From the NCBI RefSeq assembly GCF_000420705.1, contig NZ_ATVL01000006.1, positions 992,267 through 1,056,266 on the forward strand: a DNA stretch of 64,000 nt, read 5' to 3'. A program made the position numbers and the translations under genes. Source of the stretch: Hymenobacter norwichensis DSM 15439. GTDB taxonomy: Bacteria > Bacteroidota > Bacteroidia > Cytophagales > Hymenobacteraceae. Below the pieces are notes generated by a model. The model worked only from the letters and a program-made list of their open reading frames with translations, was not told where the DNA came from and ran no database searches. Shown here piece by piece: positions 1 to 64,000 of this stretch; the first letter of the stretch is position 1, and each line of letters opens with the position of its first letter.

Positions 1-116
1 AGGTCGTCGGTGAGGGCCACAAACCGAGCCGCCAGCTCGTCGGGGTCGGTGGCAGCGGTGCTTTCGTACTGCTTCCAGCGGGCTTCGTTTTGCCGCAGAA
101 ATACCGCTTCGCGCAT
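1..116 (-). CDS. SpoIIM-like membrane protein, N-terminal fragment (cut by window edge)
   Basis: The reverse strand opens at ATG (116-114) and reads MREAVFLRQNEARWKQYES and onward, without a stop, to the window edge. The short charged N-terminus is what I expect of stage II sporulation protein M-like membrane proteins of Bacteroidota, which usually lie divergent from or beside an RDD protein, as here. No transmembrane segment is visible in the 38 residues available. The family call rests on this opening and the neighbour only. Confidence 0.6.
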   Translation of the reverse strand, partial: MREAVFLRQNEARWKQYESTAATDPDELAARFVALTDD

Positions 117-398
117 AAGATGCTACTTAACTAATGAGGTGATTGTAGGATAAGGATACGCTGCTGGGCTGGCCGAAAAGAACAGCTCGGATAGTTACTG
201 CCAACCAGTTGCGGTGAAGGCCGGATTGCTGGCCAAGCAATCCGCCTCAACAATCAGCAGATAGGCACCAACAATCAGCCGGCAACTCCTAATTTGCAGC
301 ATGGTCAGCTTGGCGAAGAAAGTCAATTTTTCCGGGCTGCCCCGCATCCGGCCTTTATTAATTCCGGCGCTGCTGCGGCGCCACCAGCAATTCAGTTT

Positions 399-1136
399 AT
401 GAGTACTATCCGAGTACAAACCACCCAAAACGTTTCACTGGAATATGAGGTAGCCAGCTTAGGCGACCGGATAGTGGCGACCATCATCGATTACTTGGTG
501 CTATTTGCTTGGCTGGCCGCCTGCGGAATCCTGGTTGCGCTAACAATCGGCTCGGTAGGGCAAGCATCCCCGGCCCTGGTTGTCATTATCATAGTGGCCT
601 TGGTGCCCTACGTGTTCTACGATTTAGCAAGTGAAATCTTCTTCAACGGCCAGAGCATCGGCAAGAAAGCGCGCCACATCAAAGTGATGCGCCTGGATGG
701 TACCCAGCCCCAACTCGGCGACTATCTGCTGCGCTGGCTGCTGCGCCTCGTGGATATGAGTCTGCCGGGGGTTGGGCCGCTAGTGGCCGTCATCACGATT
801 CTGGCCAACGGCCGCGGTCAGCGCCTCGGCGACCTAGCCGCCGGTACCACTGTGGTAAGCACCCGGCCACGGCAGGCCGCCGGCGCGCTGGCGCCCATCA
901 TCACCCCCGCCGACTATGTAGTAGTGTTCCCACAAGCCGACCAACTTGCCGACCACGATGTGGCCACCATTCGGCAACTGCTGCAAAAGGGCCTACAGCA
1001 CGACAATTTTGCGCTGTTGAATGAAGTGGCCAACAAAGTGAAAGACCTAACCGGTATCTACACCGACCTACCCGACGAAGCTTTCCTGCGCACCATTATC
1101 CGCGACCATGCCCATCTGGCCGCCACGCAAGGCTAA
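399..1136 (+). CDS. RDD family membrane protein
   Basis: A 245-aa integral membrane protein. The RDD domain covers about residues 15-165: the N-terminal R..D pattern is in LGDRIVATIIDYLV, followed by hydrophobic helices near 27-50 and 58-75, the motif GQSIGKKARHIKV, and a third hydrophobic stretch near 125-140. The C-terminal 80 residues are soluble and helical in character. I start at ATG 399 because it directly precedes STIRVQTTQNVSLEYE, a typical opening; an upstream in-frame ATG at 294 adds 35 low-complexity residues. RDD proteins are mostly uncharacterised, some being proposed transporters or chaperones. It is divergent from the SpoIIM-like gene, a common Bacteroidota pairing. Confidence 0.88.
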   Translation: MSTIRVQTTQNVSLEYEVASLGDRIVATIIDYLVLFAWLAACGILVALTIGSVGQASPALVVIIIVALVPYVFYDLASEIFFNGQSIGKKARHIKVMRLDGTQPQLGDYLLRWLLRLVDMSLPGVGPLVAVITILANGRGQRLGDLAAGTTVVSTRPRQAAGALAPIITPADYVVVFPQADQLADHDVATIRQLLQKGLQHDNFALLNEVANKVKDLTGIYTDLPDEAFLRTIIRDHAHLAATQG

Positions 1137-1174
1137 CGCTGGAGAAATTCCAGAACCCACTATGTTATACACAC

Positions 1175-1207
1175 AAAAAGGCCAACCCATTGCGGGTTGG
1201 CCTTTTT
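1175..1207. terminator. Bidirectional hairpin terminator
   Basis: AAAAAGGCCAACCC and GGGTTGGCCTTTTT form a 14-bp perfect stem around a 5-nt loop, with A/T runs on both sides. It lies between the convergent RDD gene and the DUF4394 gene and can serve both. Confidence 0.9.
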
Positions 1208-1231
1208 GCATGCGGTGAAGTTTGTGGCTCG

Positions 1232-3235
1232 CTATTCGGTGATGACAGCCTGGCGGGTACCAGCAGATTGGCCGTCGAAGCTGAGGCGGAAGAAATACAT
1301 GCCGGCCGTTTGGCCTTTGCGGTTCCACTCGATGGTCTGGGGGCCAGCTGGGCGGAGGCCGGCATCAACCTGGTCAATGGTGCGGCCGAGGGCATCGGTT
1401 ACGGTCAGCTGCACGCGGGAGGCGCGTGGCAAACCGAAGCTCAGCCGGGCTGCGCCAGCTAAAGGGTTGGGGTAGAGCGAGAAGTTGGTAGCTAGTTCAG
1501 CTTGGCGGCTGGAATTGACTACCCCAGCAGCTACCGCTATAGCAATGTTGCGGGCGGCTATACCGTTGCCGATGGCTCCTACCAAGGTAGCAGCACCCGT
1601 GGCTAAGTTCACGGTGTAGAGGGAGGTGTTAGCAGAAGTACCAGCGTTAGCCACCATGTAGGCCGTATTGGTGCCTTGGGCGGGGCTGAAAATATCCAAG
1701 TCCACGTTCGGGGTGGTGGCATTCACCGTAATTCCCGAAGCGCCAACGGCGGTAAGCTGCCCATCCTGAGGCGGGTTGGCAGTGGCCTGCGTGTTGAGTT
1801 GATTCAGGGTTAGGTCGTAGTTGTAAAGCGTGGTAGTCGACGTGGTGCCGGCTCCCATAAAGCTGTTGGTGTACGCTACAGCCCCAATGTTAGGCGTATT
1901 GGTGCCCGCGGTATACGCTACTTGTCCATCGGTAGCGGCCAATGCGCCGGTAATCGGGTTGAGGCGGTAATTGTTGCGGTTGGCACCCACCACCCGAATC
2001 CGGTCCACGGTAGGGTTGAAATCAAAGCCAGTTACGCCTGTGCCCAGTTCCAGACGAATAGGTGCTCCAATGGCCACCGCCGTCCCAGTTACAGAGTTGA
2101 CGGTGTACAGCTGGGTGTTAGCCGCCGGACTAGCTACCGTTGGATCATACCCCAGCCCGTAGAGCGTATTGGTAGCAGGACGAATGTCCAGGCCAACCAT
2201 GGTGAGGGTGGCGGCGGTGCCAGTGGGTAGCGTCACACCCAACGAAGTACGGATCAGGGTAGGCTGGGCGGTGTCAAAAGTAATCAGGTTGGTACCGGCC
2301 AGCGCGTAAGCCAGCTGGCCCGTAAGGGCGGGTAGCGTGGCAGGCCGGTTAATAGCAACGGTGATGTCGGTAATGGCTACAAACGCGCCAGTGCCCAGCG
2401 CGCCTACCGAAGTGGCGTTACCAGTGCTCAGGTTGACAGTATACAGCGTGGAAGTGGCAGTTGTGAGACCGGTGGCAATGGTCGTGGACATATACGCCAC
2501 GTTGGTGCCATTGCTCGGATTGAAATAGATGTCAAGGTCCGAGGCCTGGAGCACACCGTTGGTAGCTACTCCCAAAGCGCCAACCGTGTTCAGCGTACCG
2601 TTGTTCGGCGGCACCTGCGTTACCAGCCGGCTGGCTGTTTCGTCGAGGTTGTAGAGCGTGGTACCCGTCGAGCCGATGTAGCTGTTCGTGTAAGCCGAAG
2701 ACCCGATACCAGGCGTCTGGCCGGCGTTGGTGTCGGTAGTGGCATAAGCCAAAGCGCCATCGGTGGCGGCCAACGCCCCGTTGTTGGGGTTGAGGCGGAA
2801 ATTGGTATTCGCGCCCGACGTTACCCGAATCCGGTCCACGGTAGGGTTGAAATCGAAGCCAATACGGGCCACATTGGTGCCCAAATTCAGAGTAAGGGCG
2901 GCGCCAATGGCCGTTGCGGCACCCGTGGTGCGGCTGATGGTATAGAGCTGTGCCACGGTGCCGGTTGGGTTGTAACCCAGCGCGAATACCTCACCTGTAT
3001 TCGGGCGTACATCAATACCTACCAAGGTTTGGCCCGCTGTAACTCCGGTAATAGGCAAAGTGGCTGAGAACGTGCCGGGCGTGGTAGCACTGAACGTTAC
3101 TAGGCTGCTTGTAGTGGTGCTAGTGGTGCTGAGCCCGTACACCGTTTGAGCCTGGGCGGCACCCACGGAGAGGCCTAGCGCAGCCAACCCCAACAAAGCA
3201 GTACGGAAAGGCCGGGAAGTAATTTTTCTGGTCAT
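1232..3235 (-). CDS. Secreted tandem DUF4394 protein with T9SS sorting domain
   Basis: A 667-aa exported protein. MTRKITSRPFRTALLGLAAL begins a signal peptide ending near AQA-QTVYG. Two successive DUF4394-type units follow (about 30-300 and 305-590). Each repeats the same landmarks: a (V/L)DIRP segment followed by LGY(N/D), then GFDFNPTVDRIRV, then a Y/F-R-LNP..GALAATDG block. The last 85 residues contain NFSLYPNPLAGAARLSFGLP and end in a Por secretion (T9SS type A) sorting domain, so the protein is probably carried across the outer membrane and anchored or released. I chose ATG 3235, because the upstream ATG at 3295 would add 20 residues before a complete signal peptide. Function is unknown; DUF4394 units look beta-propeller-like. 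Confidence 0.85.
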   Translation of the reverse strand: MTRKITSRPFRTALLGLAALGLSVGAAQAQTVYGLSTTSTTTSSLVTFSATTPGTFSATLPITGVTAGQTLVGIDVRPNTGEVFALGYNPTGTVAQLYTISRTTGAATAIGAALTLNLGTNVARIGFDFNPTVDRIRVTSGANTNFRLNPNNGALAATDGALAYATTDTNAGQTPGIGSSAYTNSYIGSTGTTLYNLDETASRLVTQVPPNNGTLNTVGALGVATNGVLQASDLDIYFNPSNGTNVAYMSTTIATGLTTATSTLYTVNLSTGNATSVGALGTGAFVAITDITVAINRPATLPALTGQLAYALAGTNLITFDTAQPTLIRTSLGVTLPTGTAATLTMVGLDIRPATNTLYGLGYDPTVASPAANTQLYTVNSVTGTAVAIGAPIRLELGTGVTGFDFNPTVDRIRVVGANRNNYRLNPITGALAATDGQVAYTAGTNTPNIGAVAYTNSFMGAGTTSTTTLYNYDLTLNQLNTQATANPPQDGQLTAVGASGITVNATTPNVDLDIFSPAQGTNTAYMVANAGTSANTSLYTVNLATGAATLVGAIGNGIAARNIAIAVAAGVVNSSRQAELATNFSLYPNPLAGAARLSFGLPRASRVQLTVTDALGRTIDQVDAGLRPAGPQTIEWNRKGQTAGMYFFRLSFDGQSAGTRQAVITE
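1992..2854. repeat. Internal direct repeat within the DUF4394 gene
   Basis: A 32-bp identical block occurs at 1992-2023 and 2823-2854, encoding the FNPTVDRIRV motif of each DUF4394 unit. Flanking sequence is similar but diverged. It records a tandem duplication inside the gene, about 831 bp apart. Confidence 0.85.
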
Positions 3236-3413
3236 AAGATGGAAAGAGAAATGAATGGAAGGTGAGCAGATAGTGTCGTGCTCGATGATGTGCATACGAG
3301 CATAGCTTTCTATATGGATTTAATTTAATTTGCTTTTAATACATTGAAAATCCGTGTGTTAAGAAATTGGGTACAGCCTCAGAATGACAACGTGCTTAAA
3401 ATGAGTGCTTCAT

Positions 3414-3450
3414 AAAAAAACGGGTGGCCTTCCCGAAGAAAGCCACCCGT
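3414..3450 (-). terminator. Rho-independent terminator after the SDR gene
   Basis: On the minus strand the stem CGGGTGGC/GCCACCCG with a loop of about 13 nt is followed by a run of seven T. It lies about 25 nt after the SDR stop. Confidence 0.85.
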
Positions 3451-3475
3451 CGGGGTGCCCATAAAATTGTACTGA

Positions 3476-4195
3476 TTACCAGGGTACCGGCTGGCCTTGC
3501 CACGTCACGAAGCTGCCGTTTTCCTCGGCATGCAGCTGCTCCGCCAAACGGATAATGCCCTTCGCCGACTCGGCCGGTGGTAGGGCCGCCGTGCTGCCAC
3601 CCATACCGATTTGCACCCAGCCGGGGTCCACCAGAATGGAAATTACGCCGTAAGTGCCCACCTCGGCAGCCAAGGCGCGCATATACATATTCAAGGCGGC
3701 TTTACTGGCCGAGTAGTGGTATGGTTCAGCCGAGGCTTTCCAAGTCAAAGAGCCCTGCCCCGACGACAAGCTCACAATGCGGGCCTTGTTGGCAGCCTTC
3801 AGCAAGTCCAGAAACGCCTGCGCCACCAGCAGCGGCCCCACAGCATTCACTTTCAGAAAAGTCAGCGCATTGCCGGCCGTTAAGCCGCCCAGGTGCTGCT
3901 TAGCAGGGTCTTCGGGGCCGGCGCCGGGGAAAATACCAGCGTTGTTCACCAGCACATCCAACTGGTTGGTAAGGCCGGCTACAGTCTGGCGGGCAGCTTC
4001 GATGGAGGCTTCATCGGTTACGTCGAGCTGCACGAGGTGGAGCTTGTCGGCGTACTGGCTTTGCAGTTGGTGCAGGTCGGTGGCGGCTTCGGGTTGGCGG
4101 GCGGCGGCAAATACCGTGTTGCCGCGCTCCAGATACTGGCGGGTGAGTTCCAGACCCAAGCCCCGGTTGGCCCCGGTGATGAGGATGTTTTTCAT
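3476..4195 (-). CDS. SDR family NAD(P)-dependent oxidoreductase
   Basis: A 239-aa classical short-chain dehydrogenase/reductase, about the usual length. The Rossmann glycine motif TGANRGLG lies at residues 7-14, NNAG near residue 88, the catalytic serine in VSLSSGQGSL and the Tyr-x-x-x-Lys in YSASK. The ending ENGSFVTWQGQPVPW resembles the carbonyl-reductase/sniffer-like group. The substrate cannot be told. It is monocistronic, with its own terminator. Confidence 0.87.
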   Translation of the reverse strand: MKNILITGANRGLGLELTRQYLERGNTVFAAARQPEAATDLHQLQSQYADKLHLVQLDVTDEASIEAARQTVAGLTNQLDVLVNNAGIFPGAGPEDPAKQHLGGLTAGNALTFLKVNAVGPLLVAQAFLDLLKAANKARIVSLSSGQGSLTWKASAEPYHYSASKAALNMYMRALAAEVGTYGVISILVDPGWVQIGMGGSTAALPPAESAKGIIRLAEQLHAEENGSFVTWQGQPVPW

Positions 4196-4291
4196 GAAAT
4201 GGGAATTGATGAGGAGTGAAACATTGGGAGCTGGGGGCCGAAGTTTAGGGAAATAAAAGCATGTTTAAGTGCAATTAACCCGCAAAACAAT

Positions 4292-4326
4292 AAAAAAGCC
4301 GGTCGGGAACGTTCCCGACCGGCTTT
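4292..4326 (-). terminator. Terminator after the GNAT-nitrilase gene
   Basis: GCCGGTCGGGAAC and GTTCCCGACCGGC form a nearly loop-free 13-bp stem with a T run on the minus-strand 3' side. Confidence 0.88.
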
Positions 4327-4352
4327 CCGTGAAACAGTAAGAAGCCAGGGTA

Positions 4353-6065
4353 CTATCCGGCCGCAACCGCCTTGCGCTTGCTCACGCGCGGATGCCGCTC
4401 TTCGGAGCCTTGGGCCAGCAGTTCATCGTCGCGGTCCGTCTTCTTAATGGTCCAGCTTAGCGAGTACAAATCCTTGCGTCGGTCGCGCAGGTTGCGCACC
4501 GCGCCGCTGGTATTTAGGTCTTTCAGCAGGTCCAGGTCGAGGTCGGCAATAAGGGTCATTTCCGTGTTCGGCGTGGCTTCGGCTACAATGGCGTCGTGAG
4601 GGAAGGCGAAGTCGGAGGGGCTGAACACGGCACTCTGCGAGTACTGGATGTCCATATTTTCAACGCGCGGGAGGTTGCCTACCGAGCCAGTAATAGCCAC
4701 ATAGCACTCATTTTCGATGGCCCGAGCCTGGGCGCAGAGCCGCACGCGCTGGTAGGCGTTCTTGGTGTCAGTCCAGAATGGCACGAACAGAATCTTCATG
4801 CCTTCGTCCGACAGCATGCGGCTCAGTTCCGGAAACTCCACGTCGTAGCAAATCAGGATGCCTATTTTGCCGAAATCTGTGTCGAAGCAGCGCAGCTTGT
4901 CGCCGCCGCGCATGCCCCAATAGCTGGCCTCGTCGGGCGTGACGTGCAGCTTATACTGTTCGTCCACGGTACCGTCGCGGCGGCAGAGGTAGCTCACGTT
5001 ATAGAGCTTGCCGTCCTCGTAAAGCGGCATGGAGCCGGCAATAACGTTGATGTTGTAGCTCACGGCCAGCTCCATCATCTTGGTTTTGATGGGCTCGGTG
5101 AAGGCCGCCATCGAGCGGATAGCCACCGATGGCGACTCTTCATTGGTAAGAGCCATCATGGGCGCGTTAAAGAACTCCGGAAACAGCACGCAGTCGGCCT
5201 TGTAGCCCGATACGGTATCTACGAAGAACTCAATTTGCTGGAAAAAGTCTTCCAAGTCTTTTGTGGCGCGCATTTGCCACTGCACAATACCAATGCGCAC
5301 GTTGCTTTTCTGGTTGCCAATCAGCTTATCGAATTCCTCATCGTAGTACACGTTGATCCATTCTAGCAGGGTGGCGTAGGCCTTGCTTTCGGAGTCATAG
5401 GGCAGATACCCGCGGATGATTTTGCGGACGTAGAAGTCGTTGGAGAGCTGGAACGTGAGAATGGGGTCAACCAATTCTTTGTTGCGCACCATCTCCACGT
5501 ACTTGGCGGGTGTCATTTCCTCAGCGTACTGGTTGTAGCCCGGAATCCGGCCGCCGGCCACCATGGCGCGCAGGTTCAGGTTTTCGCACAGCTCCTTGCG
5601 GGCGTCGTAGAGGCGGCGGCCCAGGCGCAGGCTGCGGTACTCGGGGTCCACAAATACGTCCACGCCGTACAGCGTGTCGCCGTTGGCATTGTGGGTGTCG
5701 AACTTGCCGTTGCCTGTAATTTTAGCGTAGGTGTGCCGGTCGCCGAAGTCAGAATATTGTACGATGATGGCCAGCGCCGCTGCCACTACCTGCCCGTTGT
5801 CCTCGATGCAAATTTGGCCTTCGGGAAATTTCTTGAGCAGGTTGTTGTACTCTTCCTGCGACCAAGCACCCTCCATGTTGGAGTACACTTTGTCCATAAT
5901 TCCCTGCACCACCTTGAAGTCAGCGCGCTTTAGAGTGCGCAGCACCAGTTTGTGCGCGGGTACAGCCGTGGGTGTGAGCCGCTCAATAGGGGCGCCGGCA
6001 CTTTTGTCGGGGGCTACTTTCTTGGAGTGGCTGCCGCCCGTTTTGCCATTTGAACTCGTGGCCAT
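4353..6065 (-). CDS. Fused GNAT acetyltransferase / carbon-nitrogen hydrolase
   Basis: A 570-aa two-domain protein. Residues about 40-215 form a GNAT N-acetyltransferase with VDVFVDPEYRSLRLGRRLYD as the acetyl-CoA-binding stretch. Residues about 255-520 form a nitrilase-superfamily amidase with the triad visible as Glu297 (FPEFF), Lys372 (QYKLHVTP) and Cys406 (ILICYDVEFPE). Nothing suggests truncation. The N-terminus is Ser/Gly/Lys-rich and the C-terminus basic (HPRVSKRKAVAAG). The fusion recurs in Bacteroidota and elsewhere; the likely chemistry is hydrolysis of an amide coupled with acyl transfer to an amine, but the substrate is unknown. It is followed by its own terminator. Confidence 0.9.
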   Translation of the reverse strand: MATSSNGKTGGSHSKKVAPDKSAGAPIERLTPTAVPAHKLVLRTLKRADFKVVQGIMDKVYSNMEGAWSQEEYNNLLKKFPEGQICIEDNGQVVAAALAIIVQYSDFGDRHTYAKITGNGKFDTHNANGDTLYGVDVFVDPEYRSLRLGRRLYDARKELCENLNLRAMVAGGRIPGYNQYAEEMTPAKYVEMVRNKELVDPILTFQLSNDFYVRKIIRGYLPYDSESKAYATLLEWINVYYDEEFDKLIGNQKSNVRIGIVQWQMRATKDLEDFFQQIEFFVDTVSGYKADCVLFPEFFNAPMMALTNEESPSVAIRSMAAFTEPIKTKMMELAVSYNINVIAGSMPLYEDGKLYNVSYLCRRDGTVDEQYKLHVTPDEASYWGMRGGDKLRCFDTDFGKIGILICYDVEFPELSRMLSDEGMKILFVPFWTDTKNAYQRVRLCAQARAIENECYVAITGSVGNLPRVENMDIQYSQSAVFSPSDFAFPHDAIVAEATPNTEMTLIADLDLDLLKDLNTSGAVRNLRDRRKDLYSLSWTIKKTDRDDELLAQGSEERHPRVSKRKAVAAG

Positions 6066-6182
6066 ATACGTCGGAAAAGAATGTCGTGAATGAAATGCTA
6101 AGATACCGCTCCGCTAAGCGGCTACGGCCCTAACAGTACGGCCACACAACAAGTTTGGCGGAAAAGTGGTGCAAACGAGCCC

Positions 6183-6220
6183 AAAAACGCCGGTTCTATT
6201 GAGGCATAATCGGCGTTTTT
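6183..6220. terminator. Hairpin terminator after the T9SS-sorted gene
   Basis: AAAAACGCCG and CGGCGTTTTT pair across an 18-nt loop, giving A/T runs on both sides. On the minus strand it follows the gene ending at 6248. Confidence 0.8.
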
Positions 6221-6247
6221 ATCGTCTACAAAGACCTAGTGCGCGCG

Positions 6248-7372
6248 CTACTCCCGTACTATGCGGCGCACAGCTGCCCCGGTTTCGGTTTGCACCCGCA
6301 GCAGCGCCACACCCCGGAATGCGCCAAAGGCAGCAGCGGGCACCACCGTTGCGCGGGCGGCATGTGGTAGGGTGTAGTTGAACAATATGCGGCCCGCCAA
6401 GTCGGTGGCGGTGATGGAAACAGGGCCAGCCGCCGGCAGCAGCAAACGCAACGGCTCTGTGTTACGCACCGGGTTTGGGTATACACTCAAGGCGTTTTCT
6501 GGAAGCTGGTTTGTTGTGCTGAGTACTGACAGGCGCCGGTAAATGTCGCGGTATTCCACGCTGGCTACTACTTCCTGGTTGGCAATCCGCATGGTTGTAA
6601 TGGTGAGCAAGGGTATATGTTGGCCTACTGCCAGCCATTTATACTCGCGGGTCACGGGTAGCGTAATTCCCTGGTTGACACCCATTGCTGAAACGCTGTC
6701 CTGGTCTTCGATGCGGGTAACCACGCGTACCGTCTGGAACGTGCCGAACGGCGTAGTCAGCGTCCCCCAGGCATCCACCCGGTTCACCCGTTTGCGACGC
6801 TGGCTTAGGTAGCCGGTGCCAGGCACGCTAACACTAAAAAACGAGGAGCTGGAGTCGGCCGCGCTGGCGTAGCTCACCGGGAAACGGTAGATAACGTCCT
6901 GCTGAGCGGCATTGGCATACGTAATAGGGACAGCCGTACCATTCACGCTGGCCCCGTAGCCCACCGACCGAAAATCAGCGGCCGAGGCATTGTAGAACTG
7001 GTATGGGTCGGTGATGGGCAAACCGATGCCAGGGGGCAGCGGAATGCTTTGGGGCGCGGCCACGGTGGCGCGGTTGCTGCCGCCCAGCACCGAGCTGAAG
7101 GTGAGCGTATAGAGCAGCTGATTGGGCACTGCAGTAAAGCGCGCTACGTTCTGGGCTATGGGTACCAACGTGCTGTAATTCCAGCTTTGGTTGGGGCCGC
7201 GCTGCGTGAGGGGCGGCACGCTGCTGGGCAGAATAGGAACGGCCATGCTCTGGCGCAAAGTGTCGGTGGGCACCGGCATATCGGTGCGGGTAATAACGGG
7301 CGAGGTTTGAGCCAGCGCCGAACCAGCAGTCAGTAATAAGAAAGCAAGGAAAGTTGCGTAGGAGTGGCGCAT
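6248..7372 (-). CDS. Secreted protein with C-terminal T9SS sorting domain, unknown function
   Basis: A 374-aa exported protein. MRHSYATFLAFLLLTAGSAL is a signal peptide cleaved near ALAQ. The body (25-290) is beta-rich and I do not recognise it; it contains PFGTFQTVRVVTRI, a pattern seen in cell-surface proteins of this phylum. The last 80 residues, from NALSVYPNPVRNTEPL to the end, are a type A T9SS sorting domain. The start is ATG 7372; upstream in-frame codons lack signal-peptide character. Its partner or substrate is unknown. Confidence 0.8.
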   Translation of the reverse strand: MRHSYATFLAFLLLTAGSALAQTSPVITRTDMPVPTDTLRQSMAVPILPSSVPPLTQRGPNQSWNYSTLVPIAQNVARFTAVPNQLLYTLTFSSVLGGSNRATVAAPQSIPLPPGIGLPITDPYQFYNASAADFRSVGYGASVNGTAVPITYANAAQQDVIYRFPVSYASAADSSSSFFSVSVPGTGYLSQRRKRVNRVDAWGTLTTPFGTFQTVRVVTRIEDQDSVSAMGVNQGITLPVTREYKWLAVGQHIPLLTITTMRIANQEVVASVEYRDIYRRLSVLSTTNQLPENALSVYPNPVRNTEPLRLLLPAAGPVSITATDLAGRILFNYTLPHAARATVVPAAAFGAFRGVALLRVQTETGAAVRRIVRE

Positions 7373-7468
7373 AGGCGAAGAGGTTGGAAGGCAAGGCATT
7401 GAACCCCCCGAATATAGCACCTACGCTGGCGTTAGGTAGCATCCGGACGAGCTGTTGTACCTTGCGGC

Positions 7469-7948
7469 ATGCTTCCGCCCGAAGAACGTCGTCTGCAAAC
7501 GTTGGGCCGGCTGCTGGCCTCGCCCGAAAGCTTTCCGCCCACTGCTTGGCTGTGCGCCCCGCCCGATGTGCACCGCTGGCAGCCTGCTATGCCCGCTGCT
7601 GTGCTGCTAGTAGCGGCAGCCGGCCAGGCTGTGCCCGCCCCGCACGGGCTAGTACGCACGCTGTTTATGGACGAAGTGCAGCTGGTGATGGAGCGCCTGC
7701 TCACGCAAGTGCCCGGCGCTCCCGATTGGTTGCGGGTGGATATTCTGGCCCGATACAAAACCGACTACGAGTTTCCGGCCCTCACCGGTCACCCCGACAC
7801 CCTGGCCGACTACCTCGCCGAAGCCGTGCACGCCGGTGGCCTCAGTGCCCCTGCCGCATTGGCGCAGTTGCGGAAGTACTTCTCGCACTTCACCCCCGAA
7901 GCTGCCGCCCGCATCATGGCCCAGGCCTACCGCCGCACGCAGAAATAG
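7469..7948 (+). CDS. Hypothetical protein, 159 aa
   Basis: Not recognised. A soluble, mostly helical 159-residue protein with Pro-rich N-terminal 50 residues, then FMDEVQLVMERLL, a YKTDYEFPALTGHPDTLADYL segment and a basic C-terminus (AQAYRRTQK). Codon use matches the neighbours. A TACCTTG box (7458-7464), one base short of the Bacteroidota TAnnTTTG -7 element, ends only 4 nt before the ATG, so the message may have almost no leader. It is divergent from the T9SS-sorted gene. Confidence 0.65.
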   Translation: MLPPEERRLQTLGRLLASPESFPPTAWLCAPPDVHRWQPAMPAAVLLVAAAGQAVPAPHGLVRTLFMDEVQLVMERLLTQVPGAPDWLRVDILARYKTDYEFPALTGHPDTLADYLAEAVHAGGLSAPAALAQLRKYFSHFTPEAAARIMAQAYRRTQK

Positions 7949-8026
7949 CGAGGTGGTAGGCCTAGTGAGTTTAATTCTCAAGCCGTGCAATTGGCGCCAG
8001 CAGGACATCCAGCTCACCTGTTCATC

Positions 8027-8680
8027 TCATAAATTCATTTCTGGTACCTCGTTTGGAATCACCAGCTTACCGGCAGTAGCGGCTTGTATCTGCTCCACGC
8101 TCACGCCGGGCGCCCGTTCGCGCAGTACGAAGCCGTCGGGCGTTACGTCGAGCACGGCCAACTCGGTCACTATCTTTTTCACGCAACGCAAGCCGGTGAT
8201 GGGTAGCGTGCAGGCCGGAAGGAGCTTGCTGCTGCCATCCTTAGCTACGTGCTGCATAGCCACGATGATGTTCTTGGCCGACGCCACCAAATCCATGGCG
8301 CCACCCATGCCTTTCACCATTTTGCCCGGAATCTTCCAGTTAGCAATGTCGCCGGTTTCGGAAACCTCCATGGCCCCCAGGATGGTCAAATCCACATGCT
8401 CGCCCCGAATCATCCCGAACGAATCGGCGGAGGAAAACAGGCTGGAACCGGGTAGCGTGGTCACGGTCTGCTTGCCGGCGTTGATGAGGTCGGGGTCTAC
8501 TTCGGCCTCGGTAGGGAAGGGGCCCATACCCAGCAAGCCGTTCTCCGACTGCAATTCTACATTGATACCCGCCGGAATGTAGTTGGCTACCAGTGTTGGG
8601 ATGCCAATACCGAGGTTAACGTAGTAGCCGTCGCGCACTTCCTGCGCTATTCGTTTGGCAATGCCGTGTTTATCTAACAT
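8027..8680 (-). CDS. scoB: 3-oxoacid CoA-transferase, beta subunit
   Basis: A 217-aa class I CoA-transferase beta subunit, the usual length. It carries the catalytic glutamate motif [10 protein letters not shown] (residues about 50-59) and the family features [15 protein letters not shown] and [11 protein letters not shown]. With ScoA it would move CoA from succinyl-CoA to a 3-oxoacid such as acetoacetate (ketone-body or branched catabolism). scoA lies 1.5 kb upstream on the same strand, but a serine hydrolase gene and a long palindrome separate them, which is unusual since the two are normally adjacent or overlapping. Confidence 0.93.
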
Positions 8681-8704
8681 GATGGATGGAATGGTGGGGT
8701 TGCG

Positions 8705-8800
8705 AGTTGTCGGTTATGAGTTGTTAGTTGCCAGTTGCCAGTTGCTAACAGTGAAGTGTACAACTATCATCCGGCAACTAGCAACTCATAACCGACAACT
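8705..8800. repeat. Long intergenic palindrome next to a stop codon
   Basis: Arms 8705-8732 and 8773-8800 match over 28 bp with one mismatch, around a 40-nt loop that itself has repeated CAGTTGC words. The right edge is 3 nt from the stop of the serine hydrolase gene (minus strand), so the hairpin begins the 3' untranslated region of that gene and separates it from scoB. Confidence 0.9.
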
Positions 8801-8803
8801 GAA

Positions 8804-10111
8804 TTAGTTGGAAGACTTGGCAGGGAGAGGTGGACCGGCCACTGCTTGCCGGACTTGCAGTTTGTACTTGCCAGCTAGGTCACGGGCGGTGGTATTAGGG
8901 TACTTCTGGGTGTAGAGCAAAGCCACTACTTTCAGTTTAGGGTCCACCCAATACGTGGTACCGAAAATACCGCCCCACTCATAGGAGCCTTCCGACAGGC
9001 CAGAGGCTTCAGCGGTTTTGGCGGTGGTGATACTGAAACCCAGCCCAAACTTGTTCTGGCCTTGCTCTAAGGCTCCAATCTGGTTGCTGGTAATGAGCTG
9101 TACGGTGGCCGGTTTCAGGTAGCGCCGGCCGTTGTATTCGCCCCCGTTGAGCAGCATTTGCAGAAAAGCGGCGTAGTCGTCGATGGTGGATGATAGGCCC
9201 GCGCCGCCCGAAAAGTAGGTGCCTCTGTCCTTCGGATAATTGGGGTTCATGCCGTGCATGCCGCTTTGCTTGACGGTGGCCTTGGCTTCGTTTTCGGTGT
9301 AGAGGGCAGCCAGGCGATTTTGCTTGTCAGCGGGCAGGTAGAAATAGGTGTCGCGCATGCCCAACGGCTCGAACAGGCGGGTGCGCAGGTACTGGTCGAG
9401 GGACTGTTTGCTGAGCACTTCAATCAGGCGGCCCAGCACGTCAATGCTTAGGCCGTAGGTGAATTTCTCGCCCGGCTGGTGCATCAGCGGCAATGGCCCC
9501 AGCGCGTCCATAGCCGTAGCCAGCGTGCCGGCGGGCGTGCCAATACCGCTTGGCACGCCCGCTTTGGCATAAATGGCTTTGGCTTCTTTGCTGCCGATGA
9601 TGGGGTAACCGATGCCCGAGGTGTGGGTGAACAAGTGCCGAATGGTTATTTCCGACTTGGCCGGCACAGTGGTGTAAGTGGAGTCCTTCTCGTTGAAAGT
9701 TGCCAGCACTTTGGGGTTGCGGAAGGCCGGCAAGTACTTGGAAATCGGGTCGTCGAGCTGGAATTTGCCTTCCTCGTAAAGCAGCATCAGCCCGATGCTG
9801 GTAATGGCCTTGGTTTGGGACGCAATCCGGAAGATGGCGTCGGGCTTGAGGGGCGTTTTGGCCCCCGTATCATCGTAGCCGAAGGCTTTGCGGTAGACTA
9901 TTTTGCCGTCGCGGGCTACCAAGGCAATAGCGCCGGGCACCCGGTTGTCGGCTGTGTACTCCTCCAGCAACCGGTCGATGCCGGGCATGGGAGCCAGGCT
10001 GGTTGTGAGGGTTTGCGCTTTAGCGGGCTTCGACTTGGCCGTGGTGGCCGTTTGGGCGTAAGCTTGGCCGCCAACAGCCAGCGTGAGGAACAGAAAAACG
10101 GTGTTTTTCAT
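8804..10111 (-). CDS. Exported serine hydrolase, class C beta-lactamase/esterase fold
   Basis: A 435-aa protein with a signal peptide (residues 1-20, AQA-YAQ-T). Catalytic motifs are Ser98-Gln-Thr-Lys101 (SxxK), a YGLS sequence in the place of YxN, and WGGIFGT in the place of the third box. LFTHTSGIGYP is also typical of the beta-lactamase-related (Pfam Beta-lactamase) esterases and D-aminopeptidases. With these altered second and third motifs, hydrolysis of esters or peptides is more likely than antibiotic resistance. It lies between scoA and scoB on the same strand. In this phylum such enzymes are common, so the position does not by itself show a shared pathway. Confidence 0.88.
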   Translation of the reverse strand: MKNTVFLFLTLAVGGQAYAQTATTAKSKPAKAQTLTTSLAPMPGIDRLLEEYTADNRVPGAIALVARDGKIVYRKAFGYDDTGAKTPLKPDAIFRIASQTKAITSIGLMLLYEEGKFQLDDPISKYLPAFRNPKVLATFNEKDSTYTTVPAKSEITIRHLFTHTSGIGYPIIGSKEAKAIYAKAGVPSGIGTPAGTLATAMDALGPLPLMHQPGEKFTYGLSIDVLGRLIEVLSKQSLDQYLRTRLFEPLGMRDTYFYLPADKQNRLAALYTENEAKATVKQSGMHGMNPNYPKDRGTYFSGGAGLSSTIDDYAAFLQMLLNGGEYNGRRYLKPATVQLITSNQIGALEQGQNKFGLGFSITTAKTAEASGLSEGSYEWGGIFGTTYWVDPKLKVVALLYTQKYPNTTARDLAGKYKLQVRQAVAGPPLPAKSSN

Positions 10112-10180
10112 AGCGTAGATTAATTTCTCGCAAAGGAAAAGCGCAGAGGTGCGCAGTGCGCGGGTCTTAGCACAGATATA

Positions 10181-10882
10181 CTAGTTGATAGCTCGAACGG
10201 TGCGCTGCTCGATGCGCTTTTCGTAGTTGTTACCTTGAAAGATGCGCTGCACGAAGATGCCCGGCGTATGAATCTGGTTGGGGTCTAGCTCGCCGGCGGG
10301 CACTAGTTCCTCTACTTCGGCTACCGTGATTTTACCGGCCGTGGCCATCATCGGGTTGAAGTTGCGGGCAGTGCCTTTGTAGATAAGGTTGCCGGCGGTG
10401 TCGCCCTTCCAGGCTTTCACGAAGGCATAATCGGCTTTCAGCCAGGTTTCCAGTAAATACATTTTGCCATAGAACTCCTGGCTGGGCTTGCCCTCACCAA
10501 CCTCCGTGCCGTAGCCAGCGGGCGTATAAAAGGCCGGAATACCGGCTCCCCCGGCCCGAATCCGTTCGGCCAAGGTTCCTTGCGGCAGCAGTTCCACTTC
10601 CAACTCGCCGCTTAGCAGCTGCCGTTCAAACTCGGCGTTTTCGCCTACGTAGCTGGAAATCATCTTGCGCACCTGCCGCTGCTGCAAAAGCAATCCAATG
10701 CCAAAATCATCAACGCCAGCATTGTTGCTGATGCAGGTCAGGTCTTTCACGCCGAGGCGCAGGATTTCCTGAATGGAGTTTTCGGGGATGCCACACAAGC
10801 CAAAGCCGCCCAGCATGAGGGTCATGCCATCGGTGAGGCCATGCAGGGCAGTTTGGGCGTCGGGAACTACTTTGTTGATCAT
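10181..10882 (-). CDS. scoA: 3-oxoacid CoA-transferase, alpha subunit
   Basis: A 233-aa class I CoA-transferase alpha subunit. It opens MINKVVPDAQTALHGLTDGM and carries the CoA-binding GGFGLCGIPENSI motif at about residues 25-37, then SNNAGVDDFGIGLLL and AGGAGIPAFYTPAGYGT. I chose ATG 10882; the frame stays open to 10987 but that part overlaps the upstream gene's end and is unlike the family. It should pair with ScoB encoded 1.5 kb downstream. Confidence 0.93.
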   Translation of the reverse strand: MINKVVPDAQTALHGLTDGMTLMLGGFGLCGIPENSIQEILRLGVKDLTCISNNAGVDDFGIGLLLQQRQVRKMISSYVGENAEFERQLLSGELEVELLPQGTLAERIRAGGAGIPAFYTPAGYGTEVGEGKPSQEFYGKMYLLETWLKADYAFVKAWKGDTAGNLIYKGTARNFNPMMATAGKITVAEVEELVPAGELDPNQIHTPGIFVQRIFQGNNYEKRIEQRTVRAIN

Positions 10883-10907
10883 AAGGCAGCGGGTGGAATT
10901 CGGTGGA

Positions 10908-12179
10908 TTAGCGAGGAGAGGTACTATGTGGCGGTTGGTAATCGAGGGGTAAAAGTTCACCCATTTTCTCGAATGCCCAGTACTCATCGGTTAAAACGGC
11001 CAACGGTTCCACTAACTGGCCGTTAGGCAGAATCTCAACTTCCGGCTGCGTGAGCGTCAGCAACGAAATCTGCCGCGTAGGCCGGGCAACAGAACCGGGC
11101 GGGGCGCCGAACGGCTGTGCTGGCTGGTAGAGCGGGTCGGGAGCTTCGCGCAAGTAGCTGACTTGCAGATAATCAGGAAAGCGTAGGTACACTCGTTCAG
11201 GAGTCAATTCAGCCCGGCGCAAACTGTCGATGGGGCGCTCCGCCATATAAAGCATGGAAAAGTTGGGTGGCACTTGCCGCCACCGACTGATGGAATCCAT
11301 TTCCGCGGCGGTTAGTGCTTGGTTGCGGCGGGCGCGCAGCAACGCTTTGCGCAGGCTGTCGGTGTGGGCAAATCGGGGGTTGGGCACGATGCGCAGCTTC
11401 CGCACCAAAAAGCCCTGTTGAGCTAAGTCGTTGTTGCGCACACTTTTCAGAAAGTGCGTCAGGGAGCCCCGGTAGGCTTTTTCGCGGTTGGTGAGCCAGA
11501 GTTGCCGCTGTCGGGCATTGCGCGGCGTCATCTCCTCGAAAACCGGCCAGCCATAAAACGACACATATTGCTGCTTGAAGTTCAAGGTGAATACTAGCCC
11601 GTAATACTTGACTCGATAGCCCAACGCCGCATTATCAACCTGCACAAACGTGGGGCTGCTGGCGGTTAGCTGGTTTTGCTCGGCATCAAAGGCCACCAGT
11701 ACGGCATCGGGGTTGCGGATGCGACACTGCCGCGAAAAGCTGGTGCGTCCCAGAAACGTTTCGGCAAACTTGCGGTAGTCACTTTCGCGGTTCGGGTTGG
11801 GCCGCACCGTCACGCCACTTAGCTGCTGGGCCGACGGAGTGAGCGGTAACTCTAGCGGCTGCGCGCCATTGCGCACCGTTATGCGGCGCTTGAACAGCTT
11901 GTACCCCACATAAGACACGATAAGGTCGTAGGGGCCGGCGGGCACGTCTTTTATCGTGAACTGCCCGCTGGCGTTGGTAGAGGCGCCGTACGTGGTATTC
12001 GCCAGAAACACGCTGGCAAGCTCCAACGGCTTTTGCGTCAGAGAGTCTCGTATGGTACCATCCAGCGTGCCTTGCGCCCAGCCAGAGGTGGCGTCTATCA
12101 GCAGAAAGAGCAGCAGAACAGCTACATAACGCACGCTAGATGATGCACAACGGGCTGGTGATGAGCAACACGTTATCAT
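10908..12179 (-). CDS. Exported carboxypeptidase-regulatory-like domain protein
   Basis: A 423-aa protein. After a signal peptide (cleavage near SGWAQG), residues about 32-120 form a CarboxypepD_reg-like beta-sandwich: GTIRDSLTQKPLELASVFL, ...ASTNASGQFTIKDVPAGPYDLIVSYVGYK. This module is common at the N-terminus of Bacteroidota outer-membrane proteins, but no TonB receptor barrel follows. The remaining 300 residues are unrecognised. An alternative GTG start (12197) overlaps the ribF stop by 4 nt (GTGA), suggesting translational coupling; ATG 12179 has GAGG close upstream, so the choice is not firm. Confidence 0.75.
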   Translation of the reverse strand: MITCCSSPARCASSSVRYVAVLLLFLLIDATSGWAQGTLDGTIRDSLTQKPLELASVFLANTTYGASTNASGQFTIKDVPAGPYDLIVSYVGYKLFKRRITVRNGAQPLELPLTPSAQQLSGVTVRPNPNRESDYRKFAETFLGRTSFSRQCRIRNPDAVLVAFDAEQNQLTASSPTFVQVDNAALGYRVKYYGLVFTLNFKQQYVSFYGWPVFEEMTPRNARQRQLWLTNREKAYRGSLTHFLKSVRNNDLAQQGFLVRKLRIVPNPRFAHTDSLRKALLRARRNQALTAAEMDSISRWRQVPPNFSMLYMAERPIDSLRRAELTPERVYLRFPDYLQVSYLREAPDPLYQPAQPFGAPPGSVARPTRQISLLTLTQPEVEILPNGQLVEPLAVLTDEYWAFEKMGELLPLDYQPPHSTSPR

Positions 12180-12193
12180 GCACCTCACTGATT

Positions 12194-13150
12194 TCACCCA
12201 CCCACCAAGTGCTGCCGGGCCGCGTCGGCATCCAGCGCCAGCTGGGCTTTCAGGGCATCGAGGCCGTTGAACTTCTGTTCGTCGCGCAGGCGGGCAATGA
12301 ACTGCAACGTGAGTAGCTGCCCGTATAAGTCGCCGCTGAAGTCCAGCAGGTGCGCTTCAATAGTTTCAGCCAGGTCGCCGCCTACGGTAGGCCGCACCCC
12401 AATGTTGAGCATGGCTTCGTGGTGAGTGCCAGCGGCGGTGGTAGCCATTACAGCGTACACGCCCCGGGCCGGAATCAGCTTAAGCGGCTCTTCTACGCGC
12501 AGGTTGGCAGTCGGCCAGCCAATGGTACGGCCCAGTTGCTGGCCCTGCGTTACGGTGCCGGTGAGCTGGTAGGGGTAGCCTAGGTAGCGGCTGGCCGTCA
12601 GGATATCGCCGCTTTCGAGGGCGCGCCGAATGCGGGTGCTGCTTACGCCCACGGCGTCCACGTCTTCGCGCGGAATTTCCTCCACGCTCAGGCCATACCG
12701 GTCGGCGTGCTGACTTAGGTAGTCGAAGCTGCCTTCCCGGTTTTTACCGAAGCGGTGGTCGTAGCCAATCACCAGCTTACCCGCGCCAACCGTGTTCAGG
12801 AGGATGTTCTGAATGTATTCTTCCGAAGTCCAGGACGAAAACTCCTTGGTGAAAGGCACTACTAGCAGGTAGTCAACACCAAATTCAGCCAGTTTCGCGG
12901 CTTTTTCTTCCAGCGTGCTGAGTAGGCGTAATGCCAGCAGCTCGGGGTGGGAGGGCGGCGGCCCCAGTACCAGGCGCGGGTGCGGCCAATAGGTGATAAC
13001 CACCGTCGGCCCGCCGCTCTGCTCAGCCACTTCGCGCAGCCGTCGCAGAATCTTTTGGTGCCCTAGGTGCACACCATCAAATGTGCCACTGGTGACAACC
13101 GCCTTGCCCTGAAGATGCGGAAACTGCGCCGGGTCCCGAACGACTTGCAT
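12194..13150 (-). CDS. ribF: Bifunctional riboflavin kinase / FAD synthetase
   Basis: A 318-aa enzyme that phosphorylates riboflavin to FMN and adenylylates FMN to FAD. The N-terminal adenylyltransferase domain has TFDGVHLGHQKIL, GYDHRFGKNREG and SSTRIRRAL. The C-terminal flavokinase domain (from about 185) has GWPTANL, followed by ARGVYAV. Normal length and motifs. It follows truB on the same strand, the order seen throughout Bacteroidota. Confidence 0.96.
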   Translation of the reverse strand: MQVVRDPAQFPHLQGKAVVTSGTFDGVHLGHQKILRRLREVAEQSGGPTVVITYWPHPRLVLGPPPSHPELLALRLLSTLEEKAAKLAEFGVDYLLVVPFTKEFSSWTSEEYIQNILLNTVGAGKLVIGYDHRFGKNREGSFDYLSQHADRYGLSVEEIPREDVDAVGVSSTRIRRALESGDILTASRYLGYPYQLTGTVTQGQQLGRTIGWPTANLRVEEPLKLIPARGVYAVMATTAAGTHHEAMLNIGVRPTVGGDLAETIEAHLLDFSGDLYGQLLTLQFIARLRDEQKFNGLDALKAQLALDADAARQHLVGG

Positions 13151-13284
13151 AAACTACTGGTTTTGCGCTGATTGAATTGGGTGCGTTGCTTACGGCTGGC
13201 GTATTGAAAAAGCGCCAGACAATGTGCGGGCAACGTCTTTTGTACGAGGCCCAACAGATGCTGGTCCGCATTCCAAGGCGAAAG

Positions 13285-14106
13285 TTATTCCGAAGCGCTG
13301 TTAGTAGTGCTATCCGGTTCGGTGGCCGCGTTGTTGGCGTTGAAATACTCCAGCCCAGCGCGACGCTCCGGTCGGCGTTGTTTCTGCTGGCGGGGTGGCC
13401 GGGCGGTTTCGCCTTCGGGCCGCGGTGGACGCAAGGCGTCAATCTGTTGCATATTCAGGGCCTCCGCTAGGCGGTACTCCCCAATGCGGGTGCGCACGAG
13501 CTTGGTGAGGTGGGCGCCGCAGCCCAGGGCCACGCCAAAGTCGCGGGCGAGGCTGCGGATATAGGTGCCTTTCGAGCAGGTCACGCGGAAATCTATTTCG
13601 GGCAAGGCAATGCGGGTGATTTCAAACTCTCGGATAGTGACTTGCTTGCTCTTAATTTCCGCTTCGCCGCCGCGCCGCGCCACTTCGTACGCCCGCTCAC
13701 CGTTTATTTTTACGGCCGAAAACAGTGGGGGCGTTTGCTCAATCAGGCCGGTGAAGGCCGTGGTAGCTTCCCGTATTTCTTCTTCGGTGAGGTGCTCGAA
13801 TGGTAGCTCAGCGTCCACGGGCGTTTCCAGGTCGAAGCTAGGGGTGGTTTGGCCGAGGCGGAATGTGCCAGTATACTCCTTTTCCTGCGCCTGAATTAGG
13901 TCGATTTCCTTGGTTTTCTTGCCAGTGCACAAAATCAGGAGGCCGGTAGCCAGCGGGTCGAGGGTGCCCGCGTGCCCGATTTTTTTGATGCGCAGCGTGT
14001 TTTTTACTTTGCGCACCACGTCAAACGAAGTCCAAGTGAGAGGCTTGTCAAGCAGCAAAACTTCGCCGGCTTCAAAATCGAACGGGGAAAAAGGAGTATC
14101 AGACAT
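13285..14106 (-). CDS. truB: tRNA pseudouridine(55) synthase TruB
   Basis: A 273-aa pseudouridine synthase making the T-loop pseudouridine 55 of tRNA. The catalytic Asp50 lies in GHAGTLDPLATG, preceded by KPLTWTSFDVVRKV; YTGTFRLGQTTPSFDLETP and RSLARDFG are also family motifs. The C-terminal 40 residues are a basic, Pro/Gln/Arg-rich tail (RPPRPEGETARPPRQQKQRR) beyond the core. Confidence 0.96.
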   Translation of the reverse strand: MSDTPFSPFDFEAGEVLLLDKPLTWTSFDVVRKVKNTLRIKKIGHAGTLDPLATGLLILCTGKKTKEIDLIQAQEKEYTGTFRLGQTTPSFDLETPVDAELPFEHLTEEEIREATTAFTGLIEQTPPLFSAVKINGERAYEVARRGGEAEIKSKQVTIREFEITRIALPEIDFRVTCSKGTYIRSLARDFGVALGCGAHLTKLVRTRIGEYRLAEALNMQQIDALRPPRPEGETARPPRQQKQRRPERRAGLEYFNANNAATEPDSTTNSASE

Positions 14107-14129
14107 TAGACTAACGCTTAAAAAAGAAC

Positions 14130-14158
14130 GTCATGCAAAGGTCTGACCCCTGCATGAC
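14130..14158. repeat. Short inverted repeat upstream of truB
   Basis: GTCATGCA (14130-14137) and TGCATGAC (14151-14158) form an 8-bp palindrome in the uppP-truB gap. The words equal the outer stem of the dispersed palindrome at about 24.0 kb, so it may be a relic or chance. Confidence 0.4.
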
Positions 14159-14194
14159 ATTGCGCCCGGTTACAGGCAAAAAGATACTGTTTCC

Positions 14195-14983
14195 TTAAAT
14201 CAGCTGCAACGGAATGCCTAGCCCAATCATCACCAGGATAATAAGCCCCACAATGATGCGGTAGAAGCCAAAGGCCCGGAATCCAAAGCGCGACACGAAA
14301 TCTACAAACGACTTCACGGCCAGCAGCCCCACCACAAACGCTACCACGTTGCCGAACAGCAGCAGCTTCAAGTCGTCGGCGCCGGGCGCACTCACTTTGT
14401 AGGTTTTGTAGAGTTGATACGCCGTGATGACGAACATGGTAGGCACGGCCAGCAGAAACGAAAAGTCGGCCGCCGAGCGCCGGTCGAAGCCTTGGGCCAA
14501 ACCCCCGATGATGGTAGCCGCCGAGCGCGACACGCCCGGTATCAGGGCGATGCACTGAAACAACCCGATTTTGAGCGCCTGCATGGTATTGGGCGTAGTT
14601 ACCTCCTTACGCGGACCGGAAAACCACTTGTCCACGAACAGCAGCACAATACCACCCAACACCAACGAAACGGCCACTACCGTCACGCTTTTAAGCAACT
14701 CCTCAATCACATCTTTCAGCAGAAAGCCTAGTATGCCAAACGGCAGGAAGGCCACAATCAACTTCACGTAGAAATCAATGCTTTGCAGGAAACGACGCCA
14801 GTACAGCGCCACTACCGACAGGATAGCCCCCAGCTGGATAGACGTAATATAGGTTTCGGTGAATGGTAACTGACCGATACCTAGTAGGTTAGCAACAATA
14901 ACCATGTGGCCGGTACTGGAAACCGGAAGAAATTCAGTGAGGCCTTCAACGATGGCCAATAGCAGCGCGTGCCAGTAATTCAT
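14195..14983 (-). CDS. uppP: Undecaprenyl-diphosphate phosphatase (BacA type)
   Basis: A 262-aa polytopic membrane enzyme that recycles undecaprenyl pyrophosphate for peptidoglycan and other envelope polymers. The two active-site motifs are present: EGLTEFLPVSSTGH (about residues 13-26) and PGVSRSAATI (about 149-158). About eight hydrophobic segments are evident. It sits between ftsX/DUF3098 and truB. Confidence 0.96.
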   Translation of the reverse strand: MNYWHALLLAIVEGLTEFLPVSSTGHMVIVANLLGIGQLPFTETYITSIQLGAILSVVALYWRRFLQSIDFYVKLIVAFLPFGILGFLLKDVIEELLKSVTVVAVSLVLGGIVLLFVDKWFSGPRKEVTTPNTMQALKIGLFQCIALIPGVSRSAATIIGGLAQGFDRRSAADFSFLLAVPTMFVITAYQLYKTYKVSAPGADDLKLLLFGNVVAFVVGLLAVKSFVDFVSRFGFRAFGFYRIIVGLIILVMIGLGIPLQLI

Positions 14984-15094
14984 AAGTAGGATCTTGTGGA
15001 CTCAAGGTCTTGGGCGCTTGGTTTAACGCTTGGCTGATGTTCGGGTTCGAATAGACCACTTCAGAACGTTAGCCAAACCTAAAGGCCCTGTGTA

Positions 15095-15400
15095 TTAACG
15101 CTTGTAGGTTGGGACCACTGGTGCGGCGGGAGCAGGCTGCTGCGCCAGCGTTTCGCGGGTAGTGGCGTCGGCGGCAATGGGAGCGGGGCCGTGCGGCCGG
15201 GCCATGATAGCCCAAAACTCAATCAGAAACCCGATAATCAGCAGAATAGGCCCCAGTGTAATACCGAGGAATCCTTCGCCGTAATCGGCCGTGTCTAGCG
15301 TCATCGTGATGAAGCCGGCCGCCAGTACGGCCAGTCCGATGAACATCAAACGGTAATTGCGGGTCCCGAAAGCAAAGCGAGGTTGTTGCGTAGGTTCCAT
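15095..15400 (-). CDS. DUF3098 domain membrane protein
   Basis: A 101-aa protein with two hydrophobic helices (about 14-32 and 45-66), opening MEPTQQPRFAFGTRNYRLMF, typical of DUF3098. These proteins lie between ftsX and uppP in Bacteroidota, as here. Function is unknown; the position implies the cell envelope or division. The last 35 residues are Ala/Pro-rich and probably disordered. Confidence 0.88.
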   Translation of the reverse strand: MEPTQQPRFAFGTRNYRLMFIGLAVLAAGFITMTLDTADYGEGFLGITLGPILLIIGFLIEFWAIMARPHGPAPIAADATTRETLAQQPAPAAPVVPTYKR

Positions 15401-15513
15401 GAGGCTTATGGTCTTAGTTGATTAGGATCTTAGTTTAGTAGAGGCCTGAGGCTTGGAGATTCAGAAAGTTAGTACATCATCTAGCCGCCTAATTATTGGC
15501 TCCTATTATGCAT

Positions 15514-16407
15514 TTAATACAGTTCGTCCAGCGACATGCCCAGGTATTTGCGCACGGCGCGGTAGGAACTCAGAAAACCAATGCCGCAGCCCAGCCCCAC
15601 CATTACCAGCAACAACGCTCCAATCAGCCGGTCGTCGCGGAGGACGCGGAGATCGGCCACTTGCAGGTAGGCGTATTGCAGCAGCGCCAGCAGCAACAAA
15701 GCCGACAGAATCCCGCTGGCTAGGCCCTGCCAAGTGGCACGGCGCAAAAACGGCTGCTGAATAAAGAACGGCGTAGCCCCCACCAGTTGCATGCTCCGAA
15801 TCAGGAACCGCTGCGAGAACAGAGCCAGCTTGATGGTATTATTAATAAGCACCGTCACCACAACGGTCAGCACCACCGCAAAGCCCAGCAGCACTAGGCT
15901 CAGCTTGCGCACATTCTGGTTGATAGAGCTGATGAGGCTCTGCACATACTGCACCTCGTGCACGCCCGGCTCGGCCTTCAACTCCCGCTCAATCCGGCCC
16001 ATCTGCAACGAATCGGAAAACTCGGATTTGATTTTCAGGATGTACGCGTCGCGTAGCGGGTTGTCGCCGAGGAAGTTCTTGAAGTCTTCGCCGGTTTGGT
16101 CGATGAACTGCTTGGCGCCTTCTTCCTTCGACAGAAACCGTACCTGAGGCTTGTTGTCGCGCGAGGCAATATAGGGCTTGCGCGAGAAGTCCTGCTGAAG
16201 CCGTAGCAGCTCGGTTGCGGGCAGGTCGCGCTCCAAGTACACCTGCATTTCAATATTCTCCTTGACTAGGTTGGAGAGCTTGTGCGCGTGAATCAAGAGC
16301 AACCCAAATAGCCCAATTACCAGCAACGCTAGCGTAATGCTGAACACTACCATAGTGTGCGGGTAGCTGCCAAGCTTTTTCTTACGGGTCGGACGGGTTG
16401 GGGGCAT
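15514..16407 (-). CDS. ftsX: Cell-division permease-like protein FtsX
   Basis: A 297-aa FtsX. A basic N-terminus (PPTRPTRKKKLGSYPHT) leads to a first helix (about 17-40), then an extracytoplasmic domain (about 45-165) with the FtsX motif PGVHEVQYV, and three C-terminal helices (about 170-195, 222-245, 262-282). It is expected to work with FtsE to regulate cell-wall hydrolases at the septum. No ftsE is adjacent; in many Bacteroidota ftsE is elsewhere. It is followed by DUF3098, uppP, truB and ribF. Confidence 0.93.
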   Translation of the reverse strand: MPPTRPTRKKKLGSYPHTMVVFSITLALLVIGLFGLLLIHAHKLSNLVKENIEMQVYLERDLPATELLRLQQDFSRKPYIASRDNKPQVRFLSKEEGAKQFIDQTGEDFKNFLGDNPLRDAYILKIKSEFSDSLQMGRIERELKAEPGVHEVQYVQSLISSINQNVRKLSLVLLGFAVVLTVVVTVLINNTIKLALFSQRFLIRSMQLVGATPFFIQQPFLRRATWQGLASGILSALLLLALLQYAYLQVADLRVLRDDRLIGALLLVMVGLGCGIGFLSSYRAVRKYLGMSLDELY

Positions 16408-16461
16408 ACGCTGGCAAAGGTAATCGGAGAATGGTTGCAGGTTTGTTATTGATTGTTAATT

Positions 16462-16543
16462 GTTGAATTGCTGCATAGGTGAATTGTTGGCTGTTCAACA
16501 AACCGCTAGAACGACTAGCCATTCAACTATGCAGCAATTCAAC
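16462..16543. repeat. Long intergenic palindrome after tamB
   Basis: Perfect 17-bp arms at 16462-16478 and 16527-16543 (GTTGAATTGCTGCATAG and its complement), extended inward imperfectly. The right edge is 3 nt from the tamB stop (minus strand); it separates tamB from ftsX. Confidence 0.88.
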
Positions 16544-16546
16544 TAG

Positions 16547-19500
16547 TTATAGCGTCGTCCGCGGGTCGTCGTCGATGTTGAGGACTTCGCGAGCTTTGCG
16601 GGCGTTGGTTTCGCGGCGGCGCAGGTGCTTGCGGGCGAATAGTTCGGTCAGCGAGTCGAACTGCTCGGTATGCAATAGTGAGATGCCTGCGCGGGCCTGG
16701 TTCTGGTTGGTTAGGTCACTATAGTCGCGTGGGGTGGTTTCGTAGCGTAGCTTGGCCCGGAACTTCCCGTCGGTGCGCAGCGCATATTCCAAACTCAAGT
16801 CCCCGATAACCGAGGTGTTGGCGTTAGAGCCGGCAATGGGCACGCCCGTAGACGTCGTGACGGTGCCGGTGTTGCTGAAGCCGCCTTCCCGGGTCACGCG
16901 CAGGCGTCCGTTCAGAAACGAGTAGCTCAGCCGCACCTGCAAGGCCTGAAGCTGCTCGGCGGAAAGCCCGTTGAAGTTGAAGCTGATTTCCAGGTTGGGG
17001 TCGAGTTGCGAAGTAAGGGCCCCAAGTTGGGTGGAAATAATCTGCCCGAGGCTGTTGCCCAGGGCGTTGTCCTGTCCACGCAATGAGGTAACCGATGACA
17101 ACGAGCCCACTTGCGCCAGCTGACGGAACACTACCAAGCTGAATACCTGCCGGTTCAGCTCCTGCTCATCATTGCGCAACGATGACAGAAATGGGGCCAG
17201 GTCGCCTTCCAACGACGACGGAATATCGTTGAACTCCAGGTTGAGCTTAATGGCGGGCAGCAGCAGCGGTCCGGTCAGGTTCATAACAGCCGTAACGGGC
17301 ACCACGGCCGTGTTGCCGGGCAGGGCGGGGGCCAGCGAAGTGCGCTGGGTATAAGCAGCCGTCACGTTCATTTCGCCGGCTAGCGGGTCGCCGTTCCACA
17401 CGATGGTACCGCCCGGCCGGACTACAAATTCTTTGTTGACCAAGCCCTGCAGCGTGAAGTTGTAGGCCCCGCGCACAATCTCAATCTGCCCGCTCATGTT
17501 GAAGTCGCCGCGCGTATCAATGTTCAGGCGCAACCGCCCCGCCGCCGTGCCCCGGATTACGTCGCCGGTGCTTTCGTCGAGCAGGATTTCCACGTAAGCA
17601 TCGGGCGTCACTTCCAAGTTCATGTTCAGCCGAATTCCCGACAAATCCACCTTTTCCTGCACGCCAATGGGCACCGGCGTACGGGCCGTATCGAGCAGGT
17701 TACGGTTGACGAAGCGGATGTAGCTAGCTTGCTCGGCTTTGGCAGCGTTATCAAGCGGCAACGAAAGGCGCGTGCCGGGGTCGGATTTGGCCTGCACGTT
17801 TACTACCAGGTTGGTAGAGGGGCCATTTACGCGGGCCGAGCCGGTGGCGTAGGCTGTGCCGTAGTACAGTTGGTTGTCTTTGCGGGTGGTATTGAGCACC
17901 AGCATCTTGCGGAAGGAAGCCTCCAGCGCCAGCCGCATGTTTTGAAAACCGTCGTGGAAAATGTCGCCGCTGATGGTGCCGGAGTTGCCCAGCGGGTCGC
18001 GCATCTTGATATTGTTCAGCGAAATCCGGTCATCGGTAAATCGAATCCGGTCGGAGAAGGTGTAGGTGGTGTTCAGGTAGATAAACGTAAGCTGCCCCTC
18101 CGACACGTCGATGGTGCCGGTGAGGTGGGGCGCGCTGAGCCGGCCGGCTAGCCGCAGAGTGCCCACGGCCGTACCACCCAAGTCCCGGAACAGCGTCTTC
18201 AAAAACGGCTCGGCCAGCTTCACGGGGGCATTGTCGAGTACGGCCGTCAGGTTGAGCTGCTCATTCTCGCGGTTGGGGGCAATGGTACCTGCCACGCGCA
18301 CTACTCGTTGCCCGTCGCGCAGCACATCCAGGTCGAGGAGGGCCTGGCTGGCGCGGTTGTCCCAGCTGCTGCTGCCCTTCACGTCGCCAATCAGCACCTT
18401 ATCCAGCGCCAACGAATCGACGGCCAGCGTGGAGTTGAGGGCCAGCGACCCGAAAATACCGCTTACCGTGCCTTCGGCATTCACGCGGCCGGTCATGTTC
18501 TGCTTGGTGAGCGAGGTAAGTGTGGCCAGCTCCATGTCCTTCACCAGCAGTTTCAACTCCTTAGCCGGGTCTTGCGAAATAAAGCCCTGGGCGCTGATGC
18601 TCTGTGGTCCGTTGCTTAGGCTTAGATTTTGAATATCAATCTCTTTGCCTTTATTGGAAATCACCACCGCGTTGTCTTGCGCAATCTGCCAATCCTTGCC
18701 CAGCAAATTCACGCCCGACTGCCGGAATACGATTTTCACCGCGTCGGGCAGAAACGACAGCGCCCCGTTGATTTGCGCTTTGTTAGTGGTGTTGGTTTGG
18801 GCCAGCGCCGTTGAGAAATTGATGCGCTCCTGGTCCCACACGCCTTCCAGGTAAAAGCCCTGCGTGGCCCCCAAGCCCGGCAGCACCTGCCGCTCCGACG
18901 TCACGCTGGCTTGCGCCAGTACCTCGGGCTGATAGGGTAATTTGGAGGTAGTGAAGTCGAAATCAGTGCGGTAGGTGCGGATGCTGTCAACCTGCAGCGT
19001 ATCGAAGCTGCCACCCATCTGGAAGATGGAAGTCTGGCCGTTGCGGAACGTGGCGTCGATGTGCGAGTTGTTGGACACCTTCAAGCCCGGCACAAACAGT
19101 TGCAACACCGGGTTCGGCTTCTTCAGGTACAAATCCAAATCGATGGCGTACTCCCGAATCGGTGACTGGCGCTTGCGGCGGTAGTAGCTGGCAATAGCCG
19201 CATCGTTGCTCTCGAAATTGAGCTGGTATTCCGTCAGCAACACTTGCGCGCTCTTGATTACTTCGGTGTAGTTGTAGTTGCCCACGGCGGTCAGCCGGAA
19301 CGCCTCGGAGCGCATCCGGAGTTGGCGCTGGCCGTCGCGCCGGACACTCAGCAAATCCAGCGTGTCCAGAGCTAGGGTGCGGCCGGCGTAGCCCAGGCGG
19401 GTCTTGCGCAGGATAATGCGGCCCAGCAAATCGTCGAGGCGCAGGCCCCGGAATTTCAGGTCGGCGGTGGTGGCTACCGTTACGCTTTGCTGGGTGAGAC

Positions 19501-21124
19501 CCAGAGCTTTGAGGTCGGCGCGGCGGACACGGGCCCGCATGTCAAACGCCTGTGCGGCTTTGTTGAGGTTGATAGTACCGTCGGCATCGAATTGCAGGTT
19601 GGGGTCGTTGGCGGCCACGCGGCCCGTAAACGATTCGCGGCTGAAACGCCCGTCGGTGGTGATGTTGTGGAACCGGTAACCGTTCAGCCAGATGCGCTGC
19701 ACGGTGGCGCGGGCCGTGAGGGTAGCATCTTTCAGCGAGAAGCCTACGCCTTGCACGCGCCCGTTCATGGTCACGTCACGAATCACTTGCTCCTGGCCCA
19801 GCAAGCGGCCCAACTGGAAATTAGTGGTCTTGATGTCACCACTGTAAGACGAGTAGCGCGGGTCGGTTTTGAACTTCAGGTTCACGTCTGACACCACCGA
19901 GCCCAAGGCGGTATCAAACGAGCCGTTGGCCACAAAGTCGTTGTAGAACCCCAGGAACTGCCCTTTCAGCTTCACGGTACCCAGCCGCTGCACGTACGGC
20001 CAGCCCGAGGCCGGAATGTAGCGCCGAATGTCGCGCCCATCCACCACCGAGGGTTGCAGCTTCATTTCAATGAAGCTTTCCTGGAAATTGGGCAGGCCTT
20101 CTACCGCAATGTCGCCTACTACGCGGGTGTTGCGTCCGTAGCGCACATCTAGGTTCTTGGTGCGAAAATTACGGACATAGCCCTCTGCTTGGCCCGCAAT
20201 GAGCACGGTTTCCTTGAGGTCGCGCACCGATTGTTGGGGCGCAAACAAGGCAATATCACTGGAGTAGATGCGGGACGGTTTGAGCCGGGCCACCACCCGC
20301 ACCGAGTCGTTGAAATCGGTGAAATTAAGGAAGCGCCGGAACTCAAAGCGTAGGTAATCATGAATCTGGCTGCGGCCGACGCGTAGGGTCAGCTTATCGA
20401 ATTCCCAGAACTTATCGGCGTAGGTCATGTTGGCCGTCAGCTCACGCAGGCGCGTGTTGGAGGGCGTATCCACCGTGCGCAGGTTGTTGATCTGGGTGTG
20501 AATTGTGTCGCCGTGCAGCTGAATTTCCGATACCTCAGCGTAGATGCTGTCGAGGTACATGTGGGCGTAATCCATGGAGCGGCCGTAGTACTCGGCGCGG
20601 GGCGTGGCCTGGTTGTCGAGCACGAAGCGGCCGTTGCGCAGGCTGACGGTTTCAATCTTGAAGTCAAACGGCTTGCTGACTTTGGTGGTATCGGAGGGGC
20701 CCACCAGCCGCCGTACCGCGCTCAGAAACTGCGAGAGGGTGGTGGAGTCGGGCTGGTTTTTGTAGGTCACCAGCGAAAAGCGTGGCTCTTCCAGCGTCAG
20801 GTTGCTGATGTGCAGGTGCGAAGGGTCGAAGACGCTAAACAAGCTGATGGACGCATCGGCCCGGCCAATATTGAACAGCTCCCCGCCGCGCCGGTCCAGC
20901 ACTTGCACGCCTTGCAGCAGCACCCTGGAAAACGGACGCACATCCACCCGGCCCACCAGCACTTTCTGGCCCAGTTTGTCGGTGAGAATGGTGGCCGCCT
21001 CGCGGGCAATGCGCGTTTGCACGCTGGGCACGCGCAAAGCCACCAACGCGCCTACCACCACGAGCACTAGCACCAGCACTAGGCCGAGCAGCACTTTGAG
21101 CAGGATGGAGAGGAAACGAGGCAC
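16547..21124 (-). CDS. tamB: TamB-family translocation/assembly protein
   Basis: A 1525-aa AsmA/TamB-type protein that is thought to bridge the inner and outer membranes, serving outer-membrane protein or lipid transport. An N-terminal anchor (residues 5-30: LSILLKVLLGLVLVLVLVVV) is followed by about 1000 residues of repetitive beta-strand sequence. The C-terminal TamB (DUF490) domain includes residues near 1050-1400 (GTAVGTLRLAGRLSAPHLTG, and FNMSGQIEIVRGAYNFTLQG). The start is GTG 21124; a TATCTTCG box (complement of 21147-21154) sits about 23 nt upstream, one mismatch from TAnnTTTG. The neighbouring tsaD is the usual Bacteroidota partner, but here one extra gene lies between them. Confidence 0.9.
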   Translation of the reverse strand: MPRFLSILLKVLLGLVLVLVLVVVGALVALRVPSVQTRIAREAATILTDKLGQKVLVGRVDVRPFSRVLLQGVQVLDRRGGELFNIGRADASISLFSVFDPSHLHISNLTLEEPRFSLVTYKNQPDSTTLSQFLSAVRRLVGPSDTTKVSKPFDFKIETVSLRNGRFVLDNQATPRAEYYGRSMDYAHMYLDSIYAEVSEIQLHGDTIHTQINNLRTVDTPSNTRLRELTANMTYADKFWEFDKLTLRVGRSQIHDYLRFEFRRFLNFTDFNDSVRVVARLKPSRIYSSDIALFAPQQSVRDLKETVLIAGQAEGYVRNFRTKNLDVRYGRNTRVVGDIAVEGLPNFQESFIEMKLQPSVVDGRDIRRYIPASGWPYVQRLGTVKLKGQFLGFYNDFVANGSFDTALGSVVSDVNLKFKTDPRYSSYSGDIKTTNFQLGRLLGQEQVIRDVTMNGRVQGVGFSLKDATLTARATVQRIWLNGYRFHNITTDGRFSRESFTGRVAANDPNLQFDADGTINLNKAAQAFDMRARVRRADLKALGLTQQSVTVATTADLKFRGLRLDDLLGRIILRKTRLGYAGRTLALDTLDLLSVRRDGQRQLRMRSEAFRLTAVGNYNYTEVIKSAQVLLTEYQLNFESNDAAIASYYRRKRQSPIREYAIDLDLYLKKPNPVLQLFVPGLKVSNNSHIDATFRNGQTSIFQMGGSFDTLQVDSIRTYRTDFDFTTSKLPYQPEVLAQASVTSERQVLPGLGATQGFYLEGVWDQERINFSTALAQTNTTNKAQINGALSFLPDAVKIVFRQSGVNLLGKDWQIAQDNAVVISNKGKEIDIQNLSLSNGPQSISAQGFISQDPAKELKLLVKDMELATLTSLTKQNMTGRVNAEGTVSGIFGSLALNSTLAVDSLALDKVLIGDVKGSSSWDNRASQALLDLDVLRDGQRVVRVAGTIAPNRENEQLNLTAVLDNAPVKLAEPFLKTLFRDLGGTAVGTLRLAGRLSAPHLTGTIDVSEGQLTFIYLNTTYTFSDRIRFTDDRISLNNIKMRDPLGNSGTISGDIFHDGFQNMRLALEASFRKMLVLNTTRKDNQLYYGTAYATGSARVNGPSTNLVVNVQAKSDPGTRLSLPLDNAAKAEQASYIRFVNRNLLDTARTPVPIGVQEKVDLSGIRLNMNLEVTPDAYVEILLDESTGDVIRGTAAGRLRLNIDTRGDFNMSGQIEIVRGAYNFTLQGLVNKEFVVRPGGTIVWNGDPLAGEMNVTAAYTQRTSLAPALPGNTAVVPVTAVMNLTGPLLLPAIKLNLEFNDIPSSLEGDLAPFLSSLRNDEQELNRQVFSLVVFRQLAQVGSLSSVTSLRGQDNALGNSLGQIISTQLGALTSQLDPNLEISFNFNGLSAEQLQALQVRLSYSFLNGRLRVTREGGFSNTGTVTTSTGVPIAGSNANTSVIGDLSLEYALRTDGKFRAKLRYETTPRDYSDLTNQNQARAGISLLHTEQFDSLTELFARKHLRRRETNARKAREVLNIDDDPRTTL

Positions 21125-21477
21125 AGGCGAAACGGGGCGTAAGGAGCGAAGATACGGGGTTAGTGGTCGTATGCTAACCGGGTACAGGCGGGCAACTGCC
21201 GTGGCAAGAACGATACCACGCCGCCAATGGTTAAGCTTCTGACGCTAGGAAGCGGAATTGGTTTAAGCTTTCAAACGAACTTCACTGTGGATTCCGTCTG
21301 TCAGGCATCGCCACGCCGGCTGCTACGGAGCGGGATAGTAGCCTACGACTTGATAAGTTGGTAGCAAGTAGCCCGGTTTGCTGGAAAGCACGAAAAGCTA
21401 AACGGTAGCAGTTACTGAACTGTAACCTGGTAAGAGCTATACTAGCAGCTGATTGCCCAACCTCCTAGCTATATTCT
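21125..21477. other. Divergent intergenic region, no gene seen
   Basis: 353 nt between tamB (minus) and the 453-aa unknown (plus). Apart from the TATCTTCG promoter-like box for tamB at 21147-21154 I see no clear ORF, tRNA or strong hairpin. Whether it holds a second promoter for the plus gene I cannot tell. Confidence 0.6.
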
Positions 21478-22839
21478 ATGAACATCAATTACATCACCAA
21501 AGTAGAAGGCAACGAAGCCTTGTTGGATAAATATGTGGACGCTGTGTTTGCTGGAACCTGCAAGCCCGCCAAAATTTACCCTTTCCCTTATCAACTGTCT
21601 GGTGAGGAAAACTGCCTTGATAGTCCTTTAATAGAATACTTTTTTCAGCAGACGCCTTTCAGGTTGGAAAGAGCAGTAGAGTTTGTTGAAAAGCTTCGGA
21701 AAATCGACAAGCAAGGCTTCAATGGCATTCATTACCCCCTCGATAAATGGGTGGAAGCCAACATACAGAAGCCTTTCTTCTACAACGAAAACGAAGCCAA
21801 CAAACGCACTATAGTAGTGGCCCTAAAACTCAGGCCGGAAGCTGACCCCACTACGGCCTCTCCCGACCACCTGAAGTTCATGTGCTACTTGGCAGTCTGC
21901 CACCTCAAATACGGCCCGAGCTATGCCAGCGTAACAGCCAACCAATATTTCCAGATGGCCACCGATTTGGGCTCGGACGAAGTAGCTCGGCTCAAGAAGT
22001 TTGGCAGCGGCGAGCTTCCTAAAGAGGTAACCGAGTATAAAGACGACCAGATAAGCTGCGTAGCCAACGACGCCTTTGCCACTATCAAGGTGACGTTGAA
22101 AAAGGAGGATGCCGCCAGCTACCAGCAGATTTTCTGGTTCATCAACCGGTTGTTGCAAACTAGTTTCCCCCGAAGCTACTCCATTGAGTTTACGGCCAAG
22201 CAGAAAACCTGGCTGCCCATTAAAGGACTCCCGAAGAAAGGCATACACGCGTTGTTTGCCAATGCCGTAGCCTACGAGAGTGTGCATCCATTGCTGGTCG
22301 AGTACGCCGGTATTGCCATGAAAACCCATGAGTGGTACACCAACATCAATGCCGAGGAGTGTGCCATGCCCTCTACTTTCGCCGTGTTTGCATTGGGCCT
22401 GACGAGCGACGCGTATTTCGGGCTGGTGAAGCAGTACATGAAGACCGTAGACGAAGAGCATCAGGAAATACAAGTGAAATTCACGCCCGCTTTCGTCGAG
22501 AAGTTTGGTATCACCGAGCAGAGCCTGCCAGTTTTCATGAGCTGCCTGTTATCCACGCAGGAACACAAGCACCACAAGCTGTTTGCCGAGCAGTTTGAAA
22601 GCGCGGAAAAACTAACAATGCTGCTGAATTTCAAAGCTAACTTTGCGCAGTATTTGATTGACGAATTAGAGAACGAAGACGGCGAGGAAGTAGCGAATTA
22701 CCTCTGGGAATCGGTGCTATTCGCCATTTTTGGTCCGCAAGACAAGTACCCGAAGCTGCTAAGCAACGCCAGTGAAACCCTGCGCCCACTCTACGCCGCG
22801 CTATTCGAGGAAATAGAAGAACCCGAAGACCTAGCGTAG
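21478..22839 (+). CDS. Unknown 453-aa cytoplasmic protein
   Basis: Not recognised with confidence; a faint recollection points to a DUF6138-like family, but I cannot support it. It lacks a signal peptide or membrane helix. It is rich in Lys/Glu and aromatic residues, with repeated helical stretches such as WFINRLLQTSFPRSYSIEF, and an acidic C-terminus (EEIEEPEDLA). The codon use is somewhat more A/T-rich at the start than its neighbours. It is inserted between tamB and tsaD, two genes usually adjacent in this phylum. Confidence 0.7.
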   Translation: MNINYITKVEGNEALLDKYVDAVFAGTCKPAKIYPFPYQLSGEENCLDSPLIEYFFQQTPFRLERAVEFVEKLRKIDKQGFNGIHYPLDKWVEANIQKPFFYNENEANKRTIVVALKLRPEADPTTASPDHLKFMCYLAVCHLKYGPSYASVTANQYFQMATDLGSDEVARLKKFGSGELPKEVTEYKDDQISCVANDAFATIKVTLKKEDAASYQQIFWFINRLLQTSFPRSYSIEFTAKQKTWLPIKGLPKKGIHALFANAVAYESVHPLLVEYAGIAMKTHEWYTNINAEECAMPSTFAVFALGLTSDAYFGLVKQYMKTVDEEHQEIQVKFTPAFVEKFGITEQSLPVFMSCLLSTQEHKHHKLFAEQFESAEKLTMLLNFKANFAQYLIDELENEDGEEVANYLWESVLFAIFGPQDKYPKLLSNASETLRPLYAALFEEIEEPEDLA

Positions 22840-22953
22840 CTGTTAGGTGATACCTGAAACGTTGCTCGGGCAAGTTTCAAAACTGCATAACTACTTATTG
22901 CAGTCAAGCCGGCCGCAGCCAAGTGGCCGGCTCGGCTGCCTCATCCTTCCCAC

Positions 22954-23958
22954 ATGCCTACTATTCTCGCCATCGAATCTTCCTGCGACGACACCTCCGC
23001 GGCCGTCATGGTGGACGGTGAAATTCGCTCCAATGTGGTGGCCACCCAGCAAGTGCACGAGCAGTATGGCGGCGTAGTGCCCGAACTGGCCTCGCGCGCC
23101 CACCAGCAACATTTGCTGCCCGTGGTAACGGCCGCGCTGCACAAAGCCGGGGTTGCCAAGCACAACCTAGATGCTGTAGGGTTTACCCAAGGGCCGGGGC
23201 TGTTGGGCTCGTTGCTAGTGGGCGGCATGTTCGCCAAAACGCTGGCCTTGGCCTTAAATAAGCCGCTGATTGCCGTCAACCACATGCGGGCCCATATTCT
23301 GGCGCACTTCATTGAGGAGCCGCGGCCGGCATTTCCGTTTCTGTGCCTCACCGTGAGCGGTGGCCACACTCAGCTGGTAATTGTGCGCAGTGCGCTGGAC
23401 ATGGAAATCATCGGCCAAACCATCGACGATGCGGCCGGCGAAGCCTTCGACAAAACCGCCAAGCAGCTCGGTTTGCCGTACCCCGGCGGCCCTCATCTCG
23501 ACAAGCTAGCCCGCGAAGGCAACCCTACCCGCTTCCCATTCCCGGTAGGCGCCATGCCGGGCTACGACTTCAGCTTCAGCGGCCTGAAAACGGCGGTAAT
23601 GTATTTCCTGAAAAAAGAAGTGGCCAAGAATCCCGACTTCGTGCAGGAAAACCTGCCCGACCTGTGCGCCAGCATCCAGCATACCATCATCCAAACGCTG
23701 CTCCGCCAGCTCCGCCGCGCCGCCCACGACCATCACCTCACGCACATCGCTTTGGCTGGTGGCGTAGCTGCCAATTCCGGACTGCGCCAAGCGCTGCAAG
23801 ACGAAGCCGCCGTGCAAAACTGGCAGGTGTTCATCCCCGCCTTCCAATACTGCACCGACAACGCCGGCATGATTGCCATGACGGCCCATTTTCAGTACGA
23901 AGCCGGTGACTTCGCCACCCAGCTAGTCAGCTCCGACCCGCGCCTAAAGCTGGTATAG
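22954..23958 (+). CDS. tsaD: tRNA N6-threonylcarbamoyladenosine transferase TsaD
   Basis: A 334-aa Kae1/Qri7-family ASKHA protein that transfers the threonylcarbamoyl group to A37 of ANN-decoding tRNAs, with TsaB/TsaE. It begins PTILAIESSCDDTSAAV, with metal-binding His110 and His114 in NHMRAHILAHF, and ALAGGVAANSGLR and YCTDNAGMIA near the C-terminus. All expected motifs are there. A large palindrome starts at its stop codon. Confidence 0.97.
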   Translation: MPTILAIESSCDDTSAAVMVDGEIRSNVVATQQVHEQYGGVVPELASRAHQQHLLPVVTAALHKAGVAKHNLDAVGFTQGPGLLGSLLVGGMFAKTLALALNKPLIAVNHMRAHILAHFIEEPRPAFPFLCLTVSGGHTQLVIVRSALDMEIIGQTIDDAAGEAFDKTAKQLGLPYPGGPHLDKLAREGNPTRFPFPVGAMPGYDFSFSGLKTAVMYFLKKEVAKNPDFVQENLPDLCASIQHTIIQTLLRQLRRAAHDHHLTHIALAGGVAANSGLRQALQDEAAVQNWQVFIPAFQYCTDNAGMIAMTAHFQYEAGDFATQLVSSDPRLKLV

Positions 23959-24204
23959 GCTTCGTTATTCGCTTTTTGTTTTTCGTAGAGCGGATAAGCT
24001 AGGGTGTGTGGACAATAAGGGTTTCTACTCTAAACAGGACGGTCATGCAGAGCGCAGCGAAGCATCTCGCGTGCTGATGGCAGATTACTAAACCAACCTC
24101 AGCAGGCGAGATGCTTCGCTGCGCTCTGCATGACCGTCTTTTTGTTTGCTGTCCACACAGCCTAGATAACCATCACGAAAAACAAATACCCACAACGAAG
24201 AACG
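23957..24204. repeat. Outer imperfect palindrome surrounding the dispersed element
   Basis: The left arm starts at the tsaD stop codon (23956-23958): CTTCGTT, then TTTGTTTTTCGT, then CTAGG near 23999-24003. The right arm repeats these words inverted: CCTAG (24161-24165), ACGAAAAACAAA (about 24175-24186) and AACGAAG (about 24194-24200). The match is imperfect. The 155-bp element at 24005-24159 occupies its centre, and the next ATG is 24205. Confidence 0.72.
24005..24159. repeat. Dispersed REP/MITE-like palindrome, copy 1
   Basis: 10-bp inverted ends TGTGTGGACA / TGTCCACACA flank a perfect 33-bp stem (24038-24070 with 24106-24138; core GCAGAGCGCAGCGAAGCATC). After one mismatch six further pairs extend the stem inward. 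The same core and one end (GTGTGGACAGCAAAC) recur near 57.1 kb in a second copy, with matching changes in both arms. It has no ORF of its own; a mobilised or recombination-derived non-coding element is likely. Confidence 0.88.
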
Positions 24205-24606
24205 ATGCGTAACTCTTTTCAGCCCGGCGACATCCAGACGTATGTGCACGTGGTGGCGCCGCAGGACTTTGCGGTGCTCAACGGCAAGCTGATTCATCCG
24301 GTACTGAGCACGTTTGCGTTGGGGCAGGCAGTGGAATGGTGCAGCCGGCAGTTTGTGGAGCTAATGTTGGAAGAAGGGGAGGTGGGTATTGGCACGTTGC
24401 TAACTATCGAACACCACGCGCCGGCCTTCGAAGGAGAAACCGTGGAAATTCGAGCTATTTTTGAACAACTGGAAGGCCCCGCGCTGACTTGCCGCGTAGA
24501 AGCCCGTGTGGGTGAGCGGTTGGTAGCCACGGGCCGTACCGGCCAGCGCATTGTGAGCCAGGCTAAGTTGCAGGCCCGCTTTGTCGCGCTCCGGGAGCAA
24601 CTGTAA
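24205..24606 (+). CDS. Thioesterase family protein (hot-dog fold)
   Basis: A 133-aa single hot-dog domain. The opening FQPGDIQTYVHVVAPQDFAV, the segment GKLIHPVLSTFALGQAVEW, TLLTIEHHAPAFEGETVEI and RVGERLVATGRTGQRIV resemble the FlK-like/acyl-CoA thioesterase and MaoC-related hot-dogs. The substrate is unknown. The start follows directly on the right arm of the outer palindrome. Confidence 0.8.
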   Translation: MRNSFQPGDIQTYVHVVAPQDFAVLNGKLIHPVLSTFALGQAVEWCSRQFVELMLEEGEVGIGTLLTIEHHAPAFEGETVEIRAIFEQLEGPALTCRVEARVGERLVATGRTGQRIVSQAKLQARFVALREQL

Positions 24607-24679
24607 CGGCTCTGCCCGCCTCTAATCAGACCTTGCGCCCGCCGCTGCGTACCACTGCGAGATATTATTCAAAACCATC

Positions 24680-25153
24680 GTGAGTAAGAAAGAAGACCTC
24701 CCCAAGCGCGTCAACATCCTGAACCGCCGCGCTTCCTACGAATACGCGTTTCTGGCGAAGTATGACGCGGGCATCATGCTGCAAGGCACCGAAATCAAGA
24801 GCATCCGCGACGGGAGCGTGCAGATTCAGGACGGTTTCTGCGTGTTCCAGCCCGACGGCGGCCTGTGGGTACACGGCCTCACCATTGCCAAATACACCGC
24901 CGGTACCTACAACAACCACGAACCAACCCGCCCGCGTAAGTTGCTGCTCAACAAGCGCGAGCTAAACCAGCTCCACAACAAAAGCCAGGAGCAGGGCCTC
25001 ACCATCATTCCCCTCCGCATGTTTGTGAATGACCGGGGCTTTGCCAAGCTGGAAATTGCCTTGGCCAAAGGCAAAAAGCTGTTCGACAAGCGGGACAGCA
25101 TCAAGGAGAAAGACCAGAAGCGCGAGCTAGACCGCGCCCGGAGCGGTGAGTAG
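24680..25153 (+). CDS. smpB: SsrA-binding protein SmpB
   Basis: A 157-aa tmRNA-binding protein for trans-translation ribosome rescue. It starts at GTG 24680 (SKKEDLPKRVNILNRRASYEY). It has the family motifs YDAGIMLQGTEIKSIRDG, ARPRKLLLNK-type HEPTRPRKLLLNKREL, and the basic C-terminus GKKLFDKRDSIKEKDQKREL. The tmRNA gene is not in this window. Confidence 0.97.
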   Translation: MSKKEDLPKRVNILNRRASYEYAFLAKYDAGIMLQGTEIKSIRDGSVQIQDGFCVFQPDGGLWVHGLTIAKYTAGTYNNHEPTRPRKLLLNKRELNQLHNKSQEQGLTIIPLRMFVNDRGFAKLEIALAKGKKLFDKRDSIKEKDQKRELDRARSGE

Positions 25154-25293
25154 TGAGTTTGTGAAGTGGTGAATTTGTGAAAGATACTTGGCGAGTTCAG
25201 CTTAAAAAGGGAGCTTCGTGCTGAAGATTAACGGGTACGCTTTGTCAAGACTGCCCATATTTCACAAATTCACCACCTCACCATTTCACCACC
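25151..25293. repeat. Long palindrome between smpB and the C40 peptidase
   Basis: Arms GTGGTGAATTTGTGAAA (25166-25182) and its complement (25260-25276) pair over 17 bp and the match extends imperfectly outward to the smpB stop on the left and to 25293 on the right. An inner TTCAGC/GCTGAA stem sits in the loop. The right arm ends one base before the TTG start of the next gene. Confidence 0.87.
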
Positions 25294-26097
25294 TTGGAAC
25301 ACGGAATCTGCGCGCTGAGCGTCGTGCCGGTACGCGCCGAACCTACAGACAAAGCCGAAATAGTTACCCAGCTGATTTTCGGCGAGTGCTATTCCATTTT
25401 GCAGGTGCAAAACCAGTGGCAGCAAGTGCGCACCACCGCCGACCAGTACGTGGGCTGGATGGACGTTAAGCAGCACACGCCCGTCACGGCCGAGTACTTG
25501 GCCGCCTGGCAGGCCCAAGACCACCCGCGTACCCTGGACGTCGTGCAAATGGTGAGTGACCCCGACACGCGCATTCCGGTGCAGCTAGGCTCCCGGCTAC
25601 CGTTTTTCGATGGCATGACCCTGCGCCTAGGGGAGCGGCAGTTGTTCTACAACGGCGCTGCCACCAACCCCCAAAATGGCCACGGCCCGCACGGCCCTTT
25701 GGATGCCCGCCTGCGCCTGCTCCAGAAAATGGCGCTGGTGTACATGAAGGCCCCGTACTTATGGGGTGGCAAAAGCCTGTTCGGCATCGACTGCTCGGGC
25801 CTGATGCAGCAACTCTATGGTTTGATTGGGGTACAGCTCCCGCGGGACGCTCGCCAGCAAATCAACCTTGGCCAAACCGTACATTTTGTGGCCCAAACCC
25901 AGCCCGGCGACCTAGCCTTTTTCGACAACGCCGACGGCAACATTGTGCACGTTGGGCTGCTACTGGAAGACCAGCAAATTATTCACGCCAGCGGCGAAGT
26001 CCGCATCGACCCACTCGACCACAACGGCATCTTCAACCGCAGCCGGCAGAAGTACACCCACAAGCTACGCCTCATCAAGCGCCTGCTAGCCGAATAA
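25294..26097 (+). CDS. C40 family (NlpC/P60) peptidase
   Basis: A 267-aa cell-wall peptidase. The N-terminal half has SH3b-like folds (VVPVRAEPTDKAEIVTQLIFGE, then YVGWMDVKQ). The NlpC/P60 domain follows: Cys167 in GIDCSGLMQQLYG, His219 in NIVHVGLLL and His231 in QIIHASGEVRID make the catalytic set. It is likely to cleave the gamma-D-Glu-diamino acid link, as in related dipeptidyl peptidase VI enzymes. No signal peptide is visible. The start is TTG 25294, immediately after the palindrome's right arm; family openings resemble MEHGICALSVVPVR, supporting it. Confidence 0.9.
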   Translation: MEHGICALSVVPVRAEPTDKAEIVTQLIFGECYSILQVQNQWQQVRTTADQYVGWMDVKQHTPVTAEYLAAWQAQDHPRTLDVVQMVSDPDTRIPVQLGSRLPFFDGMTLRLGERQLFYNGAATNPQNGHGPHGPLDARLRLLQKMALVYMKAPYLWGGKSLFGIDCSGLMQQLYGLIGVQLPRDARQQINLGQTVHFVAQTQPGDLAFFDNADGNIVHVGLLLEDQQIIHASGEVRIDPLDHNGIFNRSRQKYTHKLRLIKRLLAE

Positions 26098-26254
26098 ATC
26101 CGTTTTTCAGTGGTTCTAGCGCCGCTTCAAAAATGGTCTGCAACCAATCGTAAACTATACATAACCAGGAGAAACTAAACTTTCCAGCTATTGTTAATAC
26201 GCTTAGAATCATATAGCTTTCGCTGTACCACATGATTCTTATCCGTTTGAGCGT

Positions 26255-26752
26255 ATGGACCAAAAAGTTTTAGTTCTGAATGGTGATTACACGGCCATTA
26301 CGCTGTGCAGTGTGCAGAAAGCATTTGTTCTATTGTTTCTTGATAAAGCCGAGATGATTGCCAACTCGGAGCACGGCGTGATACGTACCGTTAGCACCTC
26401 GTATCCCAAGCCCAGCATCATCCGGTTGCAGCGCTACGTGCGCGTGCCCTACAAAGGCATTGCCCTGAGCCGCCACAACATCATGAAGCGTGACCATTTC
26501 GAATGCCAGTACTGCGGTTCCACCAAAAACCTGACCCTCGACCACGTGCTACCTCGCTCGCGCGGCGGCGACTCCAGTTGGGGCAATCTGCTGACGGCCT
26601 GCTCCCGGTGCAACCACGCCAAAGGGCACCGCACCCCCTCCGAAGCCGGCCTCACGATAAGACAGCAGCCGAAGAAACCAACCTTATCTGGTTTCCTCAA
26701 ACTCAGCGCCGGTACCATCGACCATAACTGGCATGCCTACCTCAATAACTAG
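26255..26752 (+). CDS. HNH endonuclease family protein
   Basis: A 165-aa protein widely conserved in Bacteroidota, with a C-terminal HNH domain: Cys84-x2-Cys87 (ECQYCGS), LDHVLPRSRGG with His97, and Cys116-x2-Cys119 (CSRCNHAKG). The N-terminal half starts MDQKVLVLNGDYTAITLCSV. Housekeeping-like DNA or RNA processing is possible; the biological role is not established. Its TAG stop overlaps the terminator stem. Confidence 0.9.
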   Translation: MDQKVLVLNGDYTAITLCSVQKAFVLLFLDKAEMIANSEHGVIRTVSTSYPKPSIIRLQRYVRVPYKGIALSRHNIMKRDHFECQYCGSTKNLTLDHVLPRSRGGDSSWGNLLTACSRCNHAKGHRTPSEAGLTIRQQPKKPTLSGFLKLSAGTIDHNWHAYLNN

Positions 26753-26777
26753 CCGGAAGCGCTGCTTCCGGCTTTTT
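26751..26777 (+). terminator. HNH gene terminator overlapping the stop codon
   Basis: AGCCGGAAGC / GCTTCCGGCT pair, then six T. The AG of the TAG stop (26750-26752) is part of the left arm. Confidence 0.85.
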
Positions 26778-26830
26778 TGTGGCCTATGAATGGAGGTCGA
26801 AAGGAGCTAGGTCATGCTTGTAGCACTCAT

Positions 26831-26883
26831 TACACACAAAAAAGCCCTGCTTCTCTGTGAAAAGCAGGGCTTTTTTGTGTGTA
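26831..26883. terminator. Bidirectional terminator
   Basis: TACACACAAAAAAGCCCTGC and its complement pair over 20 bp with a 13-nt loop. It follows the alpha/beta hydrolase gene (minus) and can also end HNH read-through. Confidence 0.88.
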
Positions 26884-26890
26884 GTAACTT

Positions 26891-27754
26891 CTAGCTTTCT
26901 TCGCCGCTACGGACCGTGCCGCTGGTGGCAAAGTCAATTAGGTCGCGGTTCAGTTTGTCTTTCTCGGTGATGAACAGGCCGTGAGGGGCACCATCGTATA
27001 CCACATAAGTACCGTTGGTGAGGTGCTCACTCATCCGCTCACCACTGTTCTTCACAGGTACTGTTTTGTCGTCTTCGCCATGAATTACCAACGTTGGCAC
27101 TTTGATGGTAGCCAAGTCTTGGCGGAAGTCGGTTTCAGCAAAAGCATGGCCACAGGCTACGGTAGCTTGGTGTGAGCCCAACGAGGCCATACCGAACGAC
27201 CAGTCGAGCACAGCTTTGCTCACGGGGTTAGACAGCGGGCCTTCGCCGTAGAATTGTTTGCCGAACGTTTGCAGGAAGTCGAACCGGTCTTTGGCAATAT
27301 TCTTCTGAATATCGTCAAACACTGATTTGTCTACGCCGTCGGGATTGTCGTCGGTTTTCAATAAATAAGGCGTCACAGCCGATATGAAGGCTACTTTCGA
27401 CACGCGCGCTCCGTTGTGGCGGCTCATGTAGCGGGCCACTTCGCCGCCGCCCATCGAGAAGCCTACCAGCGTTACGTCTTGCAGGTCGAGCGTGTCGAGT
27501 ACAGCCTTTAGGTCGTCGGCCAGGGTATCGTAGTCGTATCCCTCGAATGGTTTCGAGGAGTTACCGAAACCGCGACGAGTGTAAGCTACTACGCGCAGAC
27601 CATGCTTGGGTAATTCACCGAGCTGGTAAGTCCAAGCTTCGTGGCTCTGGGGCCAGCCGTGAATCAACACAACGGGTTTGCCCTGTCCTTGGTCGGTGTA
27701 GTGTAGTTTTATTTCTTCGCCGTTAACGTCTTGGCCAGCTTTGATGTAGCTCAT
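26891..27754 (-). CDS. Alpha/beta hydrolase, chloroperoxidase/arylesterase-like
   Basis: A 287-aa alpha/beta hydrolase: HGWPQSHEAW oxyanion loop, nucleophile Ser in GFSMGGGE (about residues 97-104), Asp in HGEDDKTVP and His in GAPHGLF. The closest named relatives are non-haem chloroperoxidases and arylesterases. ATG 27754 gives MSYIKAGQDVNGEEIKLHYT, the usual opening; an upstream in-frame start adds 31 residues. Confidence 0.9.
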   Translation of the reverse strand: MSYIKAGQDVNGEEIKLHYTDQGQGKPVVLIHGWPQSHEAWTYQLGELPKHGLRVVAYTRRGFGNSSKPFEGYDYDTLADDLKAVLDTLDLQDVTLVGFSMGGGEVARYMSRHNGARVSKVAFISAVTPYLLKTDDNPDGVDKSVFDDIQKNIAKDRFDFLQTFGKQFYGEGPLSNPVSKAVLDWSFGMASLGSHQATVACGHAFAETDFRQDLATIKVPTLVIHGEDDKTVPVKNSGERMSEHLTNGTYVVYDGAPHGLFITEKDKLNRDLIDFATSGTVRSGEES

Positions 27755-27874
27755 CAGTGAAAAGTATGTAGGAGATGTAGAATGGGTTTGATGTCTGTAC
27801 ATACGCTGAAGATTCTGCTGAGGTACTTTTCTGACAATATCTTGCACATATATTCACTCATCAACTCCAGCCAG

Positions 27875-29131
27875 ATGGCCTTTTCAGTTGCCTATTACCC
27901 TGTACGCTTGTCGGTGATGCTGCTTAGTATGCTAGCCGCCTGCCAATCCAAAACCGATTCTGGTACTACTACCACTACTGCTCCCACCCAGCAACTAACG
28001 GCCAGCGGCCCGCAGGATTCGCCTGGCACCTGGTACCGAATCTACCGCGGTACTCTCGGCTCCGACAGCATCACGCTACACCTGCAAACCTGGCCCGCAG
28101 GTTTTGAAAGCCGCCGCGCCGCCATGTTTGTGGGCTCTTACAGCGGGGCCGATGGCCAGCCATACGAAGTCGGGACGGACTACAACACCGAAGCCAAGCC
28201 CGACAGCATTGTGTTGCGCGACCGAGACCTGACGTTTGCCGACGACAATAGCAGCGGCCCAGTGTGGCGGCTGCACCTAACGGGTAAGGAGCTAAGGGGT
28301 ACGCGGGGCGGCCAGCAAGTGCAGTTGCGCGAAGTCACGTTGCCCGGCAGTATCCGTTTCGCTTCGCGCTATTTCACCGATTCGGTAGCGGCCTACCCCA
28401 ACAAGCCGGCTTCGCCCTACGGCCGCACCAGCCTGCATGTGCTGCTCCCTACTAACGGCTCAGAAGCTAGCCAGCGTGCTCTCACCGATGCAATGCTGCG
28501 CAACCTGCGCGGCGATTCGCTGTCTACCAAAGCCGTACCGGCTTCGGTACAGCAGTACTGGCAGCAACGGTTCAGCGCATTTCAGAAAGACTACCGCGCC
28601 AGTGTAGCCGAACTAGCTCCCAACCTGCCTACGGAACCTGACACCAGCTCTACCGCGCCATCCTACGACTACGTGCTGCGCTTCGAAGACCAGTCGGCCA
28701 CTCACGTCCTTTGGAACCAAGATAATCTACTGAGTCTGGGCTTTTTCTCGTACAGCTACAGCGGTGGTGCGCACGGTAATTATGGCACCAGTGCCGCCAC
28801 ATTCAATGCCCATACAGGACAGGAACTGCACTTCAAGGATATTATTCGGCCTGATGCCCAGGCGCAGCTCAGTCTATTGCTGGAACAGGCAGTGCGCCGT
28901 ACATTGAAGCAGCCCGCTAATGTAGCACTCGACCAATTCCTGTTCGTGAAGAAGATGCCCGTTACCTACAACGCGTACCTGACTAGTGGCGGCGCAGTAT
29001 TCATCTACACGCCCTACGAAATTGCGTCATATGCGCAAGGCGAAATTCGGCTGTTCGTGCCGCGGAAGCAGTTACAGCCCTTGCTAAAATCCGGTCTGCC
29101 GTGGGGTGGGGGAGAAGTCAGCCGGCGGTAG
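27875..29131 (+). CDS. Lipoprotein with DUF3298/DUF4163-like domain
   Basis: A 418-aa lipoprotein. The signal MAFSVAYYPVRLSVMLLSML ends in the lipobox LAAC (residues 22-25). Thr/Ser linkers follow. The C-terminal half (about 200-410) has the DUF3298/DUF4163 pattern: ..NLLSLGFFSYSYSGGAHGNYGTSAATF, GQELHFKDIIRP and VFIYTPYEIASYAQGEIRLFVP, the last typical of the DUF3298 end. Function is not known; related proteins include RsiV and envelope proteins. ATG 27875 is chosen because it begins a compact lipoprotein signal. Confidence 0.83.
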   Translation: MAFSVAYYPVRLSVMLLSMLAACQSKTDSGTTTTTAPTQQLTASGPQDSPGTWYRIYRGTLGSDSITLHLQTWPAGFESRRAAMFVGSYSGADGQPYEVGTDYNTEAKPDSIVLRDRDLTFADDNSSGPVWRLHLTGKELRGTRGGQQVQLREVTLPGSIRFASRYFTDSVAAYPNKPASPYGRTSLHVLLPTNGSEASQRALTDAMLRNLRGDSLSTKAVPASVQQYWQQRFSAFQKDYRASVAELAPNLPTEPDTSSTAPSYDYVLRFEDQSATHVLWNQDNLLSLGFFSYSYSGGAHGNYGTSAATFNAHTGQELHFKDIIRPDAQAQLSLLLEQAVRRTLKQPANVALDQFLFVKKMPVTYNAYLTSGGAVFIYTPYEIASYAQGEIRLFVPRKQLQPLLKSGLPWGGGEVSRR

Positions 29132-29331
29132 TCGTAACGGTACCAGAATCTATAGTAGTTAGCCGATAAAAATGCTCTGAATAGCAACGCTAAGGCTTTG
29201 TGATTGGATATCAGCGCGAAACTGCTGGAATGGTTGAGCTTAAGTGGCTTGGGTTTTGCTGAAGCGTGTGCGGAAAATGTGCAAAATGCGGGGCTTATGG
29301 ACGATTCCGGAGGAGCTGGCGTTGTAGGGGC

Positions 29332-29339
29332 TACCTTTG
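29332..29339 (+). promoter_or_regulatory. Promoter -7 box for the desaturase gene
   Basis: TACCTTTG matches Bacteroidota TAnnTTTG; the ATG is 26 nt further on, supporting the start at 29366 rather than one upstream at 29204. No -33 TTTG box is seen. Confidence 0.6.
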
Positions 29340-29365
29340 CAGTATTCTCTTCACTATACGCTTTT

Positions 29366-30430
29366 ATGCAAGCACCCAAATTCGCGGCTTCACGCTCTTT
29401 CCATAAAGAGTTGAAACTCCGCACTAATGCCTACTTCACCGAAGCCGGCAAAGATACCACCGGCGACTCCCGGCTGTTCGCCAAAGCCGTTATCCTTACG
29501 GTTTCATTTGTAGCCCTGTACCTGCATCTCGTTTTCCTGACGCCTCCTACTTGGCTAGCGTTGGTGGAATGTGCGCTACTAGGTTTGGTAGGCTCAGCCA
29601 TTGGCTTCAACGTCATGCACGACGGCGCCCACGGTTCGTTCAGCAAGTCTAAGTGGGTGAATCAGTTTGCCTCCTTCACGCTGAATGTACTTGGTGGCAA
29701 TAGCTTTATGTGGAACATGAAGCACAACCTCATTCATCACATGTACACCAACGTGGATGGCGTAGACGATGACTTGGACGCTCAGCCGTGGTTGCGCTTA
29801 AGCAGCACCCAAACGCGCTACGGCTTCCACCGTTTCCAGCACCTGTACTTCTGGTTTTTCTACGCGCTGCTTTTCATTGCCTGGATTTTCTTCATGGATT
29901 ACCAGAAGTATTTCAAAGGCAAAATTGGCGAGATGCCTATCAAGAAAATGACCGCCTCCGACCAAGGTGTGTTCTGGGGATTTAAGGCGCTGCACTTGTT
30001 CCTATTCGTGGCATTACCTATCTATACCGTTGGTTTTGTAGCTTGGATATTGGGCTTCCTAGTGTTTGCTACCGTGGTAGGTTTCACCATGAGCATCGTG
30101 TTTCAGCTGGCTCATACTGTGGAGCACGCTGCCTTCCCCATGCCCCACGAAATCACCAATAAGCTGGAAGATGAGTGGGCTATCCACCAAATCAAAACTA
30201 CCGCTAACTTCGCTACTGACAGCAAAGTCATCAGTTGGTTGGTCGGCGGCCTGAACTTCCAGGTAGAGCACCACTTGTTCCCCAATATCTCGCATATCCA
30301 CTATCCGGCGCTCAACAAAATCATCCGTCAGGCTTGCGAGGAATTTGGCGTGGAGTACAATGAATACCCTAAAATGCGCTACGCCGTAGCTTCCCACGTA
30401 GCACACCTGCGCGAGATGGGCCGGGCATAA
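29366..30430 (+). CDS. Membrane fatty acid desaturase
   Basis: A 354-aa acyl-lipid desaturase with three histidine boxes that bind the di-iron centre: HDGAH (residues 85-89), HNLIHH (120-125) and QVEHH in the C-terminal third. About four hydrophobic helices are present (near 44-80 and 170-240). The start at ATG 29366 follows a -7 box by 26 nt. This class is the front-end/delta-6-like group, but no cytochrome b5 domain is present. It likely alters membrane lipid fluidity, maybe with cold. Confidence 0.9.
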   Translation: MQAPKFAASRSFHKELKLRTNAYFTEAGKDTTGDSRLFAKAVILTVSFVALYLHLVFLTPPTWLALVECALLGLVGSAIGFNVMHDGAHGSFSKSKWVNQFASFTLNVLGGNSFMWNMKHNLIHHMYTNVDGVDDDLDAQPWLRLSSTQTRYGFHRFQHLYFWFFYALLFIAWIFFMDYQKYFKGKIGEMPIKKMTASDQGVFWGFKALHLFLFVALPIYTVGFVAWILGFLVFATVVGFTMSIVFQLAHTVEHAAFPMPHEITNKLEDEWAIHQIKTTANFATDSKVISWLVGGLNFQVEHHLFPNISHIHYPALNKIIRQACEEFGVEYNEYPKMRYAVASHVAHLREMGRA

Positions 30431-30452
30431 CCTTCGACAGACATATAATGCA

Positions 30453-30488
30453 AGAAAAAGGGCGCTTCTATGGAAGTGCCCTTTTTCA
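30453..30488 (+). terminator. Terminator after the desaturase gene
   Basis: GAAAAAGGGCGCTTC and GAAGTGCCCTTTTTC form an almost perfect stem with a T run. Confidence 0.85.
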
Positions 30489-30579
30489 TTTATAAACCTG
30501 AATAAAACGAAATTGTCCTATCAAATGAATCAAAAATATATACAGCTAGGTGAAGCTCGTATCTATTCTCTGAATTCCG

Positions 30580-30587
30580 TATCTTTG
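30580..30587 (+). promoter_or_regulatory. rpsA promoter -7 box and about 100-nt leader
   Basis: TATCTTTG matches Bacteroidota TAnnTTTG. A transcript starting about 5-7 nt downstream has about 100 nt of leader before ATG 30696, which includes GGGCCGGCGC..GCGC and CCGGAGTTGG..CCGGACG words capable of pairing. Autogenous control is a possibility. Confidence 0.6.
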
Positions 30588-30695
30588 CCGCCCCGTCAGG
30601 GTGGCGGGCCGGCGCTTTTGCGCTGTGTATCAAGTAAAAACGCGTTCCGGAGTTGGCCCTGAGCCGGACGTGTACAGCAGGGCTACAAGCAACAA

Positions 30696-32720
30696 ATGGC
30701 TGAAGTAGTTGATAACTTCGACTGGGACAACGTAGGAGCGTCAGGCTTCGGTGGTAACTATACCTCCGAGCAACGCGCCGAAATGGAGCAGATGTACGGC
30801 GACACGCTGACCACCGTACAGGAAGAAGAAGTAGTAAAAGGCGTTGTGGTGGGCATCACCGAGCGCGACGTAATCCTAAACATCGGCTTCAAGTCTGATG
30901 GTTTGGTATCCATCACCGAATTCCGCGACCTGCCCGACCTGAAAATCGGCGACGAGGTTGAGGTGTTCATCGAAGACCAGGAAGACCTGAACGGCCAGCT
31001 GATCCTGAGCCGCAAGAAGGCCAAGATCAAGCAGGCTTGGAAGTCTATCTACGATGCTTTGGAGAATGACACCATCCTCGAAGGCGTAGTAAAGCGTCGG
31101 ACCAAAGGTGGTCTGATCATGGACCTGGACGGCGTAGAAGCCTTCCTGCCCGGCTCGCAAATCGACGTGAAGCCTATTCGTGACTTCGACATTTATGTTG
31201 GTCGTCGGATGGAAGTGAAAGTGGTGAAAATCAACGCCGCTTTCGACAACGTGGTAGTTTCGCACAAAGTCCTGATTGAGAAAGACCTCGAAAAGCAGCG
31301 CGAAGCCATCCTCAACAACCTGGAGAAAGGCCAGATTCTGGAAGGTGTTATCAAGAACATGACCAACTTCGGTGTGTTCATTGACCTTGGTGGCGTTGAC
31401 GGTCTGCTGCACATCACCGACATCTCGTGGGGCCGTATCGCTCACCCGAGCGAAGTACTGCAGCTCGACCAGAAGTTGAACATCGTAGTATTGGACTTCG
31501 ACGAAGCCAAGAAGCGTATCAGCCTCGGTCTGAAGCAGCTGACTGCTCACCCATGGGATTCGCTGCCCGCCGACATGGGCGTAGGCTCGAAAGTGAAAGG
31601 CCGCATCGTGAACGTAGCCGACTATGGCGCATTCATGGAAATCATCCCTGGCGTAGAAGGCTTGATCCACGTTTCAGAAATGAGCTGGAGCCAGCACCTG
31701 CGCAACCCGCAGGACTTCATCAAGCAGGGCGACGTAGTAGAGGCTCAGATCCTAACCCTCGACCGCGAAGACCGCAAGATGAGCCTCGGCATCAAGCAGC
31801 TGAGCGAAGATCCTTGGACTCGTGGCGACTTCGGCACCAAGTATGCCGTAGGTACCAAGCACAACGGCCTCGTGCGTAACCTCACCAACTTCGGCCTGTT
31901 CGTGGAACTGGAAGAAGGTGTTGACGGCCTCGTACACGTATCTGACCTGTCGTGGACCAAGAAGATCAAGCATCCTTCGGAAGTAGTGAAGGTAGGTGAC
32001 CGTCTGGACGTGCTCGTGCTCGAGCTGGACGTTGCTAACCGTCGCTTGGCCCTGGGCCATAAGCAGTTGGAAGAAAACCCATGGGATACGTTCCAGACGG
32101 TATTCACCCCTGGCTCGGTACACAAGGCTACTATCACCGAGAAGACGGACCGTGGTGCCGTACTTGAGTTGCCATATGGCATCGAAGGTTTCGCATATCC
32201 AAAGTCGTTGGTGAAAGAGGATGGCAGCAACGCCGAGAACGGCGAATCGCTGGACTTCCGCGTGGTTGAGTTCTCGAAGGATGACCGCCGCATCGTACTG
32301 TCGCACACCGCTGTTTACAACCAGCAGCAGGAAGAAGACACGCGTGCTGCCAAGTTCAAGAAGAAAGGCCCCGCTGGCCAGGCTGCCGGTTCCGCACAAG
32401 GCGAAGGCAAGCTGACCGACCTCAAGAAGCAGCCTGTTGCTGAGAAGTCGACCCTCGGCGACCTAGACGCTCTGTCGGCTCTGCGTGACAAGATGATGGG
32501 TACGGAGCGCCAAGTAGGTGAGCAGAAGCTCGCTTCCAAAGCTGCTCCTGCTGCTGAGGCTGCTCCTGCTGCCGAAGGTGGTATCCTGTCGGCCGTAACA
32601 GGCGCTGCCTCCGCGGCCCTGGACAAGGTAACCGAAGTAGCTGGCGACGTAGTTGAGCGTGCCAAGCACCTGCTCGATTCGGACGACGCTGCCGACAAAA
32701 AAGACGAAGAGAAAGCTTAA
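30696..32720 (+). CDS. rpsA: 30S ribosomal protein S1
   Basis: A 674-aa S1 protein, larger than the E. coli form (557). It carries six S1 (OB-fold) repeats from about residue 40 to 545, each with the G-x-V-x-N/G-x-x-x-x-G-x-(F/L) pattern, as in EGVIKNMTNFGVFIDLGG. The tail (about 545-674) is Lys/Ala-rich (KKKGPAGQAAG, AAPAAEAAPAAE) and ends acidic (DSDDAADKKDEEKA), typical for this phylum. It recruits mRNA to the 30S subunit. A TATCTTTG box and a 100-nt leader precede it. Confidence 0.96.
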   Translation: MAEVVDNFDWDNVGASGFGGNYTSEQRAEMEQMYGDTLTTVQEEEVVKGVVVGITERDVILNIGFKSDGLVSITEFRDLPDLKIGDEVEVFIEDQEDLNGQLILSRKKAKIKQAWKSIYDALENDTILEGVVKRRTKGGLIMDLDGVEAFLPGSQIDVKPIRDFDIYVGRRMEVKVVKINAAFDNVVVSHKVLIEKDLEKQREAILNNLEKGQILEGVIKNMTNFGVFIDLGGVDGLLHITDISWGRIAHPSEVLQLDQKLNIVVLDFDEAKKRISLGLKQLTAHPWDSLPADMGVGSKVKGRIVNVADYGAFMEIIPGVEGLIHVSEMSWSQHLRNPQDFIKQGDVVEAQILTLDREDRKMSLGIKQLSEDPWTRGDFGTKYAVGTKHNGLVRNLTNFGLFVELEEGVDGLVHVSDLSWTKKIKHPSEVVKVGDRLDVLVLELDVANRRLALGHKQLEENPWDTFQTVFTPGSVHKATITEKTDRGAVLELPYGIEGFAYPKSLVKEDGSNAENGESLDFRVVEFSKDDRRIVLSHTAVYNQQQEEDTRAAKFKKKGPAGQAAGSAQGEGKLTDLKKQPVAEKSTLGDLDALSALRDKMMGTERQVGEQKLASKAAPAAEAAPAAEGGILSAVTGAASAALDKVTEVAGDVVERAKHLLDSDDAADKKDEEKA

Positions 32721-32741
32721 GCTTTTTCGTTCGTAACAAGA

Positions 32742-32772
32742 GAGGCCCCGGAGAATTCTGGGGCCTTTTTTT
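32742..32772 (+). terminator. rpsA terminator
   Basis: AGGCCCC and GGGGCCT stem followed by seven T, 20 nt past the stop. Confidence 0.88.
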
Positions 32773-32864
32773 GTGCCATTCGTACCAGTGAAATATTTTC
32801 AGGAAATTCTTCTCTCAGAAAAACAGTTGTTTACAGCACCCGGAGGCAGGAATATCACTCAGGG

Positions 32865-32896
32865 TTTGGCATAAGTCGGATTAAGGTGTAAGTTTG
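32865..32896 (+). promoter_or_regulatory. tRNA-Cys promoter with -33 and -7 boxes
   Basis: TTTG (32865-32868) and TAAGTTTG (32889-32896) are separated by 20 bp, the textbook Bacteroidota arrangement. The mature tRNA 5' end is 13 nt beyond the -7 box. Confidence 0.75.
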
Positions 32897-32908
32897 CATC
32901 CCCAATCC

Positions 32909-32979
32909 GGTGACGTGACCGAGTGGCTAGGTAGAGGTCTGCAAAACCTCCTACGGCGGTTCGAATCCGCCCGTCACCT
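32909..32979 (+). tRNA. tRNA-Cys (anticodon GCA)
   Basis: Folds as a 71-nt cloverleaf: acceptor GGTGACG/CGTCACC, D stem ACC/GGT, anticodon stem GAGGT/ACCTC around loop CTGCAAA (GCA anticodon), T arm GGCGG-TTCGAAT-CCGCC. The discriminator is U73, the identity element of tRNA-Cys. CCA is not encoded. It stands alone with its own promoter and terminator. Confidence 0.97.
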
Positions 32980-32991
32980 CAAGTACAAGCC

Positions 32992-33034
32992 CGAAAAAGC
33001 CCGCTACGAGTTCAACTTGCAGCGGGCTTTTTCG
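32992..33034 (+). terminator. tRNA-Cys terminator
   Basis: CGAAAAAGCCCGCT and AGCGGGCTTTTTCG, a 14-bp perfect stem with a 15-nt loop and five T, 12 nt past the tRNA. It can also end the minus gene at 33055. Confidence 0.88.
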
Positions 33035-33054
33035 TGCCGGGACAGTCTAGCTAT

Positions 33055-33354
33055 TCAGTCGGCTAGCGGCTGCATATGCAGCAGATAAAAGTTGTTCATC
33101 CAGTATTCGGCGTCGGCGCCACAAAAGGAATGGTAACGGCGGCGCACAGCTTCATCGTCAGGGTACACTTCTTCCACCCAAGTTTCCGCCACTAAGTATC
33201 TATTAGGAGGGAGGTTTACCGCTTTAATACGGATGCGGTGACTAATGGAAGTGGTAGCAGCCGATACCTGCGCCGGCAGGATTTCTACGCGCAATTGCCC
33301 TTCAGTGAAGTCGTAAACTTTAGGTTGCCAGATTCCGGTGTATATCGTTTCCAT
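33055..33354 (-). CDS. Hypothetical small protein, 99 aa
   Basis: Not recognised. METIYTGIWQPKVYDFTEGQ begins a soluble protein with several aromatic and charged residues; it contains VAETWVEEVYPDDEAVRRRYH and ends with MNNFYLLHMQPLAD. An upstream in-frame start at 33495 would add 47 low-complexity residues; ATG 33354 is more credible. It converges on tRNA-Cys. Confidence 0.6.
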   Translation of the reverse strand: METIYTGIWQPKVYDFTEGQLRVEILPAQVSAATTSISHRIRIKAVNLPPNRYLVAETWVEEVYPDDEAVRRRYHSFCGADAEYWMNNFYLLHMQPLAD

Positions 33355-33592
33355 GCTGTTATGGAGCTGAAATAGTGGTCTGGGTTTAACCGGCCGAAAA
33401 AATATTCTGCTGCTGCCAGTATTCACCCAGATGCCGCAACTGGCGCTATAGCTGCCTGTTGAGCTTGTCCCTGCCTGAATGCTAGGTGTGAGCAAGGGTG
33501 AAAGAGAATATGGTGGCTTTACAGGCTCAAATCCCTACATTTAACTTCCGCGTACAACGCGCATACTCGCCTTCCACTCCCTGTTTTGGTTT

Positions 33593-36235
33593 ATGAAGAT
33601 TATTGACCTACGCACCATGCGCGGGCCCAGCTACTGGTCCGTTAAGCATTACAAGCTGATTGTAATGAAAGTGGACCTCGAAGACTTTGCCGACCAGTGG
33701 TCTAACGCGGTGCCTGAGTTGGCTGACCGGCTGACTGAATTGTTGCCAGAAATCGGTAAGCCGCACGCCTCTTTTGAAACGCAGAAGCACGCCGTCAAAC
33801 ACCCACCGCTAACCAAAGAGCAACTAGCCGACGGCGAGCCGCTAGGCCACGTTATTCAGCACGTAGCGCTGGAGTTGCAGCGGCAGGCGGGTATGCCGGT
33901 GTTCTGGGGTAAGTCGTACCCGGCGCGCGAAGACGGAATCGAGTTTGTGGTGTTCAGCTACCAGGAGGAACGAGCTGGCCGCCGAGCCGCCGAAGCCGCT
34001 GTGGAAATAGTGGAAGCCCTTTGCAACGGCAAGGAGGTGGACCTGAAACCGCTCATCGATGAACTGCACGAAATCCGGGAAGAGGAATTCATTGGGCCGA
34101 GCACCTGGAGTATTGTATCGGAGGCAGCTTCGCGCAACATTCCCTACATCCAGCTTAAGAACAGCGGCATCATTCAGCTGGGCTATGGCGTCAACCAGAA
34201 GCGCATCTGGGCCACTACCACCAGCTACACCTCGCACGCTGGGGTGGAAATAGCTGGCAACAAGAATCGCACGAAAGCTATGCTGCACGACGCGGGCGTA
34301 TTGGTGCCGAAAGGAACCACTGTGTACTCCGAGGATGGCCTGCGCGATGCTATTGAAGACCTAGGCTTCCCGCTGGTAACTAAGCCGCTGGATGGTAACC
34401 ACGGCAAGGGCGTTACCATTCGCATCATGAACTGGGAAGATGCCGTGGAGGGCCTTGTTATGGCACAAGCTTACTCCAGGGCCGTTATTGTAGAGCAGTT
34501 CATTGAGGGGTTCGACTTCCGGCTGTTGGTGGTGAACGGCAAGCTAGTAGCCGCCGCCAAGCGCACCCCGGCCGCCGTAGTTGGCGACGGGCAACGGACC
34601 ATTCAGGAGCTAATTGACAAAGTAAACGAAGATCCCCGGCGCGGTTTTGGCCACGAAAAGGTGCTCACCAGCATCAAGGCCGATAAGCATACCCTTGACA
34701 TCTTGAAAGGGCGGGAGCTTACCCTGGAATCGGTGCTGCCGGACGGGGAGACGCTGTACCTGAAAAGCACAGCCAACATCAGTACTGGCGGCACCGCCAC
34801 CGATGTTACTGACCTGATGCACCCCTACAACGTGCTGCTGGCTGAGCGGGTGGCAGGCATTGTAGGCCTCGATATCTGCGGCATTGACCTAATGACCACC
34901 GATATTGCTGTACCGCTGAATGAAACGCGCGGCGCTGTAATTGAAGTGAATGCCGCACCCGGTTTCCGGATGCACATTTCGCCCACCGACGGCTTGCCCC
35001 GCAACGTGGCCGAACCCGTGGTGGACATGCTGTTTCCGCGTGGTACCAATGCCCGGATTCCTATCATTGCCATTACTGGCACCAACGGCAAAACCACAAC
35101 CACGCGGCTAATTGCCCACATGGTAACCACGAAGGGCTACAAAGTAGGTTTTACCACTACCGACGGCATCTACATTCAGGGCCGACAGTTGCAAAAGGGC
35201 GACTGCACGGGCGGGCAAAGCGCGGAGTTTGTGCTCAAAGACCCTACCATCAACTATGCCGTGCTAGAAACAGCTCGTGGTGGCATGCTGCGCTCCGGGC
35301 TGGGTTTCCATACCTGCGACATTGCTGTGGTAACCAACGTAGCCGCCGACCACCTGGGCATGCGCGACATTCATACGGTAGAGGAAATGGCGGCCGTAAA
35401 GGGGGTATTGCCCCGCACGGTGCGCAAAAACGGCTGGGCCGTGCTCAACGCTGACGATAATCTGGTGTACGCCATGCGCGAAAAGCTGGATTGCCGCGTG
35501 GCCCTGTTCAGCATGGACGAAAACAACCCCCGCATCCTCGACCATGTGGAGGCCGGCGGCGTTGCGGCAGTGTATGAGGAAGGCTACGTAACCATCTACA
35601 AGAACAGCTACAAGCTCCGCATCGACCGAGCCGCTGAGTTTCCGATTACTTTCGGTGGCCGGGCCACCTTCAACATCGAAAACAGTTTAGCGACGGCACT
35701 GACCGGCTATCTGGCTGGTTTCGAGCGTGAGGACATCAAGCTGGCGTTGCGCACGTTTGTGCCCTCGGCCAGTAAGACGCCGGGCCGCATGAACGTGTTC
35801 AACTTCCCGAAGTTCGAAGTGATTGTGGACTATGCGCACAACACCCACGGCATCGAGAAATTCGCGGAGTTCCTGAACGCTACGGAAGCAACGCGAAAAA
35901 TTGGCATGGTATCGGGGCTGGGTGACCGGCGCGACGAAGACACGCTGGGCTTTGCCCGGATAGCCGGCCGCATTTTCGATGAGGTGATTCTACGCCAGGA
36001 CCGGGACTTGCGCGGCAAAACGGCTGAGCAACTCAAGGAAATCATGGAGCGCGGCTTACGCCTTGACCACGCCGAATTACCCATCAACTACATTGAAAAT
36101 GAGTTGGAGGCCGTGGATTATGTGCTGGCCAATGCGCCGGAAGGTGCGGTAGTTGTGCTATTCACGGAAAACATAGCCGCTGTGCTAAAGAAGCTAGAGG
36201 AGTTTGAAGCAGAACACGGATTAGCGCGGATATAA
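33593..36235 (+). CDS. cphA: Cyanophycin synthetase
   Basis: An 880-aa ligase that makes the aspartate-arginine storage polymer from Asp, Arg and ATP. Residues about 1-160 form the primer-binding N-domain, 220-470 the ATP-grasp domain (NKNRTKAMLHDAGVLVPKGT, KPLDGNHGKGVTI), and 485-870 a Mur-ligase-like domain with the P-loop TGTNGKTTTTRL and ETARGGMLRSGL. Normal length. No cyanophycinase (cphB) or isoaspartyl dipeptidase gene is near. Some Bacteroidota keep cphA with cphB, and related enzymes may make other polymers. Confidence 0.93.
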   Translation: MKIIDLRTMRGPSYWSVKHYKLIVMKVDLEDFADQWSNAVPELADRLTELLPEIGKPHASFETQKHAVKHPPLTKEQLADGEPLGHVIQHVALELQRQAGMPVFWGKSYPAREDGIEFVVFSYQEERAGRRAAEAAVEIVEALCNGKEVDLKPLIDELHEIREEEFIGPSTWSIVSEAASRNIPYIQLKNSGIIQLGYGVNQKRIWATTTSYTSHAGVEIAGNKNRTKAMLHDAGVLVPKGTTVYSEDGLRDAIEDLGFPLVTKPLDGNHGKGVTIRIMNWEDAVEGLVMAQAYSRAVIVEQFIEGFDFRLLVVNGKLVAAAKRTPAAVVGDGQRTIQELIDKVNEDPRRGFGHEKVLTSIKADKHTLDILKGRELTLESVLPDGETLYLKSTANISTGGTATDVTDLMHPYNVLLAERVAGIVGLDICGIDLMTTDIAVPLNETRGAVIEVNAAPGFRMHISPTDGLPRNVAEPVVDMLFPRGTNARIPIIAITGTNGKTTTTRLIAHMVTTKGYKVGFTTTDGIYIQGRQLQKGDCTGGQSAEFVLKDPTINYAVLETARGGMLRSGLGFHTCDIAVVTNVAADHLGMRDIHTVEEMAAVKGVLPRTVRKNGWAVLNADDNLVYAMREKLDCRVALFSMDENNPRILDHVEAGGVAAVYEEGYVTIYKNSYKLRIDRAAEFPITFGGRATFNIENSLATALTGYLAGFEREDIKLALRTFVPSASKTPGRMNVFNFPKFEVIVDYAHNTHGIEKFAEFLNATEATRKIGMVSGLGDRRDEDTLGFARIAGRIFDEVILRQDRDLRGKTAEQLKEIMERGLRLDHAELPINYIENELEAVDYVLANAPEGAVVVLFTENIAAVLKKLEEFEAEHGLARI

Positions 36236-36282
36236 GTAAAGTGCGTGTATTCTTGACCTGCTATTTTGCCGCCCATACATAG

Positions 36283-36328
36283 TAGCAATAAAAAAGGCTT
36301 GCCATTTGGCAAGCCTTTTTTATTGCTA
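36283..36328. terminator. Bidirectional terminator cphA / coiled-coil gene
   Basis: A 21-bp stem (TAGCAATAAAAAAGGCTTGC and onwards) around a 4-nt loop, with A and T runs on either side. Its core GGCTTGCCATTTGGCAAGCC also occurs at 41226-41245. Confidence 0.93.
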
Positions 36329-36344
36329 ACTGAAAGCCGAAGCT

Positions 36345-37292
36345 CTATTTGAGCGTGAAGGTGGTTTTACCAATCATGACGCCGCCTTCATACAACTCCA
36401 CAGTGTGTTGGCCGGTTTTGTAGGCTGCACCTTTGGCATAAAGAAACTGCACCGGCTGGCGCGTATTGTCAAATACAATATCCTGCTTGGCAGTGTAGAA
36501 GGCTTCGGAGCCGTCCACCATGAAAGTGCCACCGCCCGTGCTTAGGTTGTATAGGGCCGAGCCATCAGGCTCAATCAGGCGCAACATAATCTGCTTGGTT
36601 TCCTTCGGCGATACGTCGTTGCGGGCTAGGTTGAAGCTGATTTTAACTTTCTCCACCCGCTTGGCTTTGAATTCGTTTTCATCATCGGCTTTTTCCTTGT
36701 CACGTGAGTTCAACACACCTACCCTAATATTCTCGGCCTGCAAGCGTGAGGCTACGGCCACCTTCTCGGTCAGCTCCTGATTGGAACGGGCGATGGTGCT
36801 GATGGTGTCTGTGAGCCGATTCTGCCGGTCTTTGAGGGTAGTGGTTTCAGTATAGAGAGCTTCGTTATCGGCTTTTAACTGCGCAATTTCTTCGTCTTTC
36901 TTGCGTAGCTGAGCCTCAAAATTGACTGCTCGCTGCTTGAAGCGCTGCTGCTCTTTAATGGAGAAGCTACCCGCTTTGAAAGAACGCAGCTTCAGCAAGT
37001 CGGCGTTGATAGAGGCAATCTTAGATTCCAGCGAATCGTTTGATAAGCCCATGGCCTGTACTTCCTGGCTTTGGCGCTCGAAATCGGCTTTCAGGGTTTC
37101 GTACTGCTTGATCTGGTCTTCCAGCTTGGCATCCTTCTCTTTCACCTGTGTGGTAAGCTGCTCGTTTTCCGCGCTTTTCTGCCGGTTCATCCAGTACAAC
37201 ACACCGTTGATGCCCAACAGCACCAGGGCCAGGGCCAGAATGAGTAGAAAACGGCTATTGTTCTGGGGAGCTGGACTTGGGACTTGTTCCAT
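36345..37292 (-). CDS. Membrane-anchored coiled-coil protein, unknown function
   Basis: A 315-aa protein: one helix (about 14-34, SRFLLILALALVLLGINGVL), then a long heptad-rich coiled coil (about 40-185, e.g. LEDQIKQYETLKADFERQSQ), then a C-terminal beta domain of about 100 residues (VKISFNLARNDVSPKETKQIM..., ending QHTVELYEGGVMIGKTTFTLK). The arrangement suggests a periplasmic spacer and binding domain. The family is not recognised by me. The gene converges on cphA. Confidence 0.75.
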   Translation of the reverse strand: MEQVPSPAPQNNSRFLLILALALVLLGINGVLYWMNRQKSAENEQLTTQVKEKDAKLEDQIKQYETLKADFERQSQEVQAMGLSNDSLESKIASINADLLKLRSFKAGSFSIKEQQRFKQRAVNFEAQLRKKDEEIAQLKADNEALYTETTTLKDRQNRLTDTISTIARSNQELTEKVAVASRLQAENIRVGVLNSRDKEKADDENEFKAKRVEKVKISFNLARNDVSPKETKQIMLRLIEPDGSALYNLSTGGGTFMVDGSEAFYTAKQDIVFDNTRQPVQFLYAKGAAYKTGQHTVELYEGGVMIGKTTFTLK

Positions 37293-37419
37293 TACGAGGG
37301 GGGTTAAATGAGAACCGGACAGGCCGGGAGTGCGGTATCTTTATCCGCAAACAAACGAAATTTTACCACAAACTGATTTCTGTCTACTGAATCAGTTGCA
37401 CGAAATGTACGAGGTCTGC

Positions 37420-38025
37420 ATGAAATCAGCCATCCAACTTGACGAAGCATACTGGCGCGGGCGCTATGCCAGCCACCAAACCGGTTGGGATACAGGTGCC
37501 ATAACGCCCCCGCTGCGCGAATATTTCGACCAGTTGGGTGCCGCTGATGCGCGCCGGATTCTGGTGCCCGGCGCCGGCCGCGCTTACGAAGCCGAGTACT
37601 TGCACCGGCAGGGATTTTTGGAAGTGTTGGTAGCCGACCTGGCCCCGGAAGCCTTGCAGGCGCTCCAGCAGCGCGTACCTGATTTTCCTGTGGCCCATCT
37701 GCTGCATCAGGATTTCTTCGCGCTTGCGCCCACGCCACCATTCGATTTAATAGTGGAGCAGACGTTTTTTTGCGCCCTCGACCCAGCCCTGCGGCCCGCT
37801 TACGCGCAGCAGTGTGCCCGCCTGCTCAGACCCGGCGGAACCCTGACCGGCCTGCTGTTCGAAGCCGATTTCGGTTTGTCGTCGGAGCCGCCGTTTGGTG
37901 GTACCCGCGCCGAATACCGAGCGTATCTCGAGCCGTACTTCCACTTTGTTCACTTCGATACCGCCTACAATTCGTTGCGGCCCCGGCAGGACCGGGAACT
38001 GTTTATTTGCCTGAAGAAAAAGTAG
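37420..38025 (+). CDS. TPMT-family methyltransferase
   Basis: A 201-aa class I SAM methyltransferase of the thiopurine S-methyltransferase type. The opening LDEAYWRGRYASHQTGWDTG and PPLREYFDQL is the TPMT signature; ILVPGAGRAYEAEYL is motif I. ATG 37420 has GAGG 6 nt upstream. The real substrate is not shown; TPMT homologues act on thiols, iodide, selenium and tellurium. A TATCTTTA box lies near 37335. Confidence 0.87.
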   Translation: MKSAIQLDEAYWRGRYASHQTGWDTGAITPPLREYFDQLGAADARRILVPGAGRAYEAEYLHRQGFLEVLVADLAPEALQALQQRVPDFPVAHLLHQDFFALAPTPPFDLIVEQTFFCALDPALRPAYAQQCARLLRPGGTLTGLLFEADFGLSSEPPFGGTRAEYRAYLEPYFHFVHFDTAYNSLRPRQDRELFICLKKK

Positions 38026-38098
38026 CGTCAATTCAGCTAGTGGCTTAGAGTCTGCCTTTGCTTGCCCGGCCCGGTGCCGGCAGGCAAAGAGGATACGC

Positions 38099-38106
38099 TA
38101 CCTTTG
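38099..38106 (+). promoter_or_regulatory. kdsA promoter -7 box
   Basis: TACCTTTG (TAnnTTTG), 66 nt before the ATG. No good -33 box was found. Confidence 0.5.
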
Positions 38107-38171
38107 AGTTGCTGAGAATAGGCGGTGCCGACTGGCGCCACCTACAGCGTGTGCATTCCAGACCTGTTCCC

Positions 38172-38996
38172 ATGCTCGAGCTCCTCGCCAACACCCTGCC
38201 GCATTTCCGCAACACCAATTCCGGTCAGTTTTTCCTGATGGCCGGGCCCTGCGTAATAGAAGGCGAAGACATGGCCCTGCGCATCGCCGAGAAGGTGCGC
38301 CACATCACCGACAAACTCCAGATTCCATACATCTTCAAAGGCTCCTACCGCAAAGCCAACCGCTCCCGCCTCGACTCGTTTACCGGTATCGGCGACGAAA
38401 AGGCCCTGCAAATTCTGGCGAAAGTCGGCCGCGAAATTGGGGTGCCTACCGTTACCGACATTCACGAATCGGGAGAAGCAGCGCTGGCAGCCCAGTACGT
38501 GGACGTACTGCAAATACCGGCCTTTCTGTGCCGGCAGACCGATTTGCTGATTGCCGCCGCCGAAACTGGTAAGGTAGTCAACATCAAAAAAGGCCAGTTT
38601 CTCAACGGTGAAGCTATGCAGTTTGCCGTAGACAAAGTACGTCAGTCGGGCAACCAGCACGTCATTCTTACCGACCGGGGCAACTCGTTCGGTTACTCCG
38701 ACCTAGTAGTGGACTTCCGCAACCTGCCCGCCATGCGCGACTTTGGCGTGCCCGTGGTAATGGACGTAACGCACTCCTTGCAGCGCCCCAACCAAAGCAG
38801 CGGCGTGACGGGCGGCCAGCCTGCCCTCATTGAAACCATTGCCAAAGCCGCCATTGCCGTCGGCGCCGACGGCTTGTTCATCGAAACGCACCCTACACCC
38901 GCCACGGCCAAGTCGGACGGGGCCAACATGCTAGCGTTGGACAAGCTGGAAGAGTTGTTGGTGAAGCTGACGAAGGTGCGCGAGGCAATCAGGTAA
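38172..38996 (+). CDS. kdsA: 3-deoxy-8-phosphooctulonate synthase
   Basis: A 274-aa KDO8P synthase joining phosphoenolpyruvate and arabinose-5-phosphate, an early step of LPS core/lipid A. FLMAGPCVIEGED, KGSYRKANRSRLDSFTG, and GQPALIETIAKAAI are family motifs. ATG 38172 yields MLELLANTLPHFRNTNSGQF; the upstream extension is not conserved in type. A long palindrome starts 2 nt after its stop. Confidence 0.96.
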   Translation: MLELLANTLPHFRNTNSGQFFLMAGPCVIEGEDMALRIAEKVRHITDKLQIPYIFKGSYRKANRSRLDSFTGIGDEKALQILAKVGREIGVPTVTDIHESGEAALAAQYVDVLQIPAFLCRQTDLLIAAAETGKVVNIKKGQFLNGEAMQFAVDKVRQSGNQHVILTDRGNSFGYSDLVVDFRNLPAMRDFGVPVVMDVTHSLQRPNQSSGVTGGQPALIETIAKAAIAVGADGLFIETHPTPATAKSDGANMLALDKLEELLVKLTKVREAIR

Positions 38997-38998
38997 CT

Positions 38999-39072
38999 CG
39001 TTTTTCGTGGTTCGACTGTTGTTCAATTTGCCCTACAGGCCAAGTTGAACAACAGTCGAACCATGAAAAACG
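38999..39072. repeat. Long palindrome between kdsA and a methyltransferase
   Basis: Arms 38999-39030 and 39041-39072 pair over 32 bp with two mismatches around a 10-nt loop. The left edge is 2 nt after the kdsA TAA and the right edge 5 nt before the methyltransferase gene's end, so it serves two convergent genes. It has no T run. Confidence 0.92.
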
Positions 39073-39077
39073 AACCC

Positions 39078-39908
39078 CTACGCCGACAGCTGTTTCACGC
39101 TGTTCAATACCTTGTCAACCACATTATTGAACCGGAGTTGGAAATGCTGCCGAGGCTGATTGCGGCGGAAAAACACCAGACCCACGAAAAACAGGTCGAT
39201 GGTAAGGCGTACTTCCGGGTGCTGCTGCACGTCAATCCAGGCCCGTTCCATGTCGGCGGACCAATGAATGTCATCGAGCACGAACACGCTCCGCTCGGTG
39301 CGGTGCGCGGCGCAGAGGTTGAAATAGCGCAGGGTCGGCTCGTAACGGTGGTTGCCATCGAAGAAAGCAAAATCCAGGGGCTCCGTGAGGGAGGCCAGGG
39401 TAGGAGCAAGGGTTTCGTCGAGGTTGCCTTCCACCAGCTCTACATTCGACAGGTGCAGCTGCTCGAACGTCTGGCGAGCCACGTTGGCAGTATTCAGGCA
39501 GCCCTCAAACGTGAGCACCCGGCTGCGAGAGTCAGCGGCGGCCAGATAAGCCGTGGTAAGCCCCAGGGAGGTGCCCAACTCCAGAATTGTGCGTGGCTGA
39601 AAGTGGTTGACCAACCGGAACAGCAACTGTGCCAGCGCGATAGGCTTGGCAGCGGTGCGGGCTATGTCGCCAATGCGGCGCTGGCGGCCGGCCCCCGTGT
39701 GCGACCCGGCCCCAAAGTCGCGTACTTCAAGCAACTGGCGGTTGCGCAACAGCTCTTGGCGGCGGTGCTCAATAGGCTCGAAAGCTGCAAACTGTCCGCT
39801 GTGGTGGATAACGTAGTTATAGAGCCCAAAAACAAACGGGGAATGCAGCCCATGCGCATTCCCCGAACGGAAAAAAAATCGAACGTAACTAAGAGCTTGA
39901 AAGAGCAA
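39078..39908 (-). CDS. Class I SAM-dependent methyltransferase (O-methyltransferase type)
   Basis: A 276-aa methyltransferase. SAM motif I is ILELGTSLGLTTAYLA (about residues 110-125), the acidic motif follows at LTFEGC, and LDFAFFDGNHRYEPTLRYFN is typical of motif IV of the COMT-like group. The first 85 residues form a helical cap (RFFFRSGNAHGLHSPFVFGLYN). The substrate is unknown. It is flanked by palindromes on both sides. Confidence 0.88.
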   Translation of the reverse strand: MLFQALSYVRFFFRSGNAHGLHSPFVFGLYNYVIHHSGQFAAFEPIEHRRQELLRNRQLLEVRDFGAGSHTGAGRQRRIGDIARTAAKPIALAQLLFRLVNHFQPRTILELGTSLGLTTAYLAAADSRSRVLTFEGCLNTANVARQTFEQLHLSNVELVEGNLDETLAPTLASLTEPLDFAFFDGNHRYEPTLRYFNLCAAHRTERSVFVLDDIHWSADMERAWIDVQQHPEVRLTIDLFFVGLVFFRRNQPRQHFQLRFNNVVDKVLNSVKQLSA

Positions 39909-39918
39909 GAGGTTAAAA

Positions 39919-40000
39919 GTTGAATGGCTGAATTGTTAAATGGCTAAGGTTCTACCACGGTTGTTGAACGACCAGCCATTTAACAATTCAGCCATTCAAC
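39919..40000. repeat. Long palindrome between the methyltransferase and apaG
   Basis: Perfect 27-bp arms at 39919-39945 and 39974-40000 with a 28-nt loop, plus a tandem copy of CCATTCAAC next to the right arm. Its right side is 11 nt from the apaG stop (minus strand). Confidence 0.92.
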
Positions 40001-40011
40001 CATTCAACAAA

Positions 40012-40398
40012 TCAGTTCAACCGATACGGCACTACCAGCGTGAACTCCGGAATTTCGACCGTAAACACGCTGCCATCGGCTAGGCGCTCCATTTCGTAGG
40101 TGCCGCGCATCTTGCCCAGCCCCGACTTCAGGTTACAGCCCGACACGTACTGGTGGGCGTCGCCGGGCTCTAGTACGGGTTGCTGGCCTACCACACCTTC
40201 GCCTTCCACTTCGCGTACCACTCCATTGGCATCGTATATATACCAGTGGCGACGCAACAGCTTCACGGTATATTCGCCGTTGTTGCGGATATCAATCTTG
40301 TAGGCAAACACGTAGTGTTCTTGGCCGGGGCTCGAATAGTCGGGCAGATAGTTGGTCGTGACGCTCACGGTAACGCCCTGCGTGGTGGTCGTATTCAT
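40012..40398 (-). CDS. apaG: ApaG/DUF525 domain protein
   Basis: A 128-aa fibronectin-III-like fold protein. VTVSVTTNYLPDYSSPGQEH, YVFAYKIDIRNNGEYTVKLLRRHW, VVGQQPVLEPGDAHQYVSGC and GTYEMERL are classic ApaG signatures. It has been tied to Co2+/Mg2+ efflux and diadenosine polyphosphate in enterobacteria, but the function here is not defined. ATG 40398 is favoured. It is divergent from ung. Confidence 0.92.
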   Translation of the reverse strand: MNTTTTQGVTVSVTTNYLPDYSSPGQEHYVFAYKIDIRNNGEYTVKLLRRHWYIYDANGVVREVEGEGVVGQQPVLEPGDAHQYVSGCNLKSGLGKMRGTYEMERLADGSVFTVEIPEFTLVVPYRLN

Positions 40399-40508
40399 GC
40401 TGAATGATGCGGTGTGGGTTAGACTAACAGCCTGGGCCGGAAATTGGTTTATGTACGCAGCCGGGACCTTTCTGGTCCGCCTACCCCACAATAATTTCTT
40501 TCCAACGC

Positions 40509-41174
40509 ATGAATGTAAAGATAGAAGAAAGCTGGCGCAAGGTATTACAGCCCGAATTTGAGAAACCGTATTTTCAGCACCTAATTGCTTTTGTGCGTGG
40601 GGAATATGCAACGGCCACAGTGTACCCACCAGGTCCACAAATTTTTCACGCCTTTGATGCGTGTCCGTTCGAGGCGGTGAAGGTGGTTATCCTGGGCCAG
40701 GACCCCTACCACGGCAAGGGCCAGGCCCATGGCCTCAGCTTTTCGGTGGCCGAGGACAAACGCACCCCACCTTCCTTGCAGAATATTTTCAAGGAATTAC
40801 AAGACGATTTGCCCGGCACCCCGCCCGCGCCCAACGGCAACCTTGACCGATGGGCTCAGCAAGGGGTACTGCTGTTGAATGCCACCCTCACGGTGCGCGC
40901 CGCCGAGCCGGCCAGCCACCAGAAAAAAGGCTGGGAGCAGTTCACCGACGCCGTTATTCAAAAAATATCCGAAGAAAAGCAGCACGTTGTGTTCATCCTG
41001 TGGGGAGCTTACGCGCAGAAGAAATCAGAACTGATTGACGAGCGGAAACACCTGATTCTGAAAGCGGCGCACCCCTCACCCTACGCCGCCGACCGGGGCT
41101 TTTTCGGCAGCAAGCCTTTCAGCAAAACTAACACCTACCTCCAAGAGCATAAGTTGAACCCCATCGTGTGGTGA
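40509..41174 (+). CDS. ung: Uracil-DNA glycosylase family 1
   Basis: A 221-aa UDG removing uracil from DNA. Asp65 activates water in GQDPYHGKGQAHGLSFSV, and His188 lies in HPSPYAADRGFFG; LLLNATLTVRA completes the pocket. Length and motifs match UDG family 1. The start overlaps nothing and lies 110 nt from apaG's start. Confidence 0.97.
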   Translation: MNVKIEESWRKVLQPEFEKPYFQHLIAFVRGEYATATVYPPGPQIFHAFDACPFEAVKVVILGQDPYHGKGQAHGLSFSVAEDKRTPPSLQNIFKELQDDLPGTPPAPNGNLDRWAQQGVLLLNATLTVRAAEPASHQKKGWEQFTDAVIQKISEEKQHVVFILWGAYAQKKSELIDERKHLILKAAHPSPYAADRGFFGSKPFSKTNTYLQEHKLNPIVW

Positions 41175-41217
41175 AATTCAGATTTTGTGGATGATTTTCT
41201 TCCAAACATGATTGCCA

Positions 41218-41252
41218 ACAAAGAAGGCTTGCCATTTGGCAAGCCTTCTTTG
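41218..41252. terminator. Bidirectional terminator ung/lepB
   Basis: AACAAAGAAGGCTTGCC and its complement pair over 17 bp, core GGCTTGCCATTTGGCAAGCC (41226-41245), identical to the core of the cphA terminator at 36296-36315. It lies between convergent ung and lepB. Confidence 0.92.
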
Positions 41253-41311
41253 TTTCATTGAAACCGGCTGTAAAATCCGAGCCATCCGATAAATCTGTGG
41301 AATCCGCGGTT

Positions 41312-42493
41312 CTAGTTGATGGTGTTGAACAGGCGGTTCCAGCGGATTTTGTTGAAGAAGTCGGCATAGGGGTCCACTGACATCCAGATTAGCACAGCCT
41401 TGCCTACGATGTGGTCTTCGGGTACGAAACCCCAATAGCGCGAGTCCAGCGAGTCGTGGCGGTTGTCGCCCATCATGAAGTAGTAGTTCTGCTTGAAGGT
41501 GTAGCTCTTTAGGGGTTGGCCGTTCTGGGTCAGCACTCCGTTCTGCATCGTCACGCCCTCATTATGCTCGTAGCGCATAATGATTTTCTGGTAAATAGGC
41601 GTGTTTTGCGGGGTGAGTTGCACGGTTTGGCCTTCCTTAGGCAATTGTAGCGGGCCGTAGTTGTCTTTGTTCCAGGTGTTGATGGGTTGAGGCGTACTCT
41701 GCGGGTAATCGGGATTGTTCGGAAATACCTCGGCTTCGGCCTGGCCGGGCGCGGCTTTGTCCTGAATAACGGCTTTCACGTAGGGTTGCTTCCGGAAGAA
41801 GTCGGCGGTAGCGGGTGTGGCATCAATCATGAAGGTAGGCTCCTGCATGCCGTAGAGCGGCTCGGGCTTACCATCGGGACGGTTGAAGTTGGTAACGTGC
41901 TGCGCCTGAAATGACTTGTACAAATCATCATTGGGCTGGGGTACTTGCAGAAAATACCGGTTCTGGCTTTGCGGCGGGTTGCTCATCGGCTTGCCGTTGA
42001 TAAACACCTGCGTATCCTTGATTTCCAACACGTCGCCGGCTACGGCCACGCACCGCTTGATGTAGTTGGTGCGCAGGTCGGCGGGATGCTGGCTTTCGAA
42101 AGGCACATTAAACACCACCACGTCGCCGCTTTTCACTTCCGAAAAGCCCGGCAACCGATAGCTCGGCAGCTGAATAGCATCGGAGTAGCTCTTGAGGCCG
42201 GTGCCCCACAGCGTTTGGTGCGTGAGTGGAATTTGCAGCGGCGTTTGGGGCGTGCGTGGCCCGTAGTGCAGCTTGCTCACAAACAGGTAGTCACCCACTA
42301 GGAGCGAGTCCTCCATCGACGGTGTCGGAATGGTGTAGGCTTCGAAGGTGGCCCAGCGGATAAGCGTGGCGGCTACTACGGCAAACAGGATGGCGTCGCC
42401 CCATTCCCGCCAGAAGCTTTTCTTCTTTTCAATGGGCTTATTGGAAGCGGCAGCCGCTTTCATGCGCTCTTCCCAGGACTGTTGTACGGCCAT
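41312..42493 (-). CDS. lepB: Signal peptidase I
   Basis: A 393-aa type I signal peptidase. A membrane helix (about 33-52) precedes the catalytic Ser59 (PTPSMEDSLLVGD), with Lys146 in NYIKRCVAVAGD as general base and MGDNRHDSLDSRYWG near the C-terminus. The insertion between Lys and the GDNR box (about 155-330) is long, as in other Bacteroidota. It ends the parA-parB-DUF5683-dapB-lepB cluster. Confidence 0.96.
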   Translation of the reverse strand: MAVQQSWEERMKAAAASNKPIEKKKSFWREWGDAILFAVVAATLIRWATFEAYTIPTPSMEDSLLVGDYLFVSKLHYGPRTPQTPLQIPLTHQTLWGTGLKSYSDAIQLPSYRLPGFSEVKSGDVVVFNVPFESQHPADLRTNYIKRCVAVAGDVLEIKDTQVFINGKPMSNPPQSQNRYFLQVPQPNDDLYKSFQAQHVTNFNRPDGKPEPLYGMQEPTFMIDATPATADFFRKQPYVKAVIQDKAAPGQAEAEVFPNNPDYPQSTPQPINTWNKDNYGPLQLPKEGQTVQLTPQNTPIYQKIIMRYEHNEGVTMQNGVLTQNGQPLKSYTFKQNYYFMMGDNRHDSLDSRYWGFVPEDHIVGKAVLIWMSVDPYADFFNKIRWNRLFNTIN

Positions 42494-42614
42494 ACGAATT
42501 CAAGTAGTCGAAATACAGCACCAACTTAAGCCGGTGCCCGATTGGTAAATATAGCGGCTTGCCAGCTAGGGCCTATCTGTGTTGTGCCGAAGCCTGTATT
42601 AAATCCACAGCGGA

Positions 42615-43334
42615 TTAAATGCCCAGCAAATCTTTCATGCCAAAAACGCCCTGGTGGCCGGGTAGCCACTCGGCCGCCAGCAAAGCACCATCCACAAACC
42701 CGTCGCGCGAATGAGCCTCGTGCTTGAGTTCCAGCGTGTCGGCCTCCGAGGTATACGTAACGATGTGCGTGCCTACTACTGCGCCGGTCCGCTCACTGAG
42801 CACGGCTAGCTCGTGGGGAGCTTGGGCGGCCTCGTTGCGCCAACTAGTTTTGGCTGGGAAGTGCCGCAGAATGGCTTCAGCCGCTGTAAGGGCGGTGCCG
42901 CTAGGCTGGTCTACTTTCTGGGTGTGGTGAATTTCACGTACCTGCACATCATAGCCACCAAACTGATGCATTTTGGTGGCTATGTACTCGTTGAAGTGAA
43001 AAAACAGATTGACGCCAATGCTGTAGTTGGACGCGTAGAACAACGAGCCATCCGTTTCCTGGCATAGCTTCACGGCCTCCTGGAAATGGTGCAGCCAGCC
43101 CGTCGAGCCGCTTACCACCGGTAGCCCCTGGCGTAGGCAGGCCTGAATGTTGGCAAAGGCCGCGTCGGGGTGAGTGAATTCAATAGCGGCATCAACAGTA
43201 GCCGGGTCGAAATCCGTGATACTAGCTTCAGGAAAAGCGGGGTCGATAATACCAACAATTTGGTGGCCGCGGGCTACTGCGCGGGCCTCAATAGCCCGGC
43301 CCATTTTGCCGTAGCCGATCAACAAAAGCTTCAT
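42615..43334 (-). CDS. dapB: 4-hydroxy-tetrahydrodipicolinate reductase
   Basis: A 239-aa DapB of lysine/diaminopimelate synthesis. The Rossmann motif is LIGYGKMGRAIE, with FTHPDA, SGSTGW, SNYSIGVNLFFHF, and the substrate-binding EIHHTQKVDQPSGTAL. It is about the normal length. It is upstream of lepB and downstream of DUF5683, the usual order. Confidence 0.96.
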   Translation of the reverse strand: MKLLLIGYGKMGRAIEARAVARGHQIVGIIDPAFPEASITDFDPATVDAAIEFTHPDAAFANIQACLRQGLPVVSGSTGWLHHFQEAVKLCQETDGSLFYASNYSIGVNLFFHFNEYIATKMHQFGGYDVQVREIHHTQKVDQPSGTALTAAEAILRHFPAKTSWRNEAAQAPHELAVLSERTGAVVGTHIVTYTSEADTLELKHEAHSRDGFVDGALLAAEWLPGHQGVFGMKDLLGI

Positions 43335-43351
43335 GTTATTTATACTGTTGA

Positions 43352-43425
43352 TTGCTGAATGTTAGTTGTTGATTATCTGCGTGTTGAAATACAATAGCGG
43401 ATAATCAGCAACTAACATTCAGCAA
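43352..43425. repeat. Long palindrome between DUF5683 and dapB
   Basis: Arms 43352-43380 and 43397-43425 pair over 29 bp with two mismatches around a 16-nt loop. The right edge is 1 nt from the DUF5683 stop. Confidence 0.9.
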
Positions 43426-43426
43426 C

Positions 43427-44083
43427 TCATTTAAAAGTGAGTGTAACACCGATGCCCGGCGTAACGGCCGCCGTGGGAATGTGCATAAAAGTTGGCTCCC
43501 AGCGCAGGCTAAGGTCGTCACCGATGTCGAAGTCCTGTAGATGTGCGTCTACTACAGCATCCAGAATCTGTGCCGCATGAGCCAAGGCAACATACGCAAT
43601 GAACACATCGCGCTGCCGCCGGTAAACATTAATGCCCCTGGCTATCTGAGTATCGGTTAGGTCGGCGGTGAACTTACCGTTGTCCACAGTGGCTGAGTTT
43701 CCATCGTTGCGTATCTCCTCGGCCCTGACAAAGGCTTTGTAGCGCGTTTGGTAGAACAGCTCGCCGTACAGCGTCCCGCCAACCGCGCCATACACCAGCG
43801 GGAGCTTCCACCAGCGCCGATTATAGATCTGGCCAGCTCCAGGCAGCAGCGCCGACAACAGGCCCGCTTTACTGGGCTTCGTCATCTTCAGGCCAAATAG
43901 CATTGCCGTACGGCGTACCGAATCGGGTACCACAGTAGTGCTTACTTGGGCTGAGTCAGGCCCTGCGGTTACCACAGTTGCAGGTGTAGGGGACGCTACC
44001 TGGCCATGCGCTTTTATTACCAAGAGCGGTAGCGCTAGCAGGAAAGTAGCAGCTATAGTGCGGAAGCGGAAGTGAGGACGCAT
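43427..44083 (-). CDS. DUF5683 domain protein
   Basis: A 218-aa exported or membrane protein with a signal peptide (MRPHFRFRTIAATFLLALPL, cleavage near AHGQ). The DUF5683 core holds MTKPSKAGLLSALLPGAGQIYNRRWWKLP and YGAVGGTLYGELFYQTRYK. Such proteins follow parB in Bacteroidota; function unknown. A start at 44101 is possible but ATG 44083 is the better signal start. Confidence 0.87.
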   Translation of the reverse strand: MRPHFRFRTIAATFLLALPLLVIKAHGQVASPTPATVVTAGPDSAQVSTTVVPDSVRRTAMLFGLKMTKPSKAGLLSALLPGAGQIYNRRWWKLPLVYGAVGGTLYGELFYQTRYKAFVRAEEIRNDGNSATVDNGKFTADLTDTQIARGINVYRRQRDVFIAYVALAHAAQILDAVVDAHLQDFDIGDDLSLRWEPTFMHIPTAAVTPGIGVTLTFK

Positions 44084-44193
44084 ACTAAGGACAGGAAACA
44101 ACGAATAGAGAATGATGATAACGCCAACCGCTACCCCTTAGTCTGTATAAGCTGACTAGCGGCTCTGCCATCATGCATTCAGGCTGTTGCCTC

Positions 44194-45156
44194 TTATGCG
44201 GGTTGCAAAATGTGTAAAATCCGCTGCATGTCCTCTACCGAATCGAAAGCAATCTTGATTTCACCGCGGCCCTGCGGCCCCGGCTTCACCATTACCCGGC
44301 TACCAAACCGCTCCGTCAGGTGCCGCTCGGTGCGGCGCAGTTCGGCTACTGGTACCTGCCCGGCCACTTCCTGGTCGGGTTTGGCGGCCGCAGCACCGGG
44401 CTTTTCCACTGGGCTCAAACCAGCGCGTACCAGTTGTTCCACTTTCCGCACCGACAGCTCTTCGGCCAGAATGCGGTGGAAAAGGGCTAACTGCTGCTCC
44501 GGATTTTCGATATTGATGAGGGCACGGGCGTGGCCCATACTGATGGCTGTGTCGCGCAACCCAATTTGAATATCGGGTGGGAGCTTGAGCAGGCGCAGGT
44601 AGTTGGTCACGGTCGAGCGGTTCTTGCCCACCCGGTCGCCTAACTCTTCCTGCTTCAAGTTACACTCGCTCACCAGCCGCTGATAGCTTAGCGCAATTTC
44701 AATGGCGTTGAGGTTTTCGCGCTGAATGTTCTCGATGAGCGCCATTTCCAGCATCTGCTGGTCGTCGGCCTTCCGGATGTAGGCCGGAATGGTATCGAGA
44801 CCTGCCAGCTTGGACGCCTGCAAACGCCGTTCCCCGCTGATGAGCTGGTAGGCGTTGGTGCCGGTCTGGCGGACGGTTACGGGCTGGATAATGCCCTGCA
44901 CCTTAATGCTTTCGGCCAGTTCCTGCAAGGCATCCTGGTCGAAGTGGGTACGGGGCTGATAGGGGTTTGCCTCAATGTGGCCTACTGGAATCATGCCCAC
45001 TGAGTTTATGGGGTGAGGCACCAGGCCGACCCGCTCGCTCTTCTTTTCGTAGCTGCCTTCAATCAGGGCATTCAAGCCACGGCCTAAGCCCCCGATTTTG
45101 CGTTTGGCCCCCAGAGCCCCCGCCGGCACAGATTTCTCTTCTTGCTTGTCTGACAT
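44194..45156 (-). CDS. parB: Chromosome partitioning protein ParB
   Basis: A 320-aa ParB/Spo0J CTPase clamp that loads at parS. GLGRGLNALIEG starts the core; the ParB N-domain with NPYQPRTHFDQDALQELAESI, RQTGTNAYQLISGERRLQAS and the HTH (LGDRVGKNRSTVTNYLRLL) is intact. The C-terminal dimerisation part includes ERFGSRVMVKPGPQGRGEIKI. ATG 45156 is chosen: the frame continues 48 codons upstream but reads through the operator-like region. Confidence 0.95.
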   Translation of the reverse strand: MSDKQEEKSVPAGALGAKRKIGGLGRGLNALIEGSYEKKSERVGLVPHPINSVGMIPVGHIEANPYQPRTHFDQDALQELAESIKVQGIIQPVTVRQTGTNAYQLISGERRLQASKLAGLDTIPAYIRKADDQQMLEMALIENIQRENLNAIEIALSYQRLVSECNLKQEELGDRVGKNRSTVTNYLRLLKLPPDIQIGLRDTAISMGHARALINIENPEQQLALFHRILAEELSVRKVEQLVRAGLSPVEKPGAAAAKPDQEVAGQVPVAELRRTERHLTERFGSRVMVKPGPQGRGEIKIAFDSVEDMQRILHILQPA

Positions 45157-45239
45157 ACCTACAATCCACCTTCCCGCAATGGCACGGGAAAAAGCAGGAT
45201 TCAAAAATACACAAACGCCGGGGAAGGGCAGGGTATTTT

Positions 45240-45268
45240 GTTCCACGAAAGTAAAATAACCGTGGAAC
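45240..45268. promoter_or_regulatory. Split parS-like half sites upstream of parB
   Basis: GTTCCACG (45240-45247) and CGTGGAAC (45261-45268) are the two halves of a parS-like palindrome, separated by 13 nt where an intact parS would have none. It lies 84 nt upstream of the parB start. It could be an autoregulatory operator, a degenerate parS, or chance. Confidence 0.5.
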
Positions 45269-45318
45269 GTTAACTTGGAATGCTGAGAGTCAGGCGCCAA
45301 GCCAACTTATGGTGCCCT

Positions 45319-45362
45319 ATATACGACAACAGCCCACGAGTTTCGTGGGCTGTTGTCGTATA
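45319..45362. terminator. Hairpin between parA and parB
   Basis: A perfect stem of about 20 bp (TATACGACAACAGCCCACGA with its complement) around a 4-nt loop, 15 nt after the parA stop. It would end or stabilise the parA message and separates it from parB. Confidence 0.85.
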
Positions 45363-45377
45363 AATAAGAGGTGAAAA

Positions 45378-46187
45378 CTATGCCGCGGCGTCTTCCGAGG
45401 CTTCGGAGGTGCCGGCCGCTTCCACGTTCTTCTCCACTATCTCGCGAGCTAGGTTCAGGTAACTGATGCTGCCTTTGCTTTCAGCGTCATGCATGATGAC
45501 CGGGATGCCGAAGCTCGGCGACTCGCTCAGCTTTACGTTGCGCGGAATAATGGTGTCGAACACGAGCTGCTGGAAATGCAGCTTCACTTCTTCCACCACT
45601 TGGTTGCTCAGACGCAAACGCACATCATACATCGTGAGCAGAATACCTTCAATTTCCAGGTTTTCGTTGAGGCGGCTCTGAATGATTTTAACGGTGTTCA
45701 GCAATTTACCCAAGCCTTCCAACGCAAAATACTCGCACTGCACCGGAATGATAACCGAATGAGCCGCCGTGAGGGCATTTACGGTAATCAAACCCAAGCT
45801 TGGTGAGCAGTCGATGATGATGAAGTCGTACTGCTCGGCGAGGGGCCGCAGGGCGTCTTTCATCTTCTCCTCCCGGTTGGGCAGGTTGATCATTTCCACC
45901 TCAGCCCCTACCAGGTCGATGTGGGAGGGCATGAGGTCGAGGTGAGGCAGGATGTTGGTTTGCAGGATGATATCCTGAGCGTTGATGCCATCCACCATGC
46001 ACTCATAGATGCTATTTTCGATGTCCTTGGGGTCGAAGCCCACGCCGGAAGTGGCGTTGGCCTGCGGGTCGGCGTCCACGAGGAGCGTCCGGTACTCCAG
46101 CGCCGCCAGACTGGCCGCCAGGTTGATAGCCGAAGTGGTTTTGCCCACCCCGCCCTTCTGATTGGCTACCGCAATGATTTTTCCCAT
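45378..46187 (-). CDS. parA: Chromosome partitioning ATPase ParA/Soj
   Basis: A 269-aa ParA. Deviant Walker [16 protein letters not shown] (KGGVGKTT at 11-18), [11 protein letters not shown], and the Walker B region [11 protein letters not shown]. It drives origin segregation together with ParB encoded downstream. The C-terminus is Ala/Glu-rich. Confidence 0.96.
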
Positions 46188-46204
46188 GAGAGTTATTGAG
46201 GCTT

Positions 46205-46291
46205 TTAGCTGATGGCTGTTAGCTACTAGCTTTTCAAGTTGAGATTGAAATGAAAAAAGCTAACAGCCAATAGCCATCAGCTACTAGCTTT
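46205..46291. repeat. Long palindrome upstream of parA
   Basis: GCTGATGGCTGTTAGCT-type sequence at about 46208 onward pairs with the segment ending near 46285, with about 4 mismatches in 27. The right side abuts the UPF0173 stop (46293). It lies between parA and that gene. Confidence 0.75.
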
Positions 46292-46292
46292 T

Positions 46293-46973
46293 TTACAAAG
46301 TAACGGTTTCCCCAATTTTCAGCAGCACCAGCTCTTTGCCGGCCTGACTGGCTTTCTGCTGGGCTTCTTCCTGATTAATGACGATGGCAGGAAACGTATC
46401 GAAGTGCATGCCGATAATCTTCTGAGCACCAACCCAATCGGCAGCAATCAAGGCATCATCAATGCCCATCGTGTAGTTGTCGCCGATGGGCAGGATGGCA
46501 AAGTCCAGCTTGTACTGCTCACCCAGCAGTTTCATGTCGTAGGTGAGGGCAGTGTCGCCGGCGAAATACAGGGTTTTGCCTTCGGATTCCACCACGAAAC
46601 CCGCTGCAATGCCACCATACGAGCCGTCGGGCATGGAGCTGGAGTGCAATGCGGCCACCATTTTCACGGTGCCGAACGGTAACTTCACCTTGCCGCCGAT
46701 GTTCATGCCGTAGTTGGCTTTCAGGCCCTTTTCGCCAAACCAGCCTACCACCTCGGCAATGCCTACTACCTCGGCGCCGGTGCGCTTACCAATGGCTTCG
46801 GCATCGGCTACGTGGTCGGCGTGGCCGTGGCTGAGCAGCAGGTAATCAGCTTCAATCGTATTGATATCGATGTCCTTAGCCAGCGGGTTTGGGCTGATGA
46901 AGGGGTCGAAAAGCACGCGGCTACCTCCGGTTTCGAGCAGGAAGCAGGCGTGGCCGTAATAGGTAAGTTGCAT
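46293..46973 (-). CDS. UPF0173 metal-dependent hydrolase (metallo-beta-lactamase fold)
   Basis: A 226-aa protein: MQLTYYGHACFLLETGGSRV opens the fold, and metal ligands are in HGHADH (about residues 50-55), plus GDTALTYDMKLLGE and IGMHFDTFP. This is the YtkL/UPF0173 group, substrate unknown. It is divergent from the binding-protein gene. Confidence 0.93.
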   Translation of the reverse strand: MQLTYYGHACFLLETGGSRVLFDPFISPNPLAKDIDINTIEADYLLLSHGHADHVADAEAIGKRTGAEVVGIAEVVGWFGEKGLKANYGMNIGGKVKLPFGTVKMVAALHSSSMPDGSYGGIAAGFVVESEGKTLYFAGDTALTYDMKLLGEQYKLDFAILPIGDNYTMGIDDALIAADWVGAQKIIGMHFDTFPAIVINQEEAQQKASQAGKELVLLKIGETVTL

Positions 46974-47023
46974 AAGAAATGGAAAGTGGCTGGCCGGCGG
47001 CAGGAGGCAATGGCCAGAGCGGG

Positions 47024-47031
47024 TACCTTTG
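47024..47031 (+). promoter_or_regulatory. Promoter -7 box for the ABC binding-protein gene
   Basis: TACCTTTG (TAnnTTTG), 30 nt before ATG 47061. No -33 box identified. Confidence 0.55.
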
Positions 47032-47060
47032 TTGCAAATATACGTGATTCCGCCTTTCCC

Positions 47061-48734
47061 ATGCCCTTGATTTCGCGTCTGGTTTCCGGTTATGCTTTCG
47101 TATTGCTAGCGGCATTAGTCGGTTGCCAAGGGCCCGCGCCCGCCACTGAGGCCCGCCGCGTGTTCCGCTACAACCAACCCGAAAGCCTCACTTCGCTGGA
47201 CCCCGCCTTTGCCCGTAACCAAGCCAATACCTGGGCTACCACCCAGCTTTACAACGGCTTGGTGGAACTCGACGACAGCCTCAAGCCCGGCCCCTCGGTG
47301 GCCCGCCGCTACGAAATAAGCGCCGACGGCCGCCACTATACCTTTACGCTCCGGCCTGATGTGCGCTTCCATGATGCTGACGTATTTGCGGGCGGCAAGG
47401 GACGGCGCGTGACGGCGCAAGATTTTGTGTACAGCTTCAAACGGCTGCTTGATGGTGCTACGGCCAGCCCCGGCGGCTGGATTTTCCGGGGCAAGGTGCT
47501 GGAAAACACCCAGGGCGAGCCTTCTGATACCGCCTTCGTGGCCGTGAATGATTCCACCCTGCGCATTCACTTGCAGGAGCCGTTTATCCCGTTTCTGGGG
47601 ATGCTGACGATGCCCTACGCCTACGTGGTGCCGCGTGAGGCCGTGCAGAAGTACGGCAAGGATTTCCGGGAGCATCCGGTGGGTACGGGGCCGTTTCAGT
47701 TCAAGGAGTGGGACGAAGGCAACGCCATCATCTACCACCGCAACCCCAACTATTGGAAACGTGACACCCAAGGCAAGCAGCTGCCCTACCTCGATGCGGT
47801 ACAAATCAGTTTCATTCAGGACCGCAAAACTGAGTTCCTAACGTTTCAGCAAGGCAAGCTGGACTTCATTAGCGGCATCCGGTCCGGGTCGCGCGACTTG
47901 ATTCTGTACCCGGATGGCTCGGTGCGCGACGACTTTAAAGGCAAATTCCGGCTGCAAAAAGTGCCCTACCTGAACACCGAATACTTGGGCATGCAGCAGG
48001 ACCCCGCCAACCTGCGCGGCGACAACGCCGAAACCGGCCGCGCCCTGCGCGACAAACGGGTGCGGCAGGCCTTGAACTATGCCCTTAACAAGCCGGAATT
48101 TCTGGCTTACTTCGTCAGCAACATCGGCTTGCCCGGCAACTCGGGGTTCGTGCCGGCTTCGTTGCCGTCGTTCAGCGCGAAGCTAGTGCCGGGCTACACC
48201 TACCAGCCCGATAAAGCCCGGCAGCTGCTGCGCGAAGCCGGCTACGGACCTGGTAAGCCGTTGCGCCTACGCCTGAGCACAGTAGCCGAGAGCAAAGAAT
48301 ACTGCGAGTACTACCAGAAAAAGTGGGCCGAAATAGGCGTGCAGGTGGAAATTGACGTGAACCAGGGGGCCGCCCACGGCGAGCTAATCGACAACGGCCG
48401 CGCCGCCTTTTTCACCCGCAGCTGGCTCGGCGACTACCCCGATGCCGAAAACTATCTGGCCTTGTTTTACAGCAAGAACTTCGCGCCGGCAGGCCCCAAT
48501 AAAACCCACTTCAAAAGCACAAAATACGACCAGCTCTACGAGCAGGCGCGCCTAGAGCAAAACCTAGAAAAGCGCTACGACCTGTACCGCCAGATGGACC
48601 GCATTGTGGTGGAAGAATGCCCGGTTATTGCGCTGTACTACGACGAAGTGGTGCGCCTCACCCAAAACAACGTGCAAGGCCTCACGCCCAACCCCATGAA
48701 CCAACTGGTGTTGGAGCGCGTGCAGAAAAACTAA
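47061..48734 (+). CDS. Peptide-type ABC transporter substrate-binding lipoprotein
   Basis: A 557-aa cluster C (SBP_bac_5, OppA/DppA-like) lipoprotein. The lipobox is LVGC at about residues 19-22. It includes the family motif AFARNQANTWATTQLYNGLVELD and PVGTGPFQFKEWDEG. It should bind oligopeptides or similar compounds at the cell surface. No permease or ATPase gene is adjacent, so it may use distant Opp/Dpp components. ATG 47061 follows a -7 box. Confidence 0.92.
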   Translation: MPLISRLVSGYAFVLLAALVGCQGPAPATEARRVFRYNQPESLTSLDPAFARNQANTWATTQLYNGLVELDDSLKPGPSVARRYEISADGRHYTFTLRPDVRFHDADVFAGGKGRRVTAQDFVYSFKRLLDGATASPGGWIFRGKVLENTQGEPSDTAFVAVNDSTLRIHLQEPFIPFLGMLTMPYAYVVPREAVQKYGKDFREHPVGTGPFQFKEWDEGNAIIYHRNPNYWKRDTQGKQLPYLDAVQISFIQDRKTEFLTFQQGKLDFISGIRSGSRDLILYPDGSVRDDFKGKFRLQKVPYLNTEYLGMQQDPANLRGDNAETGRALRDKRVRQALNYALNKPEFLAYFVSNIGLPGNSGFVPASLPSFSAKLVPGYTYQPDKARQLLREAGYGPGKPLRLRLSTVAESKEYCEYYQKKWAEIGVQVEIDVNQGAAHGELIDNGRAAFFTRSWLGDYPDAENYLALFYSKNFAPAGPNKTHFKSTKYDQLYEQARLEQNLEKRYDLYRQMDRIVVEECPVIALYYDEVVRLTQNNVQGLTPNPMNQLVLERVQKN

Positions 48735-48772
48735 TATATATCTTGCTGATAGCAAGAAAAACACGAAAGCAT

Positions 48773-49204
48773 ATGAACGCCACAATCATAAACCCACTGC
48801 TTCACGGCTTGCGCCAGATTTTTCGTCGTGGATGGTTACTGGCGGTGTGGGGGCTGCTGTTGGTAAGTGGCAACGCAGCTGCTCAGGCAAAAGACCAGCT
48901 TGTACGTCTGGCGAAGCTGGAAATCCATCCGGCGCAGCTGGCAAGCTATAAGGCGGCACTTAAAGAGGAAATCGAAACATCACTCCGCGTCGAGCCGGGT
49001 GTTATTACCTTGTATGCTGTAGCTGAAAAAGACAACCCGAACCGTATTACGATTCTGGAAATCTACGCCAGTCAAGCCGCTTACAAGTTACATATCCAAA
49101 CGCCCCATTTTTTGAAATACAAGGTGGGCACCAAGGAAATGGTGAAGTCGCTCGAACTTATTGAAACGGTTCCGGTAGTGCCTAGTGCGCAGGTGAAACA
49201 ATAA
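48773..49204 (+). CDS. Exported antibiotic-biosynthesis-monooxygenase-fold protein
   Basis: A 143-aa protein with a signal peptide (about 1-37, LLVSGNAAAQA) followed by an ABM dimeric ferredoxin-like fold: VRLAKLEIHPAQLASYKAAL, SLRVEPGVITLYAVAEKDNP, and EIYASQAAYKLHIQTPHFLKY. This resembles the YgiN/quinol-monooxygenase and LsrG families. Export of such a domain is unusual but seen in Bacteroidota. The substrate is unknown. Confidence 0.85.
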   Translation: MNATIINPLLHGLRQIFRRGWLLAVWGLLLVSGNAAAQAKDQLVRLAKLEIHPAQLASYKAALKEEIETSLRVEPGVITLYAVAEKDNPNRITILEIYASQAAYKLHIQTPHFLKYKVGTKEMVKSLELIETVPVVPSAQVKQ

Positions 49205-49211
49205 AGCAAAA

Positions 49212-49255
49212 CCGGAGGTGGCAACTCCCCATTACAGGAAAGTTACCACCTCCGG
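49212..49255. terminator. Hairpin between convergent ABM and EthD genes
   Basis: CCGGAGGTGG/CCACCTCCGG with inner AACT/AGTT around a loop of about 15 nt. No T run, so its termination role is uncertain. Confidence 0.6.
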
Positions 49256-49288
49256 AACACTATACGGCTGAACTAGGCTGCTAGAAGC

Positions 49289-50299
49289 CTAGCGTCGGGT
49301 GGCCAACTCAGGCAGCAACCGGTTGATGACAGAGTAGTTCAGGCCGCTCCAAAATTCAGATTCCGCCAGATCAATGAACGACGCCTCGTCGGCCTCAATA
49401 GCGCGGTAGTCATCGGTGGCGAGGTAATCCTCCACATCGTTCATGCTGGCAAACCCGAACACCGAAATGGCGTCCATGCGGCTGCCTTCAGGGTCGTATT
49501 GGGTGGAACCGATGTTGTGCAGCTGGGCATAGCGGCGCACGTAAGTATGCGTAGCAGGCTGGGCTAACACCACCTCGGTGTGCTCCTGAAGCAGCCGCTG
49601 CTGGAAGGCTTCGCGGCTGAACTCGGGCTGCCGGTAATGAATCTTTACCAAGCTAATTGGGTCGCGGTGCGCGGTGCTGGGCAGGATAATGTACTCGCGG
49701 GTGATGGAGCGCGTTACCATGCGGAAAGCCGTTTGCTCGTCGGCTACCACGCGCTTATCGTACTGCGGCTGCTTGAGCACCCGGTTGATGTCGGCTTCGC
49801 TGGCATAGGCAATGTAGGCAAAGCCGTCCCAGCGGGGGCGGTGGTAGGTAGGCACCTGTGCGTACGGGTCGTCCACCAGCTTCTTATCAGCTGTAACCAT
49901 GGCGTGATACGGCGGCCGGAAGTAGGAGGAAGGCCCGGCCGCCACGCGGTGAATCTGGTCGTAGCGCAATACGGGCTCCGAGGTGCTACCTGGTTCTTCG
50001 TATGCAAACTTGGGGCCGTGCACTTTGCGCCAGTATTCGTCCCAGTGCTCGAAAGCCAGGTTGCCGTTGGCTTCCAGCGCAATTTCGTTTGGCTCCGCAT
50101 CAGGGTTTTCCAGTGCTTCGCCGTGAATGCTGCGGGTGGCGCCTTCGTCGGTGGGCCGCTCGGCGCGGGGGGTAGCATCGGCCCGCGTCAGGAAGGTGGG
50201 CGTAACAATGAGGGGCTCAGTGGTGGTGTGGTAGCTGGCCCGGTACGGCGGGCGGTGCCGGTTGTCGGCCGAAGAATCGATGGGCGTGGTGGTAGTCAT
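49289..50299 (-). CDS. Double EthD-like domain protein
   Basis: A 336-aa protein. Two dimeric-alpha-beta-barrel (EthD-type) units appear: the first near residues 80-200 (FEHWDEYWRKVHGPKFAYEEPG), the second near 205-325 (SLVKIHYRQPEFSREAFQQR). EthD is associated with ether-degrading cytochrome P450 systems, but many relatives have no known job. ATG 50299 is chosen (MTTTTPIDSSADNRHRPPYR). It lies downstream of the PRISE-like reductase on the same strand, 60 nt apart. Confidence 0.78.
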   Translation of the reverse strand: MTTTTPIDSSADNRHRPPYRASYHTTTEPLIVTPTFLTRADATPRAERPTDEGATRSIHGEALENPDAEPNEIALEANGNLAFEHWDEYWRKVHGPKFAYEEPGSTSEPVLRYDQIHRVAAGPSSYFRPPYHAMVTADKKLVDDPYAQVPTYHRPRWDGFAYIAYASEADINRVLKQPQYDKRVVADEQTAFRMVTRSITREYIILPSTAHRDPISLVKIHYRQPEFSREAFQQRLLQEHTEVVLAQPATHTYVRRYAQLHNIGSTQYDPEGSRMDAISVFGFASMNDVEDYLATDDYRAIEADEASFIDLAESEFWSGLNYSVINRLLPELATRR

Positions 50300-50359
50300 A
50301 ACAGTAGTAGAGCAATAACAGACAGAACGTAGCAACAAGCGCTTAAACTGGCGTGCCGG

Positions 50360-51427
50360 CTATGGAATGAGCCGGTCTTGCCGCAGCTGCGCAAACAAAT
50401 CCAGGAACGACTCTTCGGTGGACTGGTACACGTGGAAGCCCAGCTTGCGGCTCTTCGTCATATCGGTCATAACTTCCAGTGGGCGTCCTAAATCCAGGTC
50501 GGTGTGCCAGGGCGAAGCCAGTTGGCTGAGTTCTGGTACGGCTAGCTGGTGGCGCTCCGCCAAGGCTTGCCACGTTGCTTTGCTGCCGGCCATTTGCGCT
50601 TCCAGCGGGTGCACCGTGCCATCGAAGCCGCGGGCTTCCACGCCAAACCAGGCTGCCAACCGGGGCCACAGCCAGCTCCAGCGGAAATAGTCGCCGTTTA
50701 CGATGTTAAACGCCTCATTGCGAGCGGCTGGGGTGGTAGCCGCCCAAGCCAACTGTTTGGCAATAACGCGGGCATCGGTAACGTCGGAGAGGCCGTTCCA
50801 CTGCGCTTCCGAGCCGGGCCACTGAAACGGCTGGCCCGTTTCTTTGCAAATGCTGGCGTACACGGCCAGGGTGGTGCCCATGTTCATCAGGTTGCCCACG
50901 GCCTTGCCAATAATGGTGTGTGGGCGGTGAATGCTCCAGCCGAAACCGTCGCGAGTGGCGGCAGCGTACACCTCATCTTCCTGCGCGTAGTAGAAGTTGT
51001 CGATTTCCAGGCGAGGCTGTTCTTCCCGGAATGGCGTGGCCGGCAGCGTACCGCCTTTGGCATACGCTTCAAACGGCCCCAAGTAATGCTTGAGTCCCGT
51101 AACCAACGCTACGTGCTGCACCGTGCTCTTGGGGGAAAGTGCCGCCAGAATGTTCCGAACCAGCGCGCTGTTGACACGAATGTTCTCGACTTCGGTGTCC
51201 TGGCGCATCCAGGTCGTAATGAACACGTGAGTTGGGTTTACGTCGGTTAGCGCCACTTCCAGGCTGGTGGGGTCGAGCAGGTCGGCGGCTACTGGGTGCA
51301 GGCCCAGTATGTGTTGCGGCGGGCGGCGGGCCAAGCCGTACACTGTCCAGCCCGTTGTAAGTAGCTCTTGGGCCAAGTTGCTGCCGACAATACCGCTGGC
51401 CCCAACAATCAAAGCAATTCTATCCAT
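50360..51427 (-). CDS. PRISE-like SDR oxidoreductase
   Basis: A 355-aa extended SDR resembling progesterone 5-beta-reductase/iridoid synthase: MDRIALIVGASGIVGSNLAQ has the G-x-x-G-x-x-G motif, and IDNFYYAQEDEVYA carries the PRISE-type catalytic tyrosine region, with HRPHTIIG. It is likely to reduce an activated C=C bond on an enone-type compound. It lies between an AraC regulator and the EthD-like gene on the same strand, perhaps a small inducible group. Confidence 0.87.
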   Translation of the reverse strand: MDRIALIVGASGIVGSNLAQELLTTGWTVYGLARRPPQHILGLHPVAADLLDPTSLEVALTDVNPTHVFITTWMRQDTEVENIRVNSALVRNILAALSPKSTVQHVALVTGLKHYLGPFEAYAKGGTLPATPFREEQPRLEIDNFYYAQEDEVYAAATRDGFGWSIHRPHTIIGKAVGNLMNMGTTLAVYASICKETGQPFQWPGSEAQWNGLSDVTDARVIAKQLAWAATTPAARNEAFNIVNGDYFRWSWLWPRLAAWFGVEARGFDGTVHPLEAQMAGSKATWQALAERHQLAVPELSQLASPWHTDLDLGRPLEVMTDMTKSRKLGFHVYQSTEESFLDLFAQLRQDRLIP

Positions 51428-51585
51428 GGTCTTAAAAGCAAAAGGAAAATCGTTATTTCACAACAGCCTATACGTAGCGTTTTCCTGCCCGACCGAAGCA
51501 GGGGCAGTAGAAAACGTTCCGGTGGTTGGAGTTGCCAAACAAAACTAGCCGCTTACTTTCCAAGAGATTTGCACAAAGTGCCGAA

Positions 51586-52488
51586 CTATTTGTACGCCGC
51601 AAATTGCGTGCGGTAGGCAGAAGGCGTATGCCCAACGGCCTGCTTAAACCACCGCGAAAAGTGCGCTACATCGTAGAAACCCAGCCGGTAGCTTAGTTCG
51701 CTGATAGGTAGTTGAGTACCCGAAAGCAATACTTTGGCTTCGGTTGCCACTTTTTCCTTGAGCAAGCCCGCGGCACTCTGGCCCGTAGCCTGGCGGCATA
51801 CCGCACTCAAGTGCTTCGGCGTTACGGCCAGCGCATCAGCATACGAATCCAGAACAAGGGCGGGCGCGCCGGCAGCCAGGCGGACATCTACCAACTGAAT
51901 AAACTGCTGTACCAACGCTGGAACCAGCGTTCCGCTACTCGAACTGTTTGGAGTTGCTTGCCAGTCGCGGAGGTCAGTGAGCAAAAGGCGCAGGTAGAGT
52001 CGGGCCTTTTCCAGATGTTGCTGCTGGGCACTAAGCTGTTCGCCGCTTTGGCGTAGGGCAGCGTATTCAGTGGGCGTGCAGGCGTGGTACACGTAGGGCG
52101 CCGCGCCAGAAAGCACTGCGTGTAGTTGGTAATTGGGCAGCAGGCCGGCGTTGTAAAAGTCTTCAGAGAAAAAGCAGTAGAGGCCCGTTTGAGGACCGTC
52201 GTGCAGGTGCCAGCGTAAGGCAGTGCCTGGCATAACGAGCAGCACAGAGTTAGGCGCTACACTTATTGCTTCATCGTTGAGGTAAAACGTGCCGCCGCCC
52301 TGCTCCACCAACGACAATTTGAAAAACTGCCGCCGGTGCTGTTCCATGTGTTGCCGGCAAGTAGCAAACCGCTCTTCCCGCCGATACACCACCACTTGCG
52401 TTGGCGCCTCGGGGAGGGGTGAGAGCACCGGCTCCTCGGTCTGCGGATAGTTGTTGAACCGAAACGTCGGAATCGGGGAAGTATCCAT
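51586..52488 (-). CDS. AraC family transcriptional regulator
   Basis: A 300-aa regulator. The N-terminal cupin-like sensor (about 20-120, FYLNDEAISVAPNSVLLVMPG) precedes two HTH motifs in the last 95 residues: VTPKHLSAVCRQATGQSAAG and LPISELSYRLGFYDVAHFSRW. It lies upstream of the reductase and EthD genes in the same direction, so it may control them. ATG 52488 is preferred over the upstream in-frame codon at 52554. Confidence 0.9.
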   Translation of the reverse strand: MDTSPIPTFRFNNYPQTEEPVLSPLPEAPTQVVVYRREERFATCRQHMEQHRRQFFKLSLVEQGGGTFYLNDEAISVAPNSVLLVMPGTALRWHLHDGPQTGLYCFFSEDFYNAGLLPNYQLHAVLSGAAPYVYHACTPTEYAALRQSGEQLSAQQQHLEKARLYLRLLLTDLRDWQATPNSSSSGTLVPALVQQFIQLVDVRLAAGAPALVLDSYADALAVTPKHLSAVCRQATGQSAAGLLKEKVATEAKVLLSGTQLPISELSYRLGFYDVAHFSRWFKQAVGHTPSAYRTQFAAYK

Positions 52489-52608
52489 AGCTCCTACAAC
52501 TCCTGAAAACCAGGAATGGTTGTTTTTAAACCGTACGGAAAGCCTTGCTGCCACCCACTGAAAGTACGGAATCCGGCTGGATAGTACCAGTAAACTTCAC
52601 CACCATAG

Positions 52609-53100
52609 TTAGCGCGTCGCGGAGGCTTCCAGGCTTTCCTTCACCTGCTTTTGCACGTAACTGAGCAGGTTTTGCAGCTCCACTGGGGCAGTGCCTTCCA
52701 CCGTTACCGTTTTGGCTGGACCAATGGCCGGGCTAATAGTCAGGACGGTGGAAGGGAGGTCGGAGACGCCGGCAGCGTAGTTTTCTTGCAGCTCTGTGAA
52801 GCGGGCGGCTCTAGCTTCCGCCAGAATGTTGTTCACGGTTTTAATAGCCATTTTCAGTTCACGCTTTCCTTCAACGGGTGCGTACTTGAAACCCTCGTAG
52901 CTCACCCGGCCATCGGCGTAGATGCTGGCTTCGTAATGCGGACAAGTGCCGAAGCAGGGCGTTTTGCGAAACACGATAACTGGATTAGCAGTAGCGGGCT
53001 GCTCAGCGGTTGCCTTGGTACTTTGGGTAGCGCTGGGTTTTTGCGAGGCGCAGCCAGTAAGTAAGGCAGCAAGCAAGAGGGAGGGCAGGAGGAAACGCAT
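52609..53100 (-). CDS. DUF6438 domain lipoprotein
   Basis: A 163-aa lipoprotein: signal and lipobox LLTGC at about residues 13-17, Thr/Ala-rich linker, then a DUF6438-type domain with RKTPCFGTCPHYEASIYADG and VSYEGFKYAPVEG. The conserved Cys pair is in CFGTC. Function unknown. Confidence 0.85.
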   Translation of the reverse strand: MRFLLPSLLLAALLTGCASQKPSATQSTKATAEQPATANPVIVFRKTPCFGTCPHYEASIYADGRVSYEGFKYAPVEGKRELKMAIKTVNNILAEARAARFTELQENYAAGVSDLPSTVLTISPAIGPAKTVTVEGTAPVELQNLLSYVQKQVKESLEASATR

Positions 53101-53164
53101 AGCAAAAACGTAAAAGGAGTTGCGGGATAGTTTTCAAAAAGCAGGCCGGTTTACCCCGGCAATG

Positions 53165-53200
53165 AAAAAGCCCTTCCACCAAACGGTAGAAGGGCTTTTT
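53165..53200. terminator. yidC terminator
   Basis: AAAAAGCCCTTC/GAAGGGCTTTTT with a loop of about 12 nt, some 34 nt past the yidC stop on the minus strand. Confidence 0.88.
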
Positions 53201-53233
53201 AGAATTATTGCTTTGTGAAGCGATACTGCCTGA

Positions 53234-55114
53234 TTACGAGCGGCGGGTTGGCTTCTTTGGCTTCGGCTCTACAACAGAGGCCGACGTGCCTTCGTCGCTC
53301 TTGCGGCCTTGGCCGTCGCGCTCCTGAGCGGTGCGCATGGCATCCTGGAGGCGGGCCGAGAAGCCGCCGGGCTTCTTGTCTTTGTTTTTCACCTTGTTGG
53401 CTTCGAGCTGGGCCCGAATCTTGGTGTCGTCAACCATGCGGCGGGTGAGGGCCTGCTGGCCAAGGGTTACCAAGTTGGAAACCAAGTAGTACCACGTCAG
53501 ACCGGCGGCGAAGCTGTTCAGCACAAACATGAACACCAGCGGCATCAGGTAGCTGTAAAACTTCATCGGGCCCTGCATAGCGGCCGGGTTCATGGCATTG
53601 CTCTGCCAGGTCATCACCAGCGTCGAAATGGTCATCAGCACCGTGAACAAGCTGATGTGGCTACCCAGGAACGGCACCGCGAAAGGCAACTTGATGAAGT
53701 CGTCGTAGGTGCTCAGGTCTTTGGCCCACAGAAACGGTTCCTGCCGCAGCTCAATGGCGTTGGGGAAGAACTGGAACATGGCAAACAAAATCGGGATGGT
53801 GAGCAGCGTCGGTACGCAGCCACTCAGCGGGCTCACACCGAAGGTGGAATAGAGCTTCATGGTTTCCTGCTGCGCCTTCATCTGGTCGTCGCCAGCCTTC
53901 TCTTTGATGGCGTCGATTTCCGGCTTCAGCACCTTCATGCGCGCCTGCGACACGTAGGTTTTGTAGGTCAAAGGCCAGGTAACCAGCTTGATAAGCACTA
54001 CCAGCAGCGCAATGATGATACCGTAGCTGGAAATAAATTTCTCCAGTACGTGGAACACCGGCAGAATTACAAACTGGTTCACCCAGCGGAACACGCCCCA
54101 ACCCAGGTACACGTTCCGGTCGAAGCCAGGCGTCACTTCCTTCAGCATGCTGAACGAGTTCGGTCCGAAGAAGTAACGGAAGCTGGCTTTGCCCTGCTGC
54201 ACATCGGCCGACGGGATGCTGAGCGTGGTGCTTAGGGTTTTGATGAACGTGCTGTCGTTCAAATCAACTGTTGATAGGAACTTGCCGTTCGGGAACTGAT
54301 TGTTGGCAATAATGCCCGCCACGAAGAAATCGTGCTTGTGCGCGGCCCACTTCAGCGGCTCGGTGATGCTTATTTCCTCGGGCTTCTCGGAAGCCTCGGT
54401 CAAAGAGCCGTGGTCGTCGTTGGCGAGGTAGTGGTTGATGGTGGTGTGGTTGCGGTTCTGCTTGATATCCTGCTCGGTCTGGCGCACGTGGTCCACGAAG
54501 CTGAACGTCAGCGGCTCCTGCGACATGGTCTGTTGCAGACCCGTAAAGCGCAAATCATACCCTACTTCATACGAGTTGTCGAACAAGGTATATACCTGCT
54601 CCACCTGGCCGCCCGCCACGCCGGCTGTGAAGCTCAGGCGTTGGCCTTTCTTGTCGCCTTCCGTTACCGGCTGCGGCGCGCTGGGCTGGAAGTACAAGTC
54701 AGAAAGCCGCACGGTCTGGCCCCCGATGGTGCGGAACTTGGTGTCAATCTGAGCGCTCTGGGTGTCAAACAGGTCGAGCGGCTTGCCGAAGAACGTTTTA
54801 TACTTGTTCAGGCGCACAGCCACGGGCAGGCCACCCTTCGAGGAAAACGTAACGACGAGGTTGTCGTTTTTTAACTCCACTTGCTGCGCGGTGCCGGTAG
54901 CAGCGCCAGCAAATGCGCCCAGCGTGCGGGCCGCCGTAGCCGAATCGAGAGGGGCGGCTGGCGCGGCAGGGCCGGTGGCGTTAGGCTTGGCGCTGGCCGC
55001 CGTGGTGGGCTTGTCGGCCGGCGTTTCTTTGGGCGCTTCGGGCTTGAAGAAATACAGGTAGACCAGAAGCAAGGCCGCAATCAGAAACAGGCCGGTTGCT
55101 GAATTTTTGTCCAT
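53234..55114 (-). CDS. yidC: Membrane protein insertase YidC
   Basis: A 626-aa YidC. N-terminal helix (about 8-25, LFLIAALLLVYLYFF), a large periplasmic beta domain (about 70-345), then five helices in the insertase core (about 355-575) with LTYKTYVSQARMKVLKPEID and LSGCVPTLLTIPILFAMFQF. The C-terminal tail is basic (KPKKPTRRS). It inserts inner-membrane proteins, alone or with SecYEG. It lies downstream of pyrG with a long palindrome between. Confidence 0.97.
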   Translation of the reverse strand: MDKNSATGLFLIAALLLVYLYFFKPEAPKETPADKPTTAASAKPNATGPAAPAAPLDSATAARTLGAFAGAATGTAQQVELKNDNLVVTFSSKGGLPVAVRLNKYKTFFGKPLDLFDTQSAQIDTKFRTIGGQTVRLSDLYFQPSAPQPVTEGDKKGQRLSFTAGVAGGQVEQVYTLFDNSYEVGYDLRFTGLQQTMSQEPLTFSFVDHVRQTEQDIKQNRNHTTINHYLANDDHGSLTEASEKPEEISITEPLKWAAHKHDFFVAGIIANNQFPNGKFLSTVDLNDSTFIKTLSTTLSIPSADVQQGKASFRYFFGPNSFSMLKEVTPGFDRNVYLGWGVFRWVNQFVILPVFHVLEKFISSYGIIIALLVVLIKLVTWPLTYKTYVSQARMKVLKPEIDAIKEKAGDDQMKAQQETMKLYSTFGVSPLSGCVPTLLTIPILFAMFQFFPNAIELRQEPFLWAKDLSTYDDFIKLPFAVPFLGSHISLFTVLMTISTLVMTWQSNAMNPAAMQGPMKFYSYLMPLVFMFVLNSFAAGLTWYYLVSNLVTLGQQALTRRMVDDTKIRAQLEANKVKNKDKKPGGFSARLQDAMRTAQERDGQGRKSDEGTSASVVEPKPKKPTRRS

Positions 55115-55244
55115 TCAGGTAAAAATGAGGGCACTAAAGAGTGTGAAGTATGCCGCGTCCCCTTCAAAAATCCGGCGACGCTACCGCAAAGGTCGGACTT
55201 GTCAGGCGAATATTTTTGAATCGGCGTTTTTGTCAGAGAAAAAG

Positions 55245-55345
55245 GTGAGGTAGTGAAATTGTGAAATGGTGAGTTGACTGTTCTGCTGGCGCTACTTGCG
55301 CAGTTAGAACAGCCAACTCACCATTTCACAATTTCACTACCTCAC
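55245..55345. repeat. Longest palindrome of the stop-adjacent set (pyrG/yidC)
   Basis: Arms 55245-55284 and 55306-55345 pair over 40 bp with one mismatch; the first 31 bases of the left arm contain no C. The right edge is 9 nt before the pyrG stop (minus strand). Confidence 0.95.
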
Positions 55346-55354
55346 AACTTAACC

Positions 55355-57274
<1,920 letters not shown>

Positions 57275-57283
57275 TCCTCCCAC

Positions 57284-58723
57284 TTACGCCTGCTTGGGCT
57301 CCGGGCCGCGGAATACGTCGGTGCCTTTTACCTCGGTTAGCTTTATGGGGCGGTTTTCGCGGGCTGATTGGTAGATGGCTTCCATGATGCGGTGGTCTTG
57401 CAGACCTTCCTCGCCGGGGGTGTGAGGTTGCTTGTTTTCCAGGATGCACTCCGAGAAGTGGTCCATTTCGGCGGCAAACTGGTTTTTGGCGGGAATCGTA
57501 ATCTGGTTTTGCATCTTGGCTTCGCCCTCGGCGTGAGAGGTTTTCAGCTGCTGGCCAGTGTAAGCGTAAGCGTTATCGAGGTGCAGCCAGCCCCGCTCGG
57601 TGTTCACGCGGTAGTAGCGCGAGTCGTGGGTGTTGTAGTGCGTGATACTGTCCACCACGATGCCGCCGGGGAAGCGCAACTGGAACGTCATCATTTCTTC
57701 GACTTCCTTGAACAGCGGGTTGCCGGGCGTGCTGTAGGAGTGGGCAAACACTTCAGTCGGCTCGGTGCCGAGCAGGAACCGGCTTGTGTTGAGGCAGTAC
57801 AAGCCGATGTCGGGGAGGGCGCCGCCACCGGCCAGGGCTTTCTTGTGGCGCCAGTGGTCGGGGTTAGCCGAGCTTTGGCTGTTTTGGGCTTGGATGTATT
57901 TCACCTTGCCGAACTTGGCGTCCCGAATCATGTCGCGCACCTGCCGGTTGTAGGGCTCATACTGAATGCGGTAGGCCACCATCAGCTTCACGTTGGCTTG
58001 CTTGCAGGCGGCAATCATCAGCTCGCACTCCTTGGCCGAAGTGGCCATGGGCTTTTCGCAGAGGATGTGCTTGCCGGTTTTCGCGCCCCGAACAACGTAC
58101 TCGGCGTGCATGGAGTTGGGCAGCACGATGTAGATGGCCTGCACGTCGGGGTTGTCTTTCAGCTTCTCGTACTCCTGGTAGCTGTAGCAGCTTTCGGGCT
58201 TAATACCGTATTGCTGGGCCACTTTCTTGAGTTTCTCAGGTGAGGCACTCACCAGCGCTACCGGCTTCGACTTCTTACATTCGCCAAAAGCCGGCAGAAT
58301 TTCTTCCAGGGTAAGGTGTCCCAAGCCTACCAAGGCGTAGCCCACGCGCTTGTCGGGTGGAAGCGGGGTGGGCACGGGGCCCGATTTAGGGTCCACGTCG
58401 GATTTCCAGGCTTCCAACTCAATCGGCTTATCCAAGCCGGCGGGCACTTTAGCCGGCGGCGACACGGCTTCGGAGGACGGTACTTGCTGGCCGCTGGGGG
58501 CGGTGTACACGGTGCTAGCATCTACTTCCGACGCAGGCGTGCCGGTGGTAGGCGTGCTGGCCGCCGTGGCCTTGGCGGGCCCATCGGACTGGCAGCTGGC
58601 GAGGGTGCTGGCAGCTACGCCCACGGCTAATCCGCGGCCGGCTAAGTTTAGGAATTCTTTGCGCGATACTTCCTGGCCGGCGTGGCGCAACACCGTGTTT
58701 AGTAGTTCGTTGGTGAAGGACAT
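57284..58723 (-). CDS. Gfo/Idh/MocA family oxidoreductase
   Basis: A 479-aa exported NAD(P)-dependent oxidoreductase, probably acting on sugars. A Tat-like or lipoprotein signal occupies the first 45 residues (SRKEFLNLAGRGLAVGVAAS, then LASCQS). A linker precedes the Rossmann core with YALVGLGHLTLEEILPAF and EKPMATSAKECELMI, the EKP motif carrying the catalytic lysine. The C-terminal domain has LPDIGLYCLNTSRFLLG. This architecture resembles exported glucose-fructose-oxidoreductase-like enzymes common in Bacteroidota. Confidence 0.9.
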   Translation of the reverse strand: MSFTNELLNTVLRHAGQEVSRKEFLNLAGRGLAVGVAASTLASCQSDGPAKATAASTPTTGTPASEVDASTVYTAPSGQQVPSSEAVSPPAKVPAGLDKPIELEAWKSDVDPKSGPVPTPLPPDKRVGYALVGLGHLTLEEILPAFGECKKSKPVALVSASPEKLKKVAQQYGIKPESCYSYQEYEKLKDNPDVQAIYIVLPNSMHAEYVVRGAKTGKHILCEKPMATSAKECELMIAACKQANVKLMVAYRIQYEPYNRQVRDMIRDAKFGKVKYIQAQNSQSSANPDHWRHKKALAGGGALPDIGLYCLNTSRFLLGTEPTEVFAHSYSTPGNPLFKEVEEMMTFQLRFPGGIVVDSITHYNTHDSRYYRVNTERGWLHLDNAYAYTGQQLKTSHAEGEAKMQNQITIPAKNQFAAEMDHFSECILENKQPHTPGEEGLQDHRIMEAIYQSARENRPIKLTEVKGTDVFRGPEPKQA

Positions 58724-59346
58724 GGAAAGAGGAATGCAGGTGGTTGAATACAAAAAGAGTGTACTCACTGGCGGGCAGGAAGTTGCTGGTTGGTTGAGTG
58801 AAAACCGCCGTTTTTATTGAAGCTGAACAGCTATAGCCACCCGGCCTGCGTGCCGTCCGCTGCCCTATTCGCTTGCTCTTGTGTCTGTTTCGAAAGCCCG
58901 ACAAGCAGCTTGGTATCCGGCCAACGCCAACAGCAGAATACAAGCTGGTGCTTATATTTGCGGCGCATAAGCGCACAACCCACCCGATGGAAGAAGAAGC
59001 CTAAGGCCACATCCGGCGCATCTGTTTGCCTTCCGCTCTCAGCGGAATAGCACCGACGCCATTCTTTCCATGCTGCCGCACCGCACGGTGCCAGCGGCCC
59101 CAACCTGGTACTACTGATGTAATCCAGTTATCGGCGTGACTGTCGGCGCGCAGGACATTTCGCTTCTGCTGCGCGCCCGCACCCCACCACTACTTCCCGG
59201 CTACCACCCAGACACAATCTGGCAGCCCCGGCACGCCCGCTGTTTTCCTGGATACTAGAAAAACGGCGCGGCTCAACTGCCTCTCCGACAGCCCCTCCTC
59301 GCTCGTTGGCTCGATTCCCGTTTCCTGCGCTTTCCTTCCTGGCTAT
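58724..59346. other. 623-nt intergenic region with a promoter box and long ABC-F leader
   Basis: No convincing gene. On the plus strand a TATATTTG -7 box is at 58953-58960; from it a leader of about 380 nt runs to the ABC-F ATG at 59347. Two very small reading frames occur in the leader: MEEEA (58987-59004) and one of 15 codons, MLPHRTVPAAPTWYY (59070-59117). Sequence is GC-rich and shows no ribosomal-protein or riboswitch motif I know. Confidence 0.55.
58953..58960 (+). promoter_or_regulatory. Promoter -7 box upstream of the ABC-F gene
   Basis: TATATTTG matches TAnnTTTG; no TTTG -33 box at the right distance. Confidence 0.45.
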
Positions 59347-60939
59347 ATGAGTATTGTCGTTCATTCTCTTTCCTATACCCACCCCGACCGGACGCTTCTA
59401 TTTGAAAACCTGCACCTATCCATTGGCAAAGGCGAAAAAGCGTCGTTGGTGGGCAACAACGGCGTGGGCAAATCCACGTTGCTCCAGCTGATTGCTGGCC
59501 GCCTGATGCCCGCTGCTGGTGAAATTGTACTGTCGTCGGCGCCCTACTACGTGCCTCAGCACATGGGCCAGTACGACCACCTTTCGGTGGCGCAGGCCGT
59601 GGGTGTTGCCGAGAAATTACGCGCCCTGCACGCCATTCTGGACGGCGACGCATCGGCGGAAAACTTCACCGTTCTCAATGATGATTGGGGGCTGGAAGAA
59701 AGAGTGCAAGCGGCCTTGGCACACTGGCACTTAACGCACCTGGGCCTGGAGCAGCCCATGCACATGCTGAGCGGCGGCGAGAAAACCAAGGTGTTTCTGG
59801 CGGGCATCCTCATGCAGGAGCCAGCTATTGTGTTGCTCGATGAGCCGTCCAACCACCTAGACGCGGCCAGCCGGACGCAGCTGTACGAGTTCATCCGGCG
59901 CAGCAAAGAAACCGTGCTAGTCGTAAGCCACGACCGAACCCTACTGAACCTATTGGATACTACCTTGGAGCTTAGCAAAAGCGCCGTGGAAGTATATGGC
60001 GGCAACTATGAGTTCTATAAAATGCAGCAACAGGGCCAGCTGGCGGCCTTGCAGGCGCAGGTGGGCGAGCAGGAAAAAACGCTAAAGCAAACCCAGCAAA
60101 AGGCGCGCGACTTAGCCGAGCAGCGCCAGAAGCTGGAAGCCCGCGGCAAAGCCCAACAACACAAAAAAGGATTGCCGCGCATTGTGGCCGGCAACCTAAA
60201 AATTCAGGCCCAGCAAAGCTCGGCCCAGCAGAAAGATGTGCAAAACGAGAAAATAGCAGCCGTTGCCGACCATCTGACCCAACTCAGAACCCAGATTCAG
60301 GAGCATCACATGCTGCGAATAGACCTGCGGAAGTCGGCGCTGCACCACGGCAAAATGCTGCTGGATGCCAGGGCCATCAACTATGCTTATGGAGCGAGGG
60401 TGCTTTGGCCGGCGCCGTTAACTTTCCAAGTCCGCTCGGGCGACAGAATCCGGATTGCCGGTAACAACGGCAGCGGCAAAACCACGCTCCTTCACCTACT
60501 GCTGGGCAGCACACTGCCGACGGTGGGGGAGGTGCTGCGCGCCGATTTTCATGCTGTGTACCTCGACCAAGAATATTCCTTGATGGATGCTCAACTGTCG
60601 GTGTTCGAGCAGGTGCAGCGCTTCAACGACCGGCACTTGCCGGAGCACGAGGTGAAAACGTTGCTGCATTACCACCAGTTTCCGCGCGAAACCTGGGACC
60701 GGAACTGCGCGGGGCTGAGCGGCGGCGAGAAAATGAAACTGGTCCTTTGCTGCCTGGTAGTGAGCAACAACACGCCCGATTTGCTGGTGCTGGACGAGCC
60801 CACCAACAACCTCGACGTGCACAGCCAGGAGGTGCTTACGGCTGCCATTAAGGACTTTGCCGGGGCGGTAGTGGTGGTTTCGCACGACCACTACTTCATC
60901 AGCGAAATCGGCATCGACCAGCACATTCAGCTAACCTAA
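59347..60939 (+). CDS. ABC-F family ATPase
   Basis: A 530-aa soluble twin-ATPase. First cassette: Walker A GNNGVGKSTLL (about 36-46), signature LSGGEKTKVF, Walker B IVLLDEPSNHLD. Second: GNNGSGKTTLL, LSGGEKMKLV, LLVLDEPTNNLD. The linker between them (about 225-330) is rich in Gln/Lys/Ala (QQKARDLAEQRQKLEARGKA and KKGLPRIVAGNLKIQ). ABC-F proteins act on ribosomes; some protect against antibiotics, others relieve stalling. Its subfamily cannot be told. It has a long leader. Confidence 0.93.
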   Translation: MSIVVHSLSYTHPDRTLLFENLHLSIGKGEKASLVGNNGVGKSTLLQLIAGRLMPAAGEIVLSSAPYYVPQHMGQYDHLSVAQAVGVAEKLRALHAILDGDASAENFTVLNDDWGLEERVQAALAHWHLTHLGLEQPMHMLSGGEKTKVFLAGILMQEPAIVLLDEPSNHLDAASRTQLYEFIRRSKETVLVVSHDRTLLNLLDTTLELSKSAVEVYGGNYEFYKMQQQGQLAALQAQVGEQEKTLKQTQQKARDLAEQRQKLEARGKAQQHKKGLPRIVAGNLKIQAQQSSAQQKDVQNEKIAAVADHLTQLRTQIQEHHMLRIDLRKSALHHGKMLLDARAINYAYGARVLWPAPLTFQVRSGDRIRIAGNNGSGKTTLLHLLLGSTLPTVGEVLRADFHAVYLDQEYSLMDAQLSVFEQVQRFNDRHLPEHEVKTLLHYHQFPRETWDRNCAGLSGGEKMKLVLCCLVVSNNTPDLLVLDEPTNNLDVHSQEVLTAAIKDFAGAVVVVSHDHYFISEIGIDQHIQLT

Positions 60940-61058
60940 CACCAGGTGGGGCGCTGTTGCCTAGTCTAAACAGAAGTGTAAATTCTTGGTTGGGTTGAAA
61001 AGGGCGGGGCTTTTGTTGAAGTTGCGCAAGTTTCTGCCGCTGTCCGTTGTTCTTCTCA

Positions 61059-62420
61059 ATGCCGTTTTCACTGTTTGTGCGTCGCCTGCTGGTTGTGGGT
61101 GTGGTTTCTTTGTTCACCCACCTGGCAGCGGCCCAAACCCCTGCTACCGCGCCGCCTGCTCTTTATAATCCGGTGTGGTTGGAAAAGCTGCTACGCGAAT
61201 CGGCGGTGCTGCGGCAGCACCACGTGGGCGTGTGTATCACCGATGCCAACACCAGCCAGAAAGTGGCGGAGTGGAACGCCGACCGGTATTTCACGCCGGC
61301 CAGCGTGATGAAGATGTTCAGCCTATACACTGGCCTGCACATGCTCTCCGATTCGTTGCCGAGCTTGCACTACGTGGTGCGCCACGACAGCCTGATTTTC
61401 TGGGGCACCGGCGACCCAACCCTGCTGCACGGCGACGTGCCAAGCCGCCGGGCCCTGGATTTCTTGCGCACCCGCCCCGAGAAGCTGTTCTACGCCGAAA
61501 TTCCGAGCGTGACGCCCTACGGCCCCGGCTGGACCTGGGACGACTACAATTACTACTACCAACCCGAGCGGGGCGCTTTCCCAGTGTACGGCCACACAGT
61601 GCGCTTCTACGCCACCGCCGGCCAGCCCCGGCCCCGCGTGTATCCGCGCTTCTTCCGCAGTGTAACCGAGCCCGTACCCGCCGGCACCCCCAATCCGGCC
61701 GACGACCATATTCGCCGTCCGGAGCTGGAAAACCGGTTCAGCTTTTTCCCCATCACTCAGAAATGGGTGGACGAAACGCCTTTTCGGACCAGCCCAGCGC
61801 TGCTGCTGCTGCTGCTGCAAGATACCCTGCACCGCCCCATCGGGGCAGTACCCTTCCGGCTGCGCACTGAGGACAGTATTCAAGTGCTGAAGGGCTTACC
61901 AGTTGATTCGTTGTACCGCCGTATGTTGCAGGTGAGCGACAATTTTCTTGCCGAGCAACTCTTGTTGATGTGCTCCAGCCGCCTCGGCAACGACTCCCTG
62001 AGTACCATCCGGCCCATCCGCGTCATGCGCACGTTGTTCCTGGCCGACCTGCCCGATGCGCCTCGGTGGGTGGACGGCTCCGGCCTTTCGCGCCTAAACT
62101 TGGTTACGCCCCGCGCCATGACCAGCCTGCTACTGAAGCTGCACCAAGAGGTACCCGAAAAGCGCCTGCTGAGTTTGCTGGCGGCGGGTGGGGGCCACGG
62201 CACGTTGCGTCGCCGTTACCGCCCAGTGGTGCAGGGGCGCCCGTGGCTGTGGGGCAAAACCGGCACGCTCAGCAACAACCACAACGTGGTGGGCTATCTG
62301 CGTACCAACTCGGGCCGTTTGCTAGCGTTCAGCTTCCTCAACAACAACATCCCCGGCAACGATGCTCCCGTGCGCAGCGAGATGGAGAAAATCCTCACGC
62401 AGGTGCGGGAACGGTTGTAG
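61059..62420 (+). CDS. dacB: D-Ala-D-Ala carboxypeptidase/endopeptidase (PBP4, S13)
   Basis: A 453-aa periplasmic penicillin-binding protein trimming peptidoglycan cross-links. Signal peptide about 1-25 (LAAAQ). Catalytic motifs: Ser82-x-x-Lys85 (PASVMKMF), Ser293-Asp-Asn295 (VSDNFLAEQ), Lys400-Thr-Gly402 (GKTGTL). Normal length for PBP4. ATG 61059 is preferred to a TTG at 61047. Confidence 0.95.
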   Translation: MPFSLFVRRLLVVGVVSLFTHLAAAQTPATAPPALYNPVWLEKLLRESAVLRQHHVGVCITDANTSQKVAEWNADRYFTPASVMKMFSLYTGLHMLSDSLPSLHYVVRHDSLIFWGTGDPTLLHGDVPSRRALDFLRTRPEKLFYAEIPSVTPYGPGWTWDDYNYYYQPERGAFPVYGHTVRFYATAGQPRPRVYPRFFRSVTEPVPAGTPNPADDHIRRPELENRFSFFPITQKWVDETPFRTSPALLLLLLQDTLHRPIGAVPFRLRTEDSIQVLKGLPVDSLYRRMLQVSDNFLAEQLLLMCSSRLGNDSLSTIRPIRVMRTLFLADLPDAPRWVDGSGLSRLNLVTPRAMTSLLLKLHQEVPEKRLLSLLAAGGGHGTLRRRYRPVVQGRPWLWGKTGTLSNNHNVVGYLRTNSGRLLAFSFLNNNIPGNDAPVRSEMEKILTQVRERL

Positions 62421-62442
62421 TAAGGCGAAAGGCCCACCGTGC

Positions 62443-63579
62443 TTATTGGACGAGTTTCGCTACCGTTGTTTTCAATTTCTCTTCTCGCAGGTTAGTAGCA
62501 ATGATTTTGCCGTTGGGATCAAGCAGGAAGTTTTGCGGAATGGCTCGGATACTGTAGAGCTTGGTTACTTCCGAGTCCCAGCCTTTCAGGTCGGACACTT
62601 GGGTCCAGGTCAGCTTATCTTTATCAATTGCTTTCAGCCATCTTTCCCGGTCGTCTTCCGTGTCCAGTGATACACTCAATACCTCAAACTTCCGGTCTTT
62701 AAAGGTCTGGTACACCTCCACCACGTTCGGGTTTTCGCGGCGACAAGGCCCACACCAGGAGGCCCAAAAATCAACCAGCACATACTTGCCCCGGTAGCTA
62801 GACAGGGCTACTGATTTGCCATCGGGTGTTTTAGAGGTGAAATCAGGCGCCTGAGCTCCTATAGCTATCAGCTTCAGTTGCTCCAACATGGCGGCGTAAG
62901 CTTTGCCTTGTGCAGTGGCTTGCACTTGTGAGGTCAGGGTGTTGAATAGAGGTGCTACGGTAGTGTAATCCGGTACTGATCCACCTATTGATTCTACGGC
63001 ATCAAGGCTAACCAGTGTGCCCGGATACGCTTTGATGTAGGCTACTTTAGCCAGCTTCGCCTCTTCTTTAGCCTTGGCCCATTCAAGAGAAGCCATTTTG
63101 AATGCTGAGGATGCTCGTTGCTCGGGAGTAATACTTAAAAAAGTATTCTCTAACGCCTGCATTTTATCTTTGGAAGGCTTCAGGGTGGCTTGCAGCTGCT
63201 GATGTTCCCTGTTCAGGGTGTTGCCTTTGATTTTGGCGTTAACCAGTGAGTCAGGGCTGGTAAAAGTAATAGTGCCTTTCTCCAGATAGAATACGGCATT
63301 ATCAGCTTGCCCAGTCAAGAGGCGGCGGCGCTTACCATTTTGCACGAGAACCAAGCGTGCTTTGGTGGGAGTTGCCGTAGTGCCTTGTATTCTGAATGCA
63401 CCTTTCTCAATTACAGCCGAATCCGTAATGGCGCCTTGCTGCAACCCTTCTCGCCGTACGTATACTGTACCCGGTCCGGAAAGCTTCCCTAGCTTCCCCT
63501 TCAGCGTGAAGCTAATGGGAGCTTGAGCGTAGGTCAATGACGGGGTGCTGAGTAACAAAGCAAGTAAATAAGCTTTCAT
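62443..63579 (-). CDS. Exported TlpA-like thioredoxin with DUF4369-like N-domain
   Basis: A 378-aa protein. Signal peptide (MKAYLLALLLSTPSLTYAQA), a DUF4369-like N-terminal beta domain (about 22-120), a helical linker (about 120-240), and a thioredoxin-fold domain (about 245-375) with WASWCGPCRRENPNVVEVY as the CxxC site and the cis-proline in IRAIPQNFLLD. It should reduce or isomerise disulfides in the periplasm. ATG 63579 follows a complete signal peptide start. Confidence 0.93.
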   Translation of the reverse strand: MKAYLLALLLSTPSLTYAQAPISFTLKGKLGKLSGPGTVYVRREGLQQGAITDSAVIEKGAFRIQGTTATPTKARLVLVQNGKRRRLLTGQADNAVFYLEKGTITFTSPDSLVNAKIKGNTLNREHQQLQATLKPSKDKMQALENTFLSITPEQRASSAFKMASLEWAKAKEEAKLAKVAYIKAYPGTLVSLDAVESIGGSVPDYTTVAPLFNTLTSQVQATAQGKAYAAMLEQLKLIAIGAQAPDFTSKTPDGKSVALSSYRGKYVLVDFWASWCGPCRRENPNVVEVYQTFKDRKFEVLSVSLDTEDDRERWLKAIDKDKLTWTQVSDLKGWDSEVTKLYSIRAIPQNFLLDPNGKIIATNLREEKLKTTVAKLVQ

Positions 63580-63814
63580 AAGCAGTAGGGATACTGTGAA
63601 ATGGATAAGCCAATAAGGCAGTGCATTACTCGAACTTACTGATGTTCTCTGCTTCATGCAACTCATTAGTTACAACCTAGTTGCTGTTAGCAATGATTAG
63701 CTGCTATCGACTACTTGGTATGCCTTATCAAATTTGAATCCTGCGTCCAGGCTGCCTTGTCATTCTGAATGAATCCTAGCCCCTTGCCGCGCCCCTGACC
63801 GGGTGAAATACCAC

Positions 63815-63851
63815 TGCCCCGACCAGTACCGCAAGGGTGATGGTCGGGGCA
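63815..63851 (-). terminator. Possible hairpin after the edge gene
   Basis: TGCCCCGACCA and TGGTCGGGGCA form an 11-bp stem around a 15-nt loop; there is no T run, so terminator function is doubtful. It lies 25 nt after the stop of the edge gene. Confidence 0.5.
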
Positions 63852-63876
63852 ATGAGGTAAGAGTAATTAGGAGTTG

Positions 63877-64000
63877 CTACTTATTGCTCGCTGTACTGTC
63901 TTTGTCAGACATAAATCCGTGGGTGGTACCTGGGGTAAAAGGAATGTAGAGCCGTTCCCACGTCTCGCCCTCCAGTAGTTCCCAACTGTGGCCAGGGCCT
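63877..64000 (-). CDS. C-terminal end of an unidentified protein (cut by window edge)
   Basis: The reverse strand reads in one frame from the edge to the TAG at 63877-63879, 41 codons: GPGHSWELLEGETWERLYIP, then FTPGTTHGFMSDKDSTASNK. It could be the end of a longer protein, the rest lying outside. Not recognised. Confidence 0.45.
   Translation of the reverse strand, partial: GPGHSWELLEGETWERLYIPFTPGTTHGFMSDKDSTASNK

Follow-up and report, generated by a model that had tools for sequence, protein, structure and literature searches.

The 64,000-nt stretch of the Hymenobacter norwichensis DSM 15439 genome analyzed here (in the following called the window) contains eight long palindromes, all of which start at most 11 nt from a stop codon or overlap it according to our own gene calls (8/8; Table 1). 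On balance, we regard them as probable members of several lineage-specific, dispersed REP-like families that are located at the 3′-ends of genes and would act there as portable gene endings replacing terminators. The first-pass annotation had listed seven of the palindromes plus a "weaker" one (46201-46288), and all eight were present at the given places, with outer limits deviating by 1-3 nt. Seven lie between co-directional genes and one between convergent genes, and housekeeping-type genes (TamB, SmpB, DAHP synthase, ApaG, and CTP synthase) are found among those they follow. In RNA folding, each of the eight was more stable (-37.8 to -77.5 kcal/mol) than every one of 200 shuffled sequences.

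Table 1. Palindromes, hairpins and adjoining genes in the window (strand "." = no strand assigned).
Position	Strand	Feature	Adjoining genes or remarks
7949..8026	.	Spacer of convergent pair with apparent decayed T1 (GAGGTGGTAGGCCTAGTGAGTTT .. AGCTCACCTGTTC)	
8705..8800	-	G/T-first palindrome, AGTTGYC heptads	3 nt past stop of 8804-10111 (-)
8804..10111	-	Gene	PF00144, serine beta-lactamase family fold
16462..16543	-	G/T-first palindrome, GTTGAATT words	3 nt past stop of TamB-domain gene 16547-21124 (-)
24033..24143	.	REP-like palindrome (other class)	Within loop of outer heptad palindrome
25150..25292	+	T1-type palindrome, GTGAAGTGGTGA words	Overlaps TAG stop of smpB 24680-25153 (+); next + gene from 25324
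36283..36328	.	Ordinary bidirectional terminator-like hairpin (contrast)	Between convergent genes
38998..39073	.	G/T-first palindrome, GTTTTTCG words	Fills convergent spacer; 38172-38996 (+), stop 1 nt away; 39078-39749 (-), stop 4 nt away
39919..40000	-	G/T-first palindrome, GTTGAATG octads	11 nt past stop of ApaG-domain gene 40012-40398 (-)
41217..41254	.	Terminator-like hairpin	Orthologue in G009 and G002 enclosed by palindrome of CGGATTTTG-type words
43352..43425	-	G/T-first palindrome	1 nt past stop of 43427-43903 (-; DUF5683)
46201..46288	-	T3-type palindrome, TTAGCTG heptads	4 nt past stop of 46293-46973 (-)
55245..55345	-	T1 element (core 55253-55337, 85 nt) plus one outer word per side	Stop of CTP synthase gene 55355-57001 (-) 9 nt away
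57109..57217	.	REP-like palindrome of other class (contrast)	

Three classes of palindromes coexist in the genome, and only the one whose first arm is rich in G and T clusters at stop codons. As the first-pass annotation had proposed, distances to the stop codon were compared with a chance control, here random placement within the same spacers, and closeness exceeded chance both in this genome (G000) outside the window and in its closest relative (G009). In the window and 40 stretches of G000 (864 kb), 25/32 co-directional G/T-first palindromes with arms of at least 15 bp were located within 12 nt of a stop codon (null mean 11.3, maximum 19 in 2000 random placements), as were 21/27 with arms of at least 17 bp. 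Without the window, which was dropped since the pattern was first seen there, 14/20 palindromes with arms of at least 17 bp lay within this distance (800 kb; null 7.5, reached in 3/4000 placements). For G009 the count was 24/33, or 24/32 (460 kb; null 16.0, reached in 0/4000) after removal of one stretch known in advance to contain a T1 match (see below). In contrast, the neutral, largely REP-like class (3/25; null 3.2) and the A/C-first class (3/30; null 2.7) did not differ appreciably from random placement. Spacers called divergent contained 3 of the 39 G/T palindromes in G000 and two in G009, and in 21 of 21 comparisons hairpins with arms of at least 15 bp were absent from divergent spacers. 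The closeness is not an artefact of stop-rich arms shortening open reading frames, as seven of nine abutting genes end where their orthologues end, with another palindrome or none at this place in the relatives compared; the exceptions are 8804-10111 and smpB.

Within the G/T-first class, the G/T-rich arm comes first nearly always and the arms are made of words of 7-8 nt. The earlier observation that one arm is poor in C and built from similar words could thereby be sharpened, with autocorrelation in 27 arms peaking at lags 7, 8, and 14 (z = 8.4, 6.5, and 6.1). A heptad palindrome of opposite polarity was met once (AATCAGC words, G018). The reported lack of T-runs was reproduced as well: runs of at least four T were found in 5/70 G/T-first palindromes vs. 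79/135 compact A/C-first hairpins. Since the U-tract is missing, identity with ordinary intrinsic (Rho-independent) terminators was rejected for this class. The statement that the sequences differ from each other turned out to be half right. The palindrome at 39919 has only two other occurrences, both partial, whereas several others belong to recurring word families; a T3 query taken from another locus (L017) with the same words as 46201 gave 29 matches in G000. A GTTC..GAAC tip common to the word families was striking by eye and was dropped after counting, as it is present in 11/83 G/T palindromes (9/34 in G000, 2/49 in G009). Comparison with G009 showed that the arms at the 39919 locus were altered mostly symmetrically, and across orthologous spacers the number of words varies between arms and between species. 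Mismatches on the gene strand comprised 51 G-U and 45 A-C (p = 0.61), thus without the G-U excess that selection at the RNA level would give; at convergent sites, where the + strand carries no expectation, 13 G-T and 4 A-C mismatches were counted on it. In 80 named loci of other Bacteroidota (580 kb), five G/T-leaning palindromes were found, two of them with a lag-7 match above 0.6 (both at L093), and eight genomes of other families (400 kb) yielded one with a lag-7 match above 0.6 (G028, L162).

The best-defined family, T1, has an 85-nt core with a 31-bp stem and a loop of about 23 nt; it includes the palindromes at 25150 and 55245 and, judged by word pattern, 18/88 of the G/T palindromes. 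Most of our argument refers to this family. Eleven copies were aligned over 85 columns, and 10/15 extracted cores measured exactly 85 nt, where extraction required a loop of at most 60 nt and a fixed inner word and all arms were trimmed alike, so that equal cores imply a constant loop length. The loop is alignable in many species, although loops differ at orthologous T1 sites. T1 is dispersed and patchily distributed: 49 of 61 Hymenobacter genomes matched it at E ≤ 1e-4 and 12 did not, 30/120 genomes of the bacterial family (in two of six genera) matched at E ≤ 1e-9, and it is multi-copy in G000, G009, G013, and G016 and undetected in some other Hymenobacter. A model search gave 30 loci from 30 species, chosen by score, 29 of which were measurable. 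In 27 of these, a stop codon is overlapped or no more than 13 nt away, and the remaining two are at 77 and 19 nt; at the 14 loci between convergent genes both stops are touched in 13. Overlap of an arm with the stop codon itself occurs at 15/43 gene ends. Polarity is close to strict, as 37/42 T1 words have their complement at most 200 nt downstream and none has it upstream only. The counterpart of the spacer 7949-8026 in G009 carries a T1-type palindrome. In the orthologous spacers read, palindrome ends vary by whole words and inverted repeats are present, and neither a clean empty site nor a target duplication was seen. The sampled parts of G000 and G009 contained no T1 word pair 200-5000 nt apart, as would be expected if T1 were a MITE with an autonomous relative sharing its ends, and a search for Y1 tyrosine transposases (PF01797) yielded no match in the 6.0-Mb genome, compared to matches in 5/14 control genomes.

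Some arms do not merely lie next to a stop codon but carry it and alter the C-terminus. The last codons of smpB (GGT GAG TAG, 25145..25153, +) are read from words of the element, so that the protein ends with ..RARSGE* here, compared to ..RAREY*, with ..EY* or ..DY* as the ending in four relatives. Similarly, the G009 orthologue of 8804-10111 ends about ten residues early at a TAG inside a TAGTGCC word, and one G009 gene ends with ..GELVSW*, read from T1 words. Stop codons were more frequent in the arms than in whole-arm shuffles (72 observed, 52.6 expected, reached in 0/1000), and more frames were covered by stops than after column permutation (2.32 vs. 1.66, 0/2000), where all 38 arms fall into one cluster and are therefore not independent. 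By word type the enrichment was not significant (9/12 with 7.2 expected, P = 0.17). These counts might suggest selection for stop codons in the words.

An exchange with terminators is indicated by the four convergent T1 sites of G009. At the orthologous junctions, compact hairpins edged by A-rich and T-rich sequence were present at 5/10 of those free of T1 and at 0/9 of those with T1, scored by eye and with junctions that are not independent of each other; two of the five hairpins have a T-run of at least four. Over whole samples, G/T palindromes and terminators, the latter located with a crude finder, did not exclude each other significantly (one-sided Fisher tests, 0.11 to 0.35), and re-use of the slot in more distant relatives was not significant either (8/19 vs. 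8/31, p = 0.35).

Several known systems resemble these palindromes in part. Bidirectional intrinsic terminators also form a stem-loop between convergent genes, but they differ by their U-tract, while the T1 loop is about 23 nt long and the first arm is C-poor rather than A-rich. In Neisseria and Haemophilus, pairs of uptake sequences serve as terminators, which likewise makes a multi-copy repeat double as a gene end. The STRR (heptanucleotide repeats) of cyanobacteria are degenerate tandem 7-nt words between genes; the words in Hymenobacter, however, form the arms of palindromes and have a preferred polarity at stop codons. Palindromic elements of Rickettsia also add codons to proteins, but they are inserted inside genes, internally and in frame, whereas the Hymenobacter arms lie at the C-terminus and bring their own stop. 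Integron attC sites, which have RYYYAAC at the 5′-end, GTTRRRY at the 3′-end and asymmetric bulges, were rejected by inspection, as the ends are reversed (GTTGAAT .. ATTCAAC) and such ends occur in GTTGAAT-word palindromes only. Apart from a tRNA, no Rfam 15 family matched the window at gathering score. Among the matches listed from the open-licence PMC literature no description of such repeats in Hymenobacter was found, and articles joining "Hymenobacter" and "palindrom" were off topic as far as their titles and the beginnings of their abstracts show.

A close likeness also exists to the REP/BIME/REPIN elements of E. coli and Pseudomonas, which PMC3733652 describes as dispersed short intergenic palindromes with species-specific amplification and hairpins near 3′-ends, falling into GTAG and CGTC super-families, the CGTC type being without a known dedicated transposase. 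In the four genomes in which it is multi-copy, T1 is likewise a many-copy short intergenic palindrome. It differs by its 85-nt core, 31-bp stem and tandem words of 7-8 nt, by abutting or carrying the stop codon and filling convergent spacers, and by the absence of a Y1 transposase from this genome; the lack of a PF01797 protein also led us to reject spread driven by a RAYT. An unpaired GTAG or CGTC tag is absent from the T1 alignment, the only family checked, in which most rows begin with GTGA and end with TCAC, both paired, at ends set by trimming. Classification as a sub-class of REPs was rejected, since these palindromes are distinct from the REP-like family found in this genome (GTCATGCAGAGCGCAGCGAAGCATCTC..), and the neutral class to which that family belongs lies farther from stop codons. 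At the heptad palindrome that encloses a REP-like one at 24033-24143, the G009 counterpart is a heptad palindrome without REP.

According to work cited in PMC12306157, ribosomes are reportedly stalled by those REPs of E. coli that lie no farther than 15 nt from a stop codon, and these too are hairpins directly past the stop. The Hymenobacter arms are much longer, have another sequence and are two-sided at convergent genes. If they acted in the same way, the hairpin would slow the terminating ribosome and lower the output of the upstream gene. A distance of 0-12 nt is in line with the range given for E. coli REPs (<16 nt; PMC12306157, citing its reference 17), but steady down-regulation has no clear use for the housekeeping-type genes of the window, and elements that fill a convergent spacer completely are suggestive of 3′-ends, which makes regulation at the ribosome level very unlikely. 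Nearly as improbable appears an origin in situ, with slippage during replication creating the 7-8 nt repeats, template switching making and repairing the second arm, and composition making families look alike. The mostly symmetric changes at 39919 without G-U bias, the varying word numbers, and the differing loops at orthologous T1 sites are what such products would show; in contrast, the T1 core, present in many species with an alignable loop of constant length and absent from others, and the near-strict G/T-first polarity need copying of a family. Both this common core and the polarity weaken the case for a purely mutational origin, one of the options in the first-pass annotation. Homogenisation of the arms at the DNA level may still take place, being compatible with the missing G-U bias, and slippage or template switching may be behind the upkeep of arms and the less repetitive word types.

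A possible, though less likely, explanation than gene endings is that the palindromes are selfish or neutral REP-like repeats without function, gathering at gene ends where harm is least because the upstream gene is left intact by the stop-rich arms and promoters are located on the other side. This would agree with the patchy distribution of families, their rarity in divergent spacers, the balanced mismatches, the apparently decayed copy at 7949-8026, nested palindromes and the non-significant exclusion over whole samples. Tolerance alone, however, explains neither why the palindromes lie closer to stop codons than they would if placed randomly within their spacers nor why terminator-like hairpins are missing from the nine T1-filled convergent junctions examined, and palindromes of the neutral, largely REP-like class show no such closeness in this genome.

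Of the options raised by the first-pass annotation, non-autonomous elements at 3′-ends are best supported, by the dispersed and patchy T1 at gene ends. A possible 3′-end function receives only indirect support, as in other species compact terminator-like hairpins are found at the corresponding junctions. Each copy begins with an arm of degenerate 7-8 nt words that is rich in G and T and poor in C, followed after a short loop by the complementary C/A-rich arm, and is therefore read as a G/U-first hairpin from either strand. As a portable gene ending, this hairpin may set the 3′-boundary of the mRNA. Given the missing U-tract, we infer a barrier that shields the 3′-ends produced by Rho or by processing. 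At convergent junctions it would work in both directions, and no ordinary terminator would be needed. The first arm is rich in TGA and TAG, and the stop codon of the gene can be part of it. The families presumably spread by transposition or conversion, the terminator would have been there first and T1 later, and the properties of T1 probably extend to other word families. More tentatively, and in our view doubtfully, they might be genus-wide, competing and fast-evolving "gene-end cassettes" displacing terminators, which would combine stops on two strands in multiple frames, as words of 7 or 8 nt are not multiples of three, with a U-less hairpin ending the mRNA. Their spread would require no dedicated transposase and might rely on copying through the hairpins themselves.

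If portable gene endings are indeed what these palindromes represent, a repeat family would supply a core signal of gene expression, the gene end, and replace terminators within a genus, so that 3′-end architecture would turn over much faster than the genes themselves. They would also be a case of a stop-rich repeat arm being nearly harmless at gene ends, and would offer a naturally occurring series of bidirectional hairpins without U-tract, with which to test how Bacteroidota end and protect their mRNAs.

The first-pass annotation had named eight palindromes adjoining stop codons, and all eight were present in the window (bases 992267-1056266 of contig C6, genome of 6.0 Mb). With genes called by a simple codon-based caller, on which all stop distances in the window rest, they start 1-11 nt from a stop, and the one at 25150-25292 overlaps it. 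The genes adjoining them are ordinary ones (TamB, SmpB, DAHP synthase, a methyltransferase domain, ApaG, CTP synthase and others), and the hairpins have folding energies of -38 to -78 kcal/mol.

In an 864-kb sample of the same genome (G000), 123 inverted repeats had arms of at least 17; all but four of them (119) were intergenic, and by eye these sort into three kinds: A-rich-first hairpins, mostly between convergent genes, which are ordinary bidirectional terminators; a REP-like family (GTCATGCAGAGCGCAGCGAAGCATCTCGCGTGCTGA); and the class examined here, which begins with a G/T-rich, C-poor arm. Only the G/T-first class hugs stops: of 32 copies between co-directional genes, 25 lay no more than 12 nt away (random placement inside the same spacers: mean 11.3, maximum 19 in 2000), compared to 3/25 and 3/30 for the remaining two classes. 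Seven of these 25 copies come from the window, where the pattern was first noticed; outside it, at arms of at least 17, 14 of 20 copies lay within this distance (null 7.5, reached 3 times in 4000). In the closest relative, G009, the count was 24/32 (null 16.0, reached 0 times in 4000), and 6 of the 12 copies between convergent genes had both stops within 12 nt. A U-tract was present in 5 of 70 G/T-first palindromes, i.e., the class is one without U-tract. Of 39 G/T palindromes sampled in G000, three fell in spacers called divergent, and in none of 21 comparisons between genomes did a divergent spacer hold a hairpin.

The arms consist of degenerate 7- or 8-nt words in tandem, such as GTGAAATG, GTTGAATT, TTAGCTG, AGTTGCC, TATGAGT and TAGTGCT (autocorrelation z of 8.4 at lag 7, 6.5 at lag 8 and 6.1 at lag 14; n = 27 arms). 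Since the class itself is defined by its G/T-first arm, polarity has to be judged in sets chosen by other criteria. Among 48 period-7/8 arms from the sampled stretches, four of which were picked for the word family T1, 38 were G/T-first, 8 C/A-first and 2 neutral; the eight are mostly A-rich, one being a true opposite case (AATCAGC words, G018). The T1 word had its complement within 200 nt downstream in 37 of 42 occurrences and upstream only in 0/42. Palindromy makes the two strands alike in this respect, each being read with G/U first. One reading would cover polarity and period together: C is absent from stop codons, and a repeat unit of 7 or 8 nt shifts them through all frames, so that a G/T-first palindrome, at whatever site it arrives, would carry usable stops on either strand. 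Whole-arm shuffles support this; because a stricter test of stop-codon enrichment by word type is not supportive (9/12, P = 0.17), we treat it as a reading and not as a result. Given the period-7 G/T-first palindromes in a locus of an unclassified Bacteroidetes MAG (L093), this kind of palindrome may be wider in the phylum than Hymenobacter.

T1, the best-defined word family, is a real family. An alignment of eleven copies spans 85 columns at a mean identity of 85%, and 93.8% of the cells of the 31-bp stem are paired. In the whole structure, 9 of 36 pairs changed on both sides, compared to at most 3 when the pairing was slid, which speaks for pairing of the arms in a single family but not for a function of the RNA. 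Dispersed matches to the 55245 region were obtained by BLAST in three relatives. T1 BLAST yielded dozens of matches in G000, G013, G016 and the query genome G009 (both strands counted) and none or one partial match in G002, G007 and G018, for which the covariance model has weaker matches, numbering 11, 2 and 6 (best E values from 1e-10 to 5e-9). At E<=1e-4, the model matched 49 of 61 genomes of the genus and none of the other 12, with counts per genome from 1 upward, each copy being counted on both strands and the top values being "at least" figures; at the family level, matches at E<=1e-9 occurred in 30/120 genomes and 2/6 genera. Mobile or converting repeats show patchiness of this kind. By word pattern, T1 accounts for 18 of 88 G/T palindromes in the G000 and G009 samples. 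A query of the type of 46201 (T3), taken from locus L017, had 29 matches in G000, a count that covers both strands and the query itself, and the 39919 palindrome matched just two other places, both partially.

From the T1 model search came a score-ranked list with a single locus for each of 30 species; 29 loci were measured, L279 being left out. At 27 of the 29, T1 overlaps a stop codon or lies within 13 nt of one, the others being at 77 nt (L256) and 19 nt (L281); 14 loci are at convergent pairs, where T1 reaches both stops in all cases but one (13 of 14). The arm shares one or more bases with the stop codon at 15 of the 43 gene ends next to T1. T1 words form the C-terminal codons of several G009 genes. 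One ends ..IGELVSW* (ATA GGT GAG TTA GTG AGT TGG TGA) where G002 and G013 read ..ELLGY*; equal length and partly similar residues suggest that this could be a conversion of the end rather than an insertion. SmpB is the tmRNA partner handling stalled ribosomes; the protein encoded in the window (24680-25153) ends ..RARSGE*, with its TAG inside the arm, while four relatives have ..RAREY* or ..RARDY*. The G009 orthologue of gene 8804-10111 ends about ten residues early, its TAG lying within a TAGTGCC word.

Table. Positions of palindromes and junction hairpins (sites are convergent T1 sites of G009)
Genome or locus	Position	Feature
Window	10112-10180	Single-arm remnant, CGCAGAGGT-type words; full palindrome CGCAGAGGTATGCAGTG..CACTGCGTACCTCTGCG in G009
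Window	24033-24143	REP-like palindrome nested in loop of outer heptad palindrome (flanks 23959-24204)
Window	57109-57217	Member of REP-like family dispersed in genus
G007, G018	site 9333	Compact hairpin, T1-free junction
G002, G013	site 12708	Compact hairpin, T1-free junction
G018	site 13918	Compact hairpin, T1-free junction
G018	site 12708	Hairpin without clear edges, T1-free junction
G016		REP-like palindromes, two T1-free junctions
G018	site 13078	Another palindrome, T1-free junction
G016	site 13078	No spacer, T1-free junction
G009	80-kb syntenic block 47696-47856	CGGATTTTG-type enclosing palindrome (joined stretches)
G002	block 53473	CGGATTTTG-type enclosing palindrome (joined stretches)
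G018	block 66363	Heptad palindrome of opposite polarity, AATCAGC words first; only clear one encountered (joined stretches)
L093	618-734, 1385-1433	Period-7 G/T-first palindromes, TTGATAGTTAGTTG and GATTTACGAATTACGA words

Genes of G000 and G009 are about 90% identical, and G009 carries a hairpin at 7/7 co-directional G/T sites of G000 compared to 3/16 sites without one (p = 0.0005). For G002, G007 and G018 pooled, the counts were 8/19 and 8/31 (p = 0.35), so that re-use of slots beyond shared descent is not established. Between relatives, the word family changed at 8705, 43352 and 46201; at 39919 the arm changes are mostly symmetrical and the loop is nearly unchanged. Of the nested pair in the window, G009 has the outer palindrome only, and REP-like elements seem to enter loops of heptad palindromes. 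No Y1 transposase (PF01797) was found in the G000 genome.

Four convergent T1 sites of G009 were compared with the same junction in genomes where both flanks were found. Judged by eye, five of ten T1-free junctions have a compact hairpin whose edges are A-rich and T-rich, with a T-run of at least 4 in two of the five. None of the nine T1 junctions, one of which (G000 at 13918) has partly lost its left arm, has a terminator-like hairpin besides T1 itself. A P value would mislead here, because the junctions are related by descent, and across the whole samples mutual exclusion of G/T palindromes and terminators is not significant. At the site of window 41217, where the genes converge, a palindrome of the CGGATTTTG word family instead surrounds the terminator-like hairpin in G009 and G002.

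The palindromes resemble both REP elements and intrinsic terminators in their presumed working, yet T1 lacks the REP tag, the G000 genome has no match to the REP transposase, and the class is without the U-tract of terminators. For a stable, strand-symmetric hairpin right after the stop, without U-tract and at places where terminator-like hairpins occur in some other species, a 3′ boundary is the best explanation. Transcription would end downstream of the hairpin, by Rho or otherwise, and 3′-5′ exonucleases would then trim back to it. Rho-terminated RNAs of E. coli are processed by 3′-5′ exonucleases (PMC7815308), and the same processing may apply to the Hymenobacter palindromes. On the gene strand, G-U mismatches are not significantly more frequent than A-C mismatches (51 vs. 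45, p = 0.61), so that no selection at the RNA level can be seen; possible reasons are a young age of the arms or their homogenisation as DNA. The observation made in the first-pass annotation holds, and the one among its readings that takes the palindromes as non-autonomous elements of 3′ ends is largely supported; they probably function as gene ends.
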